Shown here: piece after piece, positions 1 through 64,000 of the stretch
Layout of the letters: every line of letters begins with the position of its first letter
How positions within the stretch are numbered: position 1 is the stretch's first letter
Virus record (IMG/VR): IMGVR_UViG_3300028676_000003
Coordinates: 186,001 to 250,000 of that record
Direction: 5' to 3' (one strand)
Length of the DNA: 64,000 nt
Source of the DNA: a virus
Notes under the pieces: generated by a model
Database searches by the model: none
The model's input: the letters and a program-made list of their open reading frames with translations, nothing else
What the model was told of the DNA's origin: nothing
Translations under genes and position numbers: made by a program

Positions 1-810
1 AAACTAGATTCAGCGAGCGTTCTATCTAAGGTAGATAACCCTAACAAAACACAGTCAAATGTTACTGGTTTTGAGGTTTTCGGTGGAATGTATACACTAA
101 AATTACCAGCGGCACAATTCGGAGCCAAAGGATTTTATTCGATTATGATTAAACCAGTCGAAATTAGAACAACTATCGTAGATGTTGGTGTTTTATCAGC
201 ATTTCCTGATATTAAAGGACTAGTATTCGATTTATCGACAATTCCAAACACATTCCTTAGTAAGTTTGAGAATAATGGTCTTGTTGGGTATAGAATTGAG
301 TATTTAAACACGAATACTGGTGGAAGTGATGCTAAATTGAACAATTTCTTTAGAGTTATTACATCAAACAACAGAGCTGAACCAGTTAACCAAAATCTTA
401 CGAATTCTAATCAAAAAGCAATACGTTACAGATTCAACGACAATTCAACTCTTACATTTTGTACACTAACACCAGCTTCAGCATCAAATGTTAAACCAAA
501 TGCGTTGCCATTCATTGGACAACCTAATCAACAAGTGATTATTACAAATACATTATTCAATCCATTTATGCTTGAAGTAGAAATGGTTGAACACGATATT
601 GAAACTCTTGCATATGCATTGTTAGGAAACCAAAGCAAGTCTCTTGAAGATGGTATTTATACAATTTACAATTTCAGCAACGATATCTACAAACAATATA
701 ACTTGTATGAAATAAAAGACCAATTTACTGGTAAACCATTGTTCGAGGTTAGAGAAGAAAGAACGGCTATAGATTTTAGCAAAACATTTAATAATGTAAC
801 AACAATTTAA
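1..810 (+). CDS. Phage structural protein, 5' partial
   Basis: The reading frame is open to the left edge of the window, so the gene begins upstream; the methionine at 88 is internal or an alternative start. I recognise no named domain. The visible part is rich in Asn, Thr and Phe with alternating hydrophobic residues, as in beta-rich virion proteins. It ends four bases before the next large structural gene on the same strand, which supports a tail or baseplate operon. Function is inferred from context only. Confidence 0.6.
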   Translation, partial: KLDSASVLSKVDNPNKTQSNVTGFEVFGGMYTLKLPAAQFGAKGFYSIMIKPVEIRTTIVDVGVLSAFPDIKGLVFDLSTIPNTFLSKFENNGLVGYRIEYLNTNTGGSDAKLNNFFRVITSNNRAEPVNQNLTNSNQKAIRYRFNDNSTLTFCTLTPASASNVKPNALPFIGQPNQQVIITNTLFNPFMLEVEMVEHDIETLAYALLGNQSKSLEDGIYTIYNFSNDIYKQYNLYEIKDQFTGKPLFEVREERTAIDFSKTFNNVTTI

Positions 811-814
811 TAAA

Positions 815-3800
815 ATGAGTGATAAAAAAATAAAAGTAGCGGGGTATGCAAAGAAGGTTGTATATGACGGTAACATAGAATACAGAAATTTCAGTCCTGA
901 CCTAGTTGGTGTACAATTAGCTAGTAATGGTGGAACCCCTTTGTTTACAATGGGGAATTTTTCTATTACAACCAATCTTGACCCTAAAACCAATAAGTCT
1001 TTTATTACCAATAGTTTTTCAAATTTTACGTCTCTTGATGACTTACAGTTAACACTTGACCAAACCAAGGCTCTTTTAACAAATAATGCTGGTGTAATTC
1101 TTAACTTGGATAAAACCAATCTTAAATACTACTCATTATTTGGTTCACTTACTGAGTTTGTTAGAGTTTCATTGGAAAATGTTATTACTACTTGGCCCGC
1201 TTCATTGTATATGTATTCAGTGAATACTAATGCGGCAGGTACAACAATTACAAATAATACATTCGATAATTATACTTATGATAGTATTTCAGATACTTCT
1301 AGCTTTAGAGTTAATACAAATTCAATCATAAACAGCTTTGATATCAATTACCTTTTAAACGGAACTATCCAAGATACTTTCAATGCATCAAATGATATAA
1401 GAAACTTAACAGTAAACTTTTATTCATATGCTGTATTATTTGAAGGTGTGGAATTTCCAGTAATTGGATATACTGGTTCAACTGATACCGTAAACGATTT
1501 TATCTATTTTGATATCAAAGGAAACCCGTTTTCAGGACAACCAAACAATATAACTTATCACGTAAAGCCAAATAAGACGATTGAAGACACGTTCTTTAAT
1601 ACGTTGGATGATTTTACCTCTTATCTATTAAATCGTCTTATAACACCTGTTTATACGGCTACATTCAGTTATCCAATCAAATCTGAAGATGGATTGATTC
1701 TTTATGTAGATAAATCAGTAACTTGGCCTGTAAGTGATGGTTATAACATTGATTTTGATTCAGGTGAGTATTTGTCGTATGCAACAGAATTATTTGAAAT
1801 TGCAACAAATAATGACTTGTATACAAGTAACCTTATGAATAGATTTCTTGTATCGGAATCTATTACATCATTTGATACACAACCTGTATTCCTTGCCGAT
1901 GAGCATATGGATTCTTCAGGTCAAAAAATGAACAAGACTCTTAATCTTTATGGTCAAGAATTTGATGATATTAATAAGTTTATTACTGGTATTTCTTTTG
2001 CACATACAGTAACATATGATAAATTGGATAACACACCTGATATCTACGTTAAAGATTTAGCGAGAGTAATGGGTTGGGACCTTATCTCAAGTGTTGTAGA
2101 AAACGATTTATTAGCGAATTATGTAAAAGCGTCAAAATCAACATATAGTGGTCAAACTGTTGGACTTACAGCAGTAGAAGCTGATGTTGAGCTATGGAGA
2201 AGACTTATTCTTAATTCACCTTGGATTTGGAAATCTAAAGGAGCTAGAAAAACAGTTGAATTCTTATTGAAGTTCATTGGAACTCCGCAAGGACTAATCC
2301 AATTTAATGAATATGTTTATAAAGCAGATGGACCGATTGATATTGATTTCTTTACACAAGTTCTAGAATTAAATGGTCTTGATACTGATTTGACATTATA
2401 TTCATTGGATTCAAATGGTTATCCAAGATTTCAAACAGATACTGATGATATGTACTTCCAAAATGATGGTCTTTGGTACCGTGAAACTGGTGGTGCTGAC
2501 TCAGTGGTTGATATCCTTACTGGAAATAACCCACACGTTGGGCCTTATGATGGTGGATATAAATACATCAATCAATTAAGAACACTTATACCTAATTTTT
2601 CAGCGGTAACGATTACTGGTGAAACAATTACTAGTGGAACAACAAATCTATTTACAAATTATCTATTAGGTGATATAACTAACTATACAGGAGCTACTTA
2701 CGTTGATGTAATAAATGATGATGGAAGCGAAATAAATTCTACACTTGTTGTAGTATCAAGTATTATTGATGACCCAAGACCAACTGTAGAACAAACACCT
2801 TGTGGTTGTATTCCAGCTAGTGCTGATGACGCTTTGAGTATCTGTGTTAAAACAGTTGAACCAACAATTGCATTACCTTGTAGTAGTCTTGCTAATCAAC
2901 CAACGAAAGATAATGAAAATGGTTATTATGTGTTCCAAAAATACCAATATAACCAAGATGGTAGTATTTATTCAGTTAATGGAAATCCTGTTTTAACAAA
3001 TGGATTATTCATTGACAGAGAGTGTTGTACTGCGTTGAACGGTGCTCCAAGTTATTCAGACTATGTTAACCCTACAAATAGCGAAGTATCAAGTGGTTAT
3101 GCATGTTGTCATGGTAATAATTGTGGTTGTTCACTAGCTTGTAATTGGTATTTAAGTCCAAGTACTATTTCAATAAGTGGAAATAACTTTTTAGATTTCA
3201 GAACCCTTTTCGGAACTGGAACTCATAAGGTTGTATCTCCTGATACTTCTAATTGTCCGACACGTTGGTCAACACCAGTACCAAATATCATTGACCCATA
3301 TACTAATGAAACAGGTTTTGGATGTAAGATTAATTCACTTGGAGTTACTGAGTTTACTACAATGGTAAACTACTTTAAGGCTAAGGCTGATGGTGGTAAT
3401 GGTGAGGTTAAGTGTTGTGCTTTCACACCTGAATACTATATTGATTTAATAACACCACCGCCAGTTGTTGTAGTACCACCAGTTGAACCGCCAGTGGTTA
3501 TACCGCCAGCGGGTTGTAAACCAATTCTTATATTTGATTATATCGGAAACGGTGGTCCAGCAATCTTTAAATATAAGGTTTGTGGTGATTCAAATTATTC
3601 AACACATACATTTAACTTGTTACCATCAACGGCTAACCCATATACTTACCCAGTTTACTCTGATTCAGCGTTTACTACCAAGTGTATTGTTGAAAATAGT
3701 ATGGAATTAGTAAGTGGAGATATAACAATAACTCAAAACAGATATATTTATTCAGGTACGAGTTGTACAAGTAACCCACCAGTTGTTGTACCACCAATTG

Positions 3801-4459
3801 TTAGTAGAGCTTGGCATTTCAGTAATGTAGGTAATACAACAGTAATGGATTCTTGTGGTAATAATACGTTTACATTAACACTTTACACAAGTCCACAAAA
3901 TGGTGCAACACCACTTATGGGTAGTCAAATGTTTACTGATGCTAATTTAACAACACTTTATACAGGTGGTAACCTATGGTATAACTCTAAAGAGGCATCT
4001 GCTGGAACACCAACATCTTACAAGATAAATAATGCGGGTGTTCTTATAGATTCATCAACTTGTCCTGATTATTGTTGTGGTGATTTAATATTCTACGCTT
4101 CTAACTTTACAGGTGAAAATATGAGTTATGCTTATCAAGATTGTGATACTGGTACGACGATTTACGTATTTATACCTTATGGTGGACAACCTGAAACGGC
4201 TTATGGTAGAATTCAGTGTGGTCAACACCAATTTGGAATGAGTGCATATAAAAGCACTGGTGCTGAAGCTTGTGCTTATGTTGGAGCTGAAATAATACTT
4301 TATGCGGCAACAAATGCCTTGAGTATTGGTACTATTGTATTTGAAGATGCTTCACTACAATATCCAGCAATTCACGGTACAACATTCATGAAAGAAATGG
4401 CAACTGGTAAGGTTTGGAAGATAGTAAATTCTAAGATTACAGCACAATATACATGTTAA
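815..4459 (+). CDS. Large tail/baseplate or fibre protein with cysteine-rich C-terminal adhesin domains
   Basis: A 1214-residue protein. The first ~630 residues look like a virion assembly region, with a distinctive Trp-rich helix near 445-475 (ELWRRLILNSPWIWKSKGAR). The rest is a chain of Cys-rich modules with CC, CGC and CxC pairs, separated by a Pro/Val linker near 885-900 (PPPVVVVPPVEPP) and a second one near 990. The last ~130 residues (from CPDYCCGDL) closely match the C-terminus of the 397-residue protein further downstream, so the domain has been duplicated or exchanged between fibres. Many Cys are paired, suggesting disulfides or metal binding outside the cell. It heads a run of structural genes. 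Family name not recognised; baseplate or fibre role inferred. Confidence 0.75.
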   Translation: MSDKKIKVAGYAKKVVYDGNIEYRNFSPDLVGVQLASNGGTPLFTMGNFSITTNLDPKTNKSFITNSFSNFTSLDDLQLTLDQTKALLTNNAGVILNLDKTNLKYYSLFGSLTEFVRVSLENVITTWPASLYMYSVNTNAAGTTITNNTFDNYTYDSISDTSSFRVNTNSIINSFDINYLLNGTIQDTFNASNDIRNLTVNFYSYAVLFEGVEFPVIGYTGSTDTVNDFIYFDIKGNPFSGQPNNITYHVKPNKTIEDTFFNTLDDFTSYLLNRLITPVYTATFSYPIKSEDGLILYVDKSVTWPVSDGYNIDFDSGEYLSYATELFEIATNNDLYTSNLMNRFLVSESITSFDTQPVFLADEHMDSSGQKMNKTLNLYGQEFDDINKFITGISFAHTVTYDKLDNTPDIYVKDLARVMGWDLISSVVENDLLANYVKASKSTYSGQTVGLTAVEADVELWRRLILNSPWIWKSKGARKTVEFLLKFIGTPQGLIQFNEYVYKADGPIDIDFFTQVLELNGLDTDLTLYSLDSNGYPRFQTDTDDMYFQNDGLWYRETGGADSVVDILTGNNPHVGPYDGGYKYINQLRTLIPNFSAVTITGETITSGTTNLFTNYLLGDITNYTGATYVDVINDDGSEINSTLVVVSSIIDDPRPTVEQTPCGCIPASADDALSICVKTVEPTIALPCSSLANQPTKDNENGYYVFQKYQYNQDGSIYSVNGNPVLTNGLFIDRECCTALNGAPSYSDYVNPTNSEVSSGYACCHGNNCGCSLACNWYLSPSTISISGNNFLDFRTLFGTGTHKVVSPDTSNCPTRWSTPVPNIIDPYTNETGFGCKINSLGVTEFTTMVNYFKAKADGGNGEVKCCAFTPEYYIDLITPPPVVVVPPVEPPVVIPPAGCKPILIFDYIGNGGPAIFKYKVCGDSNYSTHTFNLLPSTANPYTYPVYSDSAFTTKCIVENSMELVSGDITITQNRYIYSGTSCTSNPPVVVPPIVSRAWHFSNVGNTTVMDSCGNNTFTLTLYTSPQNGATPLMGSQMFTDANLTTLYTGGNLWYNSKEASAGTPTSYKINNAGVLIDSSTCPDYCCGDLIFYASNFTGENMSYAYQDCDTGTTIYVFIPYGGQPETAYGRIQCGQHQFGMSAYKSTGAEACAYVGAEIILYAATNALSIGTIVFEDASLQYPAIHGTTFMKEMATGKVWKIVNSKITAQYTC

Positions 4460-4485
4460 AATAAAAATAAAATAAATAAAAATAA

Positions 4486-7035
4486 ATGGCAAATACTAAC
4501 TTATCAGAAGTTATAAGCAAATGTACAACGCTTTGGAACACTGCGATTTCACAAAATGGAATCATCAAAAATGCAGATGGAACAATATCGGTGTATGTTA
4601 CAAATAGTAATAACGTAAAAGCTCCTTATCAAGTAACCAAGACATGTTGTGAAACACTTGCTACTATGACAAATGAGGGTTATTTCTATGATTTAGATAC
4701 ACAAAAATGTAAATGGTCAATCGTTAACCAAGATGAGGTTAGCGATAAGCCATTTAAGATTGTATTGAATCCAACTGGTAATGATGGTAGTATTTTCCAT
4801 TATGACACAAATGAAACTTGTTCTTTGGTAGTTGATTTAGACTATTTGTTGAAATTTGATTGTGAAGTTCTTTCAAATATACTTTCACCAGTAACACCAA
4901 TTGACTCAGCTACGCTTGCAAAAATAAATAACCTACAAACTCAAATTAATCAACAAAGTGTCTTATTAGAAGAAGTTGAATCTGATTTGAACTTATATAG
5001 AATAGAGTTGGATAATCTGACATATTCTATCGTTTGTGATTCATTTCCAATACAAGATTCAAATCTTATTGCTGACCCACAAACAAGTGTAACACCTACA
5101 GCCAAACAAATTGTACCTTTTAGTAAAACAGCGTTTGGTAATGTAGCACCATTTTCATTTGCTTATGCAACGAAAGCGGTAACATATTGTCTTACAGAAC
5201 CAACAGGTCTTGAAGTTTGGGAAAGTATTCTTGGAACAAACAGATATCAGTCATTCTTAAATGGAAATGCTGATTCTTATACTTGTAATGATGTAATTAA
5301 CATTTTTAATCAAAGCGCATCGAGTTCTGAGGTTCTTATTTATGAGTGTACAACACCTTTCGGGGCCAAGACACTTGTTCAAAGTAAGATAAACGCTCTT
5401 GAATTGCAACAAGCAAGTCTTATTGACAGTATCTTAGCGTTACAAACTGAATTAAACCAAGTACAAAGACTAGAAGCAAATAGTTGTGATTATCCTATGG
5501 GTATTCTTGAAACAATGGATGTATCTATGTCTATTGATTTAGTAGAACAAAATGGTAATTTAACAAGTGTTTATGATAATAATATCTTTCCAGCAATAGG
5601 ATTAGGTAATCTATATGAATACTTAACACTAAAAGGTGATAAGAGTGGTTTTTTCATTTGCGGCCAACCTAATTCAACTGAGACTTGGACTAGCGGTTGT
5701 ACTGGTTTAAATTTATCAGCGTCAAGCTTAGGACAAGAAACAAATGTAACATCTTGTATCAATATTCATGATTATTTCTTGAATGAATTATATACTGAAT
5801 CAGGTTATAGAGATGTAACTGATGGATTAACAGCGTTTACAACATCACTAACACCAAATGTTTTAGCTTCAGAATGGCTACATTATTCGGTTAATATTGA
5901 TGATAAAGCAATCATTGAACAAATTACAGACCAAAAGATTAAATTAAGTCTTAAGATTAATAGTTCTTGTGGTGATTTCTGTGTTCTTGTTGATAATATT
6001 TCATTGAATAAGGTTTGTACTCAAGTTGATAGAAATGATATTGTTGTTTCGAAATCTCCTGGTTTCCAATTATCTAGAGTTATAGATAATAAGAAATCTT
6101 GGGTAAATAACGATTCACTTATTTCTAGAGTTTTTGATATTAATAATGTTAATACAAATTCTGATATTCGTCAAACGGATTACCAAATCAAAGATGAAAG
6201 ACTTGTTATTAATACCAAGGAAATTGACTTGGATTTAAACTCAGCAAAAGCGGTAGAGTATGATGTTTTAACATTCATACAAGATAATCCTTGTTTATTA
6301 ACTGGTGAAACAACATGTCAGCCTTGTATTGATGATAATAAAATGTTCCAAGATGATGAGTGTTTTATCTTCATGGATGGTGATTCATATGACTTCCAAG
6401 ATGGAATTGATGGTGATGATAACCCATGTTGTGGTGACCATACAGATTACTCTAAGTTATTTACAACAGACTTATCTACAATTACAACCGTTGAGATGTT
6501 TGAGACTGTCTTAACGTCAGAAATTATTGATGCTAAGAATAGACAAACAATTTCAAGTTATCCAACACTTAAAGCCCTATATGAGAGATATCTTGCAAGT
6601 AGTGGTTTTTGTGGTGTACAAAGCTCAGGATTCAACTATGAAAATATGGACCAATTTGCAGGTCTTATTGGTGATTATTGGGTAGATATCATTGAACAAG
6701 TAATTCCAGCAACAACACTTTGGGGAAGTGCTAGAATCTATACAAATACCCTATTTGACCAACAGAAATTTAAATATAGAAGTTATTCATCTTTATTCTG
6801 TGAAAATACACATCCTGATATCAAAAATGTTAAAGGAATCTTCTGTAATTCAGAAGAAGTAGAGGTAATAACATCGGTAATAACACAAGTCGGAGCTAAT
6901 GAGATTCAACCTAAACCAATTTACACTAGATGTAATAAGATTTATCTAGTTCAAATGAATGCAAGTTCAGAGTTTATTGGAACTGTTAGTTTTTCAAATA
7001 ATAATGAGAATTCAGTAACAGAAATCATAATCTAA
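4486..7035 (+). CDS. Large structural protein with central coiled coil
   Basis: An 849-residue protein, preceded by a 26-bp A-rich spacer. A heptad-like segment lies near residues 148-175 (NNLQTQINQQSVLLEEVESD) and another near 300-330, suggesting an elongated oligomeric virion part. Cys occurs throughout, with clusters near 605-615 (CQPC) and 640-650 (CCGD). It has no signal peptide or membrane span. It follows the large fibre or baseplate gene in the same direction, and the late-type ATATTTAT motif only reappears behind it, so both are probably co-transcribed. Likely baseplate or tail fibre; family not recognised. Confidence 0.7.
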   Translation: MANTNLSEVISKCTTLWNTAISQNGIIKNADGTISVYVTNSNNVKAPYQVTKTCCETLATMTNEGYFYDLDTQKCKWSIVNQDEVSDKPFKIVLNPTGNDGSIFHYDTNETCSLVVDLDYLLKFDCEVLSNILSPVTPIDSATLAKINNLQTQINQQSVLLEEVESDLNLYRIELDNLTYSIVCDSFPIQDSNLIADPQTSVTPTAKQIVPFSKTAFGNVAPFSFAYATKAVTYCLTEPTGLEVWESILGTNRYQSFLNGNADSYTCNDVINIFNQSASSSEVLIYECTTPFGAKTLVQSKINALELQQASLIDSILALQTELNQVQRLEANSCDYPMGILETMDVSMSIDLVEQNGNLTSVYDNNIFPAIGLGNLYEYLTLKGDKSGFFICGQPNSTETWTSGCTGLNLSASSLGQETNVTSCINIHDYFLNELYTESGYRDVTDGLTAFTTSLTPNVLASEWLHYSVNIDDKAIIEQITDQKIKLSLKINSSCGDFCVLVDNISLNKVCTQVDRNDIVVSKSPGFQLSRVIDNKKSWVNNDSLISRVFDINNVNTNSDIRQTDYQIKDERLVINTKEIDLDLNSAKAVEYDVLTFIQDNPCLLTGETTCQPCIDDNKMFQDDECFIFMDGDSYDFQDGIDGDDNPCCGDHTDYSKLFTTDLSTITTVEMFETVLTSEIIDAKNRQTISSYPTLKALYERYLASSGFCGVQSSGFNYENMDQFAGLIGDYWVDIIEQVIPATTLWGSARIYTNTLFDQQKFKYRSYSSLFCENTHPDIKNVKGIFCNSEEVEVITSVITQVGANEIQPKPIYTRCNKIYLVQMNASSEFIGTVSFSNNNENSVTEIII

Positions 7036-7037
7036 CA

Positions 7038-7045
7038 ATATTTAT
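7038..7045 (+). promoter_or_regulatory. Late-type promoter motif ATATTTAT
   Basis: The ATATTTAT core lies 12 nt before the ATG at 7058, followed by an A-rich tract. The same core and spacing recur before many other virion genes in the window. Confidence 0.55.
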
Positions 7046-7057
7046 AAATAAAAAGAC

Positions 7058-7348
7058 ATGAAATTAACAGATAGACAATTAGCCCCAGTATATTCAGAAA
7101 CGGATTTGATTCACGTAGTATTAACTGGTGATACATCACAAAATCCAGCAGGTAGTTCATATAAAGCTGAAATTGGTAACTATAACAATAATATTGTAAG
7201 GGACCTAATCATCAATATAAATTATTTGCCAAATGATTACACGGAACAAGATGTTTGCGATTACATAAACAACTTACCACCTGAAGAAAGAACAATTGCT
7301 CCAACGGATAGTAAGTGGAACGTAATCATAGCAGTTTTAGGTAGCTAA
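7058..7348 (+). CDS. Small protein of the tail gene cluster
   Basis: A 96-residue protein with no recognised domain; it is mixed alpha/beta with no membrane segment. It starts behind a late-type motif and its stop overlaps the ATG of the next gene (TAATG), implying translational coupling. Its position between structural genes suggests a minor virion or assembly protein. Confidence 0.6.
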   Translation: MKLTDRQLAPVYSETDLIHVVLTGDTSQNPAGSSYKAEIGNYNNNIVRDLIININYLPNDYTEQDVCDYINNLPPEERTIAPTDSKWNVIIAVLGS

Positions 7349-7977
7349 TGACGGTTTATATTCCATCATATTTCAAGGATTACCAAGAAAGAAAAGATAA
7401 ATTTAAAGAGGTCATTGATTCATACCTTAAGCTAGATTTTTATATTGTAATTTATTGGATGAATCCTAGTAATGAAAAGATACTGAACGAAAGAATAAAA
7501 TATATAGATGCTGATGAAATAGTCAATGCATCTATAGCTAGAAATCATCTTTTAAGGCTATTTTACGCAAGCGAAGATGATGAAGCAATACTAAGTGACG
7601 ATGACACGATTTTAAACGCTTTTAACAGCTTTAAAATAGATTTTGATGTAATATCACTAGTTAACGATAAAAGACCTGAAATAGTTGAAACTCCGATGAT
7701 ATCAAGTGCTATCATGATTGTTAAAAATTTAAAGAAGAAATATGATAAAGAGTTGTATTTTGATGAAAGTCTAGAATCTAACCAAGACTACGATTTTGGG
7801 TTAAATTTGGTAAGTAACGGATTAAAGGTCGGAACGCTGAATACTCAACAAGTAGAAATAAATAAAGGAAAATCAGTAATGTTTGACAATCAAATGCAAA
7901 GATTGTATAGAAAAAATCAAACACTGCACACAATAATAAAAAAATGGAAATTAAACGATGGATTTAGTAATAGATAG
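7348..7977 (+). CDS. Glycosyltransferase-like protein (GT-A fold)
   Basis: A 209-residue protein. Residues 75-90 read ASEDDEAILSDDDTILN, an acidic DDD patch after a hydrophobic strand, as in the metal-binding DxD motif of GT-A glycosyltransferases. A later ESNQDYDFG segment resembles the acceptor-side acidic motif. It lies between fibre genes and could decorate fibres or virion proteins with sugar. The gene ends with TAG, and the following fibre gene starts 20 bp inside it. The fold is inferred from a few motifs; the substrate is unknown. Confidence 0.55.
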   Translation: MTVYIPSYFKDYQERKDKFKEVIDSYLKLDFYIVIYWMNPSNEKILNERIKYIDADEIVNASIARNHLLRLFYASEDDEAILSDDDTILNAFNSFKIDFDVISLVNDKRPEIVETPMISSAIMIVKNLKKKYDKELYFDESLESNQDYDFGLNLVSNGLKVGTLNTQQVEINKGKSVMFDNQMQRLYRKNQTLHTIIKKWKLNDGFSNR

Positions 7978-9007
7978 AATATATGAAATTCAAAATATTG
8001 GAAAGGGTGAAATAATAAATATTCTTCCTGAAAATCTTTTGGAGTTATATAACGTTGATAATAACACCCTTTGGGAACGTGGAAGTGGTTATGGTTCGTT
8101 GATACCAAAAGGTTCAAACAACACAGCTACTCAAAATAATTCTATTGCTATTGGTGCAGGTACTGAAGCAACTGGTAATGATTCATTTGCTGGTGGTTTT
8201 TTATCAATCGCAACCAATAATAATGCTTTTGCCTTTGGTTATCAAACACTTGCTGACCAAGTAAATGCTTTTGCTATTGGTTCTGCAACAACAGCTTCAG
8301 GAACCAATTCATTTGCTGGTAATGAAAGTACACTTGCTTCAGGTTATGCTTCTTTTGCTGTAGGTAGAGGAACTATTGCCAGTGGTATGGTTGGTTCAGC
8401 ATTTGGTAATGGAACAACAGCGGCAAACTATTCAACAACAGCATTTGGTAATTTTACAAACGCAAACGGTGATACATCATTTGCGGCTGGTTATTTAAGT
8501 GATGCAAACGGTGATTATTCATTCGTATTGGGTGCTGGTAGTATTGTTAACGGTAACTATTCTATTGTATTAGGTCAAAATATTACTGGAAATCAAAATG
8601 ATACAACATATGTTGATAATTTGAATATTAAGACTCTTGGAGTTGGAGCACCAGTTACTAGCCTTGCAATTGATTCAAATGGTTATGTAGTTCCAGCACA
8701 AGCGCAAAACCTACAAAAAACAATCACTGGTAGTACAACACTAACAACAGCTGATAATAATTATACAATCCTTATTAATAACGGAGCTAACCCAATTACA
8801 ATTACAGTACCAGCTGGTTTATTATCAGCAATAAGTATTGGATTCATTCAACAAGGAACAGGTGATGTAACATTTATTGCTTCAGGAACAACAATTAGAA
8901 CACCTCTAGTTGGAGCCTTTAAGATTAAAGGTCAAAATTATAATGCTTACTTAGAACAAGTAGGAAATACAGACGTTTATCATTTATTAGGTAATTTAAA
9001 AGTATAA
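7958..9007 (+). CDS. Tail fibre with YadA-type head repeats
   Basis: A 349-residue protein. Residues ~60-215 consist of about ten degenerate 14-16-residue repeats (AIGAGTEATGNDSFAGG, AFAIGSATTASGTNSF) typical of the left-handed beta-roll of trimeric YadA-like adhesin heads. A beta-rich C-terminal domain (~235-349) follows the TYVDNLNIKTLG linker, which reappears in the minus-strand fibres near 55-59 kb. Such repeats in phages form slender trimeric fibres. It starts inside the glycosyltransferase-like gene, so the two are translationally coupled. Confidence 0.8.
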   Translation: MDLVIDRIYEIQNIGKGEIINILPENLLELYNVDNNTLWERGSGYGSLIPKGSNNTATQNNSIAIGAGTEATGNDSFAGGFLSIATNNNAFAFGYQTLADQVNAFAIGSATTASGTNSFAGNESTLASGYASFAVGRGTIASGMVGSAFGNGTTAANYSTTAFGNFTNANGDTSFAAGYLSDANGDYSFVLGAGSIVNGNYSIVLGQNITGNQNDTTYVDNLNIKTLGVGAPVTSLAIDSNGYVVPAQAQNLQKTITGSTTLTTADNNYTILINNGANPITITVPAGLLSAISIGFIQQGTGDVTFIASGTTIRTPLVGAFKIKGQNYNAYLEQVGNTDVYHLLGNLKV

Positions 9008-9010
9008 TTT

Positions 9011-9679
9011 ATGTGGAATTTTAAAAGAGATATCTTTAGGTCGGAAATGGATTCTGGTATTGAAATAGATTTATGTTTTGATACCATTAGCCCAAGTGCG
9101 GCTTGTTTTAGTTGTGGAGAAATAGAATTCGAACCTTTTGATTCAATGGTTGTAAGATTTATCTATGAAAAACCTTCAAATGGTACAGATTTAGATATTA
9201 TGGTATTTTATGACAATACAGGTACAATATACGATAAAGATGCAGTAGGATATGGACAAACACCTAATGGAACCAAGGTTCCAACTGATGCAACACCTGA
9301 TGGTAATGCTTACTTATGGTGGGCTTCTGATGATGTTGGAACTACAGGTGGAACTTGTGTTGAAGCGGTTGTTATTGGAATTAAAAACTTCACAGATAAC
9401 GTATCGACAGTTGGAAACATCATTGATATTCCATTAAGAGTAGGTTGGTTTAACTCAAGAGGTGATGGTAACATTACTATTGAATTAGTTACATATTCAG
9501 GTGGAACAATGTCTAAGGTTGGAACAAATATTATCAATACTGGTGGAGTTGTAGTTGATTCTCAATCTACAACCAAAAATGTTCTGTCTACATCAGGACA
9601 AGTAACTGAAATACACTCAGATTTAGTAGGAACAGTTCAATATAACAAAACAACCAAAGCGGCAATTTTAATAGCATAA
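9011..9679 (+). CDS. Virion-associated beta-rich protein
   Basis: A 222-residue protein without a recognised family. Beta-rich composition, few charged residues and one early Cys pair (CFSC, near residues 32-35) suggest an extracellular fibre-associated module. It starts four bases after the upstream fibre gene and is followed within two bases by the next, so it belongs to the same operon. Confidence 0.6.
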   Translation: MWNFKRDIFRSEMDSGIEIDLCFDTISPSAACFSCGEIEFEPFDSMVVRFIYEKPSNGTDLDIMVFYDNTGTIYDKDAVGYGQTPNGTKVPTDATPDGNAYLWWASDDVGTTGGTCVEAVVIGIKNFTDNVSTVGNIIDIPLRVGWFNSRGDGNITIELVTYSGGTMSKVGTNIINTGGVVVDSQSTTKNVLSTSGQVTEIHSDLVGTVQYNKTTKAAILIA

Positions 9680-9680
9680 C

Positions 9681-10874
9681 ATGGCAACATATTTCATAGA
9701 TTCAACAGTATTTTCTGCGGCAACAGCTGTATACACCAATATTGGATTAACAACGCATGCCCCTGATGGATATTATTCATTTAGTGGTACATACAGACAA
9801 CAAAGTGGTGGAGTTTTACTTGCACCAACTAATATATGTGTAGCTACACCAATCATTGCAGTAGATGATGCTTATTCAGCGATTGTAACACAAGGAATAA
9901 ATGGTTACAATATCCTCGCAAATGATACACTAGGTGGAAGTGCGGCAACTACAAGTAACGTGGTTATTTCTCAATTAACTACAAGTAGTCCAAACGTACA
10001 TATAAATATAGGTACAGGTGCTGTAGTTGTTGCTACAGGAACAAGCGTTGGAACTTATTCGATAACATATAAAATTTGTGAGGTTGGAAATCCAACTAAC
10101 TGTGATACTGCAAATATTGCAATTACAATAAGTGCTTTACCAAATTATAATTGCTTTAATTATGGTGCAGATTGTGCGTCAGCTTGTCCTACGTCAGCGG
10201 CTACATTCTCTTATTTCGTGAATAAAACAGCAGGTGCAGGTGAACCCGCTCCTACAGCAGGTTGTTCAGCAGTAACAACAATTCCAGTTTATACAGCAGA
10301 AGAAATTACTGAAATCACAACTGGTATGACAATTTATGTTGATAGTAGCCTTACAACACCATTTAGTGGTGCTTCTAAGTGGTACGGTGTTGGAGCGAAT
10401 GAAGAAGGACCAAGTTACGGTAAATTCCAAGTAAATAATACAGGTACACTTACAGTAAAACAAACTTGTCCTGATTATTGTTGTGGTGAAATAGTTTTAT
10501 ATGCTTCTAACTTTACAGGTGAAGATGCAAATTATTTCATTTATGATTGTGAAACCAATGCAGTAGTTGGTTATACTGTTCATTATGGTGAACCACCAAT
10601 GAGTGTTTACGGTAGAATACAGTGTGGTCTTAATCCATTCCAAATGACAAGAGTAAGAAGCACTGGTGCTGAATCTTGTAACGATGTTGAATTAACATAT
10701 GTATTATATGCTCAAACAAATCTTCTTACAGTTGGTAATTATTTATTTGAAGATAATGCAGGACTATATACTTTCCAACACGGTACAGTATATATGAAAG
10801 AAATAACAACCGATAGAATTTGGAAGGTAAACCAATACGGTAAAATAGAATCAGAATATACATCATGCCCATAA
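9681..10874 (+). CDS. Cysteine-rich adhesin/fibre tip protein
   Basis: A 397-residue protein. Residues 15-55 contain a short module around APDGYYSFSGTYRQQSGG that also occurs in the 350-residue protein downstream. Residues 60-150 look like an Ig- or cadherin-like beta-sandwich (AVDDAYSAIVTQGINGYNIL). From ~250 the protein matches the last domain of the 1214-residue protein, including CPDYCCGEI, YGRIQCG and STGAESC. This supports modular shuffling of host-binding domains. The 3' end overlaps the following gene by 10 bp. Confidence 0.7.
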   Translation: MATYFIDSTVFSAATAVYTNIGLTTHAPDGYYSFSGTYRQQSGGVLLAPTNICVATPIIAVDDAYSAIVTQGINGYNILANDTLGGSAATTSNVVISQLTTSSPNVHINIGTGAVVVATGTSVGTYSITYKICEVGNPTNCDTANIAITISALPNYNCFNYGADCASACPTSAATFSYFVNKTAGAGEPAPTAGCSAVTTIPVYTAEEITEITTGMTIYVDSSLTTPFSGASKWYGVGANEEGPSYGKFQVNNTGTLTVKQTCPDYCCGEIVLYASNFTGEDANYFIYDCETNAVVGYTVHYGEPPMSVYGRIQCGLNPFQMTRVRSTGAESCNDVELTYVLYAQTNLLTVGNYLFEDNAGLYTFQHGTVYMKEITTDRIWKVNQYGKIESEYTSCP

Positions 10875-11293
10875 TAAGTAATCAAAAAACATGGAAACTA
10901 CTTGCACAAATACAAGAAGCTAATAAAGACACAGTTTTTGTTGGTGGAATATCAGAAATGATGCAAGGAAAAAGAGAATCAGCAACAGATATTGATATTT
11001 GTGTATTAAATACTAATGGCCTAGACGTTTTCGGTGAATTAAAAGAATGGATTACCGAATCACCAGTAAGTATAAGTGGAAAAAGAGCTGGAATTGAGAA
11101 TCCAAACTTAATTTTAGATATTTTCATTGAAGACGAACTTCCTGAGTATGTAGAAATACTAGGATTACGTTTCGCTACCTTAGAAGCGTTAGAAACACGT
11201 TATGTAAAGGTAATTAGTGAACTTAATGACCCAACACAACAAAAATTTAAAGAAAGACTTGTTGAACAATTAAATAATTTAAGAAAAGAATAA
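10865..11293 (+). CDS. Nucleotidyltransferase-fold protein
   Basis: A 142-residue protein. FVGGISEMMQGKRESATDID (residues 20-39) resembles the GG/GS...DxD core of the Pol-beta nucleotidyltransferase superfamily, where the two acidic residues bind metal. A third acidic strand, LILDIFIEDE, follows near 80. The protein is short, as in minimal nucleotidyltransferases. It sits unexpectedly inside a fibre operon, with 10 bp overlap upstream and one base spacing downstream. Substrate unknown; it could modify a fibre, tRNA or small molecule. Confidence 0.5.
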   Translation: MPIISNQKTWKLLAQIQEANKDTVFVGGISEMMQGKRESATDIDICVLNTNGLDVFGELKEWITESPVSISGKRAGIENPNLILDIFIEDELPEYVEILGLRFATLEALETRYVKVISELNDPTQQKFKERLVEQLNNLRKE

Positions 11294-11294
11294 T

Positions 11295-12347
11295 ATGGAA
11301 TCATGTTTTTATACACTTTGTAACACAATAATTGTTGGTTGCAAGCTTTTTCAAAATAACTTAGCTACTATACCTGTTATAGATGGTTATTATTCTGATG
11401 GAACCAATTGTTTTCAAGTAAGTGGTGGGACTGTTATTGCAATAACAACATGTCCTGATGCTCCTATTAGTAATGTTTTTTGTTATACACTTGAAGAGGA
11501 AACTCTTGAAACAGAAACAATAAATTGTTTAGGTACACCATTTAATATTACACACGCAAGAACTGTTATAACACTTAAAGATTCAGATGGTAACCCAGTA
11601 GTTGCCGACCAAGATTATACTTTTAATGTTTTATATGATGAACATGATTGTCAAAATCCACCAGTTGTTGCAGGGAATACTATTACAGTATACTCAGGGT
11701 CAACATCAGGTTCTTATGGTTATGTATCTGATAACTGGGTTGATTGTGGTCAAGGAAATTGTGAATTTGAATCAATTAGATTATTAGGGATGGGTTCAGT
11801 TCCACCTGAATTAAGTGGAATAACTGAATGTCCTGGTTTTACACCATGTGGATATAGACACTTACAAGCAGTTGTAGTTGCCGCAAACTTCCCTGAAGTT
11901 GTAACGTTAACATATTTAAACCAAACTGGTGGAACGATTAATCAAATTTGGACAGCTGATGGAGCGGGTGAAGAAGTTTATCACAATTTCGGTGTTAATG
12001 AATGTGTTTTTGAATCAACACTTAGTATAAATGCTGGTAGAATAATAGATAAAATTTGGGTTGATGCAATTGACTGTTGTGAAACTTCAACTGGTACATG
12101 TAAGAGACTTAATGTAACTATTAATGAAGCAGATGTTATTGCTTCAGATGATGGTACAGTAACTATGACTTATATGGATTGTACAGGTAATCCTTTAGCA
12201 ACATACGGATTTAGTGAAGGTGGTACTTGGTTAGTCGATATTTGTGTTGATGATGATTCAAGCTTCTCATTTAGTTACCTTCAAGGTGGTAGTTCACAAA
12301 ACTCAGGAGCTTCAGGTGCAATCATAACAGGTCCATGTCCAGCATAA
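11295..12347 (+). CDS. Cysteine-rich fibre/adhesin protein
   Basis: A 350-residue protein with many paired Cys (CFYTLC, NCLG, CGQGNC, CCETSTGTC). The N-terminal ~55 residues (IDGYYSDGTNCFQVSGG) match the short module at the start of the 397-residue adhesin. No membrane segment is visible. It closes the fibre cluster. Function inferred as host recognition or a fibre tip. Confidence 0.65.
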   Translation: MESCFYTLCNTIIVGCKLFQNNLATIPVIDGYYSDGTNCFQVSGGTVIAITTCPDAPISNVFCYTLEEETLETETINCLGTPFNITHARTVITLKDSDGNPVVADQDYTFNVLYDEHDCQNPPVVAGNTITVYSGSTSGSYGYVSDNWVDCGQGNCEFESIRLLGMGSVPPELSGITECPGFTPCGYRHLQAVVVAANFPEVVTLTYLNQTGGTINQIWTADGAGEEVYHNFGVNECVFESTLSINAGRIIDKIWVDAIDCCETSTGTCKRLNVTINEADVIASDDGTVTMTYMDCTGNPLATYGFSEGGTWLVDICVDDDSSFSFSYLQGGSSQNSGASGAIITGPCPA

Positions 12348-12374
12348 TAAAATAATTTAAATAAAATAGATAAA

Positions 12375-12746
12375 ATGGAATTTTACATAAACCAACACGC
12401 AACACTAAATAAATTAAGACTTGAACTTATTCAAGATGGAAGAAATGATTTTCATAAGTTCCACGAAAAGATTCAAAACGCTGTCATTCATTTTACTATG
12501 ACAGATGTAGTTACAGGTGTTAAAAAGATTGCTAAAAAGCTTGCTGGTATTGAGCAAGTGGAGCCAATGAATTGTATTGGTGAAGAATTTTACCTTGTCT
12601 ATCAGTTTACCAAAAAAGAAACAGCAGTTGCTGGAAGATACGTTGGTAAATTCGATATAGACTTCCTAGATGGAAGTGGTACGCTTATCGTACCTATTAG
12701 AGAAGAGCTTTTTATTAATATTCTTGACGGAAGTATAAAAAAATAG
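12375..12746 (+). CDS. Small protein at end of fibre operon
   Basis: A 123-residue protein, charged and mixed alpha/beta (QKFHEKIQNAVIHFTMTDV), without Cys-rich modules. Not recognised. It is the last gene before a host-type promoter opens the nuclease operon. A minor tail protein or chaperone for the fibres is possible but unproven. Confidence 0.55.
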   Translation: MEFYINQHATLNKLRLELIQDGRNDFHKFHEKIQNAVIHFTMTDVVTGVKKIAKKLAGIEQVEPMNCIGEEFYLVYQFTKKETAVAGRYVGKFDIDFLDGSGTLIVPIREELFINILDGSIKK

Positions 12747-12756
12747 CATTTTTTAG

Positions 12757-12787
12757 TTGCATTTTTGCGAATTTAATGGTATCTTTG
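12757..12787 (+). promoter_or_regulatory. Bacteroidota-type promoter
   Basis: TTGC at 12757 and TATCTTTG at 12780-12787, 23 nt apart, match the -33/-7 promoter of Bacteroidota. It drives the nuclease-protease-SbcCD operon starting at 12806. Confidence 0.75.
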
Positions 12788-12805
12788 TAAATAAAGAGAG
12801 AATAA

Positions 12806-13582
12806 ATGAGCCAAGCAAAAATTTGGGAAGGTCCAGTATACTTGGAACCCATAGAACACAAATACATACACAGAAAAACTGGTAAAAAATACAAGTCAGT
12901 AACTACAATCCTCTCGTCAATTGAACCACATTTTGACGTAGAGGGTGTTTCTGCGGCTATTGTAAATCAGGCCGATGATAAAAAACAAGAACGTTACATC
13001 GGATTATCACAAAAAGAAATTATAGATTATTGGCAGATGCTTAATGATGAGGCTAACGTATACGGTACAATGGTACACGATATTGTTGAGCGTTATCTAT
13101 TAGGTAATGGATGGTATTTTCCATCAGGAGAAAATGCTGAATTTGAACAAAAGGTAATCGACGGCTTTAATAGCTTGGAAATAGAAACTGGAATGGCTGT
13201 ATGGCCTGAAAGGATTCTATTTGCCGAGCAATACGAGCTTGCGGGTATGTCAGATTTAATCATCGATATTGATGAGACTTATTTCGATGTTTTAGACCAC
13301 AAAACAAATAGAGTATTCAATTTCTATAATCCTTATGGGTATGAAACACTACATAAACCATTTGACCACTTACAAGCTTGTCAATGGAGTATTTACACAC
13401 TACAATTGAGTGTTTATGCTTATATGTATGAATTGGAATTTCCAAAGAGAAAATGTCGCCAAATCGTAATTCTTTATTGGGATAAAGAAAAAGAAAGCTT
13501 CGAGAAAATACACGTTATGTATATGAAACATGAAGCAAAAAAATTAATTGATATGCATTACCACAATATCATGATGAGCTAG
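12806..13582 (+). CDS. PD-(D/E)XK nuclease (RecB/Cas4-like)
   Basis: A 258-residue protein. The motifs appear in order: an early conserved H in GTMVHDIVERYL (~93), E in the strand ILFAEQYELAG, then DLIIDID and DVLDHKTN with the catalytic D...E/D-x-K arrangement, and a later Q..Y helix (QLSVYAYMYE). This is the pattern of RecB-like exonucleases of the PD-(D/E)XK superfamily. As first gene of the operon with SbcD and SbcC homologues it probably helps DNA end processing or recombination. It ends in TAG, with a TAA two codons later. Confidence 0.8.
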   Translation: MSQAKIWEGPVYLEPIEHKYIHRKTGKKYKSVTTILSSIEPHFDVEGVSAAIVNQADDKKQERYIGLSQKEIIDYWQMLNDEANVYGTMVHDIVERYLLGNGWYFPSGENAEFEQKVIDGFNSLEIETGMAVWPERILFAEQYELAGMSDLIIDIDETYFDVLDHKTNRVFNFYNPYGYETLHKPFDHLQACQWSIYTLQLSVYAYMYELEFPKRKCRQIVILYWDKEKESFEKIHVMYMKHEAKKLIDMHYHNIMMS

Positions 13583-13597
13583 AATTAAAAACAAAGA

Positions 13598-14158
13598 ATG
13601 GATATAGATTTTACAATTGAAGATAGAAATATTTACCTATCAGAACAAATCAGTCAAGAATCAGTGACTGGTGTTATCGAAAAGATAATAACAATAAATG
13701 AAAGCGATGCGTTTTTAGAGAAAAAAGCTCAATTATTCGGTTTTACTTATGAAAGAAAACCAATCAAATTATACATCGATTCATTTGGTGGAAGCGTATA
13801 TCAGTGCTTAGGTCTTATCTCGGTAATGGGAAGGTCAGAAACTGAAATACACACAATATGTACGGGAGCGGCAATGAGCGCAGGGTTTGTAATATTAATC
13901 TCAGGTCATAAGCGTTTTGCTCACAGATACTCAACTCCATTATATCACCAAGCTTCAAGCTTCGTAGTTGGAACGCTTAAGGATATGGAAGATGATGTTG
14001 AAGAAACTAAAAGACTTCAAAAAATGCTTGAACAAATCGTATTAGAAAAAACCAGCATCAAGAAAGACAGACTTAAACAAGTCTATGTTGAAAAGATTGA
14101 TTGGTTTCTTAGTGCTGAAGATGCATTGAAATATAACGTGATTGATGAAATTTTATAA
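13598..14158 (+). CDS. ClpP-like serine protease
   Basis: A 186-residue protein of the ClpP/crotonase-like fold. IDSFGGSVYQC (60-70) is the oxyanion-hole strand. GAAMSAG places the nucleophile at Ser94, and PLYHQAS gives His117. It is the usual length for ClpP. Phage ClpP-like proteins can act with a host unfoldase or mature capsid proteins. The stop overlaps the ATG of the SbcD homologue (TAATG). A second ClpP homologue lies near 36.5 kb. Confidence 0.8.
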   Translation: MDIDFTIEDRNIYLSEQISQESVTGVIEKIITINESDAFLEKKAQLFGFTYERKPIKLYIDSFGGSVYQCLGLISVMGRSETEIHTICTGAAMSAGFVILISGHKRFAHRYSTPLYHQASSFVVGTLKDMEDDVEETKRLQKMLEQIVLEKTSIKKDRLKQVYVEKIDWFLSAEDALKYNVIDEIL

Positions 14159-14976
14159 TGAGCGAAATTAAAAAAATAGTACACTTAGCAGATATTCACA
14201 TTCGTACATTTCGTATGCATGATGAATATCAAGAGGTGTTCAGAAATCTAATGAGAGACCTTAACGGTCTCTTAGCAGACTATAAAAGAGAAGAAATTAG
14301 AATCGTAATAGCTGGTGACCTTGTACATCAAAAAATCATTATTTCTAACGAACAGTTGATGCTTGGAACTTGGTTCCTTCGTAAGCTTGAAGAAATTGCA
14401 CCAGTAATCCTTATTGCTGGAAATCATGACCTTTTAGAGAATAACAAGGACCGTATGGACTCGATTAGCCCAATGGTTCAGTTTCTACCTGACCATAACA
14501 TTAATTATTTCAAAGAATCAAAGTGTTATTTGGATGGTGATGTAGTTTGGTGTGTTTATTCAATCTTTGAAGAAAATGCGAAGCCTGATATTGAATCAGC
14601 AAGAAAGCAATTTGGTGAAGATAAAACATATATTGGATTATATCATGCGGCCCTTATGAATGCTAAGACAGATATTGGTTATGAAATAGACCACGGAGCT
14701 GATTTAGATATATTTGAGGGTTGTGACTTAGTTATGCTTGGTGATATCCATAAGAGACAAACATTCAACCATAAAGGAATCATCATTGCTTATCCATCAA
14801 GTCTAATTCAACAAAATTTTGGAGAGAATATTACAAAGCACGGTTTCTTATTATGGGATGTTGAAACAAGAACCTATACTGAACACGATGTAGAAAATAA
14901 CGCACCATACTATCAATTTAATATCAAGAGTCTTGATGATATTGAGAATGGTACTGAAGTAATAACAAACTTATAA
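14158..14976 (+). CDS. SbcD/Mre11-like nuclease subunit (T4 gp47-like)
   Basis: A 272-residue metallophosphoesterase: HLADIHI (9-15), a GDLVH block near 58, GNHDLLEN near 92, and later GDIHKRQ provide the dimetal site of Mre11/SbcD/gp47. With the SbcC homologue downstream it should form the nuclease-ATPase complex that processes DNA ends in recombination-dependent replication. Stop and start overlap on both sides, so it is tightly coupled in the operon. Confidence 0.9.
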   Translation: MSEIKKIVHLADIHIRTFRMHDEYQEVFRNLMRDLNGLLADYKREEIRIVIAGDLVHQKIIISNEQLMLGTWFLRKLEEIAPVILIAGNHDLLENNKDRMDSISPMVQFLPDHNINYFKESKCYLDGDVVWCVYSIFEENAKPDIESARKQFGEDKTYIGLYHAALMNAKTDIGYEIDHGADLDIFEGCDLVMLGDIHKRQTFNHKGIIIAYPSSLIQQNFGENITKHGFLLWDVETRTYTEHDVENNAPYYQFNIKSLDDIENGTEVITNL

Positions 14977-15209
14977 TGACACTATATGAATTAAAGGTAT
15001 ATGTTAATAGTATACCTGAAGAAATGGATGAATTTAACGTTGTTAACGGGGAATTCGGCCTAGTAAAGGACGGTAATACCTTTGTAATGACAAATAATGA
15101 GGTTTTACTATGTTATGTAGATGAAAAAAACCAAGAAGTTCAGTTTTTACACCAAACTGACAAAGAAGTAAGAGATATATTGATAGATGGAGATTCCGAA
15201 GAACACTAA
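14976..15209 (+). CDS. Small acidic protein between SbcD and SbcC homologues
   Basis: A 77-residue acidic protein, unrecognised. It starts on the stop of the SbcD homologue and overlaps the next gene by 23 bp. Its place inside the SbcCD operon suggests an accessory role in DNA metabolism. Confidence 0.55.
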   Translation: MTLYELKVYVNSIPEEMDEFNVVNGEFGLVKDGNTFVMTNNEVLLCYVDEKNQEVQFLHQTDKEVRDILIDGDSEEH

Positions 15210-15552
15210 AGATGAGATTTGGGACTATTGTAGACACAATAACATCACAAATATTGATGAATTTACACTAAAACTTATCAAACAAGGTTTTACTGTTGAA
15301 AAATTTGGTGCTACACCAGTTACTCAGGCTAAGATAATCGAAAAAATTGTTGAAGTACCTGTTGAAACAATAGTAGAAAAGGTCGTAGAACGAATAGTTG
15401 AGGTTCCTGTTGAAGTAAACGACAAGGAATTGACCAAAAAATATAAAGATTTACAAAAACAGAATGAAAAATTGTTAACTGAGGTTCAAAATATCAAATC
15501 TGAATTGGAAATCGAGAAAAAAAGAAACAAGAAAGACATATATGGCGAATAA
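15187..15552 (+). CDS. Coiled-coil accessory protein of SbcCD operon
   Basis: A 121-residue protein: a short N-terminal helical domain, then a repetitive stretch of KIVEVPVE/KVVERIVEVPVE units (55-80), then a charged coiled coil (KKYKDLQKQNEKLLTEVQNI). The VEVPVE repeats probably form an extended strand or linker. Overlaps at both ends indicate coupled translation with the SbcC homologue. Not recognised as a named family. Confidence 0.6.
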   Translation: MEIPKNTKDEIWDYCRHNNITNIDEFTLKLIKQGFTVEKFGATPVTQAKIIEKIVEVPVETIVEKVVERIVEVPVEVNDKELTKKYKDLQKQNEKLLTEVQNIKSELEIEKKRNKKDIYGE

Positions 15553-17890
15553 TTTAATATCACCATACTCTAAAATTAAGGTATATTGGGATGACAGACC
15601 CGAAAACTATAGCAAAGAAGCTAAAACTAGAGTTAGAAACTACTTTGCAAGCAAATATGGAGTTAGTAAAAGCAATATTAACGTAGTATATAGACCTATA
15701 AGGGTAAACTCTAAGGGGGAGACTATAGAAATCACTGGTGCTGGGTTAGAAAACATCATGGATGTTAACTACCAACGTTCTTTAATGAAAGAACTTATTG
15801 AACGTGATGGAAAGGTAGTAGACTTTAATAGAATCATAGCACTAGATGAAAAGGTTAATGCTGAACTAGACATAGATGTTAATGCTTCACAACACAGAAA
15901 TTGGGCCATAAAATGGATTATGGTAGATAACTTTTTATCTTTCGGGGAACAAAACTATTTTCCTTTTAGCAAGATGAAAGGACTTACTATTGTAAATTCA
16001 CTTCCAGCAAACCAAGGTGGTAAAACTACACTTACAATTGATGCTATCAAGTTCCTACTTCACGGAACAACAAGCAAGACAGATACAAACGAAGAAGTAT
16101 TCAACAAATTTTCAGATAAAAATGAGTTGGTGGTTCGTGGTATGATTGATGTTGAAGGAGACGAAATCATTATTGAAAGAAAAATGAAGCGTTCACCTAA
16201 AAAAGGTGGAACTTGGACAGTTAGCAACAAGGTAAATTATTATGAACTTCTACCTAACGGTGATGAAGAAATGATGAATGAAGAAAACGCCAAATTAACA
16301 ACGAAAAAGATAAAAGAGACCATTGGTTCGGAAAAAGATTTTGAGATGCTTGTATTAGCCACAGAATCTAATTTAGACGCACTTATTGGTTTATCTGCTA
16401 CTGAATCAGGTAAGGTTATCACAAGACTTATTGGTCTTGAGATTCTTGAGATTAAAGAAGGTGTTGTTAGAAAGATGTATAACGAGTTTTCAAGCAAAAA
16501 GAAATCAAATAGTTTTGATATCATTACTCTTGCTGAAGAAATAACGGACCACGAAGAAAAGGTAGCCCAAGGAATTGAGTTAGAAGCACATTTAGTTAAA
16601 AAGCTTGAAACTACCAAAGCTGAGATAGTTTCTCTTAACGATGAGAAGGAAAAATACATAAACAGCAAAGAAAAGATTGATGTTGTGATTGCTGAATTAA
16701 ATCCTGAAAAATTAGAAGAAGATATCAAAACCCTTACTACTAAAGGTATTGCGTTAGCAAATACAGTAAAATTAACCAAAGAAAAGATACTTGAAATTGG
16801 AATACCTGAGTTCGATGAAGATAAATTCTTCAATACAACAAAGGAACTTAACAAAAAAATCACTGAAAAAGCATTAGCTGAAGCAGAAATGGTTCGTTTA
16901 AGGAAGGTTGTTTCAGGTCTTGTTGCTGGTGGTATATGTCAATCATGTAATCGTAAATTGGACGATGTAGATAATACAGAACACATCATGAAACATGAAT
17001 TAGAGATTGAGAAGCTAAGAATTAGTGTTATCGAACTTGAAAGTGTTATTGAAGCTCATTCTCTAGAATTAGAAGCATCAAATAAGGTTAAAAAACAAAT
17101 TGATGAAAAGAATCGTCTAGACTTGGATGTTGATAGAACAGAAGTTGAAATGGGGAGCCTTAGAAATTCTGTAATCTCAAAAAAGAACGATTTGAATAAG
17201 TACAAGCTTAATTTGGACGCAATAGAGTTCAATAAAAACTTAGAAATTCAGATTATTAATGTTAAAACAAAGTTAAATGTTTCTGAGTATGCCAAGGATG
17301 AAATCTTGACCAAGATACAAAGAACGACTACAGATACTCAAACTCACAGAGAGTCAATTCTTACAAAAATGAAACTTATTGAAGTTATCAAGAAAGAAGA
17401 AGAAATTGACAAGATATTTAAAATATACATCGAGTTGGTTGGAAAGAAAGGTGTTAGTAAGTTGGTGTTACGCAGTGTATTACCTATTATTAACTCTGAA
17501 GTACAAAGACTTCTTGAAGATGTTGTAGATTTCGAAGTTGAGATATTTATAGATGATAAAAATAATGTACAATTCTTATTAAATAAGGATGGTGTATCAA
17601 AACAATTGAAATCGGGTAGTGGACTTGAAAAAACAGCTTCTAGTCTAGCTTTGAGATGTGTATTAGGGAAACTCTCAACGCTACCAATGCCTAATTTCAT
17701 TACGTTTGATGAGATTTTAGGAAAAATTGCTCCTGAGAACCTTGAGAAGTTAAAATTATTGTTCGACAAGATTAAGGATATGTATGAAATTGTATTCTTT
17801 ATTACGCACAATGATGTTGTTAAGGATTGGGGTGATAATGTTGTAACAGTTGTTAAAACTGAAAATATTTCCAAGATTTCTATTAAATAA
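15542..17890 (+). CDS. SbcC/Rad50-like ATPase (T4 gp46-like) with N-terminal extension
   Basis: A 782-residue SMC-like ATPase. Walker A is NQGGKTT (~157-163), followed by long coiled coils with a zinc-hook CQSC near 462. The ABC signature SGSGLEKTASSLALR and Walker B PNFITFDEIL lie close to the C-terminus. It partners the SbcD homologue. Unusually, ~125 residues precede the ATPase start (VDNFLSFGEQNYF); this extension has its own alpha/beta character and is not part of canonical gp46. The domain assignment is secure, the extension is unexplained. Confidence 0.92.
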   Translation: MANNLISPYSKIKVYWDDRPENYSKEAKTRVRNYFASKYGVSKSNINVVYRPIRVNSKGETIEITGAGLENIMDVNYQRSLMKELIERDGKVVDFNRIIALDEKVNAELDIDVNASQHRNWAIKWIMVDNFLSFGEQNYFPFSKMKGLTIVNSLPANQGGKTTLTIDAIKFLLHGTTSKTDTNEEVFNKFSDKNELVVRGMIDVEGDEIIIERKMKRSPKKGGTWTVSNKVNYYELLPNGDEEMMNEENAKLTTKKIKETIGSEKDFEMLVLATESNLDALIGLSATESGKVITRLIGLEILEIKEGVVRKMYNEFSSKKKSNSFDIITLAEEITDHEEKVAQGIELEAHLVKKLETTKAEIVSLNDEKEKYINSKEKIDVVIAELNPEKLEEDIKTLTTKGIALANTVKLTKEKILEIGIPEFDEDKFFNTTKELNKKITEKALAEAEMVRLRKVVSGLVAGGICQSCNRKLDDVDNTEHIMKHELEIEKLRISVIELESVIEAHSLELEASNKVKKQIDEKNRLDLDVDRTEVEMGSLRNSVISKKNDLNKYKLNLDAIEFNKNLEIQIINVKTKLNVSEYAKDEILTKIQRTTTDTQTHRESILTKMKLIEVIKKEEEIDKIFKIYIELVGKKGVSKLVLRSVLPIINSEVQRLLEDVVDFEVEIFIDDKNNVQFLLNKDGVSKQLKSGSGLEKTASSLALRCVLGKLSTLPMPNFITFDEILGKIAPENLEKLKLLFDKIKDMYEIVFFITHNDVVKDWGDNVVTVVKTENISKISIK

Positions 17891-17903
17891 GAAATAAAAG
17901 TTG

Positions 17904-17911
17904 TACTTTTG
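17904..17911 (+). promoter_or_regulatory. Host-type -7 element TACTTTTG
   Basis: The -7 box lies 16 nt before the ATG at 17928. The -33 region falls in the end of the SbcC homologue and is weak. Confidence 0.5.
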
Positions 17912-17927
17912 TAAAAAAATAACAGAT

Positions 17928-18431
17928 ATGAAATTTAAAAATTATTGTGCAGTAATAATGGGGTTCACGGAAGGTGTGGCTCCTGAAATAGAAAAGATAA
18001 GCGATTCAACACCTAACGTGTTGGTAGCAAAAGGTAGCGGTATGGTCATTGCAACATTTACAAGTTTTATGTCAGTGCAAGAGATAACCGATTGGTTTAG
18101 AGAGAATAAGCGTAGTTTCTTCGTATTTGAAATTAATGAAGAAACTGCTGGATATTACTTAAACAAACCTGAAATACATGAAGGACTTTTTGGGTTCCTT
18201 GATAAAGTAAACAATGAAGAGTTAAACACCAAAACGCTTGATTTCTTGAAAACGGTTGCCGTTGATGTAAAGAAAATTGAGCCGATTGAGGTTGACAAAG
18301 AGATAACAGAGGAAGACATTTTGTCTTTTAGCAATGATGAAAAGGAGCAATTATTAAATCAATTTATTGAGAACGGTTTCCAAAATTTAAGTGAAAAAGA
18401 CAAAAAAATAATGACTCTTTTGTCTAAATAA
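17928..18431 (+). CDS. Hypothetical protein
   Basis: A 167-residue protein. I choose the ATG after the -7 element and not an upstream TTG that overlaps it. The N-terminal ~75 residues look like a small alpha/beta domain; the C-terminal half is acidic and helical (EITEEDILSFSNDEKEQLLN). No family recognised. It sits alone between two host-type promoters, upstream of the sigma factor. Confidence 0.6.
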   Translation: MKFKNYCAVIMGFTEGVAPEIEKISDSTPNVLVAKGSGMVIATFTSFMSVQEITDWFRENKRSFFVFEINEETAGYYLNKPEIHEGLFGFLDKVNNEELNTKTLDFLKTVAVDVKKIEPIEVDKEITEEDILSFSNDEKEQLLNQFIENGFQNLSEKDKKIMTLLSK

Positions 18432-18444
18432 AGCCCTAAAAAGC

Positions 18445-18475
18445 TTGACTTTTCAACGTTTTATGCGTATATTTG
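18445..18475 (+). promoter_or_regulatory. Bacteroidota-type promoter of sigma factor gene
   Basis: TTGACT at 18445 and TATATTTG at 18468-18475, spaced 23 nt; the ATG follows at 18519. Confidence 0.75.
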
Positions 18476-18518
18476 TAATATACATAATAACATAAAAGAA
18501 AAAGAATGTGAGAGGTTA

Positions 18519-19346
18519 ATGAACAAAAAATTCACAAATTTTGAAACTGACGATAGTGTCGCAAAATATTTTAAAGAAGTAAGAAAGTCAGTTATTTTAA
18601 CTCCTGCTGAGGAAATTAATTTAGCTAAAAGAATAAAAGAAGGAGATAACAAAGCGATTGAAGAATTAATACAAGCAAATTTAAAGTTTGTAATTTCAAT
18701 TGCAAAAGAATACCAAGGACAAGGTTTACTATTGGGAGATTTAATCAATGAAGGAAACTACGGACTAATAAAAGCAGCTCATAGATTTGACCATACAAGA
18801 GGTTTCAGATTCATATCATACGCTGTTTGGTGGGTTAAGCAGTCAATAATTCAAAGCCTTAATGATAATGCTAGAATCGTTAGACTACCAGCAAACGTGA
18901 TACATAAGATTTCAAAACTAAACAAAGATATTGCTAAGTTTGAATCAGATAATGAAAGAGAACCAGTGTACGGTGAAATCTTTGATAAAGACAAGGATGC
19001 GATGCTATTAAGCTTTCCAAAAGCAACTAGTTTGAACCAAATGATAAATGAAGATGGTGATGAACTAATAGAATTAATTCCTAGCGAAGCTGAAGATTTA
19101 GACCAATTAGAGGTTAACGACATGTTAAAGAAAGAGTTAAATAAAACTCTTATGGTACTTGATGAAAGAGAAAAAATCATCATTGAGAGTTATTTTGGTG
19201 TAAACACAGATTGTGAACCAATGACACTTGAAGCCATAGGTGAAAAGTACGATTTAACTAAAGAAAGAATCCGTCAAATCAAAGAAAAAGCAATTAGAAA
19301 ACTACGTCATAATGCTCATGGACTACAAGTCTTAATGAATGAATAA
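18519..19346 (+). CDS. Primary-type sigma-70 factor (RpoD-like)
   Basis: A 275-residue sigma factor resembling the short RpoD of Bacteroidota. Region 1.2 is at ~12-45, region 2 at ~55-108 (DLINEGNYGLIKAAHRFD and the promoter-melting WWVKQSI), a diverged region 3, and region 4 with the helix-turn-helix LTKERIRQIKEKAIRKLRH (~245-263). Host RNA polymerase should accept it. It may redirect transcription to phage promoters, such as the ATATTTAT class, or sustain host-type promoters. Region 3 and the 3-4 linker differ most from host RpoD. It has its own promoter and terminator. Confidence 0.93.
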   Translation: MNKKFTNFETDDSVAKYFKEVRKSVILTPAEEINLAKRIKEGDNKAIEELIQANLKFVISIAKEYQGQGLLLGDLINEGNYGLIKAAHRFDHTRGFRFISYAVWWVKQSIIQSLNDNARIVRLPANVIHKISKLNKDIAKFESDNEREPVYGEIFDKDKDAMLLSFPKATSLNQMINEDGDELIELIPSEAEDLDQLEVNDMLKKELNKTLMVLDEREKIIIESYFGVNTDCEPMTLEAIGEKYDLTKERIRQIKEKAIRKLRHNAHGLQVLMNE

Positions 19347-19348
19347 AG

Positions 19349-19371
19349 AAAGGGCGTAATGCCCTTTTTTT
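19349..19371 (+). terminator. Rho-independent terminator
   Basis: AAAGGGC / GCCCTTT stem with a 5-nt loop and a T-run, immediately after the sigma factor gene. Confidence 0.85.
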
Positions 19372-19382
19372 GTTTTAATAAC

Positions 19383-19390
19383 ATATTTAT
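19383..19390 (+). promoter_or_regulatory. Late-type promoter motif ATATTTAT
   Basis: The core lies 12 nt before the ATG at 19403, just after a terminator, so it is well placed to start a new transcript. Confidence 0.65.
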
Positions 19391-19402
19391 AAAATAAAGA
19401 AA

Positions 19403-20644
19403 ATGAAAATAAAATTCAGTTACATAATATTAGCTTTGGCCTTAGCAGTAGCAGGTACTGCGGCATATTTCTCAGTTTGGGGACTTAGCCAATTATTCGC
19501 AGGGGCAAGTACAGCGGTTATTATAATGGCTAGTATTCTAGAAACGGCAAAGATTGTTTCAACAACAGCTCTGCACAAGTATTGGGATAAATTAGCAAAA
19601 GGATTACGTATTTATTTAACAACAAGTGTTGTTGTTCTTATGATAATAACATCGGCAGGTATTTATGGTTTTCTATCAAATGCTTATCAAAAAACAGCTA
19701 ATAAGTTAGAAATACATGAAGGTGAAGTTAGAGTATTAGACGGAAAGAAACAAATCTTTGCAGATGCCTTAACTGCCAATAATAAAATCATTGATTCAAA
19801 GAATAAACGTATTGACCAATTAAGCGGGTTACGTTCAACACAAGAAAGTCGTATTGATGCGGCAAGAACCAATTCAAATGTGTTAAGAGGTGATATCAAC
19901 TCATCAAATGCTGAAATTCAAAAGCTATCAACTGAAATAGACGTTTTAAACGCAAAAAATTCAGTATTAAATGATTCTATCAGTAAATATCAAACAAAGG
20001 TTTTAGAAGTTAAATCAGGAAGTGATGTAGCTGGTGAAGTTGGTCCACTTAAGTATATTTCAGAATTAACTGGAACACCAATGGATAAGGTAGTTAACTA
20101 CATGATTCTATTACTTATTTTCGTATTTGACCCATTGGCAGTAGCTCTTGTTCTTATTACAAACAGAGTTTTCCAAATTGAAAAAGATGAAGAAGAAAAG
20201 AAAAATGAGGGAGCAAATGAGGGAGCAAATCAAGAACCAATTATAGTTGAAGAACCCGTAATTATTGATGAACCAGTGTTTGAAGCAGAACCAATTGAAG
20301 AAGAAATTCATGAAGATGAAGATATTGATGATGGTGTAAATGAAATTGAAGTTCACGATGAAGAAATTGTGAGTGATGCTGTAATTGAGGCTGTAAGTGA
20401 GCCTGTAAATGATGTTGTAATCGAACCAATTGTTGAACCACAACCTACACAATACTTTAGACAACCAGTACAAAAAACTGGTAGAGTTGAATTAGAAGAC
20501 ATAAAAGAAATCAAAGAAAATAGAGGTTTCAGTGTTTTGATTCCTGAACCTAAATCAAATACTATTGACCGTATTGGTAACAACAAGTTTTTGATGAATG
20601 GTGATAACAAAAAGATTTATTATAAACGTGATGATAATCAATAA
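19403..20644 (+). CDS. Multi-pass membrane protein with periplasmic-length coiled coil
   Basis: A 413-residue protein. Hydrophobic spans are near 5-28, 32-50 and 70-92. A long coiled coil (~96-210) follows, then another span near 230-255 (MILLLIFVFDPLAVALVLI). An acidic tail rich in E/P/V (260-350) ends in a basic segment. It could organise the envelope during infection or be a lysis-regulating protein. Family not recognised. It begins the late block behind a terminator and a late-type motif, and overlaps the amidase-like gene by 14 bp. Confidence 0.7.
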   Translation: MKIKFSYIILALALAVAGTAAYFSVWGLSQLFAGASTAVIIMASILETAKIVSTTALHKYWDKLAKGLRIYLTTSVVVLMIITSAGIYGFLSNAYQKTANKLEIHEGEVRVLDGKKQIFADALTANNKIIDSKNKRIDQLSGLRSTQESRIDAARTNSNVLRGDINSSNAEIQKLSTEIDVLNAKNSVLNDSISKYQTKVLEVKSGSDVAGEVGPLKYISELTGTPMDKVVNYMILLLIFVFDPLAVALVLITNRVFQIEKDEEEKKNEGANEGANQEPIIVEEPVIIDEPVFEAEPIEEEIHEDEDIDDGVNEIEVHDEEIVSDAVIEAVSEPVNDVVIEPIVEPQPTQYFRQPVQKTGRVELEDIKEIKENRGFSVLIPEPKSNTIDRIGNNKFLMNGDNKKIYYKRDDNQ

Positions 20645-21242
20645 TGTAACACACAGATTAACAGAAGATAACTATATACCAGTTGAGTGTATTAAATCAC
20701 AGATAGTTTTAGGGCAAACTTTCAACCACGATATGAAGCATGTCGTGGGTTGGAAGAACCGATTTAATGGCAAATACAAAAAAACAGCGGCTTTCACTAT
20801 TGATGCCGCTGGTTTGGTTTATAGTCATTTCGATTCAAAATATCAATCACGTTTCTTCGGGAACTTGGAATTAGATTCAAAATCTATCGTTATTTTGCTT
20901 GAAAATGACGGTTGGTTAGTCAATAACCCTAAAAATAATAAATTTATTAATTGGATTGGCGATATTTATAACAATCAAGAGGATGTTGTTGAAAAGAAAT
21001 GGAGAGGTTACCAATATTGGGCTCCATATAATCAAGAACAATTTGATTCAGCGGTTACGCTAATAAATATGCTTTGTGAAGAATTCTATATTCCGAAGAC
21101 TGTAACCAGTCATAATACGAAGATAGAAACACTACATGGTTATCAAGGTGTGATTTATAAGAGTAACCTTGAGAAACATTATACTGATTTAAACCCAACT
21201 TGGAATTTCAGTGAATTTAAAAATAAAATAGAAGAAAACTAA
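20631..21242 (+). CDS. N-acetylmuramoyl-L-alanine amidase-like (PGRP fold) protein
   Basis: A 203-residue protein. KSQIVLGQTFNHDMKHVVGW, the strand AAFTIDAAGLVYSHFD and SHNTK near residue 155 follow the Amidase_2/T7-lysozyme layout. The usual first zinc histidine (LHHT) reads LGQT here, so catalytic ability is doubtful. I prefer the ATG at 20631 because the one at 20598 lies deep in the upstream gene. It may cleave or only bind peptidoglycan in the virion or in lysis. Confidence 0.55.
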   Translation: MIINNVTHRLTEDNYIPVECIKSQIVLGQTFNHDMKHVVGWKNRFNGKYKKTAAFTIDAAGLVYSHFDSKYQSRFFGNLELDSKSIVILLENDGWLVNNPKNNKFINWIGDIYNNQEDVVEKKWRGYQYWAPYNQEQFDSAVTLINMLCEEFYIPKTVTSHNTKIETLHGYQGVIYKSNLEKHYTDLNPTWNFSEFKNKIEEN

Positions 21243-21247
21243 ACGAA

Positions 21248-21796
21248 ATGGCAGAAAGAATAAACGAACACGATATGACAAAAAGAATGATGGATGTTAT
21301 GAGAGGTGGATATAAAGGATTGTTATCAGAAGCTGATGCACCTGTACAACCACAAGCTCCTAACAATGTTGGACAACCGCCAGCACCAGTTGACCAAACA
21401 CCAGCTGACCCATCACAACCAATATCACAAACTCCTATCAAGGATGATACAATCCAATTAAAACCAGGAGATGCAGCATTCAACGACGAATTAAACTCAA
21501 TGAGAGATATCGTTGATGGTTCAGTAGTCATCAATGATTTCAATATCTATCCAACAGATAGAAATGTTGTTATTGATGGACTTGTAGATAAACAAGAAGC
21601 GGCTGATTCAGGAATCTTCTTCAAGATGCAATCTACAGCTTCAGATGTTGAAATAAATATAAACGGTGTTGAATTAACAGACTCAACCAATGAACATATG
21701 CAAAGACTTAAAGGTTACTTCGCTAAGTTCAAAGAAGATTGGTCAACTAGAGTTAATGGAGAATACCAAAACGGTAATTCAGCAGATAATGTCTAA
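21248..21796 (+). CDS. Virion or prohead-associated protein with L-x-E site
   Basis: A 182-residue protein. The short basic N-terminus ends in GLLSE-ADA at ~28, resembling a T4-type prohead protease site (L/I-x-E). A Pro/Gln-rich linker (32-62) leads into a compact acidic beta domain (80-165). Similar N-terminal L-x-E segments occur in three other proteins here. It overlaps the spanin-like gene by 8 bp. Structural role inferred. Confidence 0.55.
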   Translation: MAERINEHDMTKRMMDVMRGGYKGLLSEADAPVQPQAPNNVGQPPAPVDQTPADPSQPISQTPIKDDTIQLKPGDAAFNDELNSMRDIVDGSVVINDFNIYPTDRNVVIDGLVDKQEAADSGIFFKMQSTASDVEININGVELTDSTNEHMQRLKGYFAKFKEDWSTRVNGEYQNGNSADNV

Positions 21797-22169
21797 ATTT
21801 GACTTAAAAACGAAGATTATCTTCATTATGGGGTTACTACTCATAATTGGATTTATCTTCACGCAGAGGGGTTCTAAAAACGATTCTGAGAGTGTAATTA
21901 AAGACTTACATGAGAAGGCTATTTCTTTAGAGAAAGAAAATGAAGATTTGAAAAAAGCAAATATAAAATTGGATTCAAGTATTGCGGTTATTAAAACCGA
22001 ATTAGCAGTTAATAAGGCTAATCTTGAAAAAACCCAATTAAAATTACAAGAATTAAATAGTAAACGAGATGAAATATCTTCTAACGTTAATCGTTTGTCT
22101 GCTAATGGGGTTGCAAATGCACTCTCAGACTACCTCGATAAAAGAACCAAGAGTACAAACAATCGTTAA
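21789..22169 (+). CDS. Inner-membrane spanin-like protein (Rz-like)
   Basis: A 126-residue protein with an N-terminal transmembrane helix (~10-25, IIFIMGLLLIIGFIF) followed by a ~90-residue coiled coil, the topology of Rz-type i-spanins that link the inner membrane to the outer membrane. The start at 21789 is chosen because upstream codons lie in the preceding gene. The last 101 bp overlap the next gene in another frame, an arrangement typical of Rz/Rz1 pairs. Function inferred from topology and gene overlap, not sequence family. Confidence 0.6.
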   Translation: MSKFDLKTKIIFIMGLLLIIGFIFTQRGSKNDSESVIKDLHEKAISLEKENEDLKKANIKLDSSIAVIKTELAVNKANLEKTQLKLQELNSKRDEISSNVNRLSANGVANALSDYLDKRTKSTNNR

Positions 22170-22530
22170 CGTAAAGGGTGATACTCTTATTCAGATGCAT
22201 TTATCTGATGCTAAGATAATCCTTGCAGACGTTTTAGATAGAGAAGTCCTAGATAGCATCATAGATGTTTATAAGCAAAGAGACTCCATCAACGATAGCA
22301 CGATTCAATTACAAGTGAAAGAAATAAGACTTCTTAATGAAAAAAGTCTTAATCAAGTAGCACAAAATGATAATTTGAATAAAATAATTGAACTTAAAAA
22401 TGCTGAGATTGCTGAATTGAATAAAACAATAGTTATTCAAAAGAAGGAAATCAAAAAGCAAAAGTTTTATAAGGTATTGACATTCATTGCGGCTGTCGTA
22501 TTACCAATTACAGTTTTAACCCTAAAATAA
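22069..22530 (+). CDS. Spanin-like periplasmic protein with signal peptide and C-terminal membrane anchor
   Basis: A 153-residue protein: an N-terminal signal-like segment (MKYLLTLIVCLLMGLQMHSQ), a periplasmic coiled coil (~40-130), and a C-terminal transmembrane helix (VLTFIAAVVLPITVLTL). This two-ended topology resembles unimolecular spanins, although Cys10 does not sit in a good lipobox. It is embedded out of frame in the end of the i-spanin-like gene. The pair probably disrupts the outer membrane at lysis. An alternative is a paired envelope-bridging complex unrelated to lysis. Confidence 0.6.
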   Translation: MKYLLTLIVCLLMGLQMHSQTTSIKEPRVQTIVNVKGDTLIQMHLSDAKIILADVLDREVLDSIIDVYKQRDSINDSTIQLQVKEIRLLNEKSLNQVAQNDNLNKIIELKNAEIAELNKTIVIQKKEIKKQKFYKVLTFIAAVVLPITVLTLK

Positions 22531-22931
22531 TGAAAGGCGACTTTAAACCAAGAACACTAAATTTTCTAAAAAAGAATAGATTTATAGTAAATTTTCCTGA
22601 ATCGTTTAACATTCCACAATACCAATTAAGAAGTGTTAAGATTCCACAAATTCAATTAACTAATGGTTGGAAGATAAATTACTCAAACTGTGAGATAATT
22701 TACGGTCTTACAGTAAACGATGATTTAGTAAAAACACTAATGGAAGTCATGGAAAAAATGGATAGTTTTGATTTTAATATTGAACTATTAGATTCTGTTG
22801 GTGTTGTAGTTGAAAAATATTCTATGGTAGGTTTAATAAATAGAATCGAAATAGATGAATTAGATAATGGAGCTGATGGGAATATCAGTGTAAAAATATC
22901 ACTCTCAATAAACAACTTTAAAGCCCAATAG
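22530..22931 (+). CDS. Putative tail tube-like or baseplate protein
   Basis: A 133-residue beta-rich protein (NRFIVNFPESFNIPQYQLRS, then an acidic central helix and DGNISVKISLSINNF). Size and strand pattern recall small tail-tube/baseplate-hub proteins of T4-like phages, but I see no diagnostic motif. The TAG stop lies inside the terminator hairpin, so translation reaches the terminator. Confidence 0.4.
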   Translation: MKGDFKPRTLNFLKKNRFIVNFPESFNIPQYQLRSVKIPQIQLTNGWKINYSNCEIIYGLTVNDDLVKTLMEVMEKMDSFDFNIELLDSVGVVVEKYSMVGLINRIEIDELDNGADGNISVKISLSINNFKAQ

Positions 22932-22941
22932 GGCTTTTTTT
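22920..22941 (+). terminator. Rho-independent terminator
   Basis: AAAGCCC / GGGCTTT stem with 4-nt loop and T-run; the upstream stop codon lies within it. Confidence 0.85.
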
Positions 22942-22953
22942 GTTATTATTTTG

Positions 22954-22961
22954 ATATTTAT
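22954..22961 (+). promoter_or_regulatory. Late-type promoter motif ATATTTAT
   Basis: The core is 14 nt before the ATG at 22976 and directly after a terminator. Confidence 0.65.
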
Positions 22962-22975
22962 TAAAAAACAATAAT

Positions 22976-23230
22976 ATGACTCAAGATAACAAAAATTACA
23001 TTAGAGAAAATCTATCTAAATCGGATGTTTCGAAAGAGATGAGTGTTTATATGAACACCAAGGAATTCAAAGATAAGATTGAAAAAATTGTTCAAGAGAA
23101 ACTTAAGAATAATAAAGAACTAGAAGATAAAGTAGTAGAAATAACATCAAATGTATTAACACAACTTTATAAAACTCTTTGGGTTAAAAGAGGTCTTTGG
23201 AGAAATAATTTAAGTAATAAAAGTAGCTAA
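22976..23230 (+). CDS. Small helical protein
   Basis: An 84-residue, charged, helical protein (YMNTKEFKDKIEKIVQEKLK) without a membrane segment. Not recognised. It is the first gene of a late transcript and is immediately followed by the 478-residue virion protein, so a virion or prohead-core role is plausible. Confidence 0.55.
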   Translation: MTQDNKNYIRENLSKSDVSKEMSVYMNTKEFKDKIEKIVQEKLKNNKELEDKVVEITSNVLTQLYKTLWVKRGLWRNNLSNKSS

Positions 23231-24667
23231 ATGAAACAAACCCCAAACCGTAAATTGGTTAAGATTACCAAAGAACAATACAATAGAATATTCGCCTCTA
23301 AACTACTTACAGAAGGTGAAATGGATTCTATGGCTCCAACTGAAACTGATGGAGATTTAAAAAACGAAACACTTGAACTTATCAAGTATTTATACCGTGA
23401 ATCAAAAGACTTGTCTCCGTTTTGGGAACAAAACGGATTGACTTACGAAGAATTATGCACATATCTTGCAAACAAAAACCTTATCGTTCAAAAAGACGGT
23501 AAATATGAGATTCCTAAATCTTTAGGTAGTCCACAAAGAGCTGTAGAAGAAATTGAAACTGCTTTACAACAAGCTATTGGTTCACCTGAAGAAGAAATGT
23601 CTAGTGAATTACCAATGGATGTAGAAACTGAAATCGAACCTGAAATTAGCGATATCGAAATTGAAGAAGACAACTATCCATTAGGAGCACAAGATGACCC
23701 AATGGCACCTTGGAATCAAGGAGAGATGGAACCTGAATATACTGAAGAACCAATCGTTGAATTAAATGGTCCACTATCAACATTAGCAAGTAACCACGAG
23801 TTAAGCATCCTTACAGATGGTGTTAACCAATTTGTATTTGTTTATGGTGATATGAGTGAACAACCTCTTGATGACCAACAAGTTAATCAATGGGCTGAAA
23901 TGAATCCACAAGAAATTGGTTACGGATTAGACTCTTGGATTGAAGGTAGAGATAGACTTATTCAAATTGATGATGCTCTTAAACAAGACCTTATGACAAT
24001 GTATGATAAAGATGGAATTATTCTAAATGCAATCAATCCAATTGATGAGGAAGAAGAATTCATTGGACCAGTTGAACCATTAACACCAATTGTTATTGAT
24101 TCTCCTTCAACAGGTGGAAATAAGGTAATTGAAAAACTAAAAGAATTAAAAAGAGAAGAAGATGCTATGGAAGGAATGGCACCTGAAGGTTTAGAAGAAA
24201 TGACTTCTGCTGGTTCGTCTGCTACAGGTGGTTCATCAGGTCCTTTTACTGCACCGTTAAATTTCGGAAATGGAAAAGAAGATGATATTATCAAAAAAGA
24301 AATTCCTACGATTTATGAAATGACTGACTCAAGTTCATCAGGACAATATGATGCAAATGCACTACACGGAATCGGCCGTGATGGTTCTTTCAAGAAAACC
24401 AAAAAAACAAAAGCTGAAACTCATACACAATGGCCTGACGGTGGATTTGTTGAATTTAACGATTGTACAAAGCTTAATAATAAGGTAGCTGGTACAGGTT
24501 GTAGTGGTGGAGCAGTTGATAATGTAGTATCAGTAAAGAAAACAAGTGGAAATATTAATGCACCATCTTTAAATGAAATGAGAATTCTTGTGACTATTGC
24601 TCAAAAAACGGGTAAAACAATCAAAGAAATAAAAACGATAATTGAGGCAAAAAAGGCGAAAGCTTAA
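23231..24667 (+). CDS. Acidic virion/prohead protein with L-x-E processing site
   Basis: A 478-residue protein. The basic N-terminus ends in SKLLTE-GEM at ~33, a plausible prohead-protease site. The middle is very acidic with many Glu/Asp/Pro. A folded segment lies near 190-270 (HELSILTDGVNQFVFVYG) and a Cys pair near the C-terminus (DCTKLNN...GCSGG). Resembles a scaffold or internal protein in composition. No named family. Starts one base after the preceding gene. Confidence 0.55.
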   Translation: MKQTPNRKLVKITKEQYNRIFASKLLTEGEMDSMAPTETDGDLKNETLELIKYLYRESKDLSPFWEQNGLTYEELCTYLANKNLIVQKDGKYEIPKSLGSPQRAVEEIETALQQAIGSPEEEMSSELPMDVETEIEPEISDIEIEEDNYPLGAQDDPMAPWNQGEMEPEYTEEPIVELNGPLSTLASNHELSILTDGVNQFVFVYGDMSEQPLDDQQVNQWAEMNPQEIGYGLDSWIEGRDRLIQIDDALKQDLMTMYDKDGIILNAINPIDEEEEFIGPVEPLTPIVIDSPSTGGNKVIEKLKELKREEDAMEGMAPEGLEEMTSAGSSATGGSSGPFTAPLNFGNGKEDDIIKKEIPTIYEMTDSSSSGQYDANALHGIGRDGSFKKTKKTKAETHTQWPDGGFVEFNDCTKLNNKVAGTGCSGGAVDNVVSVKKTSGNINAPSLNEMRILVTIAQKTGKTIKEIKTIIEAKKAKA

Positions 24668-24687
24668 TAACTTTGCTGAAAAACAAT

Positions 24688-24695
24688 ATATTTAT
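24688..24695 (+). promoter_or_regulatory. Late-type promoter motif ATATTTAT
   Basis: The core is 15 nt before the ATG at 24711. Confidence 0.6.
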
Positions 24696-24710
24696 AATAA
24701 ACTCGTAAAG

Positions 24711-26438
24711 ATGGATAAAAACATAATAAAACAATACTTATCAGAAAGATTTCTTGCTGAAGTGACTGGAGATAGCAGTACGCCTGGGATTACGGTGACT
24801 AATGCGGCTAACAAAAAGTCAGGCAAAATCAACAAAGATGGTGTTAACGCAATTGAAAAAGATGTTAAACAATACGACAAAGACTTGAAGAAAAACAAGT
24901 CTGAAGTAAAGAATAACAAATTCAATTATGAAAATGATTGGGAAAAAACTTACCATAATGATATGGAAATCATGAATGGTCAAGAGATGATACAATACAC
25001 TAGTGAACCAAGCAAGCTTTTTAAAGAAAAAGCTAAAGAAGCTATTGAAGGTAGTACTAGAATGGGAAACAAAGGTGGTAAAGGTAGAGGTAACGCTGAG
25101 GAATCTTGGGGTGCTTCATCTGACGACTTTGGAAAAGACTTCGTAAAAAGAGTTGACGCAACTACAAAGAAAAGAGCTGATGCGGCTGATAAACTTATCA
25201 GTTTCGGTGATGATATCGAAAACACAAAAAGCAAACCAAAAAACAATACCAAGTTTAGTGCCCTTAATGAAGGTGCGTTAGGTAAAGGATATACTCACTT
25301 TGCAATCAACAAAAATGATGGAAAAATCTATGATGGTTGGGATTACACTGGTGAAGATAAAGAAAGTGTTGCTTATTACGCTAAGATAGATTTAAAAGAT
25401 AATTTTCCTAATAATAAACCAAGTGATTTTAAAGTAGTAACTAAAAACTTGCTTGCAAAACAAGGAATGAATGTTTCAGACACTAATAATTGGTATAAGC
25501 CAGAGAGTGCTAGTATTAACAATAATAACCCACAAATAAAAGAATCAATGAAAAGACTTAAATTTAAAAAAGAATTTAACGGTGTTGGAAACGCCCTTAA
25601 AATGATACCTGAGTCATATAGAGTAGATAACAAAGAATTTGAAATGACTGACGGAAACGAAAGTTACAAAATTCGTTGGGAAGGTACTCTAACTGAAGGT
25701 AGAGCGGTAGTTTTAACTGCGGCAAACAAAACAATGATAAACGAAGATATGCAAAAGATGAAACACCTTATGGGGTACAAATCTCAAGATACTCTTGGAA
25801 CTTCTAAAACGGTTTCTAGACTAACTGAAGGTGCTATTTTTGACGATATTCTTGCAAAAACAAGAGTACTTTTAGAAGGTGAAGATATCGAAAGCGTAGA
25901 TGCACCTGAAAAAGATGCAGAAGGTGATGATGTTATCAACCAAGCTCCTGAAGCTAAGAAACACATTGAAGGTTCAGCATCAACAGATGACGGTACTGAT
26001 GTTCCAGCTCCAAAAGAAGGACATTGGGAAGATATCAGCGTTCCACAAGCGGCTGACGCTAAGAAACATATCGAAGGAAGTGTTGCAACTGAAGCTAAAA
26101 CAAACGCACCAGCTCCAAAAGAAGGTCATTGGGAAGATATTAAAAAACCACAAGCGGCAGAAGCTAAAAAAGACATTACAATGAACGAAAGTGAAGAAGA
26201 AGAGGTTCCAGTTAACAACGAAGACCCTACGACTCAGCCTGGTTATGTTCATGAAGATGAGGTAGAAGACGAAGAAGAAGAAATGGTAGATGAATCAATC
26301 AAATTAATGGTTAGTGAGTCAACTGGTAAATTCTACATCGTTGGTGCTACAGATAAACCTTTTGCAGTTCCTGCTAAAGATAACGCTAAAGCTCTTAAAA
26401 ATCCTAAGAAATATATCTCTGAAGTATTTAAAAAATAA
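24711..26438 (+). CDS. Virion/prohead protein with multiple L-x-E sites and tandem repeats
   Basis: A 575-residue protein. I choose the ATG after the late-type motif. LSE and LAE occur in the first 20 residues (QYLSERFLAE), and SALNE-G, GTLTE-G, RLTE-G and VLLE-G later, so a prohead protease could cut it repeatedly into peptides. Residues ~425-490 contain two copies of an acidic repeat (APKEGHWEDI preceded by KKHIEGS). The C-terminal ~40 residues form a small basic domain (GKFYIVGATDKPFAVPAKDN). Likely an internal or core protein; no named family. Confidence 0.55.
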   Translation: MDKNIIKQYLSERFLAEVTGDSSTPGITVTNAANKKSGKINKDGVNAIEKDVKQYDKDLKKNKSEVKNNKFNYENDWEKTYHNDMEIMNGQEMIQYTSEPSKLFKEKAKEAIEGSTRMGNKGGKGRGNAEESWGASSDDFGKDFVKRVDATTKKRADAADKLISFGDDIENTKSKPKNNTKFSALNEGALGKGYTHFAINKNDGKIYDGWDYTGEDKESVAYYAKIDLKDNFPNNKPSDFKVVTKNLLAKQGMNVSDTNNWYKPESASINNNNPQIKESMKRLKFKKEFNGVGNALKMIPESYRVDNKEFEMTDGNESYKIRWEGTLTEGRAVVLTAANKTMINEDMQKMKHLMGYKSQDTLGTSKTVSRLTEGAIFDDILAKTRVLLEGEDIESVDAPEKDAEGDDVINQAPEAKKHIEGSASTDDGTDVPAPKEGHWEDISVPQAADAKKHIEGSVATEAKTNAPAPKEGHWEDIKKPQAAEAKKDITMNESEEEEVPVNNEDPTTQPGYVHEDEVEDEEEEMVDESIKLMVSESTGKFYIVGATDKPFAVPAKDNAKALKNPKKYISEVFKK

Positions 26439-26458
26439 TCAAATCACAATCAATAAAG

Positions 26459-26480
26459 CCACTCTTTGAGTGGTTTTTTT
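26459..26480 (+). terminator. Rho-independent terminator
   Basis: CCACTC / GAGTGG stem with a 3-nt loop and seven T. Confidence 0.85.
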
Positions 26481-26489
26481 GTTTAAGGC

Positions 26490-26497
26490 ATATTTAT
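26490..26497 (+). promoter_or_regulatory. Late-type promoter motif ATATTTAT
   Basis: The core lies after a terminator and 31 nt before the endolysin ATG, a longer spacing than at other sites. Confidence 0.5.
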
Positions 26498-26528
26498 AGT
26501 AAAATAACATGATTTAAATCACATTACT

Positions 26529-27143
26529 ATGAGTTTAATTAAACTACAAGAGAAAATAGGAGTTAAGGCCGATGGGTCTTTTGGTCCAGCAACACTAAAA
26601 GCGGCAATGGCGTACTTTGAGTTAACACCAGTACAAGCGGCACACTTTTTCGGTCAAACAGCACATGAAACAGGTGGGTTCAGTGTATTTACAGAAAATC
26701 TTAATTATTCAGCTAAGGGACTTATGACAACATTCCCAAAATACTTTCCAAGTAATCTATCGGAACTATACGCAAGACAACCATATAAGATTGGTTCAAG
26801 AGTTTACGCAAATAGAATGGGTAATGGAAATGAAGCTTCACGTGAAGGATATTTCTACTGCGGTAGAGGTGCGCTTCAAACAACTGGAAAAGAAAATTAC
26901 CAAAAATTGGCTAACTATCTTAAAAACCAAGATATCATGACAAATCCTGACCTAGTTGCGACAACATATGCTTTCGAATCAGCTAAGTTCTTTTTCGATA
27001 ATAACAAATTATGGGCCAAGTGTGATAAGGGTATAACTGATGCTACGATACTTGCAGTTACAAAGGTAATCAATGGTGGAACAAATGGTCTTGATGATAG
27101 AATTTCATTGACTAAGAGATATTACAAATGGTTAACAGAATAA
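26529..27143 (+). CDS. Endolysin, glycoside hydrolase family 19 (chitinase/lysozyme-like)
   Basis: A 204-residue protein. The N-terminal ~25 residues (LQEKIGVKADGSFGPATLKAA) resemble a reduced peptidoglycan-binding repeat. AHFFGQTAHETGGFSV provides the GH19 catalytic Glu (~45), and YCGRGALQTTGKENYQ is the conserved substrate-cleft block. It should hydrolyse the glycan strands of peptidoglycan at lysis. There is no signal peptide, so it needs a holin; a holin candidate lies at 37.9 kb. It has its own late-type motif and lies a few genes from the spanin-like pair. Confidence 0.88.
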   Translation: MSLIKLQEKIGVKADGSFGPATLKAAMAYFELTPVQAAHFFGQTAHETGGFSVFTENLNYSAKGLMTTFPKYFPSNLSELYARQPYKIGSRVYANRMGNGNEASREGYFYCGRGALQTTGKENYQKLANYLKNQDIMTNPDLVATTYAFESAKFFFDNNKLWAKCDKGITDATILAVTKVINGGTNGLDDRISLTKRYYKWLTE

Positions 27144-27197
27144 CACTATTAATCTTTATTTTTTTGAGTTTGATACTATATTAAATAAAAAAAGAAT

Positions 27198-27668
27198 ATG
27201 AATAGATTTGATAGAATTAGCTTTTTAGCATATATACATAATCCTATGAGTAGAGAGAGTATTGCGGTATTATATGATGCAAATAACATAAAGTTTGAAA
27301 AATGTGAACTTTATAGTGATTTTGTACAATCATTACTAATGCTGATTTTTAGCACATATATGGGTGATGAATTCACCAATCTTGATGACCAATTTAAACA
27401 TTTCGAATGGTGTTGGGACAAGACAATAAAAAACTTTGAAGAAGAAGGTATCTTTTTTAATAGCAATAAGTTATACAACTACTTTTTAGAGTTTATGCTT
27501 GAGGTATTTTACTCATACCCAGATAAATCCAATTTTGAGTTTACCGAAAAAGGTATACTTAGAATATGGAATGATATCTTTAATTACACAAGTACAAAGA
27601 CAAATTCGGATATTGACACACTGATAGAAATCTATCAAATATTCGAAAAATCGTTGAATAATGATTAA
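27198..27668 (+). CDS. Hypothetical helical protein
   Basis: A 156-residue, acidic, Phe/Tyr-rich helical protein. No motif or signal recognised. It follows the endolysin after a 54-bp AT-rich gap and may be on the same late transcript. Confidence 0.55.
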   Translation: MNRFDRISFLAYIHNPMSRESIAVLYDANNIKFEKCELYSDFVQSLLMLIFSTYMGDEFTNLDDQFKHFEWCWDKTIKNFEEEGIFFNSNKLYNYFLEFMLEVFYSYPDKSNFEFTEKGILRIWNDIFNYTSTKTNSDIDTLIEIYQIFEKSLNND

Positions 27669-27718
27669 AAAATAGGTTTTACACTTTATTTTAAAAAATA
27701 AATTAGTAGTTTTACAAT

Positions 27719-27961
27719 ATGAATACACAAAGACTTTTCGACGCAATGATTCTAAAGTTATCCCTAGACCAAAAAAAACTAGAGGATGAATTAGAACGTA
27801 CAGTAAATTCAGATAACCCAATAGATATGAAATTGGCTGATTTTACAAGGTTATTAGAAAGAATGGTAGCCTTAGATGCTTCGATACAAAAATTTAATCA
27901 AATTGTATCGAGTCAAAATAACAATAATAATACAGAACAAAACAACACTCCAAATGGATAA
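27719..27961 (+). CDS. Small helical protein
   Basis: An 80-residue helical protein with a low-complexity Asn-rich tail. Its end overlaps the following H1-like gene by 8 bp, so the two are coupled. Upstream is a degenerate -7-like TAGTTTTA box. Function unknown. Confidence 0.55.
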   Translation: MNTQRLFDAMILKLSLDQKKLEDELERTVNSDNPIDMKLADFTRLLERMVALDASIQKFNQIVSSQNNNNNTEQNNTPNG

Positions 27962-28133
27962 ATTTAATCAATTAAAAGACCTAGTTGCTGGGTTAGAAGA
28001 AGATGCAACAAAATTTTACGATAAAAACAATAAAGCGGCAGGTGTAAGACTTCGTAAGGGGCTTCAAGATATCAAAACGCTTTCACAAGCTTTGAGACAA
28101 GACGTTTCAGCTAAAAATAACGAAGGAAAATAA
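27954..28133 (+). CDS. Histone H1-like (Hc1-type) DNA-binding protein
   Basis: A 59-residue protein. MDKFNQLKDLVAGLEEDATK followed by NKAAGVRLRKGLQDIK matches the compact H1/Hc1-like proteins common in Bacteroidota (conserved NKAAG-R-RKG-Q-K pattern). It could bind phage DNA or compact host chromatin. It starts within the preceding gene. I prefer this ATG over an upstream in-frame one lying deep in the neighbour. Confidence 0.6.
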   Translation: MDKFNQLKDLVAGLEEDATKFYDKNNKAAGVRLRKGLQDIKTLSQALRQDVSAKNNEGK

Positions 28134-28141
28134 TAACTAAT

Positions 28142-28354
28142 ATGTTACTAACAATAATAAATAAAGTTTTGGTAGTTTTATTTTTTCTTGCATGTCTAAC
28201 AGCGTTAAGACATGGATATTACATTATCCAAGCAAGTCTTACTTCAACTGAAGAAAATCCAAGAAAATATGTTTTATCTAAAAAAACCCTTTTATTATTA
28301 GGGTTATCGGTAGCATATATCCTATCAACTATCTTTACAGGAATACAAATTTAA
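28142..28354 (+). CDS. Small membrane protein
   Basis: A 70-residue protein with two hydrophobic spans (~5-26 and ~45-66) separated by a polar loop. Not recognised. Encoded between the H1-like and the CxC-tailed protein genes with short spacers. Confidence 0.6.
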   Translation: MLLTIINKVLVVLFFLACLTALRHGYYIIQASLTSTEENPRKYVLSKKTLLLLGLSVAYILSTIFTGIQI

Positions 28355-28357
28355 AAG

Positions 28358-29146
28358 ATGGCAAATATACAAAAAGCACTAGATGCGCTTCAACCATACG
28401 TAATTGGAATTCGTTACCTACAAGGAACACCGTTGGTTGATGTTGTTTTTAAAGAAGGTTGGACACTACCTGAAGATGCTCATATTACCCGTGAGAAAGG
28501 TGACGAGTCAATGAACTACTATATGTTGTTCAGTCAATCACCACACATTGGTTTAGATGAACTTTTAGCGTATGTCGAAAAAACAATCAGACTTAATCAA
28601 GACCGTGAGAAAAAAGAAGACTTGTTAAAAGCAAAGATTAATGAAATGAGACAATTATTCAATAAAAACTCATTAACGAAACTTCAAACACTTAAATTCA
28701 CCTTCAAAGATGATATGGTGGTTGATAATTTTTCTTTGGATATTGAAAATGATGTTCAGAATACTGTTAAAACACCAAGTGTTGCAGAAGTAGAAGAAAC
28801 TGAAGATTCAGTTGTTTGGTCGGCTCCTTATCAAGAAGAAGAATATGATGAAGAACCTGAAATTCAAGAACCAATAGCTTATTTAGATGAAAATAAACAA
28901 CCAATTGCCTTGACTGAAGAAGACCGTGAAATTATGGCTGAAGAAGCTAGAGCTGAACGTAATCGTATCATGATTGAAAGAAGAAAAGAAAAACGTGCTA
29001 ATGCACCTGCTCTTCCAAAAAATAAAGTGGAATTACCACCTAAAAGACGAGTTCCAGCTATGGCTGAAGAAGTTCACAACTACGGTAGTTGTAATTGTGG
29101 GCCTGATGAAGCATGTGGTGAGTGTATTGACTCAAAAGGTTACTAA
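28358..29146 (+). CDS. Hypothetical protein with C-terminal Cys cluster
   Basis: A 262-residue protein: an N-terminal alpha/beta region (1-125), an acidic linker (~140-195), a basic helix (~195-235), and a Cys-rich end (SCNCGPDEACGECI) that could bind a metal. The same kind of Cys tail ends the 115-residue protein near 33.4 kb. Function unknown. Last gene before a bidirectional terminator. Confidence 0.6.
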   Translation: MANIQKALDALQPYVIGIRYLQGTPLVDVVFKEGWTLPEDAHITREKGDESMNYYMLFSQSPHIGLDELLAYVEKTIRLNQDREKKEDLLKAKINEMRQLFNKNSLTKLQTLKFTFKDDMVVDNFSLDIENDVQNTVKTPSVAEVEETEDSVVWSAPYQEEEYDEEPEIQEPIAYLDENKQPIALTEEDREIMAEEARAERNRIMIERRKEKRANAPALPKNKVELPPKRRVPAMAEEVHNYGSCNCGPDEACGECIDSKGY

Positions 29147-29154
29147 TAGACATA

Positions 29155-29183
29155 AAAAAAGACCCATTTAAGGGTCTTTTTTG
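29155..29183. terminator. Bidirectional terminator between convergent genes
   Basis: AAAAAAGACCC / GGGTCTTTTTT stem usable on both strands; it separates the plus-strand operon from the minus-strand membrane protein gene. Confidence 0.85.
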
Positions 29184-29202
29184 TTTTTAGGTGTAAGATA
29201 AC

Positions 29203-29544
29203 TTAATCATTATTAAAAGCTCTTTCTAGGGCTTCCTGAAGCGTATGGATTAACCACACACCAGCAGTTGAAATCAAACCATTAAAGAAAACTATTAGAT
29301 AAAGGTTAGTCATTCCTAATGAAGCCATTGGTGTTAATGCTAAATAACCAAAATAGTTAAAGATAAGCGTTACAGCAAATCCCATCCACGTACCTAAACA
29401 CATAAAACATGTAAATAATTTATGAAGTGATTTCCCACCTGTTCCTAGCTTAGCTAGTAGGTTTCTGAAACCTTCAAATATGGACCCGTAAATTAGATTA
29501 TTACAAGCACCATAACAAATTAATATAAAAAGAAGTAAAGTCAT
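29203..29544 (-). CDS. DUF1360-like integral membrane protein
   Basis: A 113-residue protein with three hydrophobic segments. LHKLFTCFMCLGTWMG resembles the CxxCxGxWxG element of DUF1360-type phage and Bacillus membrane proteins. Function of that family is unknown. On the complementary strand, TTGACATTG and TATATTTA before the ATG form a host-like promoter. Confidence 0.6.
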   Translation of the reverse strand: MTLLLFILICYGACNNLIYGSIFEGFRNLLAKLGTGGKSLHKLFTCFMCLGTWMGFAVTLIFNYFGYLALTPMASLGMTNLYLIVFFNGLISTAGVWLIHTLQEALERAFNND

Positions 29545-29633
29545 AGTTTTTTATTTTAAATATAATAATAAGTTTTTACAATGTCAATAACTATTTACTA
29601 AAATAACGAAATTCGATAAATTTAATAAAAAAG

Positions 29634-29852
29634 ATGAAAGATAACTTAACAAACAGAGAAGCTAGTAAACTTGAGAAGGATATACTAGTTGAAAAATACA
29701 AGACAGCTCTTAAAAAGAACCAATTTCTTAATGAGTTGAAAAGTGGACTAGGTGCTGAGATTAAAAAGAATCCAGGTCGTGCCAAGATAATAAAAAAGCC
29801 TTGGTATGCTAAAATACTAATAACATTACGCAAAATATTCACTAAATTCTAA
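29634..29852 (+). CDS. Small basic protein
   Basis: A 72-residue Lys-rich protein (KKNPGRAKIIKKPWYAKILI), divergent from the membrane-protein gene. It could bind nucleic acid or membrane. No family recognised. Confidence 0.5.
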   Translation: MKDNLTNREASKLEKDILVEKYKTALKKNQFLNELKSGLGAEIKKNPGRAKIIKKPWYAKILITLRKIFTKF

Positions 29853-29854
29853 AT

Positions 29855-30082
29855 ATGAACTACGACTCATTAATCGAAACCATTTCACTAATGGTTGAAA
29901 ACGAAAAAATAAACACAAAAGGTCTTATTATGACTTATGAATTAAGCGAAGAGGAACACTTGAACCTAAATGTGGACCTATTCTATAAAACCAACCCAAA
30001 CGGTAACTTCCAACCAACCAATGACTTTGAAGTTGAAATTGGTGGAATATTAATTAAATTTGTAAAAAAGTTGCAAGATTAA
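29855..30082 (+). CDS. Small hypothetical protein
   Basis: A 75-residue acidic alpha/beta protein, directly after the small basic protein gene. Not recognised. Confidence 0.5.
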   Translation: MNYDSLIETISLMVENEKINTKGLIMTYELSEEEHLNLNVDLFYKTNPNGNFQPTNDFEVEIGGILIKFVKKLQD

Positions 30083-30101
30083 AAACTTTTTAATACCTTT
30101 G
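30071..30101 (+). promoter_or_regulatory. Host-type promoter producing a near-leaderless mRNA
   Basis: TTGCAA at 30071 and TACCTTTG at 30094-30101; the ATG is only 4 nt downstream of the -7 box, so transcription should start at or near the start codon. Confidence 0.65.
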
Positions 30102-30105
30102 CCTT

Positions 30106-30372
30106 ATGAATATTAACGATTGGATTGGAATAGTTGGTTCTTTGCTAATGTTATTAGCATTTATCTTGAACATTATCGATAAAATTGATGATGATGATTT
30201 ATTATACATTTTATTAAACTTCTTCGGTGCTGGAATAGCATGCTACGCTTCATATATGATACCGTACTACCCATTTGTGGTTTTGGAAGGAGTTTGGACA
30301 CTAGTTTCAGCTTGGGGTATCTATGACTACATCAAACGTTATATAAAAAGACATATAAATGAAATTAGATAA
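30106..30372 (+). CDS. CBU_0592-like small membrane protein
   Basis: An 88-residue protein with three hydrophobic spans (7-25, 33-52, 56-75) and a basic tail. Spacing of NxxD/Gly residues recalls the CBU_0592-type membrane proteins of unknown function found in many bacteria. Its 3' end overlaps the RNase HII gene by 14 bp. Confidence 0.55.
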   Translation: MNINDWIGIVGSLLMLLAFILNIIDKIDDDDLLYILLNFFGAGIACYASYMIPYYPFVVLEGVWTLVSAWGIYDYIKRYIKRHINEIR

Positions 30373-30985
30373 GATTCTTGATTATGCTCCTGAAAAGCTA
30401 TTAGAATTAGAACATATCTGTGGAATTGATGAAGTTGGAAGAGGTTGTGGTGCGGGTCCTGTGGTAACAGCGGCTGTGGTACTTCCGAAAGACTTCAAAT
30501 CAAACCTATTAAGAGACTCAAAGAAGTTATCAGATAAACAGAAGAAAGAAGCCTACGACTTAATCATGGAAAATGCTCTAGCTATTTCATGTAAGGCTGG
30601 AATTGTAACAGATATAGATACGATGGGAATTAACCCAGCAACATTCAAAGCAATGCATGAATGTATCTTAGAAGTTAAAACAATTCTAGCGATAAAATAT
30701 CAAGAGCTTGATGCAATCTTATTAGATGGGATTGTTTGGGATAAAAACTCAGATATTAAGGTTAACTTGGTTCCAAAGGGTGATGATACTTATATGTCCA
30801 TTGCAGCGGCCGCTATCGTGGCTAAGGTAAGAAGAGATGAATACATGGTAAAGCTCCATCAACTCTATCCAAATTATGGTTGGGACACGAATGTAGGTTA
30901 CTTATCACCAGCTCATATAAAGGGTTTAAAGGAACACGGAGCAACAAAATACCATAGAAAAGAGTATATTAAAAAATTTATTTAA
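30359..30985 (+). CDS. rnhB: Ribonuclease HII
   Basis: A 208-residue protein. GIDEVGRGCGAGPVV (~21-35) carries the first D/E pair, LRDSKKLSD the SKKL motif, and the later DGI and AAAIVAKVRRDEYM the remaining conserved blocks. It cleaves the RNA strand of RNA-DNA hybrids or single ribonucleotides in DNA. In a phage it may remove lagging-strand primers, the role of T4 RNase H. Length is normal. Confidence 0.92.
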   Translation: MKLDKILDYAPEKLLELEHICGIDEVGRGCGAGPVVTAAVVLPKDFKSNLLRDSKKLSDKQKKEAYDLIMENALAISCKAGIVTDIDTMGINPATFKAMHECILEVKTILAIKYQELDAILLDGIVWDKNSDIKVNLVPKGDDTYMSIAAAAIVAKVRRDEYMVKLHQLYPNYGWDTNVGYLSPAHIKGLKEHGATKYHRKEYIKKFI

Positions 30986-31003
30986 AAATATTTCACTTTT
31001 TAC

Positions 31004-31034
31004 TTGCATATTGAAAATTATTGTAGTACCTTTG
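31004..31034 (+). promoter_or_regulatory. Bacteroidota-type promoter
   Basis: TTGCATA at 31004 and TACCTTTG at 31027-31034 precede the Ro60-like gene. Confidence 0.75.
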
Positions 31035-31072
31035 TACCACATTAGAAATAACAAATTAAAACAAAAGAAATT

Positions 31073-32512
31073 ATGAGTACATTATTGAAAGCAATGCAAA
31101 CTAAAGATTCAGTTACTGAAAACGGTATGGCAACAAACTCTACTTCATTGAACAACTCGGTTGATTTATTCTTCCAAATTGGTGCAATGAGAGGGCAAGA
31201 CAAACAACGCCTTATTAATGCATTCACGAAATCTTTTGGTGAAAATCCGTTAACAGCTATGAAGTTGTTATTTTGGGCACGTGACGTAAGAGGTGGTGCT
31301 GGTGAAAGACAAATCTTTAGAGATATTGTTGCTTACTTAGCTACAAACCGTACTGAAACACTAGCGAAAAACGTTGGTTTATTTGCTGAATATGGTAGAT
31401 GGGATGATATCTTGGTATTATTCGGTACTCCATTGGAAGCACAAGCTTTAAGCTTAATCGCTGAAGCGTTGGCAAACAAAAACGGTTTATGTGCTAAGTG
31501 GATGCCACGTCCAAACGTTAAGAACCGTGAGGACAAAAGAATCGCTAATACAATTAGAAAACACTTGGGGTTAACACCTAAAGAGTACAGAAAATTGTTG
31601 GTTGAAAATTCTAACACTGTTGAGCAATTGATGTGTGCTAAAGAATGGTCAAAAATCGAATACTCTAAATTGCCTTCAAAAGCAATGAGTGATTTGATGA
31701 AAGCGTTTTCTAAAAATGACTTGGCTAGATTCCAAGCATACTTATCAAGTGTAGAAAAAGGAGAAGTTAAGATAAATGCTAGTGCGGTTTACCCATACGA
31801 CATTTTGAAAAGCTTAATGCAAGGTAATACCAAAGGTGCTAACGTACAATGGACTGCTTTACCTAACTACCTTGAAGGAAGCAAAGAAATCTTCATTCCA
31901 GTTGTTGATACTTCGGGGTCAATGTTTTGGGATTCTGCTAAGATTAGTGGAGACTTGTTCGCAGGTCACGTTGCAATGTCATTAGGTATGTATATCTCAG
32001 AAAGAAACTTAGGTGTTTTCCAAGATGCATTCTTAACATTCAACACTCGTCCTGAGCTTCATGTGTTAAAAGGTACATTATCTGAAAGATATGAACAATT
32101 GAGACGTTCACCAGTTGGTGGAAGTACAAACCTTGAAGCGGTTTACACACTATTGTTAAACAAAGCGGTAGAACACAGTGTTCCTGAAAGCGAAATGCCT
32201 ACAATGATTATGATATTTTCGGATATGGAATTCAACCAAGGTACAAGCGGGAACTACTCAAATACTGCTCAAGAGATTGCTGAGAAAAAATACGCAGACG
32301 CTGGTTATAAAATGCCAAAGGTTGTTTATTGGAACTTAGCATCTAGAAATGACAAAAACAAACCAGTTCAATTCGACAAGAATGGAACAGCCTTAGTGTC
32401 AGGATTCAGTCCAGCACTTTTAGGTAGTTTGTTAGGTGGTAAAGACATGACACCATACTCAATGATGATGGAAGTTATCGGAGCTGAACGTTACTCTAGA
32501 GTAACAATCTAA
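31073..32512 (+). CDS. Ro60-like RNA-binding protein (TROVE/DUF2828 with vWA domain)
   Basis: A 479-residue protein. The N-terminal ~260 residues form the helical-repeat ring typical of Ro60/DUF2828 proteins (ALKLLFWARDVRGG-type motif MKLLFWARDVRGGAGERQIF near 62-82; EYGRWDDIL near 105). The C-terminal half is a von Willebrand A domain with an intact MIDAS: DTSGSM near 280, then T and D of FSDMEF. Bacterial Ro60 (Rsr) binds Y RNAs and misfolded RNA and tethers PNPase. Such genes are known in some phages. A structured non-coding stretch directly downstream is a candidate partner RNA. Own host-type promoter. Confidence 0.8.
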   Translation: MSTLLKAMQTKDSVTENGMATNSTSLNNSVDLFFQIGAMRGQDKQRLINAFTKSFGENPLTAMKLLFWARDVRGGAGERQIFRDIVAYLATNRTETLAKNVGLFAEYGRWDDILVLFGTPLEAQALSLIAEALANKNGLCAKWMPRPNVKNREDKRIANTIRKHLGLTPKEYRKLLVENSNTVEQLMCAKEWSKIEYSKLPSKAMSDLMKAFSKNDLARFQAYLSSVEKGEVKINASAVYPYDILKSLMQGNTKGANVQWTALPNYLEGSKEIFIPVVDTSGSMFWDSAKISGDLFAGHVAMSLGMYISERNLGVFQDAFLTFNTRPELHVLKGTLSERYEQLRRSPVGGSTNLEAVYTLLLNKAVEHSVPESEMPTMIMIFSDMEFNQGTSGNYSNTAQEIAEKKYADAGYKMPKVVYWNLASRNDKNKPVQFDKNGTALVSGFSPALLGSLLGGKDMTPYSMMMEVIGAERYSRVTI

Positions 32513-32521
32513 AACAAAAAT

Positions 32522-32543
32522 ATGGAGTGGGAAACTGCTCCAT
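32522..32543 (+). other. Hairpin after Ro60-like gene
   Basis: ATGGAG / CTCCAT stem with a 10-nt loop six bases after the stop; no strong T-run follows, so read-through into the downstream RNA region is possible. Confidence 0.5.
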
Positions 32544-32619
32544 ATCTTTCAAATATTGTTTAAAAAGATGTATTCTGCAAAATTAAAACAAAAAAATTAA
32601 ACAGATACTATTAACGATG

Positions 32620-32755
32620 AAAAGGGGGTCTTTCCTTTAAAAACAGATTACCAACAAGGGCCACAAAAGAAGATTAAGGATTGCCTTCCTACTTTAGTTT
32701 ACAGTAACAACACAATGGGTAAAATCTTACAGGGTTCGATGATAAAGCCCCCGCA
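32620..32755 (+). ncRNA. Candidate Y-like RNA downstream of Ro60-like gene
   Basis: This ~135-nt segment has no convincing ORF. Its ends can pair (GGGGG-CTT at 32624 with AAGCCCCC at 32745-32752, one bulged T), closing a long domain. An internal AGGA/TCCT hairpin and a TTCGAT segment like a tRNA T-loop (32734) lie inside. It is followed by a Rho-independent terminator. Y RNAs are built this way, with a terminal stem bound by Ro60 and sometimes a tRNA-like module. Assignment rests on position and pairing only. The rest of the 32513-32881 gap is AT-rich with no gene. Confidence 0.4.
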
Positions 32756-32777
32756 TCTTGAAACAATCAAACAAAAT

Positions 32778-32800
32778 AGCTCCTTTTAGGGGCTTTTTTT
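32778..32800 (+). terminator. Rho-independent terminator
   Basis: AGCTCC / GGGGCT stem with a 5-nt loop and T-run, ending the Ro60-like/RNA transcript. Confidence 0.8.
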
Positions 32801-32836
32801 GTTTTATGTCTTTACTCATAATTTTTTTTTATGTAG

Positions 32837-32871
32837 TTTTGTTTATAAATTTAAAAATAATACTATATTTA
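32837..32871 (+). promoter_or_regulatory. Host-like promoter
   Basis: TTTTG at 32837 and TATATTTA at 32864-32871, 11 nt before the ATG at 32882. Confidence 0.5.
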
Positions 32872-32881
32872 AGAATATAAC

Positions 32882-33118
32882 ATGAAGACAATCGTTGTAA
32901 AAGAACTAAATAAAAAAGAATCCGTTTCAGAATACATTATCTATCTTATGGTAGGTGAAAATAAAAGGCCCGTACAAGCATTTACTGAAATTGGTGAAGA
33001 AAATAAAAAACTTAGAGTTAATGATATAATTCTAGAACATTTCGTTGACCACGAGACGTTAAAATCACACAATAAAATAATACTAGAAGATATCCTTTTT
33101 GAAGAGTATCTTAAATAA
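32882..33118 (+). CDS. Small hypothetical protein
   Basis: A 78-residue charged alpha/beta protein, first gene of a four-gene cluster. Not recognised. Confidence 0.55.
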   Translation: MKTIVVKELNKKESVSEYIIYLMVGENKRPVQAFTEIGEENKKLRVNDIILEHFVDHETLKSHNKIILEDILFEEYLK

Positions 33119-33127
33119 TCAAAGAAA

Positions 33128-33475
33128 ATGGAACAACACCCTTTAATTATCGTCTTTTATCTTGATGAAGATATGATGAGACAACCTGAAATAATTCAAC
33201 CATTCGCAGAATCAATCAACGAAATGCTTATTTATAAAAAAGTTAATGCACTTGCATTCTTTATTCCAACAAAAGGAGAAGAAAGAGTTGAATGTATCAA
33301 CCCTGTAGTATTACCTGAAGCAGATGTAGCTAAGGTTTATAAAATGATAGATGATATCAAAGAAAGCTTCGCAATTGGAGTTGATATTGATGTTGATATC
33401 GAAGATGTGGACCTAGACGTTCAATACAAGCCTTGTGATTGTGGTAATAACCCTGATGGAGCATGTCAATGCTAG
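33128..33475 (+). CDS. Small protein with C-terminal Cys cluster
   Basis: A 115-residue protein: a thioredoxin-like or ferredoxin-like alpha/beta region (LIIVFYLDEDMM at the start), then an acidic strand (DIDVDIEDVDLDVQ), then CDCGNNPDGACQC at the end. The Cys tail resembles that of the 262-residue protein at 28.4 kb. The TAG stop is overlapped by the next gene's start. Function unknown. Confidence 0.55.
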   Translation: MEQHPLIIVFYLDEDMMRQPEIIQPFAESINEMLIYKKVNALAFFIPTKGEERVECINPVVLPEADVAKVYKMIDDIKESFAIGVDIDVDIEDVDLDVQYKPCDCGNNPDGACQC

Positions 33476-33624
33476 AACCAAGCATAGACCCAACATCAAG
33501 TTTTGATGTCAAAAAGGAATGGGTTGAAAAATATCTCCAAAAATCATGGAAAAAAAATAATGAGAATGACGAACAAGATTTGCCAATTTTCAAAAAAATA
33601 AGACAAATAATTAAACAAAAATGA
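33469..33624 (+). CDS. Very small protein
   Basis: A 51-residue reading frame (MLEPSIDPTSSFDVKKEWVE...) starting inside the end of the previous gene and ending on the ATG of the next (ATGA overlap); an in-frame ATG at 33463 is an alternative start. The continuous overlaps on both sides are the main evidence. Charged and helical; unknown function. Confidence 0.5.
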   Translation: MLEPSIDPTSSFDVKKEWVEKYLQKSWKKNNENDEQDLPIFKKIRQIIKQK

Positions 33625-33809
33625 CAAATCAAGAAAAAGCAGATTTCTACGATGCATGTATCAGAGAAAATGACAGATTACTTAGAGAAAATTCTAAGAT
33701 AAAATCAGACTTCGCTGGTAACATACCACCTGAGTTAGACTTACAAATAAAACGAAACGAAGAAAGAATCGCTTTATTAGTTGGAAAGATTGAGCAAATG
33801 ATGAGATAA
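33621..33809 (+). CDS. Small helical protein
   Basis: A 62-residue charged protein, probably two helices (KADFYDACIRENDRLLRENS and RNEERIALLVGKIEQMM). Coupled to the preceding gene by ATGA. Unrecognised. Confidence 0.55.
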   Translation: MTNQEKADFYDACIRENDRLLRENSKIKSDFAGNIPPELDLQIKRNEERIALLVGKIEQMMR

Positions 33810-33813
33810 TATT

Positions 33814-33839
33814 AAACCCGCTAAATGCGGGTTTTTTTA
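33814..33839. terminator. Bidirectional terminator
   Basis: AAACCCGC / GCGGGTTT stem with T-run between convergent genes. Confidence 0.85.
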
Positions 33840-34493
33840 TGGACGGGTACTAGTTCTTCTTATCTTGGTGTAAGGCCAACCAGTTTCATCATGTATCAAG
33901 TCATATAGACGGGTCATAGTCGCTGGTGTTGCAGTACCCATAAATAATAGACTCTTTATCTTCTGTTTCTTGGCAATCTTAGCTAGTGTATGGTGCAGAC
34001 GTTGAGCTTCTTCAAGGTTTTTACAGATTACCATATCAAATTGTTCTTCATTATAGATAATTAGCTTATTATGAGCTATGATTATCTGTTTAACTACCTT
34101 TTTTGAGTGTGCGTTTACCATAAGACGCTTAACAATCTCGGTAATTGTCACTCTATCAGTATCGTTAGGTAGTCCATATATCCAAAATGTTTCTTCAATA
34201 TCGTATGTATCGGAAGTAAGGATGGTCCAATCACCTAAAGGAGCCTCAGTATAAAGCTTTCCTAAGTCATCTCTTCTAATTCTGAACACATCTCCTTCTT
34301 CGGTAACCTTTGTGATGCATATTTCAAACTTAACTGGTCTGATTCCGTGACTATTAATTACTTTTTTCGGAAAATAGACCTTATTTTGTTCTTTGAATGA
34401 ATAAAACTTGGTATAAACTGTTTCTAAGGTATTACATTGGTATAGTGTTTTTTTATATTCTCCATTTGAGAGCAAAACAACTCGGTATTTCAT
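33837..34493 (-). CDS. Hypothetical phage protein
   Basis: A 218-residue protein with a beta-rich N-terminal half (MKYRVVLLSNGEYKKTLYQC) and a helical, Lys/His-rich C-terminal half. I cannot name the family. A minus-strand ATATTTAT core lies 20 nt upstream of the ATG, so late expression opposite to dnaJ is possible. Confidence 0.6.
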   Translation of the reverse strand: MKYRVVLLSNGEYKKTLYQCNTLETVYTKFYSFKEQNKVYFPKKVINSHGIRPVKFEICITKVTEEGDVFRIRRDDLGKLYTEAPLGDWTILTSDTYDIEETFWIYGLPNDTDRVTITEIVKRLMVNAHSKKVVKQIIIAHNKLIIYNEEQFDMVICKNLEEAQRLHHTLAKIAKKQKIKSLLFMGTATPATMTRLYDLIHDETGWPYTKIRRTSTRP

Positions 34494-34500
34494 TTTTTAT

Positions 34501-34531
34501 TTGTTTTTATGGAATAAATATAGTACTTTTG
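34501..34531 (+). promoter_or_regulatory. Bacteroidota-type promoter of dnaJ
   Basis: TTG at 34501 and TACTTTTG at 34524-34531. Confidence 0.7.
34514..34521 (-). promoter_or_regulatory. Late-type promoter motif (minus strand)
   Basis: ATATTTAT read on the minus strand, 20 nt from the minus-strand ATG at 34493; spacing is longer than typical and it overlaps the divergent dnaJ promoter. Confidence 0.35.
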
Positions 34532-34552
34532 TACAATAAATAAATAACATAG

Positions 34553-35581
34553 ATGAAAAAAAGAGATTATTATGAAATTCTAGGGGTAACCAAAGAATCC
34601 TCTGCTAATGATATCAAGAAAGCATACCGTAAATTAGCTAAGGAACTTCACCCTGATGTTAATCCAAACAACACAGACGCTGAAAACAAGTTTAAAGAGG
34701 TATCTGAAGCCTATGAACACTTATCAGACAAACAAAAAAGAGCACACTACGATAGAATGGGTCATATGTCGGGTCCTAACAGACAAGACATGGATAACCA
34801 ATTCAACGATATATTCAGATACAGCCAACAAAGACCAATCAGAACTGGTAATAACTTAAGTGTTATAATTAAATTAACTCTTGAAGAAATTTATTCAGGT
34901 GTTACAAAAACATATAAGTATACTAGAGATGTTAAGTGTAATGTTTGTGAGGGTCACGGTGGTCATGATGTACATGACTGTCCAACTTGTCATGGAATGG
35001 GTGAAATCGCTAGAATGTATAAAACACCTTTCGGAGTTATCCAACAAGGAGAATTATGTTATTCTTGTCATGGAACTGGTGAAACAACCAAAACACCATG
35101 TGGTACTTGCCACGGAACTGGTCTTGAAAAAGAAGAAACAACTGTTGAACTTGAAATACCTTCAGGTGTAACTAATAATATAACAGTAGCAATGAATGGA
35201 AAAGGTAATGCTATCAAAGGTGGAACCTATGGAAATCTTCATTGTACAGTAATGGAACTTCCTCATAAGGTATTCATCAGAAATGGTAATGACCTTAGAA
35301 TGAACCTAAAATTAACATATCCACAACTTATACTTGGTGATAAGGTTGAAATAGAGACCATAGGTGGCAAGAAAATTAGAATTACGATAGCTGAGCTCAG
35401 TAATATAGGAACGAACCTTAAAATAGCCTCAAAAGGGCTTATACCGCTAGGTGAGACCGAATCTAAACGTGGCGATTTGATAATTACCCTTGGATTGGAC
35501 ATTCCGAAGGAAATTGACGATGAAACGAAGAGCTTAATCATTGATTTAAAGACTAAAATGGATGCAAGTAAAATTTCTTAA
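34553..35581 (+). CDS. dnaJ: DnaJ co-chaperone
   Basis: A 342-residue type I J-protein. The J domain includes DYYEILGV and the HPD motif (LHPDVNP, ~33). A short linker lacks the long Gly/Phe region. Four zinc-finger repeats follow ([36 protein letters not shown]) and two C-terminal substrate domains. It would recruit host DnaK, possibly for replication-complex or capsid remodelling. Own host-type promoter. Confidence 0.93.
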
Positions 35582-35589
35582 GGAAAATG

Positions 35590-35620
35590 TTGCAACCAAT
35601 ACTTCTAAATAGTACCTTTG
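35590..35620 (+). promoter_or_regulatory. Bacteroidota-type promoter
   Basis: TTGCAACC at 35590 and TACCTTTG at 35613-35620. It fixes the downstream start at the ATG 35654 and not at a TTG that overlaps the -7 box. Confidence 0.7.
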
Positions 35621-35653
35621 TATAACAATAAAAATAAACAATTAAATATAAGT

Positions 35654-36103
35654 ATGGGAAAGTACATAGAACCGTTTGAAGACACAGTTTTAGAATTTGA
35701 AGCAAAAATTAGAGAAGCTGGATTAGATGTTTCAACAAACATTAAAATTATCACAGATAACAAATTGAAACCTGAAATTTTCAGTGTTAAGAAATGTTCT
35801 CCAATTGAATCATATAAAACTGGTGATGATGTTAATATCTTTTTAAACGAAGACATTTTTGACAAATTACCTGATGATTTACGAGCATTAACAATAATCG
35901 AAGCATTGGCTTGGGTTTCATATGATTCAGAAAAGGATGTAGTAGCGGTTAACGCACCTGACTTTAAAGCTCACTCAATGGTTTTAGCTAAACACTCGTA
36001 TGAAGAAATGGTTGTTCTTAAAGAATCAATCAAAACTCTTTTACAAGTGCAAAAAGAAGCTGAAGATGCTGAAAAAGCGGCAAACAAGAAAGCTAGACAA
36101 TAA
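35654..36103 (+). CDS. Hypothetical protein
   Basis: A 149-residue alpha/beta protein (VNIFLNEDIFDKLPDDLRAL, then IIEALAWVSYDSEKD) with an Ala/Lys-rich coiled tail. The layout recalls small phage metallopeptidase-like proteins, but I see no HExxH, so I do not assign one. First gene of an operon with the next protein and the second ClpP. Confidence 0.55.
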   Translation: MGKYIEPFEDTVLEFEAKIREAGLDVSTNIKIITDNKLKPEIFSVKKCSPIESYKTGDDVNIFLNEDIFDKLPDDLRALTIIEALAWVSYDSEKDVVAVNAPDFKAHSMVLAKHSYEEMVVLKESIKTLLQVQKEAEDAEKAANKKARQ

Positions 36104-36106
36104 GTC

Positions 36107-36508
36107 ATGACACAAGAAGAGATTCATAAGGTAAATCCCAAGGTAATAGTTTGGGATTTTTTAGATGAAGCAATAATGGGTATCGCAAACAAGGAATTGG
36201 ACGGACCCATTGTTGTAACTCTTTCTGAAGACCCTGAAACACTTGTTTTAGAATTTTTTGATAATGAAGAAGAAACATATGACAATTGGGGTAGACGAGA
36301 GTTTGGACCTGTAGTTGCATATGACATTAATAAAATCATAGATATTCTAATGAGAGATGTAAGTGTTAATGAGAATGATTTAGAAGACGGAATGACGGTA
36401 GAAGATGCAAAGTATGAGACAGCGTTGGAGTACTTTGAATTTAATATTGACGGTGCTTGGGTTGGTGAATTTACACCTATACATATCTTAGTTAAAGAAG
36501 AAGAATAA
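36107..36508 (+). CDS. Hypothetical acidic protein
   Basis: A 133-residue acidic protein, unrecognised. It lies four bases after the preceding gene and 20 bp before the clpP gene, suggesting one operon. Confidence 0.55.
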   Translation: MTQEEIHKVNPKVIVWDFLDEAIMGIANKELDGPIVVTLSEDPETLVLEFFDNEEETYDNWGRREFGPVVAYDINKIIDILMRDVSVNENDLEDGMTVEDAKYETALEYFEFNIDGAWVGEFTPIHILVKEEE

Positions 36509-36528
36509 AAACAATAAAAACAAAATAA

Positions 36529-37269
36529 ATGAATTTAGTAAACGATTTTAAAAATTATGCTATCAAGCATATCGGATGTTCAGAGTATGACTTTCAAATT
36601 TGGGAAGAAATGCAAGGTCAAATCTATAATCCAAGCGTAGTAGCTAATATGTATGCAGGTGGAGTTGTTAGTGAACCAAAAGCCTCAATGACACCATATA
36701 TCTTAGAAGAAAGAGAAATGCGTGTAACACAAATGGATATCTTTTCACGTCTTATGATGGATAGAATTCTTTGGTTGGCAGGTCCAGTAAATGATAGAAT
36801 GAGTACTGTAGTACAAGCACAGCTTATGTTCTTAGATAACTTAGAAGTTGGAGATATTACTCTACATGTGGATTCACCTGGTGGGTCGGTTAAGTCAGGT
36901 CTTAGTATTGTTGACGTTATGAACTATATCTCTTCAGATATCATCACAATCAACACAGGTATGGCGGCAAGTATGGGAAGTATCTTATTAGGTGCAGGAA
37001 CCAAAGGAAAACGTTACTCTTTACCAAACTCTAGAGTTATGCTTCACCAAGTTTCAACAGGTGCTCAAGGTACAATGGCAGACGTTAAGATTTCTATCGC
37101 TGAAGGTGAAAAATATAACACGAAATTATTCGGTATGTTAGGTGAGTACACTGGAAAAGACCCTGAACAAATTATGATTGATGCTAACCGTGATTTATGG
37201 TTAAGTGCAGAAGAAGCTAAGGCTTATGGGTTGGTTGATGGTATCATCACAAAAAAAATTACAAAATAA
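36529..37269 (+). CDS. clpP: ClpP serine protease
   Basis: A 246-residue ClpP. HVDSPGGSV (113-121) forms the oxyanion strand, GMAASMG gives Ser148, and RVMLHQVSTG gives His173. An extra ~65-residue N-terminal segment precedes the canonical fold. With the shorter homologue at 13.6 kb the phage has two ClpP-type proteins. One may mature virion proteins or degrade host factors. Confidence 0.88.
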   Translation: MNLVNDFKNYAIKHIGCSEYDFQIWEEMQGQIYNPSVVANMYAGGVVSEPKASMTPYILEEREMRVTQMDIFSRLMMDRILWLAGPVNDRMSTVVQAQLMFLDNLEVGDITLHVDSPGGSVKSGLSIVDVMNYISSDIITINTGMAASMGSILLGAGTKGKRYSLPNSRVMLHQVSTGAQGTMADVKISIAEGEKYNTKLFGMLGEYTGKDPEQIMIDANRDLWLSAEEAKAYGLVDGIITKKITK

Positions 37270-37281
37270 TTCATTTTTTAC

Positions 37282-37312
37282 TTGTTTTTAGTAAATTAAT
37301 GTAGTACCTTTG
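37282..37312 (+). promoter_or_regulatory. Bacteroidota-type promoter of tmRNA
   Basis: TTG at 37282 and TACCTTTG at 37305-37312. Confidence 0.7.
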
Positions 37313-37328
37313 TAAAACAAAATAAGAT

Positions 37329-37362
37329 ATGTGGGTTTTTTTATCGGAACCCACATATTTAT
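37329..37362 (+). promoter_or_regulatory. Hairpin plus late-type motif before tmRNA
   Basis: TATGTGGGTT / AACCCACATA forms a hairpin, and ATATTTAT (37355-37362) lies 20 nt before the mature tmRNA 5' end. The tmRNA may thus have early and late promoters. Confidence 0.45.
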
Positions 37363-37382
37363 TTACAAGTTCTTAAATTTAT

Positions 37383-37754
37383 GGGGATGCCAAGGTATTG
37401 ACTGTCTAGTAGTACGAGGTAAGCATGTAGTGAGATGACAACTATCACTTAAATCTATGTTATCAAAAATGTAATTGACAACGATTTATTCGTATCAGAA
37501 AATTTCTTCGATGAAGCTGTAATGGTTTCTACAAGAGAGCTTGCAGTAGCCTAATACTTGCACATGGTTGTATACAACCTGATGATAGTAATCTATCAGA
37601 ACCCATTTTCGTCACTGTGGTAAAGAGGCGAGGTTTGATGATAGTGTAAACCTTAATAACACCTTTTAAAGATTGCTGGTTATATGAATCAGATAAACAT
37701 GTAGAAAAAATCGTGGTATTATCCAACACAGGGGTTCGATTCCCCTCATCTCCT
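37383..37754 (+). ncRNA. ssrA: Transfer-messenger RNA (tmRNA)
   Basis: GGGGATG at the 5' end pairs with CATCTCC at the 3' end, which follows a T-arm GGGG-TTCGATT-CCCC. Near the 5' end the sequence resembles Bacteroidota tmRNA (GTAAGCATGTAGTGAG...TTAAATC), including the TTAAATC before the tag region. The tag frame following GTAATT is unusually long (25 codons). tmRNA with SmpB releases stalled ribosomes and tags the incomplete protein. CCA is not encoded. No smpB gene is visible in this window, so host SmpB is presumably used. Exact ends are predicted from pairing. Confidence 0.85.
37477..37554 (+). other. Predicted tmRNA tag reading frame
   Basis: By analogy with Bacteroidota tmRNAs the resume codon follows GTAATT. 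The frame starts DNDLFVSENFF and ends STRELAVA before TAA, 25 residues in all. Host tags are usually nearer 9-12 residues ending ALAA. The resume position is inferred. Confidence 0.5.
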
Positions 37755-37808
37755 CAAAAACAAATGCTTTAACAGCTACTATCCCTACCAAGGAACACTA
37801 GTAATATT

Positions 37809-37842
37809 ATGCCAATTATATCGTCTATAATTGGCATTTGTT
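37809..37842 (+). terminator. Rho-independent terminator after tmRNA
   Basis: ATGCCAATTATA / TATAATTGGCAT stem with a 5-nt loop, then TTGTTTTT. Confidence 0.75.
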
Positions 37843-37864
37843 TTTAACTCTTTCAGTTTTTCAC

Positions 37865-37872
37865 ATATTTAT
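37865..37872 (+). promoter_or_regulatory. Late-type promoter motif ATATTTAT
   Basis: 14 nt before the holin-candidate ATG and directly behind the tmRNA terminator. Confidence 0.65.
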
Positions 37873-37886
37873 AAATAAAAAAGAAT

Positions 37887-38159
37887 ATGGGTAAGATTAT
37901 GCAAGATTTAGTAAACAGTTTCAAGACAAGCGCAGGTGGATTTAGTTCAAGAAAATTAACCGCATTTGTTATCGTATTTTTGGTTGTATTAACTCATATT
38001 AAATGGTTAACACTAGGAAATTTGTCACAATTAGAAATGGTTTTGACAATTGACTACGGATTTATTTCAGCATTGTTTGGTATGACAACATATCAGACAA
38101 TAAAAAAGAAGAATGATGCTACAAAAGAAGAATCGAAAGACGAAACTAAGGTAGAATAA
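37887..38159 (+). CDS. Candidate holin
   Basis: A 90-residue protein with two hydrophobic spans (~24-42 LTAFVIVFLVVLTHIKWL and ~50-70) and a charged, Lys/Glu-rich C-terminal tail, a common class II holin layout. A late-type motif drives it alone, with a terminator on both sides. It would release the GH19 endolysin. Assignment is by topology, size and regulation, not by family match. Confidence 0.55.
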   Translation: MGKIMQDLVNSFKTSAGGFSSRKLTAFVIVFLVVLTHIKWLTLGNLSQLEMVLTIDYGFISALFGMTTYQTIKKKNDATKEESKDETKVE

Positions 38160-38160
38160 A

Positions 38161-38183
38161 AAAGGCCCTCAAAGGGCCTTTAA
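38161..38183. terminator. Terminator (possibly bidirectional)
   Basis: AAAGGCCCT / AGGGCCTTT stem after the holin candidate. Confidence 0.75.
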
Positions 38184-38228
38184 TTATTTTTTAGGTGGTT
38201 TGCAACCACATCCGTTTTGTGTGTTCAT
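38184..38228 (-). CDS. Possible 14-residue Cys peptide
   Basis: A tiny minus-strand frame, MNTQNGCGCKPPKK, ending next to the terminator. It is too short to support by composition; the CGC motif recalls the Cys tails of two larger proteins here. It could be chance. Confidence 0.2.
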   Translation of the reverse strand: MNTQNGCGCKPPKK

Positions 38229-38292
38229 AGCATTTAAGTATTAGTTTACGTTATTCTTACAATAATAAATATTTGAAATAATAAAAATAATT

Positions 38293-38562
38293 ATGTTTAA
38301 CGAAAAATTTAATATATTTTCTTTTATCATAACCATTAAAAATCTCTTTAAAAAGAAATATACTGTCAACATATTAGATAGTAAATGGCAAGTTATATCA
38401 GAAGATGTTAAACTTGAAAAGATTCCAAGACAAGATGAATATATTTGGAGCGGGACAAGATACTATCAAGTAATCAATATTGTCCACATATTCAACAAAA
38501 AACAACAAATTTTAATAATTGTAGAGGAACTTACAAGTAATGAAATCACTGATATTCAATGA
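38293..38562 (+). CDS. Small basic beta-rich protein
   Basis: An 89-residue protein with a hydrophobic, basic N-terminus (residues 6-20) and a beta-rich remainder (YTVNILDSKWQVISEDVKLE). Unrecognised. It precedes the RNA-gene cluster. Confidence 0.5.
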   Translation: MFNEKFNIFSFIITIKNLFKKKYTVNILDSKWQVISEDVKLEKIPRQDEYIWSGTRYYQVINIVHIFNKKQQILIIVEELTSNEITDIQ

Positions 38563-38597
38563 GTTAAAAAATAATTTAAAAATAAATTGAAAATTAC

Positions 38598-38628
38598 TTG
38601 ACTTGAATTAAAATAATTAGTACCTTTG
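38598..38628 (+). promoter_or_regulatory. Bacteroidota-type promoter of RNA gene cluster
   Basis: TTGACTTG at 38598 and TACCTTTG at 38621-38628; an ATATTTAT core follows at 38632. It transcribes the structured region and three tRNAs to a terminator at 39312. Confidence 0.75.
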
Positions 38629-38639
38629 TATATATTTAT

Positions 38640-38970
38640 TTGAAAACGTTCTTACAAATTATCATAAAAAAGATAGGTCCAGCAACCAAACAAACAAACA
38701 GCTAAGAAAATCCTGAAAGATGGAAAATTCGGAAGATAACCGAGGGTAAGCTAAATCACAACATCATTACCACCCCAATAGGTGCAAGTAGGGTGTAACC
38801 ATCGGGATGATGGTCACTGCCAAAGCAAAGCCGAAGATGTAAACAGGGTTAATCTGCCGAGATGAAAAACACGAAAAACTATCTTGAGATAAAAAATATT
38901 GTTATTTACATACTAGAGATGTATGACACTTGATGATTGATTAAGTGATTGGTGAAATCCCAATATAACA
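38640..38970 (+). ncRNA. Unidentified structured non-coding RNA region
   Basis: About 330 nt between a strong promoter and the first tRNA, with no plausible ORF and with higher GC than neighbouring intergenic DNA. Local hairpins include CCATC-GGGAT-GATGG, an ATTCGG/CCGAG stem and a CACTT/AAGTG stem near 38930. I tried RNase P RNA, a second tmRNA and group I intron cores and found no convincing match. Large ornate RNAs (GOLLD, ROOL) also sit next to phage tRNAs but are longer. Function unknown. Confidence 0.45.
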
Positions 38971-38977
38971 AACATAT

Positions 38978-39050
38978 TGCGGGGTAGAGCAGTTGGTAGC
39001 TCGCAAGGCTCATAACCTTGAGGTCGTCCGTTCGAATCGGGCCCCCGCTA
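38978..39050 (+). tRNA. tRNA-Met (CAT), initiator-like
   Basis: Full cloverleaf with anticodon CAT at 39011-39013. The unpaired 1-72 position and the overall sequence resemble bacterial initiator tRNA, but the anticodon stem lacks the three consecutive G-C pairs. CCA is not encoded. Confidence 0.8.
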
Positions 39051-39080
39051 CTAGAATCGTGAGGATTTAAAACTCAAATT

Positions 39081-39151
39081 AGTGATATCGTCTAAGTTTA
39101 AGATGGCTCCCGTGGAGGGAGTTGATAAAGGTTCAAGTCCTTTTATTGCTA
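39081..39151 (+). tRNA. tRNA-like, probable anticodon TGG (Pro)
   Basis: Acceptor AGTGATA/TATTGCT, D stem, anticodon stem CTCC/GGAG and T-arm AAAGG-TTCAAGT-CCTTT are present. The anticodon loop CGTGGAG has G in place of the universal U33, so identity is uncertain. Confidence 0.5.
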
Positions 39152-39158
39152 CACATAT

Positions 39159-39229
39159 TGCGGTTTAGTGTAATTGGTAACATGACGGGCTCATAACCCG
39201 AAGTCGAGGTTCGAGTCCTTGCTCCGCTA
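39159..39229 (+). tRNA. tRNA-Met (CAT)
   Basis: Anticodon arm CGGG-CTCATAA-CCCG, T-arm with TTCGAGT. The acceptor is weak near positions 6-7 and unpaired at 1-72; the GGG/CCC anticodon stem is initiator-like. Confidence 0.7.
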
Positions 39230-39311
39230 CAGATAAAGAATAGTTACAGCAAATTAACAAAAATTTTTAATGGTATAAAAAACAAACATGCTATTCTGAA
39301 CTTATAAAAAG

Positions 39312-39338
39312 AACCTCATCATATCGGTGAGGTTTTTT
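39312..39338 (+). terminator. Terminator of ncRNA/tRNA transcript
   Basis: AACCTCA / TGAGGTT stem followed by TTTTTAT. Confidence 0.75.
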
Positions 39339-39364
39339 ATTTTAAAACAATAAATAATTTAACA

Positions 39365-40043
39365 ATGGGAAAACTTAATTTAGAAATCCGTGACGCAGAA
39401 GGTGGAACTGATGCGAAGTTGTTAGTAAGTGTGATGAAAGAAATCTACACGAAAACAGCTAAAAATAACAATTTAGAATGTACAGTAGTTGAGGAAAGAA
39501 ATGGGTTCGCCCATCTATGTCTTTAGCGGGGCTGATGTAGATAAAATATTCGGAAACGAAGTAGGAAACCACAGATGGCAAAGGGTACCGCCTACGGAAA
39601 AGAAGGGTAGAGTTCACACAAGTTCTATTACAGTTGCAATTCTAGGAGAAAACGATTATCAAGAGGTTGAAATATACCCAAGTGAATATCGCTTAGAAAC
39701 AACAAGAGGAACAGGAAACGGTGGACAACATAAGAATTCAACAGATTCTTGTGTGGTTGTAACTCACATTTCAACTGGAATAAAGGTTGTAAGAGATGGA
39801 AGGGACCAACATAAAAACAAAGCAGAAGCACTAAAAGAAATTCATTTAAGAGTTAATAATTTCTACAAGACAGGTCACGATGATGCGGCCAGTCAAGAAA
39901 GAAAAGAACAAATAGGTGACGGTGGACGTAGTGATAAAAGAAGAACGTATAGAGTTAAGGACTCATTAGTAATTGACCACGTAACGAATAAAACTGCTTC
40001 AATGAAGGACATATTAAGAGGTAAAATTGAACTATTATCATAA
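39365..40043 (+). CDS. RF1-type peptide chain release factor with programmed +1 frameshift
   Basis: Frame 0 gives 53 codons (MGKLNLEIRDAEGGTDAKLL...) to CTT TAG at 39521-39526. Skipping T39524 continues as SGADVDKIFGNEVGNHRWQR to a 225-residue release factor. The joined product matches class I factor domains 2-4: the RVPPTEKKGRVHTS block carries a PxT codon-recognition motif (RF1 type, UAA/UAG), and TGNGGQHKN is the catalytic GGQ. Domain 1 is missing, as in other short phage or PrfH-like factors. Neither half alone is a functional factor. The slip site resembles prfB CUU UGA C but with UAG. Confidence 0.85.
39521..39527 (+). promoter_or_regulatory. Programmed +1 frameshift site CTT TAG C
   Basis: The slippery CTT followed by TAG and C has the same layout as prfB CTT TGA C. 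No Shine-Dalgarno-like stimulator is seen upstream. Confidence 0.75.
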
Positions 40044-40258
40044 TGAAATTAGGACGTAAAAATAGAGTAATTGATTGGGAAGTGATAGGTGTAAATGTCT
40101 TAGGATTTAACCCATCAATGAGACCAAAATTTATAGACATAGAAGTAGATTTACATCTTGTAGATAAGCTTTGGGTACCAGTTGGTAATTCTAGTACTAA
40201 TATTCATACGAGAATAAGTGATACAAACATCTTTGATTATATTAAAAAAGGCTCCTAA
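40043..40258 (+). CDS. Small protein of an LG-W-type paralogous group
   Basis: A 71-residue protein starting on the stop of the release factor (TAATG). The pattern MKLGRK...DWEVIG...LGF...DKLWVPVG is shared loosely with two small proteins just downstream. Function unknown. Confidence 0.5.
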   Translation: MKLGRKNRVIDWEVIGVNVLGFNPSMRPKFIDIEVDLHLVDKLWVPVGNSSTNIHTRISDTNIFDYIKKGS

Positions 40259-40272
40259 TTAGGAGCTTTTTT
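40246..40272 (+). terminator. Rho-independent terminator
   Basis: GCTCCT-AATT-AGGAGC stem followed by T-run; overlaps the end of the preceding gene. Confidence 0.8.
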
Positions 40273-40274
40273 AT

Positions 40275-40305
40275 TTGCACTATGTTAAAAAAAATAGTAC
40301 CTTTG
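40275..40305 (+). promoter_or_regulatory. Bacteroidota-type promoter
   Basis: TTG at 40275 and TACCTTTG at 40298-40305. Confidence 0.7.
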
Positions 40306-40326
40306 TTAAACTTAAAAACAAATAAA

Positions 40327-40392
40327 ATGGCAGGATTAATTTTACTTATCTTCATCATGTTAATGATGAGTGATAGCAATAACAGAAGATAA
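40327..40392 (+). CDS. 21-residue membrane microprotein
   Basis: MAGLILLIFIMLMMSDSNNR plus Arg: a single hydrophobic helix with a short polar basic tail. It is the first frame after a strong promoter and its TAA overlaps the ATG of the next gene, supporting translation. Confidence 0.45.
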   Translation: MAGLILLIFIMLMMSDSNNRR

Positions 40393-40658
40393 TGGAAGAA
40401 ATTACAGAATTAACGTCTGAAAATGTAGAAGAAATAGTTTTAAACTATAAAACAAAGCATTTAGCTGGGTTTACAAGAGTTGAATTACTAGCCTTATTGG
40501 AAAAGTATTCGATTGATGTGGACCATTTCTACGATAAATTAGGTGTAAATACCGTTATGGTAATCGAAACTGAAGTTGTAACCTATCATTGCGATATTCT
40601 AAAAGGGTTACGATGTGTAATTGAAAATAGAGAACAAACCTACGAAGAATGGGATTAG
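40392..40658 (+). CDS. Small acidic protein
   Basis: An 88-residue protein, helical then beta; unrecognised. Coupled to the microprotein upstream, and its TAG stop lies inside the next gene. Confidence 0.5.
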   Translation: MEEITELTSENVEEIVLNYKTKHLAGFTRVELLALLEKYSIDVDHFYDKLGVNTVMVIETEVVTYHCDILKGLRCVIENREQTYEEWD

Positions 40659-40858
40659 TACTTGGTGAAAGACTTCTTCAAGAAGAATGGTCTAGCTTAG
40701 GAACACAAATAATGGGTTTCAGGATAAGTACTTGGACAGTTGGAATTGCCAGTGATGAAATTGAAGCTATGGTTCATCATAAATTATGGATTCCATTATG
40801 TGAGAAAATAACTGAATCATTAGATGCTAGAAATCAAATACGATATGGTTTTAGGTAA
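40649..40858 (+). CDS. Small LG-W-type protein
   Basis: A 69-residue protein (LGERLLQEEWSSLGTQIMGF...HHKLWIPL). It shares the LG..W..G..LGF..LW-P layout with the 71-residue protein at 40.0 kb and the next gene, suggesting tandem paralogues. Overlaps neighbours on both sides. Confidence 0.5.
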   Translation: MGLVLGERLLQEEWSSLGTQIMGFRISTWTVGIASDEIEAMVHHKLWIPLCEKITESLDARNQIRYGFR

Positions 40859-41021
40859 AAAACTTCCAATTAGACATTGGACCGATATAGGTAAATGTCT
40901 ATTACATAGAGATATATCAGACCCATATAATTTTATAGTTAATATGGAAATTGATAGAATGATTAATATGATGGTTTGGAGTAGGGTTGGTAGGACAATA
41001 GTTTTTCAGCCTACGATATGA
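40845..41021 (+). CDS. Small LG-W-type protein
   Basis: A 58-residue protein (MVLGKKLPIRHWTDIGKCLL), the third member of the small paralogous group. I choose the ATG whose sequence aligns with the other two. Overlaps by 4 bp with the SLOG-like gene. Confidence 0.45.
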   Translation: MVLGKKLPIRHWTDIGKCLLHRDISDPYNFIVNMEIDRMINMMVWSRVGRTIVFQPTI

Positions 41022-41497
41022 GAGTAGCTGGAACAGGTCATAGACCTGATAAACTAGGTGGTTATTCAAATAAGATGCATTTAAATCTTGTTTCAATAGC
41101 AGAAGAAGCTCTTAAGAAGATTAAACCAACTGAAGTTATATCAGGGATGGCGATGGGGTGGGATATGGCACTAGCGCAAGCGGCAATTAACCTTGGAATA
41201 CCACTAATAGCGGCTGTTCCGTTCAAAGGACAAGAAAAAGCGTGGTTTGAGAAGACTCAAAAATATTATCATAGCTTACTATCTAAGGCGAAAGAGATTG
41301 TAATTGTTTCTGAAGGTGGATTTACCAAGGGAAAGATGCAAATTAGGAATGAATGGATGGTTGATAACTGTGATTTGGTGTTGTCGATGCATAATGGCGA
41401 CAAATTTGGTGGAACCTTCAACTGTATAACATACATTGAGAATAAAAAGAAACCAAATATTAATTTATATACAAAACTTAAAATAGAAAATGAATAA
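41018..41497 (+). CDS. SLOG-superfamily protein (YpsA/DUF1273-like)
   Basis: A 159-residue Rossmann-like protein. VAGTGHRPDKLGG at the start, ISGMAMGWDMALAQAA (~42-57) and NEWMVDNCDLVLSMHNG with a GGT phosphate-binding turn match SLOG proteins that bind nucleotides or their derivatives. Cellular role in phages unknown; possibly nucleotide sensing or salvage, given the adjacent dNMP kinase gene. Confidence 0.7.
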   Translation: MRVAGTGHRPDKLGGYSNKMHLNLVSIAEEALKKIKPTEVISGMAMGWDMALAQAAINLGIPLIAAVPFKGQEKAWFEKTQKYYHSLLSKAKEIVIVSEGGFTKGKMQIRNEWMVDNCDLVLSMHNGDKFGGTFNCITYIENKKKPNINLYTKLKIENE

Positions 41498-42002
41498 ATT
41501 TAAAAGATTACTTATCATAGGCCATGCTCGCCATGGGAAAGATACCTTTGCTGAAATTCTTGAGGAACACTACGGACTTAAATTCGTATCATCATCACAA
41601 GCGGCCGCAGATATCTTCATATTTGATGAGTTAAAAGACAAGTATGGTTATGAAACATCAGTAGAGTGTTTCGAAGACCGAGTAAATCACAGACCTGAAT
41701 GGTATGAGATGATTTGCGATTACAATAAAGACGATAAAGCTAGACTAGCTAAGGGAATCCTTGAAATGGCTGATTGTTATGTTGGAATGAGAGATAGAGG
41801 TGAAATACTTGAATGTATGAATCAAAAATTGTTTGATATTATCATTTGGGTAGATGCAAGTGAAAGACTTGAGCTAGAAGAAGCCTCATCATTCAACATT
41901 GATAAAAAAGATGCTGATTTTATTGTTGATAACAATGGAACACTTGAACAATTTACAGATAAGGTAATCCGTATTGGTAAACTATTGTTGAAAAATGACT
42001 AA
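41490..42002 (+). CDS. Deoxynucleoside monophosphate kinase
   Basis: A 170-residue P-loop kinase: GHARHGKDTFAEIL (~11-24) is the Walker A, and the lid/substrate segments (RPEWYEMICDYN; DIIIWVDASERLE) resemble phage dNMP kinases such as T4 gp1. It would phosphorylate dNMPs to feed phage DNA synthesis. Overlaps the SLOG gene by 8 bp. Confidence 0.75.
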   Translation: MNKFKRLLIIGHARHGKDTFAEILEEHYGLKFVSSSQAAADIFIFDELKDKYGYETSVECFEDRVNHRPEWYEMICDYNKDDKARLAKGILEMADCYVGMRDRGEILECMNQKLFDIIIWVDASERLELEEASSFNIDKKDADFIVDNNGTLEQFTDKVIRIGKLLLKND

Positions 42003-42264
42003 GACAGAATTTATTGGGTTTTTGAAATCAAAAGCTATCGAATTACAACATGTTTCACATTGGGTCCAATCTTTTGAAGGAACTGATGAACATTGGACCC
42101 TTTATAGACCAAGTGTTGATTGGTTAGAAGATAGAATGGACCTATCTAATGAAGGTATTGTAAAGATAATTTACTCTGAAGCCTTTTATGATGACCCAAA
42201 GTCACTTGAAATGTCGTATGAAGAGTTTGTTGAAGATTACTCAAAATCAGTAGGTTACGTTTAA
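41995..42264 (+). CDS. Small hypothetical protein
   Basis: An 89-residue protein with aromatic and acidic residues; unrecognised. Overlaps the kinase gene by 8 bp, so co-translated. Confidence 0.5.
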   Translation: MTKTEFIGFLKSKAIELQHVSHWVQSFEGTDEHWTLYRPSVDWLEDRMDLSNEGIVKIIYSEAFYDDPKSLEMSYEEFVEDYSKSVGYV

Positions 42265-42298
42265 AAATAAAAATAATATAAAAAAAGATACAAAAAAG

Positions 42299-42329
42299 TT
42301 TGGTAGTTCAAAATATTATTGTACCTTTG
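42299..42329 (+). promoter_or_regulatory. Bacteroidota-type promoter
   Basis: TTTGG at 42299 and TACCTTTG at 42322-42329; it sets the next start at ATG 42346. Confidence 0.7.
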
Positions 42330-42345
42330 TAAAAGAAATCAGAAC

Positions 42346-42558
42346 ATGAATACACAAAAAATTATCAAGGCTTTAAATTCTGAAATAGGAATTAAGATTT
42401 TTATATTTGTTATGACATTTATAATCGGTGGAATATTTTTCCTAGCCTTAAAACAAATTTACGTTAGAGAATGGTACGATTTGTTATTATCACTAATAAT
42501 TGTTATAGCAAATGCTATCGGGATTAGAAGAGAATTTAAAAAATTAACAAAAAAATAA
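42346..42558 (+). CDS. Small membrane protein
   Basis: A 70-residue protein with two hydrophobic spans (~16-36 and ~44-60) and a basic tail. Unrecognised; paired with another small membrane protein one base downstream. Confidence 0.55.
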   Translation: MNTQKIIKALNSEIGIKIFIFVMTFIIGGIFFLALKQIYVREWYDLLLSLIIVIANAIGIRREFKKLTKK

Positions 42559-42559
42559 T

Positions 42560-42748
42560 ATGAAAAACGAAAATTGGTTTAAAGCATTTTTATTTATACA
42601 AATATTTATGATTCCAGTATTTTTAGTTGGAACTATATTACATATAAATGCAGGTGAATGGTTTATGGCGACATTAACAAGTATACTAGTTGTATCTCAT
42701 TGTTATATTGCTAGTTACAAGTTAAAAAAATTAACTTTTAAAAAATAA
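42560..42748 (+). CDS. Small membrane protein
   Basis: A 62-residue protein with two hydrophobic spans (~8-28 and ~33-52) and a Lys-rich tail, similar in build to its upstream neighbour. Function unknown. Confidence 0.55.
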   Translation: MKNENWFKAFLFIQIFMIPVFLVGTILHINAGEWFMATLTSILVVSHCYIASYKLKKLTFKK

Positions 42749-42760
42749 TTGAAAAAATAT

Positions 42761-42791
42761 TTGTTTTATAAAATAATTATTATTACCTTTG
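42761..42791 (+). promoter_or_regulatory. Promoter of suppressor tRNA
   Basis: TTG at 42761 and TACCTTTG at 42784-42791. The tRNA begins 12 nt after the -7 box, so it is the first product of the transcript. Confidence 0.75.
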
Positions 42792-42803
42792 TAAAACAAA
42801 ATC

Positions 42804-42878
42804 GGTTCGATAGCTTTAATTGGTCAGAGCAGCGGACTCTAAATCCGAAGGTTGTGGGTTCGAACCCCACTCGAATCA
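42804..42878 (+). tRNA. Amber suppressor tRNA (anticodon CUA)
   Basis: A complete cloverleaf: acceptor GGTTCGA/TCGAATC, D stem GCTT/GAGC, anticodon stem CGGA/TCCG, loop CTCTAAA with U33 and anticodon CTA at 42839-42841, T-arm GTGGG-TTCGAAC-CCCAC, discriminator A. CUA pairs with UAG. The 27-43 pair is G-A, otherwise all stems pair. The cognate amino acid cannot be read from sequence. CCA is not encoded; the phage CCA-adding enzyme is 1.8 kb away. Directly downstream is a gene with an in-frame UAG. Confidence 0.9.
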
Positions 42879-42891
42879 CAAACAATACCAA

Positions 42892-43065
42892 ATGGAAAAA
42901 TTTATAGTTTTATTTATCATAGCAATTATTGCAACATTTTTTTGTCTATTAAGATTATCTAATGTAAATAAAGAGACTATTTCTAGAATTAATTCGTTTG
43001 ATATTGACAAATTTAAAAAATTGAATATATTTATAAACAAAGATAAAACAAATATCATGAAGTAG
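42892..43065 (+). CDS. Small membrane protein ending in TAG in frame with the PTH2-like domain
   Basis: A 57-residue protein: an N-terminal hydrophobic helix (FIVLFIIAIIATFFCLL) and a polar, Lys-rich remainder. The TAG at 43063-43065 is in frame with the following hydrolase-like frame, so read-through would produce a membrane-anchored fusion. I use the ATG after the tRNA, not an earlier codon within it. Confidence 0.55.
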   Translation: MEKFIVLFIIAIIATFFCLLRLSNVNKETISRINSFDIDKFKKLNIFINKDKTNIMK

Positions 43066-43407
43066 ATTAACAATCAAAAATTAAGAGTTGTCACAAGACG
43101 TGACTTATCAATTGCTTATCAAGCAGTTCAATCAGCGCATGCCGCTATCGATTTCCAACACGAACATCCTGTTGAAGCGAAAGAATGGCAAACATATTCA
43201 AACTACTTAGCGGTTCTTACCGTTGCTGATGAACAATCACTAATTAAATTAATTACAAAAGCTATCCTTACTGGTGTCAAGCATACAGTGTTCCGTGAAC
43301 CTGATATTGACAATCAAATAACTGCTGTTGCTTTTGAACCAACTGAACAAGCTAAAAAATTAACTAGTTCATGTCCATTATTAGGAAAGGAGTTGGAAAA
43401 TGCTTAA
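43057..43407 (+). CDS. Peptidyl-tRNA hydrolase (PTH2-like) frame interrupted by an in-frame amber codon
   Basis: After ATG AAG TAG the frame continues for 113 codons: INNQKLRVVTRRDLSIAYQA, QSAHAAIDF, LAVLTVADEQSLIKL, and VFREPDIDNQITAVAF. This matches the layout of Pth2 proteins (N-terminal RxDL strand, AQ-AHAA helix, conserved D..Q-A end strand). There is no ATG, GTG or TTG after the TAG upstream of conserved sequence, so expression needs read-through or an AUU start. Pth2 frees tRNA from dropped-off peptidyl-tRNA. The amber suppressor tRNA gene is 180 bp upstream. Confidence 0.65.
43063..43065 (+). other. In-frame amber codon before PTH2-like domain
   Basis: TAG in the frame joining a 57-codon membrane segment and the 113-codon hydrolase-like segment. 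Confidence 0.8.
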
Positions 43408-43663
43408 TTTAACGATTGATTCAAGAACTGAAATTATATTACATTTCAACAAGATGCATTTACAAGACCCTGAAATCCCTATGTGGGTAATCAAGGCCAA
43501 GGGTGAATCACATTATGTACACCACGTAGATGTAGACGCAGGAATAGGGTTTTCAACAAAAGAAACACCTAATAACCCTCATACCAAGGGCTCATTGAAG
43601 TTCAAGGGTAAATTAGAAATAAAAACAACAGAAGAAGAAATAACTGCAAGGATTTATCCTTGA
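43400..43663 (+). CDS. Small beta-rich protein
   Basis: An 87-residue protein (YVHHVDVDAGIGFSTKETPN) whose ATG lies in the end of the hydrolase-like gene, so coupled translation is likely and indirectly supports that that frame is translated. Function unknown. Confidence 0.5.
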   Translation: MLNLTIDSRTEIILHFNKMHLQDPEIPMWVIKAKGESHYVHHVDVDAGIGFSTKETPNNPHTKGSLKFKGKLEIKTTEEEITARIYP

Positions 43664-43668
43664 TAAAA

Positions 43669-43740
43669 GGTGGAGTGGTCAAATGGTAAGGCACCGATTT
43701 GCACAATCGGAGATTCGTGGTTCGAACCCACGCTCCACCT
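43669..43740 (+). tRNA. tRNA-Cys (GCA)
   Basis: Acceptor GGTGGAG/CTCCACC, anticodon loop TTGCACA, T-arm CGTGG-TTCGAAC-CCACG, discriminator U as expected for Cys. Confidence 0.9.
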
Positions 43741-43756
43741 CTAAAATGTAAAAATT

Positions 43757-43954
43757 ATGGCATTAATGTATTATGGTGGCGGGTTTCCAGCCGAAATTGA
43801 GGTTTTGGAAACAATCAATTCAAATTTGGAATCTTTTATTAGTAAAATTAAAGAACCAAATAATGTTTTAAGTGAAGAAGATAGAAACTTCATAAATGAA
43901 CTATATAAATTAAGTGATAAATTTTTCTTTTTAAAGAAATACATTAACAAGTAA
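43757..43954 (+). CDS. Small helical protein
   Basis: A 65-residue protein (SNLESFISKIKEPNNVLSEE) between two tRNA-Cys genes. Unrecognised. Confidence 0.45.
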   Translation: MALMYYGGGFPAEIEVLETINSNLESFISKIKEPNNVLSEEDRNFINELYKLSDKFFFLKKYINK

Positions 43955-43960
43955 AATAAT

Positions 43961-44033
43961 GGTGAAGTAGTCAAGATGGCAAAGGCGCAGTCTCGCACAG
44001 ACTGAGGCAGAGGTTCAAATCCTTTCTTCACCT
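43961..44033 (+). tRNA. Second tRNA-Cys (GCA), variant loop
   Basis: Acceptor GGTGAAG/CTTCACC, anticodon stem CAGTC/GACTG, loop TCGCACA (C in place of U33), discriminator U. Identity Cys is likely; activity less sure because of C33. Confidence 0.7.
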
Positions 44034-44182
44034 CAATAATGAACATAATATTAACTTAAAAACTAGAAATCATGAAATAGATTCTTAACAAACCGCCTTA
44101 ATTTAGTTGTATGACTTGGACAAGTCAGCTGAGCTGACAAAATTAAAAAATAACAATTATATAAATTAAATTAAGACAAATT

Positions 44183-44551
44183 ATGAAAACATTAGAACAA
44201 AAATTAAACGAAACAAAAGAATACTTAGCAAAATCAGCACAACACTTATTTGTTGTAAACGATACACAAATCACAAAGGTTATCTTATTTACTAGAGATG
44301 GTAAAGAATACTTTGCAAAATTGGTTATCAATGGAGAAAAGGTTTATTTAAACACTTACTCAGCTGAGCAAATGAAATGGGATGTGAAATACACATTATT
44401 TCCACAATACGTGAAAACGAAATCTATTCCTTATTTTAAGGCTATGAAAGAAATCGTTGCAAACGTTGAGGCTAAGATTCAAGTTGGTGACAACTCAGCT
44501 TTGATTGCAGAAATTCAATCACAAGTTAAGAAATTAGAATTAGTTAAATAA
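44183..44551 (+). CDS. Hypothetical protein
   Basis: A 122-residue charged alpha/beta protein (QITKVILFTRDGKEYFAKLV). Unrecognised. The ~150 bp before it contain only a short GTCAGC/GCTGAC hairpin and no gene I can support. Confidence 0.55.
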   Translation: MKTLEQKLNETKEYLAKSAQHLFVVNDTQITKVILFTRDGKEYFAKLVINGEKVYLNTYSAEQMKWDVKYTLFPQYVKTKSIPYFKAMKEIVANVEAKIQVGDNSALIAEIQSQVKKLELVK

Positions 44552-44553
44552 TT

Positions 44554-44578
44554 AAAGAGGGCTTGTCCCTCTTTTTTT
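44554..44578 (+). terminator. Rho-independent terminator
   Basis: AAAGAGGG-CTTG-TCCCTCTTT with T-run. Confidence 0.85.
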
Positions 44579-44588
44579 ATGAAATAAA

Positions 44589-44620
44589 TTTGGTAGTCTC
44601 AAAATAAATGACTACCTTTG
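44589..44620 (+). promoter_or_regulatory. Bacteroidota-type promoter
   Basis: TTTGG at 44589 and TACCTTTG at 44613-44620. Confidence 0.75.
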
Positions 44621-44646
44621 TATTATAATTAAAAACACGTAATAAA

Positions 44647-45765
44647 ATGGAAAAAAGACTTAGATTTGACATGGAGCTTCCGAAAGACATACGACTTATT
44701 CAAGAAACCTTTAAAAAACACGGTTTCAAGCTATATGTTGTTGGTGGAGCTGTTCGTGATGCTTACATGGGTCTTAGACCTAAAGATTACGATTTAGCTA
44801 CGAATGCATTTCCTGGGGTGGTTGAGGATATTATGAGAGAACTTCACATAAGAACACTAGCTACTGGTAAAGCATTTGGAGTAATAAACGCCTTTACTAA
44901 CGATGATGAGTACGAAATTGCTACATTCAGAGAAGATATTGGTAGCGGACGTAGACCTGAAGGTGTTGTTTTTACAACAATTGAAGGAGACGTTAAAAGA
45001 CGTGACTTGACAATCAACGCATTGTTCTACGATATTGAAGAAGGATTGATTATCGACCTTGTAGGTGGACTTGATGATATTGACAACAAGGTAGTAAGAA
45101 CTGTTGGTTCTGCAGAGGATAGATTTGATGAAGATAGACTTAGAATCCTAAGAGCTGTTAGATTTGCTGGTAGATTCGGTTCAGATTTGGATATTGAAAT
45201 TCAAGAAACACTTGAAAAATTCCCAAGTCTAGAAGAAATTTCAGGTGAAAGAATCAGAGATGAATTCATCAAAGGAATCAAATCAGCTAAGTCACTTAGA
45301 CACTTCTTAAGAATGATTAAGAAATTTCAACTATTTGCATGGATATTCCCTGAACTATCAGTAAGTGGTAGATTCTTTGAAACTAATGACCCAATAATAG
45401 CGATATCAATCCTATTAGCTCAACATAACAAGGCTGAATTGATGCCGAAGGTTCTAGACAAGCTAAAATACTCAAAAGATGAAATCAAAGCAATTATGTT
45501 TTTGAACTCTCTTTGTACTATAGATGTAACAAATGTTATTGCAGTTAAAAGACAACAAAAAAACTCAGGTCTTAAAGATGCTCAAATTAGAGAGTTTGCT
45601 AGACTTGCGGGATTGAGTGGAATACTAATTGATGCTTTCTTGGATTTTAATTTAAGTGTAAGTGGTAGTCAATTGATGGAAGAAAGAGGAATTCCACAGG
45701 GGCCTGAAGTAGGTAGACTTGTTGAACAAATTGAAAGAAATATTTTTACCAAGATGTTATTCTAA
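44647..45765 (+). CDS. cca: CCA-adding tRNA nucleotidyltransferase
   Basis: A 372-residue class II nucleotidyltransferase. LYVVGGAVRDAYMG (~28-41), DYDLATNA (metal D-x-D), the second block TFREDIGSGRRPEGV, RRDLTINALFYD and the template motif EDRLRILRAVRFAGRFG are all intact. It adds the 3' CCA. None of the tRNAs in this window encodes a full CCA, so the enzyme matures phage tRNAs and repairs damaged ones. The C-terminal domain is shorter than in host enzymes. Confidence 0.93.
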   Translation: MEKRLRFDMELPKDIRLIQETFKKHGFKLYVVGGAVRDAYMGLRPKDYDLATNAFPGVVEDIMRELHIRTLATGKAFGVINAFTNDDEYEIATFREDIGSGRRPEGVVFTTIEGDVKRRDLTINALFYDIEEGLIIDLVGGLDDIDNKVVRTVGSAEDRFDEDRLRILRAVRFAGRFGSDLDIEIQETLEKFPSLEEISGERIRDEFIKGIKSAKSLRHFLRMIKKFQLFAWIFPELSVSGRFFETNDPIIAISILLAQHNKAELMPKVLDKLKYSKDEIKAIMFLNSLCTIDVTNVIAVKRQQKNSGLKDAQIREFARLAGLSGILIDAFLDFNLSVSGSQLMEERGIPQGPEVGRLVEQIERNIFTKMLF

Positions 45766-45790
45766 GGTTTAGATTTAAAACAATTTAAGT

Positions 45791-45798
45791 ATATTTAT
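45791..45798 (+). promoter_or_regulatory. Late-type promoter motif ATATTTAT
   Basis: 15 nt before the ATG at 45814. Confidence 0.6.
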
Positions 45799-45813
45799 TA
45801 GAAAAAACATAAT

Positions 45814-46182
45814 ATGGCAAAATTTTTGGTTACGTTTAACGATATCGTTGATGAAAGTATCGAGGTAAGCGGGTTTGTAGTAATGAATGGTTCAGATTTA
45901 ACTCGTTTTGAAGAAATAGCAAACAGTATAACATGGGCATTTTCTCACGAGTTTGAAGATGGTAGTGAATTATACTACTCAAATGGTGAATCATTTCTTT
46001 CATCAATAACGAGCAAGGAATTAAATCCTGAAGAAGTAAAAACATTCAAAAGACTCTTCAATAATGAGTTTGGATTCTTTATCGGTGAAGCTTTTTTACA
46101 AAAGGTAATCGGTGATGAAGATGAAGACTATGATGATTTTGATGAGGACGATGATAATATGGATATAATACATGATTATTAA
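45814..46182 (+). CDS. Hypothetical acidic protein
   Basis: A 122-residue protein with a long Asp/Glu tail (DEDEDYDDFDEDDDN), overlapping the C39-like gene by 11 bp. Unrecognised. Starts a late-type transcript. Confidence 0.55.
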   Translation: MAKFLVTFNDIVDESIEVSGFVVMNGSDLTRFEEIANSITWAFSHEFEDGSELYYSNGESFLSSITSKELNPEEVKTFKRLFNNEFGFFIGEAFLQKVIGDEDEDYDDFDEDDDNMDIIHDY

Positions 46183-46615
46183 TTATTTTAAGCAACCTAG
46201 TGGAAATACATGTGGGCCAACTTGTATAAAGATGGCTCACTCTTCTATCAAACAAGGTTCGCTAATGGATTCAGAAGCATTCCCAATTGAAGCAATAGCT
46301 GAAATGTGTGGAACAGATTGGATTGTAGGTACACCACCTGATAGGATGGAAAAAGGTTTCAAGGCTCTAGAAATGGATTATAAAATCCACCTCAACGATG
46401 AGAAGCCATACGAAAAGTTAAAAAGTCTTATTGATAATGAAAAAATAACAATACTAAGAACCCTAACACATGGTGTTCCGCATTGGATAGTTATCGAAAG
46501 CTACGTAGGAGATACGTATAATGTACTTGACCCTTGGTTAGGTAGAATACAATACACAGAAAAACAACTAGAAGATATTTGGTCGGTAAGAGACTATTTT
46601 ATTTTCGAAATATAA
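46172..46615 (+). CDS. C39-like cysteine peptidase
   Basis: A 147-residue protein. QPSGNTCGPTCIKMA (~8-22) carries the nucleophile Cys after an oxyanion Gln, HGVPHWIVIESY the His (~102-106), and NVLDPW the Asp. This is the papain-fold C39/C39-like_2 peptidase pattern. In bacteria such domains cleave leader peptides after double Gly. Here it lies among putative virion genes and may process virion or peptidoglycan-linked peptides. No transporter domain is attached. Confidence 0.7.
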   Translation: MIINYFKQPSGNTCGPTCIKMAHSSIKQGSLMDSEAFPIEAIAEMCGTDWIVGTPPDRMEKGFKALEMDYKIHLNDEKPYEKLKSLIDNEKITILRTLTHGVPHWIVIESYVGDTYNVLDPWLGRIQYTEKQLEDIWSVRDYFIFEI

Positions 46616-46620
46616 AAATT

Positions 46621-46782
46621 ATGGCAAGTAGATACACAAAATCAATTCCTGAATTCGTATACTTTGTAGGTGAAGGAGAATGGATTCAAGGACCATACGT
46701 AAAACCACAAAGAGGTAGTGTTAACAGAAAGTTTAAATTAACAGAAGTTATCGAGGAACCAAAAGAAAAACCAAAAAAATAA
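46621..46782 (+). CDS. Small basic protein
   Basis: A 53-residue Lys-rich protein (MASRYTKSIPEFVYFVGEGE); I use the ATG right after the upstream stop. Unrecognised. Confidence 0.45.
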   Translation: MASRYTKSIPEFVYFVGEGEWIQGPYVKPQRGSVNRKFKLTEVIEEPKEKPKK

Positions 46783-46783
46783 A

Positions 46784-47236
46784 ATGAAAGAATACGAAAT
46801 ACTACAGTCAATCCCAAAAGAAAGAATAGATGAAGCAATACTTTTTAGTTATGACTACTTCAATACACTTATGCCTTTTGACGCATTTACAGCTTATTTA
46901 AAGGCTGTTTCTAATTGGGATATATCTTTTTACATACTAGATGAAAATGACGTTATTTCGGGGGTTTATTTCATTGGTAATAAACAAGTTTCCAGCCTAA
47001 TTCCAGCACCTGAGTATGATGATTTGGTAGGAGTTGAAGGGGTTCTATTAGCAGTTGATGATTCGATAAGAGGATTTGGCTTCGGAAATAGACTTAAAGA
47101 TTTACCTAAAACACTTGGTGTAGATTATATTTGGGGACAACAATTCAAGGCTTTAAACAATTTAGAAGATTGGTTAAAAAGGCGAGTAGAGGTCGGAAGG
47201 ACAGAATTTGTTTACGTAACAGCAGAAAAATTTTGA
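46784..47236 (+). CDS. GNAT-type N-acetyltransferase-like protein
   Basis: A 150-residue protein. GVLLAVDDSIRGFGFGNRLK (~86-106) resembles the acetyl-CoA-binding strand and RGxGxG-L loop of GNAT enzymes, followed by an ALNN helix. Substrate unknown. Encoded one base after the small basic protein. Confidence 0.6.
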   Translation: MKEYEILQSIPKERIDEAILFSYDYFNTLMPFDAFTAYLKAVSNWDISFYILDENDVISGVYFIGNKQVSSLIPAPEYDDLVGVEGVLLAVDDSIRGFGFGNRLKDLPKTLGVDYIWGQQFKALNNLEDWLKRRVEVGRTEFVYVTAEKF

Positions 47237-47254
47237 TTTTAATGTTTTTTCATG

Positions 47255-47262
47255 ATATTTAT
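47255..47262 (+). promoter_or_regulatory. Late-type promoter motif ATATTTAT
   Basis: 14 nt before the ATG at 47277. Confidence 0.6.
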
Positions 47263-47276
47263 TATTAAAAAATACT

Positions 47277-48137
47277 ATGAGAAAATTCGATAAAAAATTA
47301 AACATTGTTAAAGCAAACTTATTGTCTGAACAAAGATATTTAAACAATAAAGAAGGTATTAACGAAGATTGGAAAACCAACCTAGCGGCAGGTATTGCTA
47401 CTTTAGGTGGTGCGGCAGGAGCTCAAGCTCAACAACAAGCACCTCAGCAAGCTCCACAACAACAATCAATACAACACCAACAAGCTCAAAAAGCTGATGA
47501 TGGTAAGACTTCAAACGCATTCAATACGCCAAGAACTCTTCCAATCGCTAAGATTCAAACAGGTGTAGTTGATGGTAAAACTGGAAAATCAGGTGTATAT
47601 GTATACCACAAGTTACCAACGGACCCATCATTTGATGTTAACAGAGATAGAGAAATGGTTTACAATGAAAACCTACCTAACTTAAGAAAAACAGTAGAGT
47701 ATCAAGAATACATGAGAAACCAACAAGGTGGACAACAAGCTCAAGGTCAAGCAGTAGCAGGACTAAATGAGGCTGGAAAAAAAAAAGTAATCTTTAAAGA
47801 GGGTTGGAAACAAAACCTAGCGGCTGGTCTTGCAATGGCAGGTGGAGTAGCAGGAAATTCAGGTAGTGCAGGAGCGAAACCTCAATATCAAACACAACAA
47901 CCTGAAATGACACAATTTGATAAACCAATTGTAGGAGTAAAAGCTCATAACCAAGATGGTGTTAATGGATTTTATGTTTATCATAAGTCACCAAGCGACC
48001 CTTCATTTAATAAGGTAGCTGATTTATCATGGGTAAGTGCAGATAATTGGAGCCAAGTGTCTAGAACACCAGCGTTTAGAAACTTCGTTGACCATGCGCA
48101 AGGTAATAGTTTAGACGTACAAGCACCAATGAACTAA
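47277..48137 (+). CDS. Virion-type protein with internal duplication and L-x-E site
   Basis: A 286-residue protein with NLLSE-QRY near residue 20, as in other putative prohead substrates. The protein has two related halves: WKTNLAAG...YVYHKLPTDPSFD (~33-125) and WKQNLAAG...YVYHKSPSDPSFN (~180-245), separated by a Gln/Ala-rich linker. It lacks charged clusters. Likely a virion or internal protein. Function unknown. Confidence 0.55.
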   Translation: MRKFDKKLNIVKANLLSEQRYLNNKEGINEDWKTNLAAGIATLGGAAGAQAQQQAPQQAPQQQSIQHQQAQKADDGKTSNAFNTPRTLPIAKIQTGVVDGKTGKSGVYVYHKLPTDPSFDVNRDREMVYNENLPNLRKTVEYQEYMRNQQGGQQAQGQAVAGLNEAGKKKVIFKEGWKQNLAAGLAMAGGVAGNSGSAGAKPQYQTQQPEMTQFDKPIVGVKAHNQDGVNGFYVYHKSPSDPSFNKVADLSWVSADNWSQVSRTPAFRNFVDHAQGNSLDVQAPMN

Positions 48138-48166
48138 AAAAAAATTAAAAATATTTTACAAAAAGC

Positions 48167-48197
48167 TTGACTTGTATTAAAATAAGTTGTACCTTTG
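48167..48197 (+). promoter_or_regulatory. Bacteroidota-type promoter
   Basis: TTGACTTG at 48167 and TACCTTTG at 48190-48197; a late-type ATATTTAT follows at 48241. Confidence 0.7.
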
Positions 48198-48284
48198 TAT
48201 AAGAAAATTAAGGAAAGCTAGTCTTTTCACAGAATACAAGATATTTATAAACAACGGAGAAATCCAAACAAAAAAAAAGAAACA

Positions 48285-48386
48285 ATGAACACAATTAACA
48301 TACATATGATATCGATTAGCAATTGGAGACGTAATAGTCACCGTGCTACGGGTATGCCAAATTGTGAAGGTGGTACTGAAGTGTAA
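48285..48386 (+). CDS. Possible 33-residue peptide
   Basis: A frame of 33 codons (MNTINIHMISISNWRRNSHR...) between a promoter and a terminator. It is the only plausible product of this transcript, though a small RNA is equally possible. Confidence 0.35.
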   Translation: MNTINIHMISISNWRRNSHRATGMPNCEGGTEV

Positions 48387-48413
48387 CTTCTAGTAATCCT
48401 TAATAATAACATA

Positions 48414-48446
48414 AACCCGATAGCTCTAGAGTTCATCGGGTTTTTT
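48414..48446 (+). terminator. Rho-independent terminator
   Basis: AACCCGAT / ATCGGGTT stem with a 13-nt loop and T-run. Confidence 0.8.
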
Positions 48447-48463
48447 ATTTAAATACTATTACA

Positions 48464-48649
48464 GTGGGAGATTTAGTAAGAAACTTAGGAAGAGAAAAAA
48501 GTGTTAACTTAGTTAAAGATTTTGACTTGATAGTGGATAAATATAGACAGATTGCAGATGCCAGTGGATATCATGGAGAATTGAAGTTCCAAAAAGAAGG
48601 TGGATTTACAATAGTGTTCGTTGAAATTAAAAATGAAATAAAAGAATAG
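48464..48649 (+). CDS. Small protein with GTG start
   Basis: A 61-residue alpha/beta protein (VKDFDLIVDKYRQIADASGY...GGFTIVFVEIKN). There is no upstream ATG. Its TAG stop overlaps the first bases of the tRNA-Ser. Unrecognised. Confidence 0.45.
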   Translation: MGDLVRNLGREKSVNLVKDFDLIVDKYRQIADASGYHGELKFQKEGGFTIVFVEIKNEIKE

Positions 48650-48730
48650 AGGATTCGCATAATGGTATTGCAACAGTCTTGAAAACTGTATCGGGAAACT
48701 GATTTGTCGGTTCGACCCCGACATCCTCTG
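48648..48730 (+). tRNA. tRNA-Ser (TGA)
   Basis: Acceptor AGAGGAT/ATCCTCT, anticodon loop CTTGAAA, long variable arm, discriminator G. Confidence 0.9.
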
Positions 48731-48738
48731 CAAAATAC

Positions 48739-48811
48739 ACGGCTATGGTGTTTAACGGTAGCATAGGGGACTCCAAATCCTTTGGTGTGGGTTCGAAACC
48801 TACTAGCCGTG
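48739..48811 (+). tRNA. tRNA-Trp (CCA)
   Basis: Acceptor ACGGCTA/TAGCCGT, anticodon loop CTCCAAA, discriminator G as expected for Trp. Confidence 0.9.
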
Positions 48812-48821
48812 CTAATTTTTT

Positions 48822-48894
48822 GGTCTAGTAGCTCCAATGGTAGAGCGGCACCCTGTTAAGGTGAGGCGTGTAGGTTCGAATCCTACCTAGACCG
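48822..48894 (+). tRNA. tRNA-Asn (GTT)
   Basis: Acceptor GGTCTAG/CTAGACC, anticodon loop CTGTTAA, discriminator G. Confidence 0.9.
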
Positions 48895-48901
48895 CAAGAA
48901 T

Positions 48902-48991
48902 GGAGAGGTTAGCCGAGTTGGCCTAGCGGCAGCGGTCTTGAAAACCGAGGGCCTGTAAAAGGGTGTGTGGGTTCGAGTCCCACTCTCTCCG
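48902..48991 (+). tRNA. tRNA-Ser (TGA), second copy
   Basis: Acceptor GGAGAGG/TCTCTCC, loop CTTGAAA, long variable arm, discriminator G. It differs from the other Ser tRNA in most stems, so it is not a recent duplicate. Confidence 0.85.
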
Positions 48992-49011
48992 CAAAAAAAA
49001 GTGAAAATAAA

Positions 49012-49043
49012 TTTGGTGGTCTCGAAATAAAGTATTACCTTTG
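49012..49043 (+). promoter_or_regulatory. Bacteroidota-type promoter in tRNA array
   Basis: TTTGG at 49012 and TACCTTTG at 49036-49043; about 115 nt of leader without a gene precede the next tRNA. Confidence 0.65.
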
Positions 49044-49165
49044 TAGTAACAAAAATAGTGTGATGCTTCCTCCTCTGATTTATCATGAAAGTAGTCTCGA
49101 TAAGCGCAGGGCCCGTGACTTATACGGTGGTTGGTAACATACCATAAAGCAAATGTTACAAATAT

Positions 49166-49252
49166 GGTGTTCATAGAAGCGTAACGGTAGCGTGCTTGGT
49201 TGTGAGCCAAGTGGTAGGAATACTCCTGCGGGTTCGAATCCCGTTGTACACC
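49166..49252 (+). tRNA. tRNA-His (GTG) with long variable arm
   Basis: Acceptor GTGTTCA/TGTACAC with one mismatch, extra 5' G (G-1) opposite C73 as in His tRNAs, anticodon loop TTGTGAG. The variable region is about 16 nt and can form AGGA-ATAC-TCCT, unusual for His. Confidence 0.75.
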
Positions 49253-49261
49253 CAATTATAT

Positions 49262-49336
49262 GGTGGCTATAGCTCAGTCGGTTAGAGCATCGGTTTGTGG
49301 TACCGAGGGTCGTGGGTTCGAGCCCCACTAGTCACC
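49262..49336 (+). tRNA. tRNA-His (GTG)
   Basis: Canonical: G-1 with C73, acceptor GTGGCTA/TAGTCAC, anticodon loop TTGTGGT, normal variable loop. Confidence 0.88.
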
Positions 49337-49342
49337 CAATAT

Positions 49343-49418
49343 TCCGTAGAGGCAAGTCAGGTATGTATAGCTATAACCCGATTAGAAGGAGAAAGTGGTT
49401 CGAATCCACCCCATGGAG
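49343..49418 (+). tRNA. Degenerate tRNA-like element
   Basis: Acceptor TCCGTAG/CCATGGA (one mismatch) and T-loop TTCGAAT with GTGG/CCAC are present. I find no normal 5-bp anticodon stem; T1-A72 and G73 recall tRNA-Gln. Function uncertain. Confidence 0.4.
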
Positions 49419-49423
49419 CAAAT

Positions 49424-49518
49424 TTATTTAGTAAGTCAAAAGAGTAAACTGGGTATTGACTGCTGTATACAAGCGGTAACCTAAGGAGGTGTGCAGGTTC
49501 GAATCCTGTCTAAATAAC
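49424..49518 (+). tRNA. tRNA-like, possibly Tyr, enlarged D-arm and long variable arm
   Basis: Perfect acceptor TTATTTA/TAAATAA, T-arm GCAGG-TTCGAAT-CCTGT and variable hairpin ACCT-AAGG-AGGT. The D-arm AGTCAA/TTGACT has a large loop. The anticodon loop contains TGTATA but does not fold canonically. Class II shape and GTA suggest Tyr. Confidence 0.45.
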
Positions 49519-49542
49519 AAATGATTATTGAAGAGAAACATT

Positions 49543-49743
49543 ATGGACAAATGGACATATGATAAAACAGTAAGAGAATTGGTTCAAAATATTAAGAATT
49601 ATGAAATTCATGCCGCTAGAGAAATTAAAAACAACGAAGTAGCAAGAAAGGATAAGGTTAGAAATAACTCCCAAGAATATCTTTTAATATGTAAACAACG
49701 ATACAAGGATTTTACAGGAGAAGATTATCAACAAGAAACTTAA
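49543..49743 (+). CDS. Small basic helical protein
   Basis: A 66-residue Lys/Arg/Asn-rich protein (IKNNEVARKDKVRNNSQEYL) following the tRNA-like pair. Unrecognised. Confidence 0.45.
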   Translation: MDKWTYDKTVRELVQNIKNYEIHAAREIKNNEVARKDKVRNNSQEYLLICKQRYKDFTGEDYQQET

Positions 49744-49753
49744 TCTAACGATT

Positions 49754-50005
49754 ATGGAAGAGAAGATAGAACAATTGGAAGAAGAAATAATCGAGTTGAA
49801 GTATCAGCTTAAGAAAGCCAAGGATAAAGAATTAATCTACTTGGATATACTTTCAAATGTTTATTCTGCATTAAGAACCCTCTTCAAAAGAGAGGAAGAA
49901 AATGAGAGATTTAAACTAGGAGATATTATCAACTTTAGAGAGAATCTTGTAAACCTAAAAACGTCACTGGATGACTACATTAGGATTTATAAATTGAGAT
50001 TATGA
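49754..50005 (+). CDS. Small coiled-coil protein
   Basis: An 83-residue protein with a heptad-rich first half (EKIEQLEEEIIELKYQLKKA), probably dimeric. Unrecognised. Confidence 0.5.
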   Translation: MEEKIEQLEEEIIELKYQLKKAKDKELIYLDILSNVYSALRTLFKREEENERFKLGDIINFRENLVNLKTSLDDYIRIYKLRL

Positions 50006-50056
50006 AACAAGAATTTGATATGCTTTGAGGTCTACTAAACAATAGACTGAAAAGTT

Positions 50057-50251
50057 ATGAGTGTAAATCGAAACAGAGCCAAATATAAAAAGGCTACGAC
50101 AAATCATGAATATTTATCTATGCAAGATAATTTCTTATTCAACGATTGGTATTGGGAAGATTACGGAAGTAAAAAAAGTGGTATCTACACATGGAAATAC
50201 AGAATGTATAGAACGTGGAAATACAACAGAAAAACACAATGGAAGCCCTAG
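50057..50251 (+). CDS. Small aromatic, basic protein
   Basis: A 64-residue protein rich in Tyr, Trp, Lys and Arg (FNDWYWEDYGSKKSGIYTWK). It may bind nucleic acid. Ends in TAG shortly before tRNA-Ile. Confidence 0.45.
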   Translation: MSVNRNRAKYKKATTNHEYLSMQDNFLFNDWYWEDYGSKKSGIYTWKYRMYRTWKYNRKTQWKP

Positions 50252-50262
50252 GTTTCCAAAAT

Positions 50263-50336
50263 AGGCAGTTAGCTCAACTGGTTAGAGCACCTCGCTGATA
50301 CCGAGGAGGTTATGAGTTCGACTCTCATATTGCCTA
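50263..50336 (+). tRNA. tRNA-Ile (GAT)
   Basis: Acceptor AGGCAGT/ATTGCCT, anticodon arm CCTCG-CTGATAC-CGAGG, discriminator A. Confidence 0.88.
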
Positions 50337-50338
50337 CA

Positions 50339-50593
50339 ATGAAAAGAGAATTTACATCGAACGAAAAGGAGTTTGTGGAAGCAATTGTTGGATTATTTAT
50401 CCTTTTGCCAAACCCTGAATTAAATAGCCGTAAAGGTGAAGTAATGAAGGTTGCCTATGACGTTTTAAATAAGCTCTTGGATGAATATGTTCCTGAACCT
50501 GAGAGAGAACTCACGGAAGAGGAATTAGAAGAAATCGAATTCAATGATATGTATTATCAATACCTATTAGAAGACGATGAAGAAGAAATATAA
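50339..50593 (+). CDS. Small acidic protein
   Basis: An 84-residue protein with a helical N-terminal part and a Glu-rich tail (ELTEEELEEIEFNDMYYQYL). Its ATG lies two bases after tRNA-Ile and its stop abuts the next tRNA. Unrecognised. Confidence 0.5.
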   Translation: MKREFTSNEKEFVEAIVGLFILLPNPELNSRKGEVMKVAYDVLNKLLDEYVPEPERELTEEELEEIEFNDMYYQYLLEDDEEEI

Positions 50594-50667
50594 GGTCTTA
50601 TAGCTCAGTTGGTTAGAGCAGCTCGCTCATAACGAGAAGGTCACAGGTTCGAGTCCTGTTTGGACCA
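50594..50667 (+). tRNA. tRNA with CAT anticodon (Met or Ile2)
   Basis: Acceptor GGTCTTA/TTGGACC with one mismatch, anticodon arm CTCG-CTCATAA-CGAG. Elongator Met or lysidine-modified Ile2 cannot be separated here. Confidence 0.8.
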
Positions 50668-50673
50668 CAATAT

Positions 50674-50756
50674 AGTGATGTGGATGAATGGTTTAGTCGC
50701 CAGCCTGATACGCTGGGTACGCAAGTACAACGTGGGTTCGAGCCCCACCGTCACTA
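50674..50756 (+). tRNA. Class II tRNA with GAT anticodon
   Basis: Acceptor AGTGATG/CGTCACT, anticodon arm CCAGC-CTGATAC-GCTGG, variable hairpin GTAC-GCAA-GTAC, T-arm GTGGG-TTCGAGC-CCCAC, discriminator A. A long variable arm is normal for Ser, Leu or Tyr, not for an Ile anticodon. Confidence 0.7.
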
Positions 50757-50894
50757 CAAGGAGTAATGCTTGTTGGAACAAGATTATGGAAGGTTAGCTC
50801 AACCCTAACTTGAAGTAAAGGAGTTTGATTTTTGGCTCGCCCGCTTGTAGGGTTGTGTTCAAAAATACAGCAAGGGTTGACATTGCTCACTTAT
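50757..50894 (+). other. Structured intergenic segment in tRNA array
   Basis: About 138 nt without an ORF. Hairpins CTTGTT-GG-AACAAG and AGGTTAG/CTAACTT are visible, and the two ends (GGAGTAA, TTATTCTCC) are complementary. It may be a remnant or an unusual RNA; I recognise nothing. Confidence 0.3.
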
Positions 50895-50968
50895 TCTCCT
50901 GTAGCTCAGTTGGTTAGAGCGGCACCCTGTTAAGGTGAGGGTCACAGGTTCGAATCCTGTCAGGAGAG
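50895..50968 (+). tRNA. tRNA-Asn (GTT), second copy
   Basis: Acceptor TCTCCTG/CAGGAGA, anticodon arm CACC-CTGTTAA-GGTG, discriminator G. Confidence 0.88.
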
Positions 50969-50997
50969 CAAAATGATTAACTTTTTTAATTAATCAG

Positions 50998-51005
50998 ATA
51001 TTTAT
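50998..51005 (+). promoter_or_regulatory. Late-type promoter motif ATATTTAT
   Basis: 14 nt before the HNH gene ATG. Confidence 0.6.
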
Positions 51006-51019
51006 AATAAAAGAATATT

Positions 51020-51388
51020 ATGAATACTGAAATTAAAGAATGTAGAAATCATGGAATAACTGAATTTGTTAAAAGAGCTGATGGTTATTGCAGATGTAAA
51101 AAATGTGCAGTAGATGCAGTAAACAAACGAAGAATAGTTTTGAAGGAAAAAGCTATTGAATACAAGGGTGGTGAATGTCAGGAATGTGGATATAAAAAAT
51201 CTAAAAGAGCGTTAGAATTTCATCATTTAGACCCAAATGAAAAGGATTTTGGTATATCAGCGAATGGTTATACAAGGTCTTGGGAAAAAGTAAAAAGTGA
51301 ATTAGATAAATGTATCTTATTGTGTGCAAATTGTCACGCTGAGAAACATGAAGAAATTGAAAAGAATAAAAAGGATGGGTTGCTTTAG
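51020..51388 (+). CDS. HNH endonuclease
   Basis: A 122-residue protein with CQECGY (~53-58), the catalytic LEFHHLD (~69-75), and CANCHAEKHEE (~105-115), the zinc-binding HNH fold. An N-terminal CRCKKC pair may form another knuckle. Free-standing HNH genes between tRNAs are common mobile homing elements in phages. Its 3' end overlaps the next tRNA by 16 bp, and it ends in TAG. Confidence 0.85.
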   Translation: MNTEIKECRNHGITEFVKRADGYCRCKKCAVDAVNKRRIVLKEKAIEYKGGECQECGYKKSKRALEFHHLDPNEKDFGISANGYTRSWEKVKSELDKCILLCANCHAEKHEEIEKNKKDGLL

Positions 51389-51459
51389 TTGGTCGAAAAG
51401 TCTAGACTGTTAATCTAGTGAGCATTGCTCCACCGTGGGTTCGAATCCCACCCTGTCCT
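51373..51459 (+). tRNA. Class II tRNA with GTT anticodon
   Basis: Acceptor GGATGGG/CCTGTCC, anticodon arm CTAGA-CTGTTAA-TCTAG, variable hairpin GAGC-ATT-GCTC, T-arm GTGGG-TTCGAAT-CCCAC, discriminator T. The long variable arm is not expected with an Asn anticodon. Confidence 0.65.
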
Positions 51460-51472
51460 CAAAATAAAATAT

Positions 51473-51634
51473 ATGAAATTAGGTAAAAGATTTGATATTA
51501 TCCCATCACCTGTTAATATTAACAGCAAAACAATTGTATTTTGTAATGAAATGTCAAAAAAAATTGATGTAGTTAATGCACCAAAGACATATGAAAGAGT
51601 ATTTATAATTAGAACTTCAGAATTATGGATTTAG
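51473..51634 (+). CDS. Small protein
   Basis: A 53-residue protein starting MKLGKRFDIIPSPVN; I take the ATG after the tRNA. It recalls the MxLG starts of small proteins near 40 kb. Its TAG stop is overlapped by the next ATG. Confidence 0.45.
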   Translation: MKLGKRFDIIPSPVNINSKTIVFCNEMSKKIDVVNAPKTYERVFIIRTSELWI

Positions 51635-51819
51635 GTGAAGAAATACTAAGAAGACAATATAAAGATGAAAGTTTACCTGATTTTACTAGTAGTTTTTGTA
51701 CTATTATGGTTAACATTATAGATGAAACAATAGAGAATTATCCAAAAATATATAGTAATCCTGAAATTAGTATGTTTTTTGATTTTCTAGAATTAAAACG
51801 TTCAAAAGATTTTAAATAA
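51625..51819 (+). CDS. Small acidic protein
   Basis: A 64-residue protein (MDLGEEILRRQYKDESLPDF) coupled to the preceding gene. Unrecognised. Confidence 0.45.
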   Translation: MDLGEEILRRQYKDESLPDFTSSFCTIMVNIIDETIENYPKIYSNPEISMFFDFLELKRSKDFK

Positions 51820-51821
51820 TA

Positions 51822-51897
51822 TGGCGCAATGGTAGAGGCGGCTTCTTACGCTACTCTCATAAGGTAGAGACACTGGTTCGAGTCCAGTTTGCGCTAC
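51822..51897 (+). tRNA. tRNA-like with CAT anticodon
   Basis: Acceptor TGGCGCA/TGCGCTA, anticodon arm CTACT-CTCATAA-GGTAG, T-arm ACTGG-TTCGAGT-CCAGT. The D-arm is atypical, with GTAG/TTAC stem. Confidence 0.6.
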
Positions 51898-51909
51898 AAA
51901 ACACATAAC

Positions 51910-52335
51910 ATGGAAAAGCACGAAGAAAAGCTTGTTAAACATAGAGGTAGTAAAATACATGCTTTCAAGTATAAGTGGAAAGAAGAAAACGAAAAAGGAA
52001 AAGAAGTTGATAAGTCACAGATAGTATGTTTACTATATCGTGCTGGAAGCAAAAACCAACCTTTAAACCTTGGAGAAATGAGTGACGGAACACCATTTAT
52101 GGCAGTTGCACAAGCAGTCAACGAAGCTAAAAAGCTAGTTGATATGCGAATGACACCTGAATATCTTAAACTATACGGTAGGGATGTAATGGGTGTTGGT
52201 GAATATGTCAAAGAAGGTAGAAAATTCGTCTTTAAAACCGTTGAAGGTTTAAGACTTTGGAAATGTGAAGATAGATATTATTTCGTTAAAGATGGACAAG
52301 TTAGTCTTTTAACAAATAGTGTTTTAGATAAATAA
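51910..52335 (+). CDS. Hypothetical protein
   Basis: A 141-residue protein with a basic N-terminus (EEKLVKHRGSKIHAFKYKWK) and a beta-rich C-terminal half. I use the ATG after the tRNA. Unrecognised. Confidence 0.5.
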   Translation: MEKHEEKLVKHRGSKIHAFKYKWKEENEKGKEVDKSQIVCLLYRAGSKNQPLNLGEMSDGTPFMAVAQAVNEAKKLVDMRMTPEYLKLYGRDVMGVGEYVKEGRKFVFKTVEGLRLWKCEDRYYFVKDGQVSLLTNSVLDK

Positions 52336-52336
52336 T

Positions 52337-52410
52337 GGCGACATAGCTCAATTGGATAGAGCACTCGATTACGAATCGAGAGGTTGTAGGTTCGACCCCT
52401 ACTGCCGCTA
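52337..52410 (+). tRNA. tRNA-Arg (ACG)
   Basis: Anticodon arm CTCGA-TTACGAA-TCGAG, T-arm GTAGG-TTCGACC-CCTAC, discriminator A; acceptor has one mismatch. Confidence 0.85.
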
Positions 52411-52412
52411 CT

Positions 52413-52480
52413 AAGAGACAGGATTAAAATCTGAACGAGGTTACTTAGATAACAGGATATAAATCTGAACGAGGTCTCTT
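52413..52480 (+). repeat. Tandem 24-bp repeat flanked by inverted AAGAGAC/GTCTCTT
   Basis: Two copies of a 24-bp unit (ACAGGAT...GAACGAGGT) at 52418 and 52452, differing at two positions, separated by 10 bp. The block is bounded by inverted 7-mers, giving a large stem. Between tRNA-Arg genes; no ORF. Confidence 0.6.
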
Positions 52481-52484
52481 TTAA

Positions 52485-52557
52485 GCCTCCATAGCATAAA
52501 TGGAAATGCAACACCCTTCTAAGGTGTCCAATCGGGGTTCGAATCCCTGTGGGGGTA
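52485..52557 (+). tRNA. tRNA-Arg (TCT)
   Basis: Acceptor GCCTCCA/TGGGGGT, anticodon arm ACACC-CTTCTAA-GGTGT, discriminator A. Confidence 0.88.
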
Positions 52558-52571
52558 CAAAATTTAAATAT

Positions 52572-52778
52572 ATGAATAAAAAAATGTTTACATCGATATT
52601 AAATTATCCTGATGATAGGTCAATTGAAAGTGTTCATGCTTATGTTGATAAACATTTTAAAAACTATGATGTTTTTTTAATAACACATGTTGAAACTAAG
52701 GATTTGGATAAGACATATTTTAATCATGTTGATTATCCACATGGTGGTATTAAAGTATCATATATGAATAGATATTAA
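52572..52778 (+). CDS. Small protein
   Basis: A 68-residue protein (MNKKMFTSILNYPDDRSIES); the ATG after the tRNA is used. Unrecognised. Confidence 0.45.
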   Translation: MNKKMFTSILNYPDDRSIESVHAYVDKHFKNYDVFLITHVETKDLDKTYFNHVDYPHGGIKVSYMNRY

Positions 52779-52781
52779 GAT

Positions 52782-52982
52782 ATGGAAAAGAAAAAAGTTT
52801 ATAGAATTCGTGAAAAAGGAAAAACAGAATTTGTCTCATTAGGATATAACCGAAAAAACAAATGGAATGTATATCCGTCAGCGGCAATCAACACTTCAAT
52901 CAGAGAATCTGAAAAGGATAAATATGAAGTTGTTGTATTTGAATATGAATTAAAAGAAGTCTCAACTATAGACTTAAAATAA
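52782..52982 (+). CDS. Small basic beta-rich protein
   Basis: A 66-residue Lys-rich protein (KVYRIREKGKTEFVSLGYNR), four bases after the preceding gene. Unrecognised. Confidence 0.5.
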   Translation: MEKKKVYRIREKGKTEFVSLGYNRKNKWNVYPSAAINTSIRESEKDKYEVVVFEYELKEVSTIDLK

Positions 52983-52988
52983 TAAATT

Positions 52989-53075
52989 GGAAGGTAGTCT
53001 AATATTGGTTTGTGGTGGCACCCTGCTAAGGTGTTCCGTGTAACAGCGGTGAGGGTTCGATTCCCTTGCCTTCCG
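52989..53075 (+). tRNA. tRNA-Ser (GCT)
   Basis: Acceptor GGAAGGT/GCCTTCC, anticodon arm GCACC-CTGCTAA-GGTGT, long variable arm, discriminator G. Confidence 0.88.
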
Positions 53076-53098
53076 CTAAGTTTTTTAGTAATTTCGTA

Positions 53099-53106
53099 AT
53101 ATTTAT
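53099..53106 (+). promoter_or_regulatory. Late-type promoter motif ATATTTAT
   Basis: 14 nt before the ATG at 53121, which makes that ATG, not the internal one at 53310, the likely start. Confidence 0.65.
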
Positions 53107-53120
53107 ATTAAAAGTATAAT

Positions 53121-53792
53121 ATGGAATTTATAAAAAAACGTCTTAAAGAATCACTAGCAAATTCAATCTTAGAATCACTGCTTGATGAGGATTATCCATC
53201 TCAGTTCAATATGGAAGAATTCAAATAGTTAAACTCATTTAACAAAAGAATCAATTATTGTCAAGAGAATCTTAAAAGAATATCTTCAGGTTCTTCTAGA
53301 ATCGTTTATATGATAGACGATACCAAGGTATTAAAATTAGCCAAGAATCAAAAAGGACTTGCTCAAAATGAAGTCGAAATTCAATGGGGACAAGATAGCT
53401 ATTTTTCTAGCATCCTTGCTCATACCTTTGATTATCATCCAAACGACCAATGGGTTGAAATGGAACTTGCAAAGAAAGTAACAAAAGGAATATTTCAAAA
53501 CCATGTAGGTTATGATATCTACGAGGTTGGAGTTTATCTTCATAATCAATATGCTACCAACAATCCTTATAAAAAATTATCAAAATGGAATCAAGACCCA
53601 CAAATCAAAGCTGGGTTAGATGAAAATGAATTTACACAATCCATAATGGAATTCATGCTTCAAGTTGATGCGCCAGCTGGTGACTTCGGAAGACTTAGTT
53701 CTTATGGACTGGTTCAACGTGGTGGTCAAGATGATATTGTTCTTATTGACTTTGGAATCACTAGTGATGTTTATGATACTTATTATTCATAA
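53121..53792 (+). CDS. Kinase-fold-like phage protein with in-frame amber at codon 36
   Basis: From ATG 53121 the frame reads MEFIKKRLKESLANSILESL to codon 35, then TAG, then 187 codons without stop (LNSFNKRINYCQENLKRISS...). SSRIVYMIDDTKVLKLAKNQ resembles the first strands and VAIK-like Lys of a protein-kinase N-lobe, and LIDFGITSDV near the end resembles DFG. The next ATG (53310) would delete the first strand. Kinase fold inferred from these motifs only. L-x-E and I-L-E sites at the N-terminus resemble the other virion proteins. Read-through by the phage suppressor tRNA would restore a 223-residue product. Confidence 0.6.
53226..53228 (+). other. In-frame amber codon 36
   Basis: TAG in the frame linking the N-terminal 35 codons with the kinase-like domain. 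Confidence 0.8.
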
Positions 53793-53795
53793 TAA

Positions 53796-53827
53796 TTTGG
53801 TTGTCTAGTTTTTTATTTGTACCTTTG
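53796..53827 (+). promoter_or_regulatory. Bacteroidota-type promoter
   Basis: TTTGG at 53796 and TACCTTTG at 53820-53827; it places the next start at ATG 53844. Confidence 0.75.
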
Positions 53828-53843
53828 TAGAAAATTAATACAA

Positions 53844-54743
53844 ATGGAAACAAATAGATTAGGAATAGCAGTAACAAGACCTGACCAAGTACTTATAATC
53901 ATGCGAGGCATCCCAGGAGCTGGAAAATCCACACGAGCTAAACAATTAGTCTGTGAAGGAAAAATCCACTCAACTGATGACCTTATTGAAGCCAAGGGTG
54001 ACTACTCAGTATTCTTCGAACAAATGCATGCCGCAAATGACTTCGGTCCATTATTTGGATTACACATCAAAAACTTCAGAAATGCAAGAGCGTCGATATT
54101 AGAGGGTATTTCACCAGTAATCATAGATAATACTAACATTAAGCAATCAGACGCTAAATCATACGTTAAAGCGGCTCTAGAGTTGGGTCTATCAGACTCA
54201 AACATAAGATTTGAAGATGTTGGTACAAGCGGATTAGATGCTAAGGTATTATCAGAGAGAAATACTCACGGAGTTCCATTAAAAACAATTGAAAAAATGA
54301 TTGCCAGCCATAAAGGTCAAGGTGAACTAACACTTGAAAGTGTATTAAAAGCTAGAGATATGTTTAAAGAAAGTAATGTTTTATATTCATGTGTGTTGCT
54401 TGACGAAATGTCAAGAACTGCCCTATTATCACGTGATTTGCCAGTTCAAATCCCTAATGGGTGGAAAGTATTCGCACACCACGTAACAATTAACCTTGGT
54501 CCATTGAAAGATAAGTCTAGACTTGGTGAAAAGGTTGTTTTGACAGTTGAAGCTGTTGGAATTAGCGATATGGCTATGGCCGTAAAGGTAAGTGGTATCG
54601 AAACCAAGAATGAAATTCCACATATTACTATAGCGATTAATCCTGACGGTGGTAAGCCAGTTATGAGCAACGATATTGTGAAATGGCAAAATGTGAAGCC
54701 ATTTATGGTTCAAGGAGTTATTACAGAAATTAAAAAGAACTAA
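53844..54743 (+). CDS. Polynucleotide kinase fused to 2H phosphoesterase-like domain
   Basis: A 299-residue protein. GIPGAGKS (22-29) is the P-loop of a T4 Pnkp-type kinase, with STDDL and the IIDNTNI strand characteristic of that family. The C-terminal domain has two HxT motifs, HHVT (~212-215) and PHITI (~259-263), as in 2H phosphoesterases. The same kinase/CPDase pair heals RNA ends in eukaryotic-type tRNA ligases. With the Rnl1-like ligase at 62.7 kb it could repair cleaved tRNAs. Confidence 0.75.
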   Translation: METNRLGIAVTRPDQVLIIMRGIPGAGKSTRAKQLVCEGKIHSTDDLIEAKGDYSVFFEQMHAANDFGPLFGLHIKNFRNARASILEGISPVIIDNTNIKQSDAKSYVKAALELGLSDSNIRFEDVGTSGLDAKVLSERNTHGVPLKTIEKMIASHKGQGELTLESVLKARDMFKESNVLYSCVLLDEMSRTALLSRDLPVQIPNGWKVFAHHVTINLGPLKDKSRLGEKVVLTVEAVGISDMAMAVKVSGIETKNEIPHITIAINPDGGKPVMSNDIVKWQNVKPFMVQGVITEIKKN

Positions 54744-54744
54744 T

Positions 54745-54921
54745 ATGGGACTAAATGCTGTGTTATTAAAAGAATTGATTAAAAGAGGTGGAAATCTTCA
54801 AAAATTGAAGAATATTCAGACAGAAAATCAATTACGTAGTTGTTTATGTACTCAGATAGTTTCGCAAGGTGAATGTAAACTAACAGAGATAGTAAAAACA
54901 GTCCGTTTAAGCGGTTATTAA
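54745..54921 (+). CDS. Small protein
   Basis: A 58-residue frame (MGLNAVLLKELIKRGGNLQK) directly after the kinase gene, ending before the terminator. Helical, with a Cys pair (CLC). Unrecognised. Confidence 0.45.
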   Translation: MGLNAVLLKELIKRGGNLQKLKNIQTENQLRSCLCTQIVSQGECKLTEIVKTVRLSGY

Positions 54922-54924
54922 ACA

Positions 54925-54958
54925 AAAAAGGTATAACATAATGTTATACCTTTTTTTA
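54925..54958. terminator. Bidirectional terminator
   Basis: AAAAAAGGTATAACAT / ATGTTATACCTTTTTT stem between the convergent RNA-repair and fibre operons. Confidence 0.88.
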
Positions 54959-56479
54959 TTAAGAGAGAGTTATAGTTTTTGTTACACCATTTATTCGAAT
55001 CTTGAGACCTGTGTTGGTATTTGATTCTAGCCATATTTGACCATCTAGGGTTCCTGCGGTTGATGCAATATTCAAGCTTAATAGTTCTTTTATGTTTAAA
55101 CTATTAACATATGTTGTATTTGCTGTATTTCCAGTGATATTTGAACCTAATACAACTGTTGATTCACCATTAGCTTGTGAACCATAACCATGTACAAATG
55201 AATAATTTCCAGTAGCATATGAAAATGAACCCCCAGCATGACCTGATTGACCACTAGCAATTGTATTATCACCTTCAGCATGTGAGTATTGACCTATGGC
55301 TTGGGTGAAATAATTTTGAGCATGTGAATATCCACCACCAGCAATTGTATTGAAACCTTCTGAGTGTGATGTTTGACCACTGGCAATACTTCCTTGTCCT
55401 TCAGCATGAGAAATAGCTCCAATAGCTTGAGTTTGTTGTCCTTCGGCATGAGAAATTTGACCACTAGCAGAACTTTGTGAACCTTCAGCAACACTATAAG
55501 AACCATTTGCTTGGTTAGCGGCACCTTTTGTCACAACAGAAGCATAACCATTACTAGCTTCCCAAACCTCAGTATTAGCTGAACCACTAATAATAAATCC
55601 ATTGGCATCAAGACCAATTTGAGTAAATGTGCTACCACTTTGTGGTCTTGTTACATTTCTAACATTAAGCCTATCAACATATACAGTGTTTGGTTCACTA
55701 CCTGTAATATTAACACCAAAAATCGTAACATAATTACCATTAGCATTTGAATTTTGACCAAATACGAATGAACCTTCACCATTGGCTTGTGAATTATAAC
55801 CACCAGCAAACGAATAAGAACCATTTGTTATTGTTTGAAAACCTTGCGTAAGTGAATAATTACCATTAGCAAGTGTAAAATATCCTTGTGCATTAGAGTA
55901 AGCACCACCTGCTTTGGTAAAACCACCTTGAGCAGTTGACATTTGACCATTAGCTTGTGTTTGGTTACCTGATGCAAATGAATAATCACCATTACCTTCA
56001 GATATGAAATATGGATAATACTCGTAATCACCTGAATCTTGAATCCAAAGAGTATCTTCTTGACTAGCACTTTGATTATCATAATAAACACTACTAATAG
56101 TTCCATTGGTTGAATCTATAAAGCTGAATTCAATATATCTTCTAGTACCATCACTTAGAATAACCGTAAAAAGATTATTATATCCTGCACTACCTATATT
56201 ATCACCATCAAGATTAGCTCCACCAACGGCAATAATAGCATTTGAATTTTGAGTAAGAGTTATTTTACCAATTCCCTTTCCAAGGTTAATACTATTACCA
56301 ATTTCATTATCTGTTTCCCATCCTCTTACATATGAGTTACCACTACTTGTCCCACCACTTAATCCATTTTGAATATCTTCGAATGTTACTTGTGATGTAA
56401 CACCCTCAGCTACAATAGGGAATATACTTGCTGATGTTAAATTACCAATAGGTAAATCGCTTATTTTTTTATTTGCCAT
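54959..56479 (-). CDS. Tail fibre with YadA-type head repeats
   Basis: A 506-residue protein. The N-terminal ~45 residues (KISDLPIGNLTSASIFPIVA) match the start of the LRR protein encoded upstream, suggesting a shared attachment module. Two blocks of 14-residue repeats follow (~155-275 and ~320-450; ASGQISHAEGQQTQAIG), the trimeric beta-roll of YadA heads. TYVNSLNIKELL then leads into a short C-terminal domain with ITLS at the end. It has its own late-type motif. Confidence 0.82.
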   Translation of the reverse strand: MANKKISDLPIGNLTSASIFPIVAEGVTSQVTFEDIQNGLSGGTSSGNSYVRGWETDNEIGNSINLGKGIGKITLTQNSNAIIAVGGANLDGDNIGSAGYNNLFTVILSDGTRRYIEFSFIDSTNGTISSVYYDNQSASQEDTLWIQDSGDYEYYPYFISEGNGDYSFASGNQTQANGQMSTAQGGFTKAGGAYSNAQGYFTLANGNYSLTQGFQTITNGSYSFAGGYNSQANGEGSFVFGQNSNANGNYVTIFGVNITGSEPNTVYVDRLNVRNVTRPQSGSTFTQIGLDANGFIISGSANTEVWEASNGYASVVTKGAANQANGSYSVAEGSQSSASGQISHAEGQQTQAIGAISHAEGQGSIASGQTSHSEGFNTIAGGGYSHAQNYFTQAIGQYSHAEGDNTIASGQSGHAGGSFSYATGNYSFVHGYGSQANGESTVVLGSNITGNTANTTYVNSLNIKELLSLNIASTAGTLDGQIWLESNTNTGLKIRINGVTKTITLS

Positions 56480-56493
56480 GTTTTTGTTTATTA

Positions 56494-56501
56494 ATAAATA
56501 T
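56494..56501 (-). promoter_or_regulatory. Late-type promoter motif (minus strand)
   Basis: ATATTTAT on the minus strand, 14 nt before the ATG ending at 56479; it follows a terminator of the upstream fibre gene. Confidence 0.65.
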
Positions 56502-56514
56502 TAAGTTATAATAT

Positions 56515-56545
56515 AAAAAGGTTGGAAAACCAACCTTTTTATATT
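56515..56545 (-). terminator. Terminator after the large fibre gene
   Basis: AAAAAGGTTGG / CCAACCTTTTT stem. Confidence 0.8.
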
Positions 56546-56567
56546 TAAATAGCTTCTTTAAATCACA

Positions 56568-59144
56568 TTAAAGAGTTGCAAACCAATTAAGACTAATTGA
56601 CCCAGCAGTTGGAGCACTTTCATATGTTACAATGATATTTGTTGTATTATTTGTAGTATAAAAATCTGTAAAATTAGCTGAACCTTTTGTTACTAATGCT
56701 GTAGTAGGAGTTACACCTAATCCATGAGCAATATTATAAACAGTTGATGTACCATCCGCAGTAAACGTAAAGATACCACCAGCTCTTCTAGAATTAATTA
56801 TTGTATTAACGCTTGGAGCACCATTTACAATATTTCCTGAAACATCAACACCCATAACGGTTGTACTTGTTCCAGTATTAATATTTGTCATTCCTGTTAC
56901 GTTGAATGTACCACCAGTATTATTTCTAAATACAAAAGTTCCAGCTGAATATGTACCACCAGTAACTACCAAGTCGCTAGTTTTGAAACCACTAACGTTG
57001 AATGTACCACCAGTATTATTTGTAAATGTAGCAGTTCCATTGGTGTAAGTTCCACCAGTTACATAAATTTCAGTACCTGCGGCACTACCAGCAACAATAA
57101 ATCCTTGTGCATTGATACCTAAGTTATTAACGCTTGTTCCAGTATAAAGTGTTTTTATATTTAATTTATCAACATATGTTGTATCTGCTGTATTTCCTGT
57201 AATGAATCTACCTAATACGATAGAGTAATCACCATTGGCTTGTGAATTATCACCATGAACAAAACTAGCAAGACCATTAGCGATAGTATTTTGACCACCA
57301 GCATGTGATGAAACACCATTAGTTCTAGTAAATGAACCTTGTGAATGTGAAAATTGACCAAAAGCAATTGTAGCATTACCTTCAGCGTGGGCTGTTTGTC
57401 CTGAAGCAGTTGAAGAACCCTCAGCATGTGAACGAGCACCCATTGCAACACTTCCTACACCTTCAGCATGTGAATAGAATCCAAATGCGAGAGTATTAGC
57501 TCCTTCAGCATGAGCATAATAACCTGAAGCAGTTGTATTATAACCTTCTGTATGTGAATAGTCACCATAAGCCTTAGTATTCCAACCTTCAGCATGTGAA
57601 GTGAAACCAGTAGACTGATTTTCAGCACCTTCAACAAATGAACTTGGTCCTGAAGCAGTATTTCCAGTACCAAAAGCAACTGAATATTCACCTGAAGCAG
57701 TATTTCCACTACCAAATGCAAAAGCACCTTGATTTGTAGCACTTGAACTAACACCACCAGCAAATGTGAAATTACCACTAGCAATAGATTGTGAACCATT
57801 AGCCAATGAACCAACACCTGAAGCGATTGTTTGATAACCACCAGCTTCTGAGAATTGACCTAGAGCTTGTGTTTCTTGACCATGAGCAAATGAATTTCCA
57901 CCACCAGCAATTGTTCTATAGTTGGTAGCGTGAGCAGAAGTTCCACTAGCGGTAGTTGTATCACCTTCAGCAATACTATAAGCACCTGAAGCAGTAACAT
58001 TATTACCTCTAGCTTGTGCATAAGTTTGTGTTGCTTGAGCTTGGTAACCAAATGCATAAGAAAACGAACCTGTTGCTTGTGAACCATTACCTTCAGAATG
58101 AGAAAATGAACCTGAACTAATAATATCAGAACCAAAACCATATCCATATACACCAGTAACATTTACATTTGAACCTTGAGCGTGAGCATAAGCATTATTT
58201 GCAATACTATTTTGACCATAAGCATGGCTGGCAAATTGTAAGGCTTGAACATTGCTACCCAATGCGATACCATAAGTTCCTTGTACAAGGTTATTAGAAC
58301 CAAATGTGAAACCTTGAGTATTAACAGTATTATTATCACCGAAAACAACACCATAACTACCAGTAACATCTGAGTTATAACCTTGAATGAATGAGTTATA
58401 TCCACTAGTAGTATTTTGAGAACCATGAACATAAGATTGAGTACCATCTGACGTATTATTAGTACCAAAAATTACACCATAAAAAGCACTTTGATTAATT
58501 ATATTACCACCACCAAAAGCAACTGAATAGTCACCTAAAACTTGATTGCTACCACCATGACCAAATGAGTAAGCTCCACTAACTATTGTGTTATTACCAC
58601 CAGCATGTGATACGAAACCATTAGCTTGTGTACCATTTCCTTGTGAGTGTGAATATGTTCCATTAGCTTGAGTGTTACCACCTTCGGCATGTGAATTATG
58701 TCCAAACGCTGTAGTTTGATTTCCTTCTGCATGTGAGAAGGTACCACCAGCGATGTTTCCTGAACCTACAACTGTAGAACAGAATCCTGAAGATAAGTTA
58801 TTTTGACCAAATGCTTGAGAGTAACTAGCAGTAACCATATTGTTACCACCACCTACACTTGAATGGTCAGCAGTTACAGTATTAGAACGACCATTTGCAT
58901 ATGCAAAATCACCATTAGCTTTATTCAAATAACCATCAGCTGTAGCCCATAAACCAGTAGCTTGATTTTGACCAAATGTTGTTACAAGAGAATTGTTACC
59001 TTCACCTGAAGACCATAGACCAGTTAAACCTGATGTTGGCATTTTTTTAACATTACCAAATACATCAATTAATAATAGGTTATTATTATTGTTCCCAGTA
59101 TTAACAGCTTTTAGCTGTAAGTTTTTATTTATTACTTGTTTCAT
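56568..59144 (-). CDS. Long tail fibre with ~40 YadA-type repeats
   Basis: An 858-residue protein. After a short N-terminal region (VINKNLQLKAVNTGNNNNNL) it is almost entirely 14-16-residue repeats (SHAEGNQTTAFGHNSHAEGG) to ~residue 660, a very long left-handed beta-roll. The TYVDKLNIKTL linker follows, then a tandem pair of ~30-residue TFNVSGF/TFNVTGM repeats and a C-terminal domain (HGLGVTPTTALVTKGSANFT). The repeat number probably varies between relatives. One base separates it from the LRR gene upstream. Confidence 0.85.
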   Translation of the reverse strand: MKQVINKNLQLKAVNTGNNNNNLLLIDVFGNVKKMPTSGLTGLWSSGEGNNSLVTTFGQNQATGLWATADGYLNKANGDFAYANGRSNTVTADHSSVGGGNNMVTASYSQAFGQNNLSSGFCSTVVGSGNIAGGTFSHAEGNQTTAFGHNSHAEGGNTQANGTYSHSQGNGTQANGFVSHAGGNNTIVSGAYSFGHGGSNQVLGDYSVAFGGGNIINQSAFYGVIFGTNNTSDGTQSYVHGSQNTTSGYNSFIQGYNSDVTGSYGVVFGDNNTVNTQGFTFGSNNLVQGTYGIALGSNVQALQFASHAYGQNSIANNAYAHAQGSNVNVTGVYGYGFGSDIISSGSFSHSEGNGSQATGSFSYAFGYQAQATQTYAQARGNNVTASGAYSIAEGDTTTASGTSAHATNYRTIAGGGNSFAHGQETQALGQFSEAGGYQTIASGVGSLANGSQSIASGNFTFAGGVSSSATNQGAFAFGSGNTASGEYSVAFGTGNTASGPSSFVEGAENQSTGFTSHAEGWNTKAYGDYSHTEGYNTTASGYYAHAEGANTLAFGFYSHAEGVGSVAMGARSHAEGSSTASGQTAHAEGNATIAFGQFSHSQGSFTRTNGVSSHAGGQNTIANGLASFVHGDNSQANGDYSIVLGRFITGNTADTTYVDKLNIKTLYTGTSVNNLGINAQGFIVAGSAAGTEIYVTGGTYTNGTATFTNNTGGTFNVSGFKTSDLVVTGGTYSAGTFVFRNNTGGTFNVTGMTNINTGTSTTVMGVDVSGNIVNGAPSVNTIINSRRAGGIFTFTADGTSTVYNIAHGLGVTPTTALVTKGSANFTDFYTTNNTTNIIVTYESAPTAGSISLNWFATL

Positions 59145-59145
59145 A

Positions 59146-60504
59146 TTATGAGTTTATTGTCCAACCTTTAGCTTGTAAAAGACTTTCAGTTGTTGTACCT
59201 ATTATTGTTTCTGACGAGTTAGTACTATTAATTACACCATTATTTGGTAAATTAGAGATATAATCTGTTTCATCATTCCAACCACTAGTATTTATATGTG
59301 TATTAATAAGATTTAATGCAGTTAAGCTAGGTAATGGAGAAGTTGGATTAAAATACTGTAATGGATTATAATTTAAGTTAATACCTGTTATTGTTGTTGG
59401 TAACGCATTATTTGTTGGGTTGAATATGTTAATATCATTTTGACTCAATTCTAAACCAGTTAAACTAGATGGTAATGCAATTGATGGGTCAAAGTTTATT
59501 ATTCCATTATCACTTAAATATAGTAACATTAAACTATTAGGTAATGCTAAGCTTGGATTGAAATCATTAATGTTATTACCTGTTAATTCTAAAGCGATTA
59601 AGCTAGATGGTAATGCAATTGATGGGTCAAAGTTTGTTAATTCATTATAAACAAGAGTTAAACTTTGTATTGAATTAGGTAATGCTAAGCTCGGATTAAA
59701 TTCAGTTAATTGATTATTTCCCAATGTTAAATTAGTCAAAGTAGAAGGTAACGCAATTGATGGGTCAAACTCAGTCAATTCATTATCTCCTAATGATAAA
59801 CTATTCAAGTTTGGTAATGGTAAGGTTGGATTAAATACTTTAATTTGATTTTGATTAATACTTAAACTTATTAATGAATCAGGCAATGGTAAGCTTGGGT
59901 TAAATTCAGTTAATTGGTTGTTATCTAATGTTAAATAAACTAAATCATCAAATGCTTCAAGTTCAATTTCAGTTATCTCCATACCATAAAAATTCATAGT
60001 ATCAATATATCCATTTTTTGTAAAAAGAGCTGAATTTCCAGCAATTTCAACACTATCAAATGACATAGTTCTAGCTGAAAAGAAAGCATTCCAATCATTT
60101 ATACTGTTTTTATCATCAATACCTAAATTAGCCATGGTATTATCAATATTACTAAATGATAATGTTAAATTACTTACACTAACCAAATCAATATAATTAA
60201 TTATATCGAAACTAGTAAGAGCAGTAATACTACCACCACTGTAAATAGCTTCAATTTTTTTATTGTCGATAATCCCTTGAACCATATCACCTACCTCAAG
60301 AACTTCAGGATTACCTGTAGCTATTTTAAAAACAAGGAAATCACCAATAGGAACGATAAGTTTTGTAACACTAGAACCAGTACCAATAGCGTCTTGGATA
60401 TCAGCGAATGTTATTTGCGAGGTAACACCCTCAGCTACAATAGGAAATATTGACTCAGGGGTTAGGGTACCAACAGGTAATTGACTTATTTTTGCATCTG
60501 CCAT
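59146..60504 (-). CDS. Leucine-rich-repeat fibre protein
   Basis: A 452-residue protein. N-terminal ~45 residues (KISQLPVGTLTPESIFPIVA) match the fibre at 55-56 kb. Residues ~185-420 hold about ten 23-residue leucine-rich repeats with the consensus L-x-L-x-x-N-x-L-x-x-F-x-P-S. LRRs of this kind bind proteins or glycans and are rare in phage fibres, so this is a likely receptor-recognition module. Confidence 0.82.
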   Translation of the reverse strand: MADAKISQLPVGTLTPESIFPIVAEGVTSQITFADIQDAIGTGSSVTKLIVPIGDFLVFKIATGNPEVLEVGDMVQGIIDNKKIEAIYSGGSITALTSFDIINYIDLVSVSNLTLSFSNIDNTMANLGIDDKNSINDWNAFFSARTMSFDSVEIAGNSALFTKNGYIDTMNFYGMEITEIELEAFDDLVYLTLDNNQLTEFNPSLPLPDSLISLSINQNQIKVFNPTLPLPNLNSLSLGDNELTEFDPSIALPSTLTNLTLGNNQLTEFNPSLALPNSIQSLTLVYNELTNFDPSIALPSSLIALELTGNNINDFNPSLALPNSLMLLYLSDNGIINFDPSIALPSSLTGLELSQNDINIFNPTNNALPTTITGINLNYNPLQYFNPTSPLPSLTALNLINTHINTSGWNDETDYISNLPNNGVINSTNSSETIIGTTTESLLQAKGWTINS

Positions 60505-60508
60505 ATTA

Positions 60509-60718
60509 TTATAGTGTTATTTTAAAGTTATCTTCTGTTAACATATAGAAACCATCTTCCAATAAAAGAAAGTCTCCAACGCTAGGAGTTGGTGGAGTTG
60601 GAGTGGGTCTACTAGGGTTAGGCGTACTTTGTCCATAACGATTGATTTTTTTCGTTGTACGACCACTACGGTCAGTTTCTAAGGTATATACCTTTGGAGA
60701 AATTAGTTGATTATACAT
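60509..60718 (-). CDS. Small Pro-rich protein heading the fibre operon
   Basis: A 69-residue protein (MYNQLISPKVYTLETDRSGR), with a Pro/Thr linker in the middle. I choose the ATG nearest the late-type motif. It may be a fibre adaptor. Unrecognised. Confidence 0.5.
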   Translation of the reverse strand: MYNQLISPKVYTLETDRSGRTTKKINRYGQSTPNPSRPTPTPPTPSVGDFLLLEDGFYMLTEDNFKITL

Positions 60719-60735
60719 AGTTTTGTGTTTTATTA

Positions 60736-60743
60736 ATAAATAT
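60736..60743 (-). promoter_or_regulatory. Late-type promoter motif (minus strand)
   Basis: ATATTTAT on the minus strand, 17 nt before the ATG of the fibre operon's first gene. Confidence 0.6.
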
Positions 60744-60760
60744 AAATTTTTACAATAAAA

Positions 60761-60792
60761 TTTGGTATTTCTCAAAATAATTCATACCTTTG
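60761..60792 (+). promoter_or_regulatory. Bacteroidota-type promoter
   Basis: TTTGG at 60761 and TACCTTTG at 60785-60792, divergent from the late fibre promoter. Confidence 0.75.
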
Positions 60793-60823
60793 TACCACAA
60801 ACAAATGTTAAAAAAACTTAAAA

Positions 60824-61195
60824 ATGATATTTAGAACAAGAAAAATCATAAAACCTGAAGACTTAAACCCACGTGGGACCCTTTTTGGTGGACAATTGTT
60901 AAAATGGGTAGATGAAGAAGCCGCAATCTTTGCAATTTGCCAATTGGAAACGAATCAAATAGTAACCAAATTAATTTCTGAAATTGACTTTGTGGCTCCA
61001 GCAGTCCAAGGAGATATGATAGAAATGGGAGTTGAGGTTGTTAACTTAGGAAGGTCCTCATTGACTATTAGATGTGTTGTAAGAAATAAAACAACCAAGA
61101 AAGAAATCCTTAAGATTGACAAGATGGTTTTTGTCTGCGTAAATGAAGAAGGTAAATCAACACCTCACGGAATAACTGAAATTAAACAAGACTAA
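60824..61195 (+). CDS. Hotdog-fold acyl-CoA thioesterase
   Basis: A 123-residue protein. GTLFGGQLLKWVDEEAAIFA (~19-38) is the conserved N-x-x-GTLFGG-x-LL-W-D-E block of the YciA/BFIT-type hotdog thioesterases. A thioesterase acting on host acyl-CoAs is unusual in a phage; it might alter lipid or signal metabolism. Confidence 0.85.
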   Translation: MIFRTRKIIKPEDLNPRGTLFGGQLLKWVDEEAAIFAICQLETNQIVTKLISEIDFVAPAVQGDMIEMGVEVVNLGRSSLTIRCVVRNKTTKKEILKIDKMVFVCVNEEGKSTPHGITEIKQD

Positions 61196-61198
61196 ATT

Positions 61199-61852
61199 AT
61201 GACAACAGCACAAGTAGTTTTAATAAATAAAGAAGGATTGGTCCTTGGAGTATCAAGAAAAGATGACCATAATGATTTTGGATTGCCTGGTGGAAAGATG
61301 GAAGATATTGATAATAATGACCCTATGGCTACAGCAATCAGAGAAACAAAAGAAGAAACTGGCCTTGATGTAAGTGACCTTTATCAAGTATTCTCTATTC
61401 ATATGGGTGGTAATATGGGTTATACCTATATTGCTAATTATGACGGTGAAATCAATCACGATGAACCTCACGTAGTAAAATGGGTACCATTTCAACTATT
61501 AATTAATGGTAAATTCGGCCGATATAATGCGCTAGTATCTAAATCACTTGATTCTATGGGCGTTAGTTATCAAAAACACATTGATGAAGAAGCACTAGAA
61601 AGAGAATTAAAAGCATTTTTCCTTGTGAAATATGATGGAGTTCTTTTACTTAACTGTATCACTAGACAATCTAATTATCATGATGATGTTTACTATGAAA
61701 TTAGTCTAACATATGCTGAAGATTCAGGTTTCGACGATGATGATTTGGAAGAAGGTTTTCAATTTGATAAGAAAACTGAAAGAGAAATCAATGAGTTAGG
61801 TCTTAAATATGGAGTTAAATTAACTCTTGACAGCTATTATACACCAAAATAA
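61199..61852 (+). CDS. Nudix hydrolase
   Basis: A 217-residue protein. LPGGKMED...ATAIRETKEETGLDV (~29-60) is a Nudix box (REx2EE) with a two-residue insertion before the helix. The C-terminal ~90 residues are extra. It hydrolyses a nucleoside diphosphate linked to X; ADP-ribose, NAD or damaged nucleotides are candidates. Adjacent to the NADAR gene, with TAATG overlap. Confidence 0.85.
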   Translation: MTTAQVVLINKEGLVLGVSRKDDHNDFGLPGGKMEDIDNNDPMATAIRETKEETGLDVSDLYQVFSIHMGGNMGYTYIANYDGEINHDEPHVVKWVPFQLLINGKFGRYNALVSKSLDSMGVSYQKHIDEEALERELKAFFLVKYDGVLLLNCITRQSNYHDDVYYEISLTYAEDSGFDDDDLEEGFQFDKKTEREINELGLKYGVKLTLDSYYTPK

Positions 61853-62331
61853 TGGAAGTAGTATCATTTACAAGAGTTTCACTACCGTTCGGTTGGCTTG
61901 GAAACATGTCAGCTTACCCTATTGAATTTAACGGAAAAACATGGAGAACTAGTGAAGCTCTGTTTCAAGCATTAAGGTTTAAAGATGAAGAGATTCAAGA
62001 GCTTATCAGAGCAGAAAAGAGTCCAATGTCAGCCAAAGCCGTAATGAATGAAAATCAGGAACATATCAAGGTTAAGAAACACGGACCTAAAGATGTTATG
62101 AATATGAAAATGTGTTTAATGTTGAAATTGAATCAACATCAAGAGCTTATCAAAGAACTAATAGATACTGGCGATGCAATGATAGTAGAAGATGTTACCA
62201 AGAGAGGTAATATCGGTGGTAATCTATTTTGGGGTGCTATGCTAGTTGATGGAGAATGGGTAGGAGAAAATAAGTTAGGTCAACTATGGATGGACCTACG
62301 AGAAGTTTATAAACAAAAAAATACCTTATGA
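61852..62331 (+). CDS. NADAR-family (YbiA-like) N-glycosidase
   Basis: A 159-residue protein. WLGNMSAYPIEFNGKTWRTS, SEALFQALRF, SPMSAKAVMN and the later GNLFWGAML block match NADAR/YbiA proteins. Members hydrolyse N-glycosidic bonds of ADP-ribosylated guanine or riboflavin intermediates, and some phage ones counter DarT-type ADP-ribosylating defences. Coupling with the Nudix gene supports ADP-ribose metabolism. Confidence 0.83.
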   Translation: MEVVSFTRVSLPFGWLGNMSAYPIEFNGKTWRTSEALFQALRFKDEEIQELIRAEKSPMSAKAVMNENQEHIKVKKHGPKDVMNMKMCLMLKLNQHQELIKELIDTGDAMIVEDVTKRGNIGGNLFWGAMLVDGEWVGENKLGQLWMDLREVYKQKNTL

Positions 62332-62684
62332 TGAATAACAAGGTCAGAAAATTAGACTTAAGTGTAAAGTTTTTACAAATGGGTCAAGCGTTACAGCAAG
62401 AAGGTGAAGAAATTGAGGATGATGAAATAGCAATGTTAGGTACACTGCTTATTTTTGTAGGGTCCTTAGCATTAAATGATAAAGATTTGAATCAATTTGC
62501 TGATATAGTAGAAATGTTTACCGCAAAAAAGACATTTGATAACTTAGCAAGAACACAACCTCAAATTATGGCACTCATTAACGGTGTAGCCGATGGTTAT
62601 TCCTATGATGATTTAATAAATCGCCTTAAAAATAATAAAAAAAGAGAAGAAAACAACGAAGACGAAGAAAATATTGACGAATAA
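62328..62684 (+). CDS. Hypothetical acidic helical protein
   Basis: A 118-residue protein with a Glu/Asp-rich tail (KKREENNEDEENIDE). Starts within the NADAR gene (ATGA overlap). Unrecognised. Confidence 0.55.
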   Translation: MMNNKVRKLDLSVKFLQMGQALQQEGEEIEDDEIAMLGTLLIFVGSLALNDKDLNQFADIVEMFTAKKTFDNLARTQPQIMALINGVADGYSYDDLINRLKNNKKREENNEDEENIDE

Positions 62685-62716
62685 TTTGCGTATTCCAATA
62701 TAATGTTTTACCTTTG
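62685..62716 (+). promoter_or_regulatory. Bacteroidota-type promoter of RNA ligase
   Basis: TTTG at 62685 and TACCTTTG at 62709-62716. Confidence 0.75.
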
Positions 62717-62736
62717 TCAAATAAAACAAAGAAATT

Positions 62737-63861
62737 ATGTTAGCAATACAAGAATATATCAAAAAACACGGAATAAATAAGGCAATTTCAGACTTTAATC
62801 TAAAATCTAGAGAGTATGAAAACAAAATCTTATTGAAATACGACCAATTATCATCACCAACAATGATGGCAATGGCTGAAATGCAAGATTCTCGTGGTAT
62901 TATCCTTGAAAAAGGAACTTGGAAGGTCTTATCACTTGCATTTAGAAAGTTCTTCAACTCAGAAGAAGGAAATGCACATAAAATTGATTGGAATACTGCC
63001 CGTGTACTAGAGAAACTAGATGGTACCCTTATACAATTGTATTGGGATGCACATAAAGGTAAGTGGTTTGCAGGTACTACAGGTACAGCAGAAGGTGAGG
63101 GTGAAGTGAATAATAAAAATGGTACTACATTTAATGACCTTTTTTTCCAAACAGTTGCTGAAAAATACAACTTGGATTTAAACAGACTTGATAAAAAATA
63201 CTGTTTTGTGTTCGAATTAACAACACCTTATAATATAGTAGTGAAGCCACACGGTGAATCATCTGCTACGTTATTAACTATTAGAAACCTTGAGACACTT
63301 GAAGAAGTTTGTTATGAAGAATTACTAAACCACGGTTCAGTATTAGGACTTCCAGTAGTTAAATCATTTGACCTTAATGCTAAGAACGTTGGAGCTTTGC
63401 TTCGTACATTCGAAAACATGCCATGGTCAGAAGAAGGTTATGTTGTTGTTGATGGAAACAATGATAGAATCAAGTGTAAAAACCCAGCTTATGTTGCGGT
63501 TCACCACTTAAAAGGTAAGTCAGCAGAACACAATATCATCACGATTGTTAAATCAAACGAGATTGAAGAATTTGGTTCTACTTTCCCTGAAAGAAAAGAA
63601 GAATTGTACAAGCTTAAGGCTAACTACGATATCCTTTTAGAAAAATTACTTGTAACTTGGGAAGAATTGAAATTACGTAAACCTAAGAATATCATGCCAG
63701 CCGAAAAGAAAAAATATGCGGCCGCTGTATTCGAAGTTTGCGAGAAACATGACTTAAAGCCATTTACAGGTTTATTCTTTGGACTAAACGATGGAAAGGT
63801 AGAAAGTGTTGAAAGCTTCCTTATGAACTACGACGATAAACTCTTATACAAGATGTTATGA
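62737..63861 (+). CDS. T4 Rnl1-like RNA ligase
   Basis: A 374-residue nucleotidyltransferase. ARVLEKLDGTLIQLY puts the adenylated lysine at Lys93 (K-x-DG motif I). RKFFNSEEG precedes it as in Rnl1. FVFELTTPYN is motif IIIa-like, SEEGYVVVD motif IV and RIKCKNP motif V. The C-terminal ~100 residues are the Rnl1 helical domain. It seals tRNA or RNA breaks made by host anticodon nucleases, with the kinase/2H enzyme at 53.8 kb preparing ends. Length matches T4 RnlA. Confidence 0.9.
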   Translation: MLAIQEYIKKHGINKAISDFNLKSREYENKILLKYDQLSSPTMMAMAEMQDSRGIILEKGTWKVLSLAFRKFFNSEEGNAHKIDWNTARVLEKLDGTLIQLYWDAHKGKWFAGTTGTAEGEGEVNNKNGTTFNDLFFQTVAEKYNLDLNRLDKKYCFVFELTTPYNIVVKPHGESSATLLTIRNLETLEEVCYEELLNHGSVLGLPVVKSFDLNAKNVGALLRTFENMPWSEEGYVVVDGNNDRIKCKNPAYVAVHHLKGKSAEHNIITIVKSNEIEEFGSTFPERKEELYKLKANYDILLEKLLVTWEELKLRKPKNIMPAEKKKYAAAVFEVCEKHDLKPFTGLFFGLNDGKVESVESFLMNYDDKLLYKML

Positions 63862-64000
63862 TTGAGCAAAAACACTTAGAAGCTGTGATTAAATCAATTA
63901 GAGAAAAACACTCTGATTTTGTGATAGTCACAGCTACTCAACCACCAAGACCTGAATCATCAATTCCACCTAGAAGACTAGGACGAGGTGATGAACTCGA
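63858..64000 (+). CDS. Unidentified gene, 3' partial
   Basis: The start of a frame open to the window edge (MIEQKHLEAVIKSIREKHSD, then FVIVTATQPPRPESS). It is coupled to the RNA ligase by ATGA. The TATQPPRP segment recalls RecA-type ATPase sensor loops (TxTQ), but too little is visible to assign it. Confidence 0.4.
   Translation, partial: MIEQKHLEAVIKSIREKHSDFVIVTATQPPRPESSIPPRRLGRGDEL

Follow-up and report, generated by a model that had tools for sequence, protein, structure and literature searches.

The release-factor gene prfB, which encodes RF2, contains a stop codon within a CUU-stop slip site at which the ribosome shifts in the +1 direction. In the available portion of PMC12421855, autoregulatory frameshifting of this kind was shown for prfB and not for prfA, and TAG was found in the prfB motif in 0 of 8,164 genomes. 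Stop-recoded code 15 phages carry their own tRNA(CUA) for UAG as well as release-factor genes (PMC13037316 and PMC7162821, in excerpt). In the synthetic 'leak dampener', a suppressor tRNA and a nonsense-interrupted gene have been wired into a coherent feed-forward loop (PMC7969014, in excerpt). The excerpts available for the jumbo phages XacN1 (PMC5852040) and Atu_ph07 (PMC6102473) describe suppressor tRNAs (CUA; UCA) together with a peptidyl-tRNA hydrolase; for XacN1, ORF295 was named Pth, and the authors stated that they could not identify the target genes of the suppressors. Our literature search, judged by titles, abstract openings and passages, yielded no description of a gated phage Pth or of a recoded phage release factor.

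Here, we analyzed a window of 64,000 nt from a giant phage (IMG/VR record IMGVR_UViG_3300028676_000003, positions 186,001-250,000). The original prediction for positions 39365-53792 of this window had described a tRNA(CUA), a frameshifted release-factor gene and TAG codons within pth2 and a kinase-like gene, alongside a tmRNA and a CCA enzyme, and had combined them into a single circuit. We confirmed this sequence anatomy, including the tmRNA (Rfam) and the CCA enzyme (Pfam), whereas the single-circuit interpretation was only partly supported. Our data suggest that, in phages, stop codons serve to switch genes that manage the end of protein synthesis; in this phage, judging from sequence, two translation-termination genes are probably gated in this way.

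Organization of the locus

The features of the window considered here are as follows.

37383-37757, + strand: tmRNA, rescue machinery, context (Rfam RF00023, 66 bits)
39365-39526, + strand: zero-frame 5′ part of the release-factor gene, ending with TAG at 39524-39526 (PCRF profile 103-144)
39521-39527, + strand: CTT-TAG-C, putative +1 frameshift site (same site in relatives)
39525-40043, + strand: +1-frame 3′ part of the release-factor gene, comprising the rest of PCRF with PPT and the RF-1 domain with GGQ (domain matches)
42804-42878, + strand: predicted amber-reading tRNA(CUA) (ARAGORN; Rfam RF00005, 61 bits; cloverleaf fold)
43057-43407, + strand: pth2, ATG-AAG-TAG-(113 codons)-TAA, peptidyl-tRNA hydrolase 2 (Pfam, fold)
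43063-43065, + strand: in-frame TAG of pth2, codon 3 (layout shared by 69 of 100 non-redundant Pth2 loci)
44647-45765, + strand: tRNA nucleotidyltransferase, CCA-adding (Pfam PF01743, 118 bits; PHROG 2244)
53121-53792, + strand: kinase-like gene starting at ATG 53121, with an in-frame TAG at 53226-53228 (PHROG 4301, function unknown)

The tRNA has a canonical fold and a CUA anticodon, as expected of an amber suppressor tRNA. Because its gene does not encode the 3′ CCA, the CCA-adding enzyme was counted as context. An SmpB gene is present elsewhere in the same genome. The 'tRNA-Pyl' given by ARAGORN is merely its label for anticodon CUA, and a pyrrolysine system was rejected, since PylRS (PF01409) was unmatched in the phage's own record while a control search was positive in 14 of 14 cases.

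A short RF1-like release factor under recoding control

The two pieces of the release-factor (RF) gene match successive parts of the PCRF profile (103-144, then 158-194), and one +1 step joins them into a protein of 225 aa, in which PCRF is matched without interruption (57.6 bits) and an RF-1 domain follows. Among solved structures in the PDB, the fused protein is closest to RF1 (1.4e-38; best RF2, 3.6e-24). NCBIfam also returned RF1 models as the best for the phage RF, and the PPT and GGQ motifs are invariant in 12 aligned RFs. It is not a full-length RF1: the fused protein begins at PCRF profile position 103, so that N-terminal domain 1 is absent, and the downstream part (184 aa), scored by itself, reaches 164 bits where the prfA equivalog cutoff is 423. 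The predicted RF1-like factor requiring recoding at a UAG was thus borne out by the fused-protein profiles and by the relatives.

The site CUU-UAG-C mirrors the CUU-UGA-C of prfB, and homologous protein continues in the +1 frame behind it, as in prfB-type frameshifting. The phage factor differs from prfB in being RF1-like (PxT motif), in lacking domain 1 and in having UAG as its stop in place of UGA. Among 67 non-redundant phage relatives, drawn from the best 80 of 142, 39 need a +1 shift, 24 have in-frame stops instead, one is open and three are unclear. The gating stop is UGA in most of them, UAG in others and UAA once. A Shine-Dalgarno (SD)-like tract precedes the CUU at 29 of the 41 listed relative sites, which is a further likeness to prfB; at the window site such a tract was looked for and is absent, and a hairpin before the site is no stronger than in shuffles. 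On a tree of 64 RFs (one row of which is open), recoding type changed at least 19 times. No link between recognition motif and gating stop was seen by eye, PPT being identical in the 64 rows shown, although this uniformity is partly built in because PPTE lies within one of the two RF search patterns.

We propose that synthesis of the short RF would depend on ribosomes that pause at CUU-UAG-C and then slip by +1, and that an RF1-type product, by terminating at UAG, would repress itself in the manner of RF2 and prfB. However, since most RF genes are UGA-interrupted and an RF1-type factor should not read UGA, simple self-feedback fails to cover the RF family. Alternatively, the gating stop of the RF gene might simply be the one at which host termination is poor (UGA for RF2, UAG for RF1), so that the gene would sense failing termination in general and restore it, with no feedback from its own product. 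This explanation, which concerns the RF gate only, is a serious competitor that we rate somewhat below an even chance. UGA sites outnumber UAG sites among RFs that share the same PPT motif, and the printed in-frame UGAs are followed by C or A, as it would have it; against it, many relatives have the CUU-stop with an upstream SD-like tract, the design by which prfB achieves self-feedback (PMC12421855, available portion). If recoding control is kept while the gating stop switches, a phage RF of broad or all-stop specificity would be predicted despite the RF1-like PPT motif, which would raise the question of which stop codons short phage RFs read. Should self-feedback operate here, release-factor self-regulation, reported in that portion of PMC12421855 for RF2 and not for RF1, would extend to RF1-like factors.

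An amber codon at the start of pth2

The window pth2 product is Pth2 by sequence profile and modeled fold, and its hydrolase activity is predicted. It matches the Pth2 family PF01981 with 32 bits (cutoff 23, Pfam), and its AF2 model (pLDDT 95.4) has MJ0051 (3e-8), the AF2095 peptidyl-tRNA hydrolase (8e-8) and Bit1, the human Pth2 (1e-7), as top fold matches, archaeal peptidyl-tRNA hydrolases being among them. The catalytic Lys of archaeal Pth2 is seemingly replaced in the conserved G-Y-Q stretch. Between the TAG at 43063 and the TAA at 43405, there is no ATG within the 113 codons.

Of 100 viral Pth2 loci without redundancy, 69 have the arrangement start-(0 to 8 codons)-TAG-Pth2, and neither TAA nor TGA occupies the gate position in any of the 100. 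This set merges a first scan (26/26 loci with a start and TAG), a profile scan (49/80, the best 80 of 88, with L154 and L207 included) and 18 loci from phage records; Tenacibaculum phage pT24, one codon beyond the distance limit of the script, is counted as the 69th. Near-copies were removed by the sequence around the stop or junction and not by species. The search patterns lie 3′ of the stops and therefore do not select for gating. The carriers include, besides pT24, Cronobacter phage GAP32 and Mycobacterium phages I3 and Myrna. Two genomes (G018 and G022) have a second, longer Pth2 open frame that is apparently ungated. At some ungated GC-rich loci, the upstream gene resembled a possible frameshift fusion with Pth2, but an ATG and an SD-like tract are present there, and these Pth2 genes were taken as normal (three loci translated).

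The predicted UAG-reading tRNA adjoins the UAG-interrupted pth2, from which it is separated by 178 nt on its 5′ side, both genes being on the + strand, and this pair recurs in related and unrelated phages. In the profile scan (best 80 of 88 loci, classes assigned by hand from its output), tRNA(CUA) is nearby at 41 of 49 amber loci versus 5 of 31 other, ungated loci (p=1.8e-9, Fisher test ignoring relatedness). The first scan gave 24 of 26 loci with tRNA(CUA), 16 of them with the tRNA no more than 300 nt upstream. All eight whole or partial genomes with Pth2 carry both amber pth2 and tRNA(CUA) (G000, G004, G007, G009, G010, G016, pT24 and GAP32), and G012 carries neither. Within the stretch examined, tRNA(CUA) was not found at 8 of the 49 amber loci; one of these, L201, has it further out (seen in L061), while in LR745206 and LR756504 none was found within about 7.5 kb. 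Extra in-frame stops agree with the local suppressor, being TAG in L152/L153, L203 and L122, and TGA in L187, which adjoins two tRNA(UCA); this tally leaves out two L056 stops that lie 3′ of an indel.

These observations point to a gate in which Pth2 would be made only when the phage tRNA(CUA) reads the codon-3 UAG before RF1 terminates there. The tRNA would have to be transcribed, given its CCA by the phage-encoded enzyme and charged before Pth2 appears, and more suppressor would mean more Pth2, whereas more RF1 activity would mean less. The tRNA and pth2 perhaps share one transcript, and with the two genes so closely placed in the same orientation this arrangement would constitute a natural coherent feed-forward loop. 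Whereas the leak dampener is engineered, the phage arrangement is natural and conserved, with its dynamics inferred. Stop suppression or slow termination causes peptidyl-tRNA drop-off, and Pth2 may serve to release these peptidyl-tRNAs.

A leader or re-initiation control without readthrough, in which ribosomes stop at the TAG and then re-initiate, or start directly, at the next codon, would give the same layout. The lambda bar minigene, a very short start-stop unit, acts through Pth, and the two-codon unit here recalls it, although the phage unit is in frame with pth2 itself. The base after the TAG is A in 48, G in 19, C in one and T in none of 68 loci, and in 55 of 68 an Ile or Val codon comes next, with six different codons used. 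A start there is conceivable with ATT, ATC or ATA (36/68) or GTG (5/68), and L154 and L207 have an ATG after the TAG. The Mycobacterium phages have ATG-TAG-GTG or GTG-TAG-GTG, in which the second start is preceded at about 7 nt, a fair SD spacing, by a purine tract. However, the next codon in 26 of 68 (GTA, GTT, AAT, AAC, AGC, ACT, ACA, AAA, CTG or ACG) is mostly not a start codon; the stop is always in frame and always TAG, although neither the frame nor the kind of stop would matter for a leader; and tRNA(CUA) adjoins the gene. In Cane17 and I3, moreover, TTGACA-18-TACCGT or TACTGT, a promoter-like pair, ends six bases before the ATG, which would yield a leaderless mRNA beginning AUG-UAG. 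We therefore regard re-initiation as unlikely and favor suppression of the pth2 UAG by tRNA(CUA).

Annotation tends to hide this gate. Among ten named amber-type phage records, pth2 is omitted or begun well inside the gene in five (pT24, GAP32, CBB, BF and pEa_SNUABM_19), for example 32 codons past the TAG in GAP32 and 43 in pT24; in the other five, all from mycobacteriophages, it is annotated from the GTG after the TAG.

Genetic code and the kinase-like gene

If TAG were an amino acid codon throughout, the in-gene TAGs would be ordinary sense codons. The phage has a tRNA(CUA), TAG is a rare stop (it ends 24 of its 368 ORFs of at least 100 aa), and one short contig (G006) gains 5.5 coverage points under code 15 and has no TGA-ended ORF of 100 aa. 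The genome nevertheless keeps the standard code, and we rejected global recoding as very improbable. Coverage of the phage's own genome by ORFs of at least 100 aa rises by just 1.3 points under code 4 and 1.9 under code 15 (0.766 to 0.785), the gain over eight records being 0.7 to 5.5 points. TAG-ended ORFs occur in 8/8 records and TGA-ended ones in 7/8, and a clear 663-aa ORF ends with TAG. An unbiased scan of nine whole or partial genomes gave seven TAG matches, every one of them pth2, and missed the amber pth2 of G009. Thus, in contrast to the code 15 phages, the standard code is kept here and the suppressor is tied to one gene.

Both UAG-interrupted genes of the original prediction are real, but while the pth2 TAG is widely conserved, the kinase TAG is lineage-specific. 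It is present only in this phage and one near-identical contig, relatives having AAT, TCA or ACA at that position, and it resembles a tolerated sense substitution, as recoding would have it. The label 'kinase-like' comes from sequence motifs, and Pfam gave no match for this gene. When coding potential was used to look for genes that continue past stops, pth2 was detected and the kinase-like gene was missed. A cross-genome tblastn scan was swamped by shadow frames before filtering; after filtering, the convincing in-gene stops among the matches listed were RF, pth2 and the kinase.

Assembly or sequencing errors or gene decay have next to no chance of explaining the gates: many loci are metagenomic contigs, the L056/L244 RF locus has an additional indel and G007 a second, broken RF copy, but the same codon occurs in dozens of contigs and isolated phages with the protein conserved downstream. 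The pth2 TAG and the RF recoding each recur in dozens of phages, which is beyond chance.

Relation between the two gates

In this phage, the two gates would oppose each other. A suppressor reading the UAG of the RF gene would stay in frame 0 and run into a UGA three codons further on, while UAG readthrough in pth2 would be reduced by RF1. A single four-part circuit was not upheld by the genome comparison, which recovered the pair of tRNA(CUA) and gated pth2: the kinase TAG is confined to its lineage, the RF gene is mostly interrupted by UGA in relatives, and tRNA(CUA) goes with pth2 and not with RF. The gates also occur separately. G012 has the recoded RF in the absence of tRNA(CUA) and of a Pth2 match, and pT24, GAP32 and I3 have tRNA(CUA) and gated pth2 with no RF-1 match. 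Cane17 and Myrna gave RF-1 matches that were rejected as the short RF, being a small GGQ protein and a weak match.

We tentatively advance two statements, which we hold jointly with rather less than even confidence. First, in many standard-code phages a dedicated suppressor tRNA may mainly open one gene, pth2, through a UAG at codons 2 to 10 (mostly 3 or 4), with anticodon and gating stop evolving together (CUA/UAG, and perhaps UCA/UGA in L187). Second, short RFs may stay under recoding control while their stop switches among UGA, UAG and UAA. If this is so, suppressor-gated genes exist in nature and are common, also among isolated phages tractable in ordinary laboratory hosts. This would offer a function for suppressor tRNAs in non-recoded phages, a point left open for XacN1 (PMC5852040, in excerpt). 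XacN1 itself is not explained here: its Pth2-like stretch lies in ORF364, as a fusion without TAG, and our comparison covers ORF364 only.

Finally, an exact terminal repeat of the record was looked for and not found; its last 100 bases are found again at 47-146.

Amber layout of pth2

The original prediction had joined four elements of the window into one amber-decoding circuit, and all four were present:

39521-39527: release-factor (RF) split site, CTT-TAG-C
42804-42878: tRNA(CUA), CCA end not encoded
43063: in-frame TAG of pth2
53226: in-frame TAG of a kinase-like gene

The frame 3′ of the TAG at 43063 runs for 113 codons without an ATG and encodes peptidyl-tRNA hydrolase 2 (Pth2), as indicated by a profile match and the predicted fold. 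The same arrangement, in which a start codon is followed within a few codons by TAG and then by Pth2 (the amber layout), was found in 26/26 viral relatives in a first scan, at identities down to 45%. In a profile scan, which covered the best 80 of 88 loci, 47 had the amber layout without a later ATG, 30 lacked the layout and one was cut at a contig end; L154 and L207 have the layout but also a later ATG, and are counted as amber here, yet sit inside the 29-locus "normal" class of our script. Pooling, which included 18 Pth2 loci from phage records, gave 124 loci; 100 of them were non-redundant, and 68 of these were scored as amber by the script; the locus of Tenacibaculum phage pT24 fell outside by the distance limit alone. 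A TAA or TGA at the same place, preceded by a start codon at most 10 codons away, occurred in 0 of these 100.

Named carriers of amber pth2 are pT24; the huge-phage genomes LR756500, LR756501, LR745206 and LR756504; Mycobacterium phages Cane17, I3, Myrna, Phabba and ScoobyDoobyDoo; Cronobacter phage GAP32; Pectobacterium phage CBB; Serratia phage BF; and Erwinia phage pEa_SNUABM_19. Stenotrophomonas phage CM1, Aeromonas phage avDM6 and Lak-B7 have pth2 without the gate, and XacN1 has Pth2 in a fused, ungated form. The public records for L319, L320, L321, L322 and L125 (pT24) omit pth2 or begin it deep within the gene, an error to which the in-frame TAG apparently led. By eye, the C-terminal extension of pT24 Pth2 is similar to the part fused ahead of Pth2 in CM1 and XacN1 (L125, L135, L323), which resembles a swap of domain order. 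Second Pth2 frames at G018:C1 284482-284910 and G022:C1 45174-45590, in two other virus genomes, are longer (164 and 168 aa), score far above the gated copies and look ungated. A 57-codon membrane-peptide-like ORF at window 42892-43062 lies in the pth2 frame and terminates at the gating TAG; the matching stretch contains stops in most relatives among those listed.

Probable readthrough and the putative suppressor tRNA

Judged from sequence, UAG readthrough appears likelier in amber pth2 than a start downstream of the stop. Suppression is better ahead of purines, and the base 3′ of the TAG was A in 48, G in 19, C in 1 and T in 0 of the 68 amber loci. Readthrough is lowered by U after the stop, according to PMC5289835. 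The codon following the TAG specifies Ile or Val in 55/68 loci through six codons, two of which, GTA and GTT, do not serve as start codons. Nine genomes, whole or partial, were also scanned for stops that had an ATG no more than nine codons 5′ and, on the 3′ side, 80 or more open coding-like codons of which the first 30 contained no ATG. TAG gave seven matches, pth2 every time and one per genome; the amber pth2 of G009 (ATG-ACA-CAT-TAG) was overlooked; TGA and TAA gave four matches each, one TGA match being the RF gene of G007.

tRNA(CUA) was found at 24/26 Pth2 loci of the first scan, at most 300 nt upstream of pth2 in 16 of these, and in all eight of the nine whole or partial genomes that had Pth2. 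Among the best 80 of 88 profile-scan loci, it was present at 41/49 amber and 5/31 other loci (p=1.8e-9, Fisher, loci counted as independent). ARAGORN detected only three tRNAs in pT24, tRNA(CUA) among them, and in the named mycobacteriophages this gene lies just downstream of pth2. Its acceptor ends vary from phage to phage, so its amino acid need not be conserved. Additional in-frame stops, TAG in L152/L153, L203 and L122 and TGA in the Pth2 of L187, which has two clear tRNA(UCA), fit the local suppressor. Many of the ungated Pth2 loci L156-L187 have tRNA genes that read UCA or are ambiguous for it; these tRNAs may be opal suppressor-like. In the window, tRNA-Cys genes at 43669-43741 and 43961-44034 adjoin pth2. 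Relatives also have tRNA-Cys genes beside pth2, and in some of these the loop is 6 bases long ("ga").

Probable recoding of the release factor gene

In the window, two frames join as one short RF1-like protein without domain 1. Of 17 RF loci in the first scan, four had CTT-TAG-C with a +1 shift and 13 an in-frame TGA or TAG at the same place. Among the 67 non-redundant loci of the RF profile scan (best 80 of 142), a +1 shift was needed at CTT-stop in 38 (TGA 24, TAG 13, TAA 1), in-frame stops were found in 24, and L271 alone had an open gene. L235 carries a TGA 5′ of its CTTTAGC site, L244 is disturbed by an indel, and L285 and L287 lack the anchor motif, though each contains a correctly framed CTTTGA site. 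An SD-like tract lies just 5′ of 29 of the 41 listed CTTT-stop sites; three of the listed sites, in L230, L253 and L254, come from in-frame loci and probably arose by chance. On a 64-row tree, recoding type changed at least 19 times, compared with a minimum possible of 6 and a mean of 32 after shuffling. Huge-phage RF genes have in-frame stops in LR745206, LR756501, LR756502 and LR756504, and none in LR756511. A broken second RF copy with an internal TAA lies at G007:C1 51923-52204, ~3 kb from the recoded RF. Where RF genes of relatives have in-frame TGAs, the window RF has Cys codons at the aligned positions.

Separable modules and a putative mechanism

The modules of the proposed single circuit are separable. 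In the clade of the window, RF and tRNA(CUA) often occur together. tRNA(CUA) lay at most 4 kb downstream of RF at 7/17 RF loci (L020, L021, L023, L024, L026, L031, L032), some of the remaining ten being short; in G007 (L030) the two are ~11 kb apart. No RF-1 match was found in pT24, GAP32 or I3, and the partial or whole genome G012 has a recoded RF but neither tRNA(CUA) nor any match to Pth2. The TAG of the kinase-like gene is confined to this phage and the near-identical contig L037/G001, with AAT, TCA or ACA at its position in relatives. The presence of a suppressor may have made this substitution tolerable.

We suggest that pth2 would be gated by the suppressor in a feed-forward loop, the natural equivalent of an engineered circuit (PMC7969014). 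The RF gate would be a control of the prfB kind acting on an RF1-like factor; according to PMC12421855, such regulation is demonstrated for prfB, not prfA, and TAG occurs in the prfB motif of 0 of 8,164 genomes. The likely benefit would be that Pth2 and release factor are produced only under overridden or slow termination. This proposal is weakest for the RF gate in UGA-gated relatives, where either the factor would also read UGA or the gene would sense termination by host RF2. No description of either gate in phages was found in the literature searched, mostly papers outside subscription journals.

Genetic code and other features of the genome

The virus record (368,549 bases, of which the window covers 186001-250000) keeps the standard code. 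Among a selection of ORFs 250 aa or longer, 117 end in TAA, 3 in TGA and 2 in TAG, and ORF coverage rose by 1.3 points with TGA and 1.9 points with TAG as sense. Across eight records, either reassignment gained 0.7 to 5.5 points; ORFs of at least 100 aa ended in TAG in all eight and in TGA in seven, with none in the 34.5-kb contig G006. The virus encodes tmRNA, SmpB, a CCA enzyme and 62 tRNA genes (ARAGORN). Bases 47-146 repeat the last 100 bases of the record, in which no exact terminal repeat was found.

ARAGORN also reported four tRNA-like genes in which the anticodon loop has 6 or 8 bases, at 49566-49639, 281534-281619, 287024-287095 and 298254-298327 of the record (G000:C1), one reading "agga" in an 8-base loop; these are possible frame-changing or unusual tRNAs. 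Finally, a TAG-ended 240-aa ORF (G000:C1 78148-78870) is overlapped by a 290-codon coding-like frame from 78843 onward, headed by TGA and without ATG for 114 codons, a possible second programmed shift.
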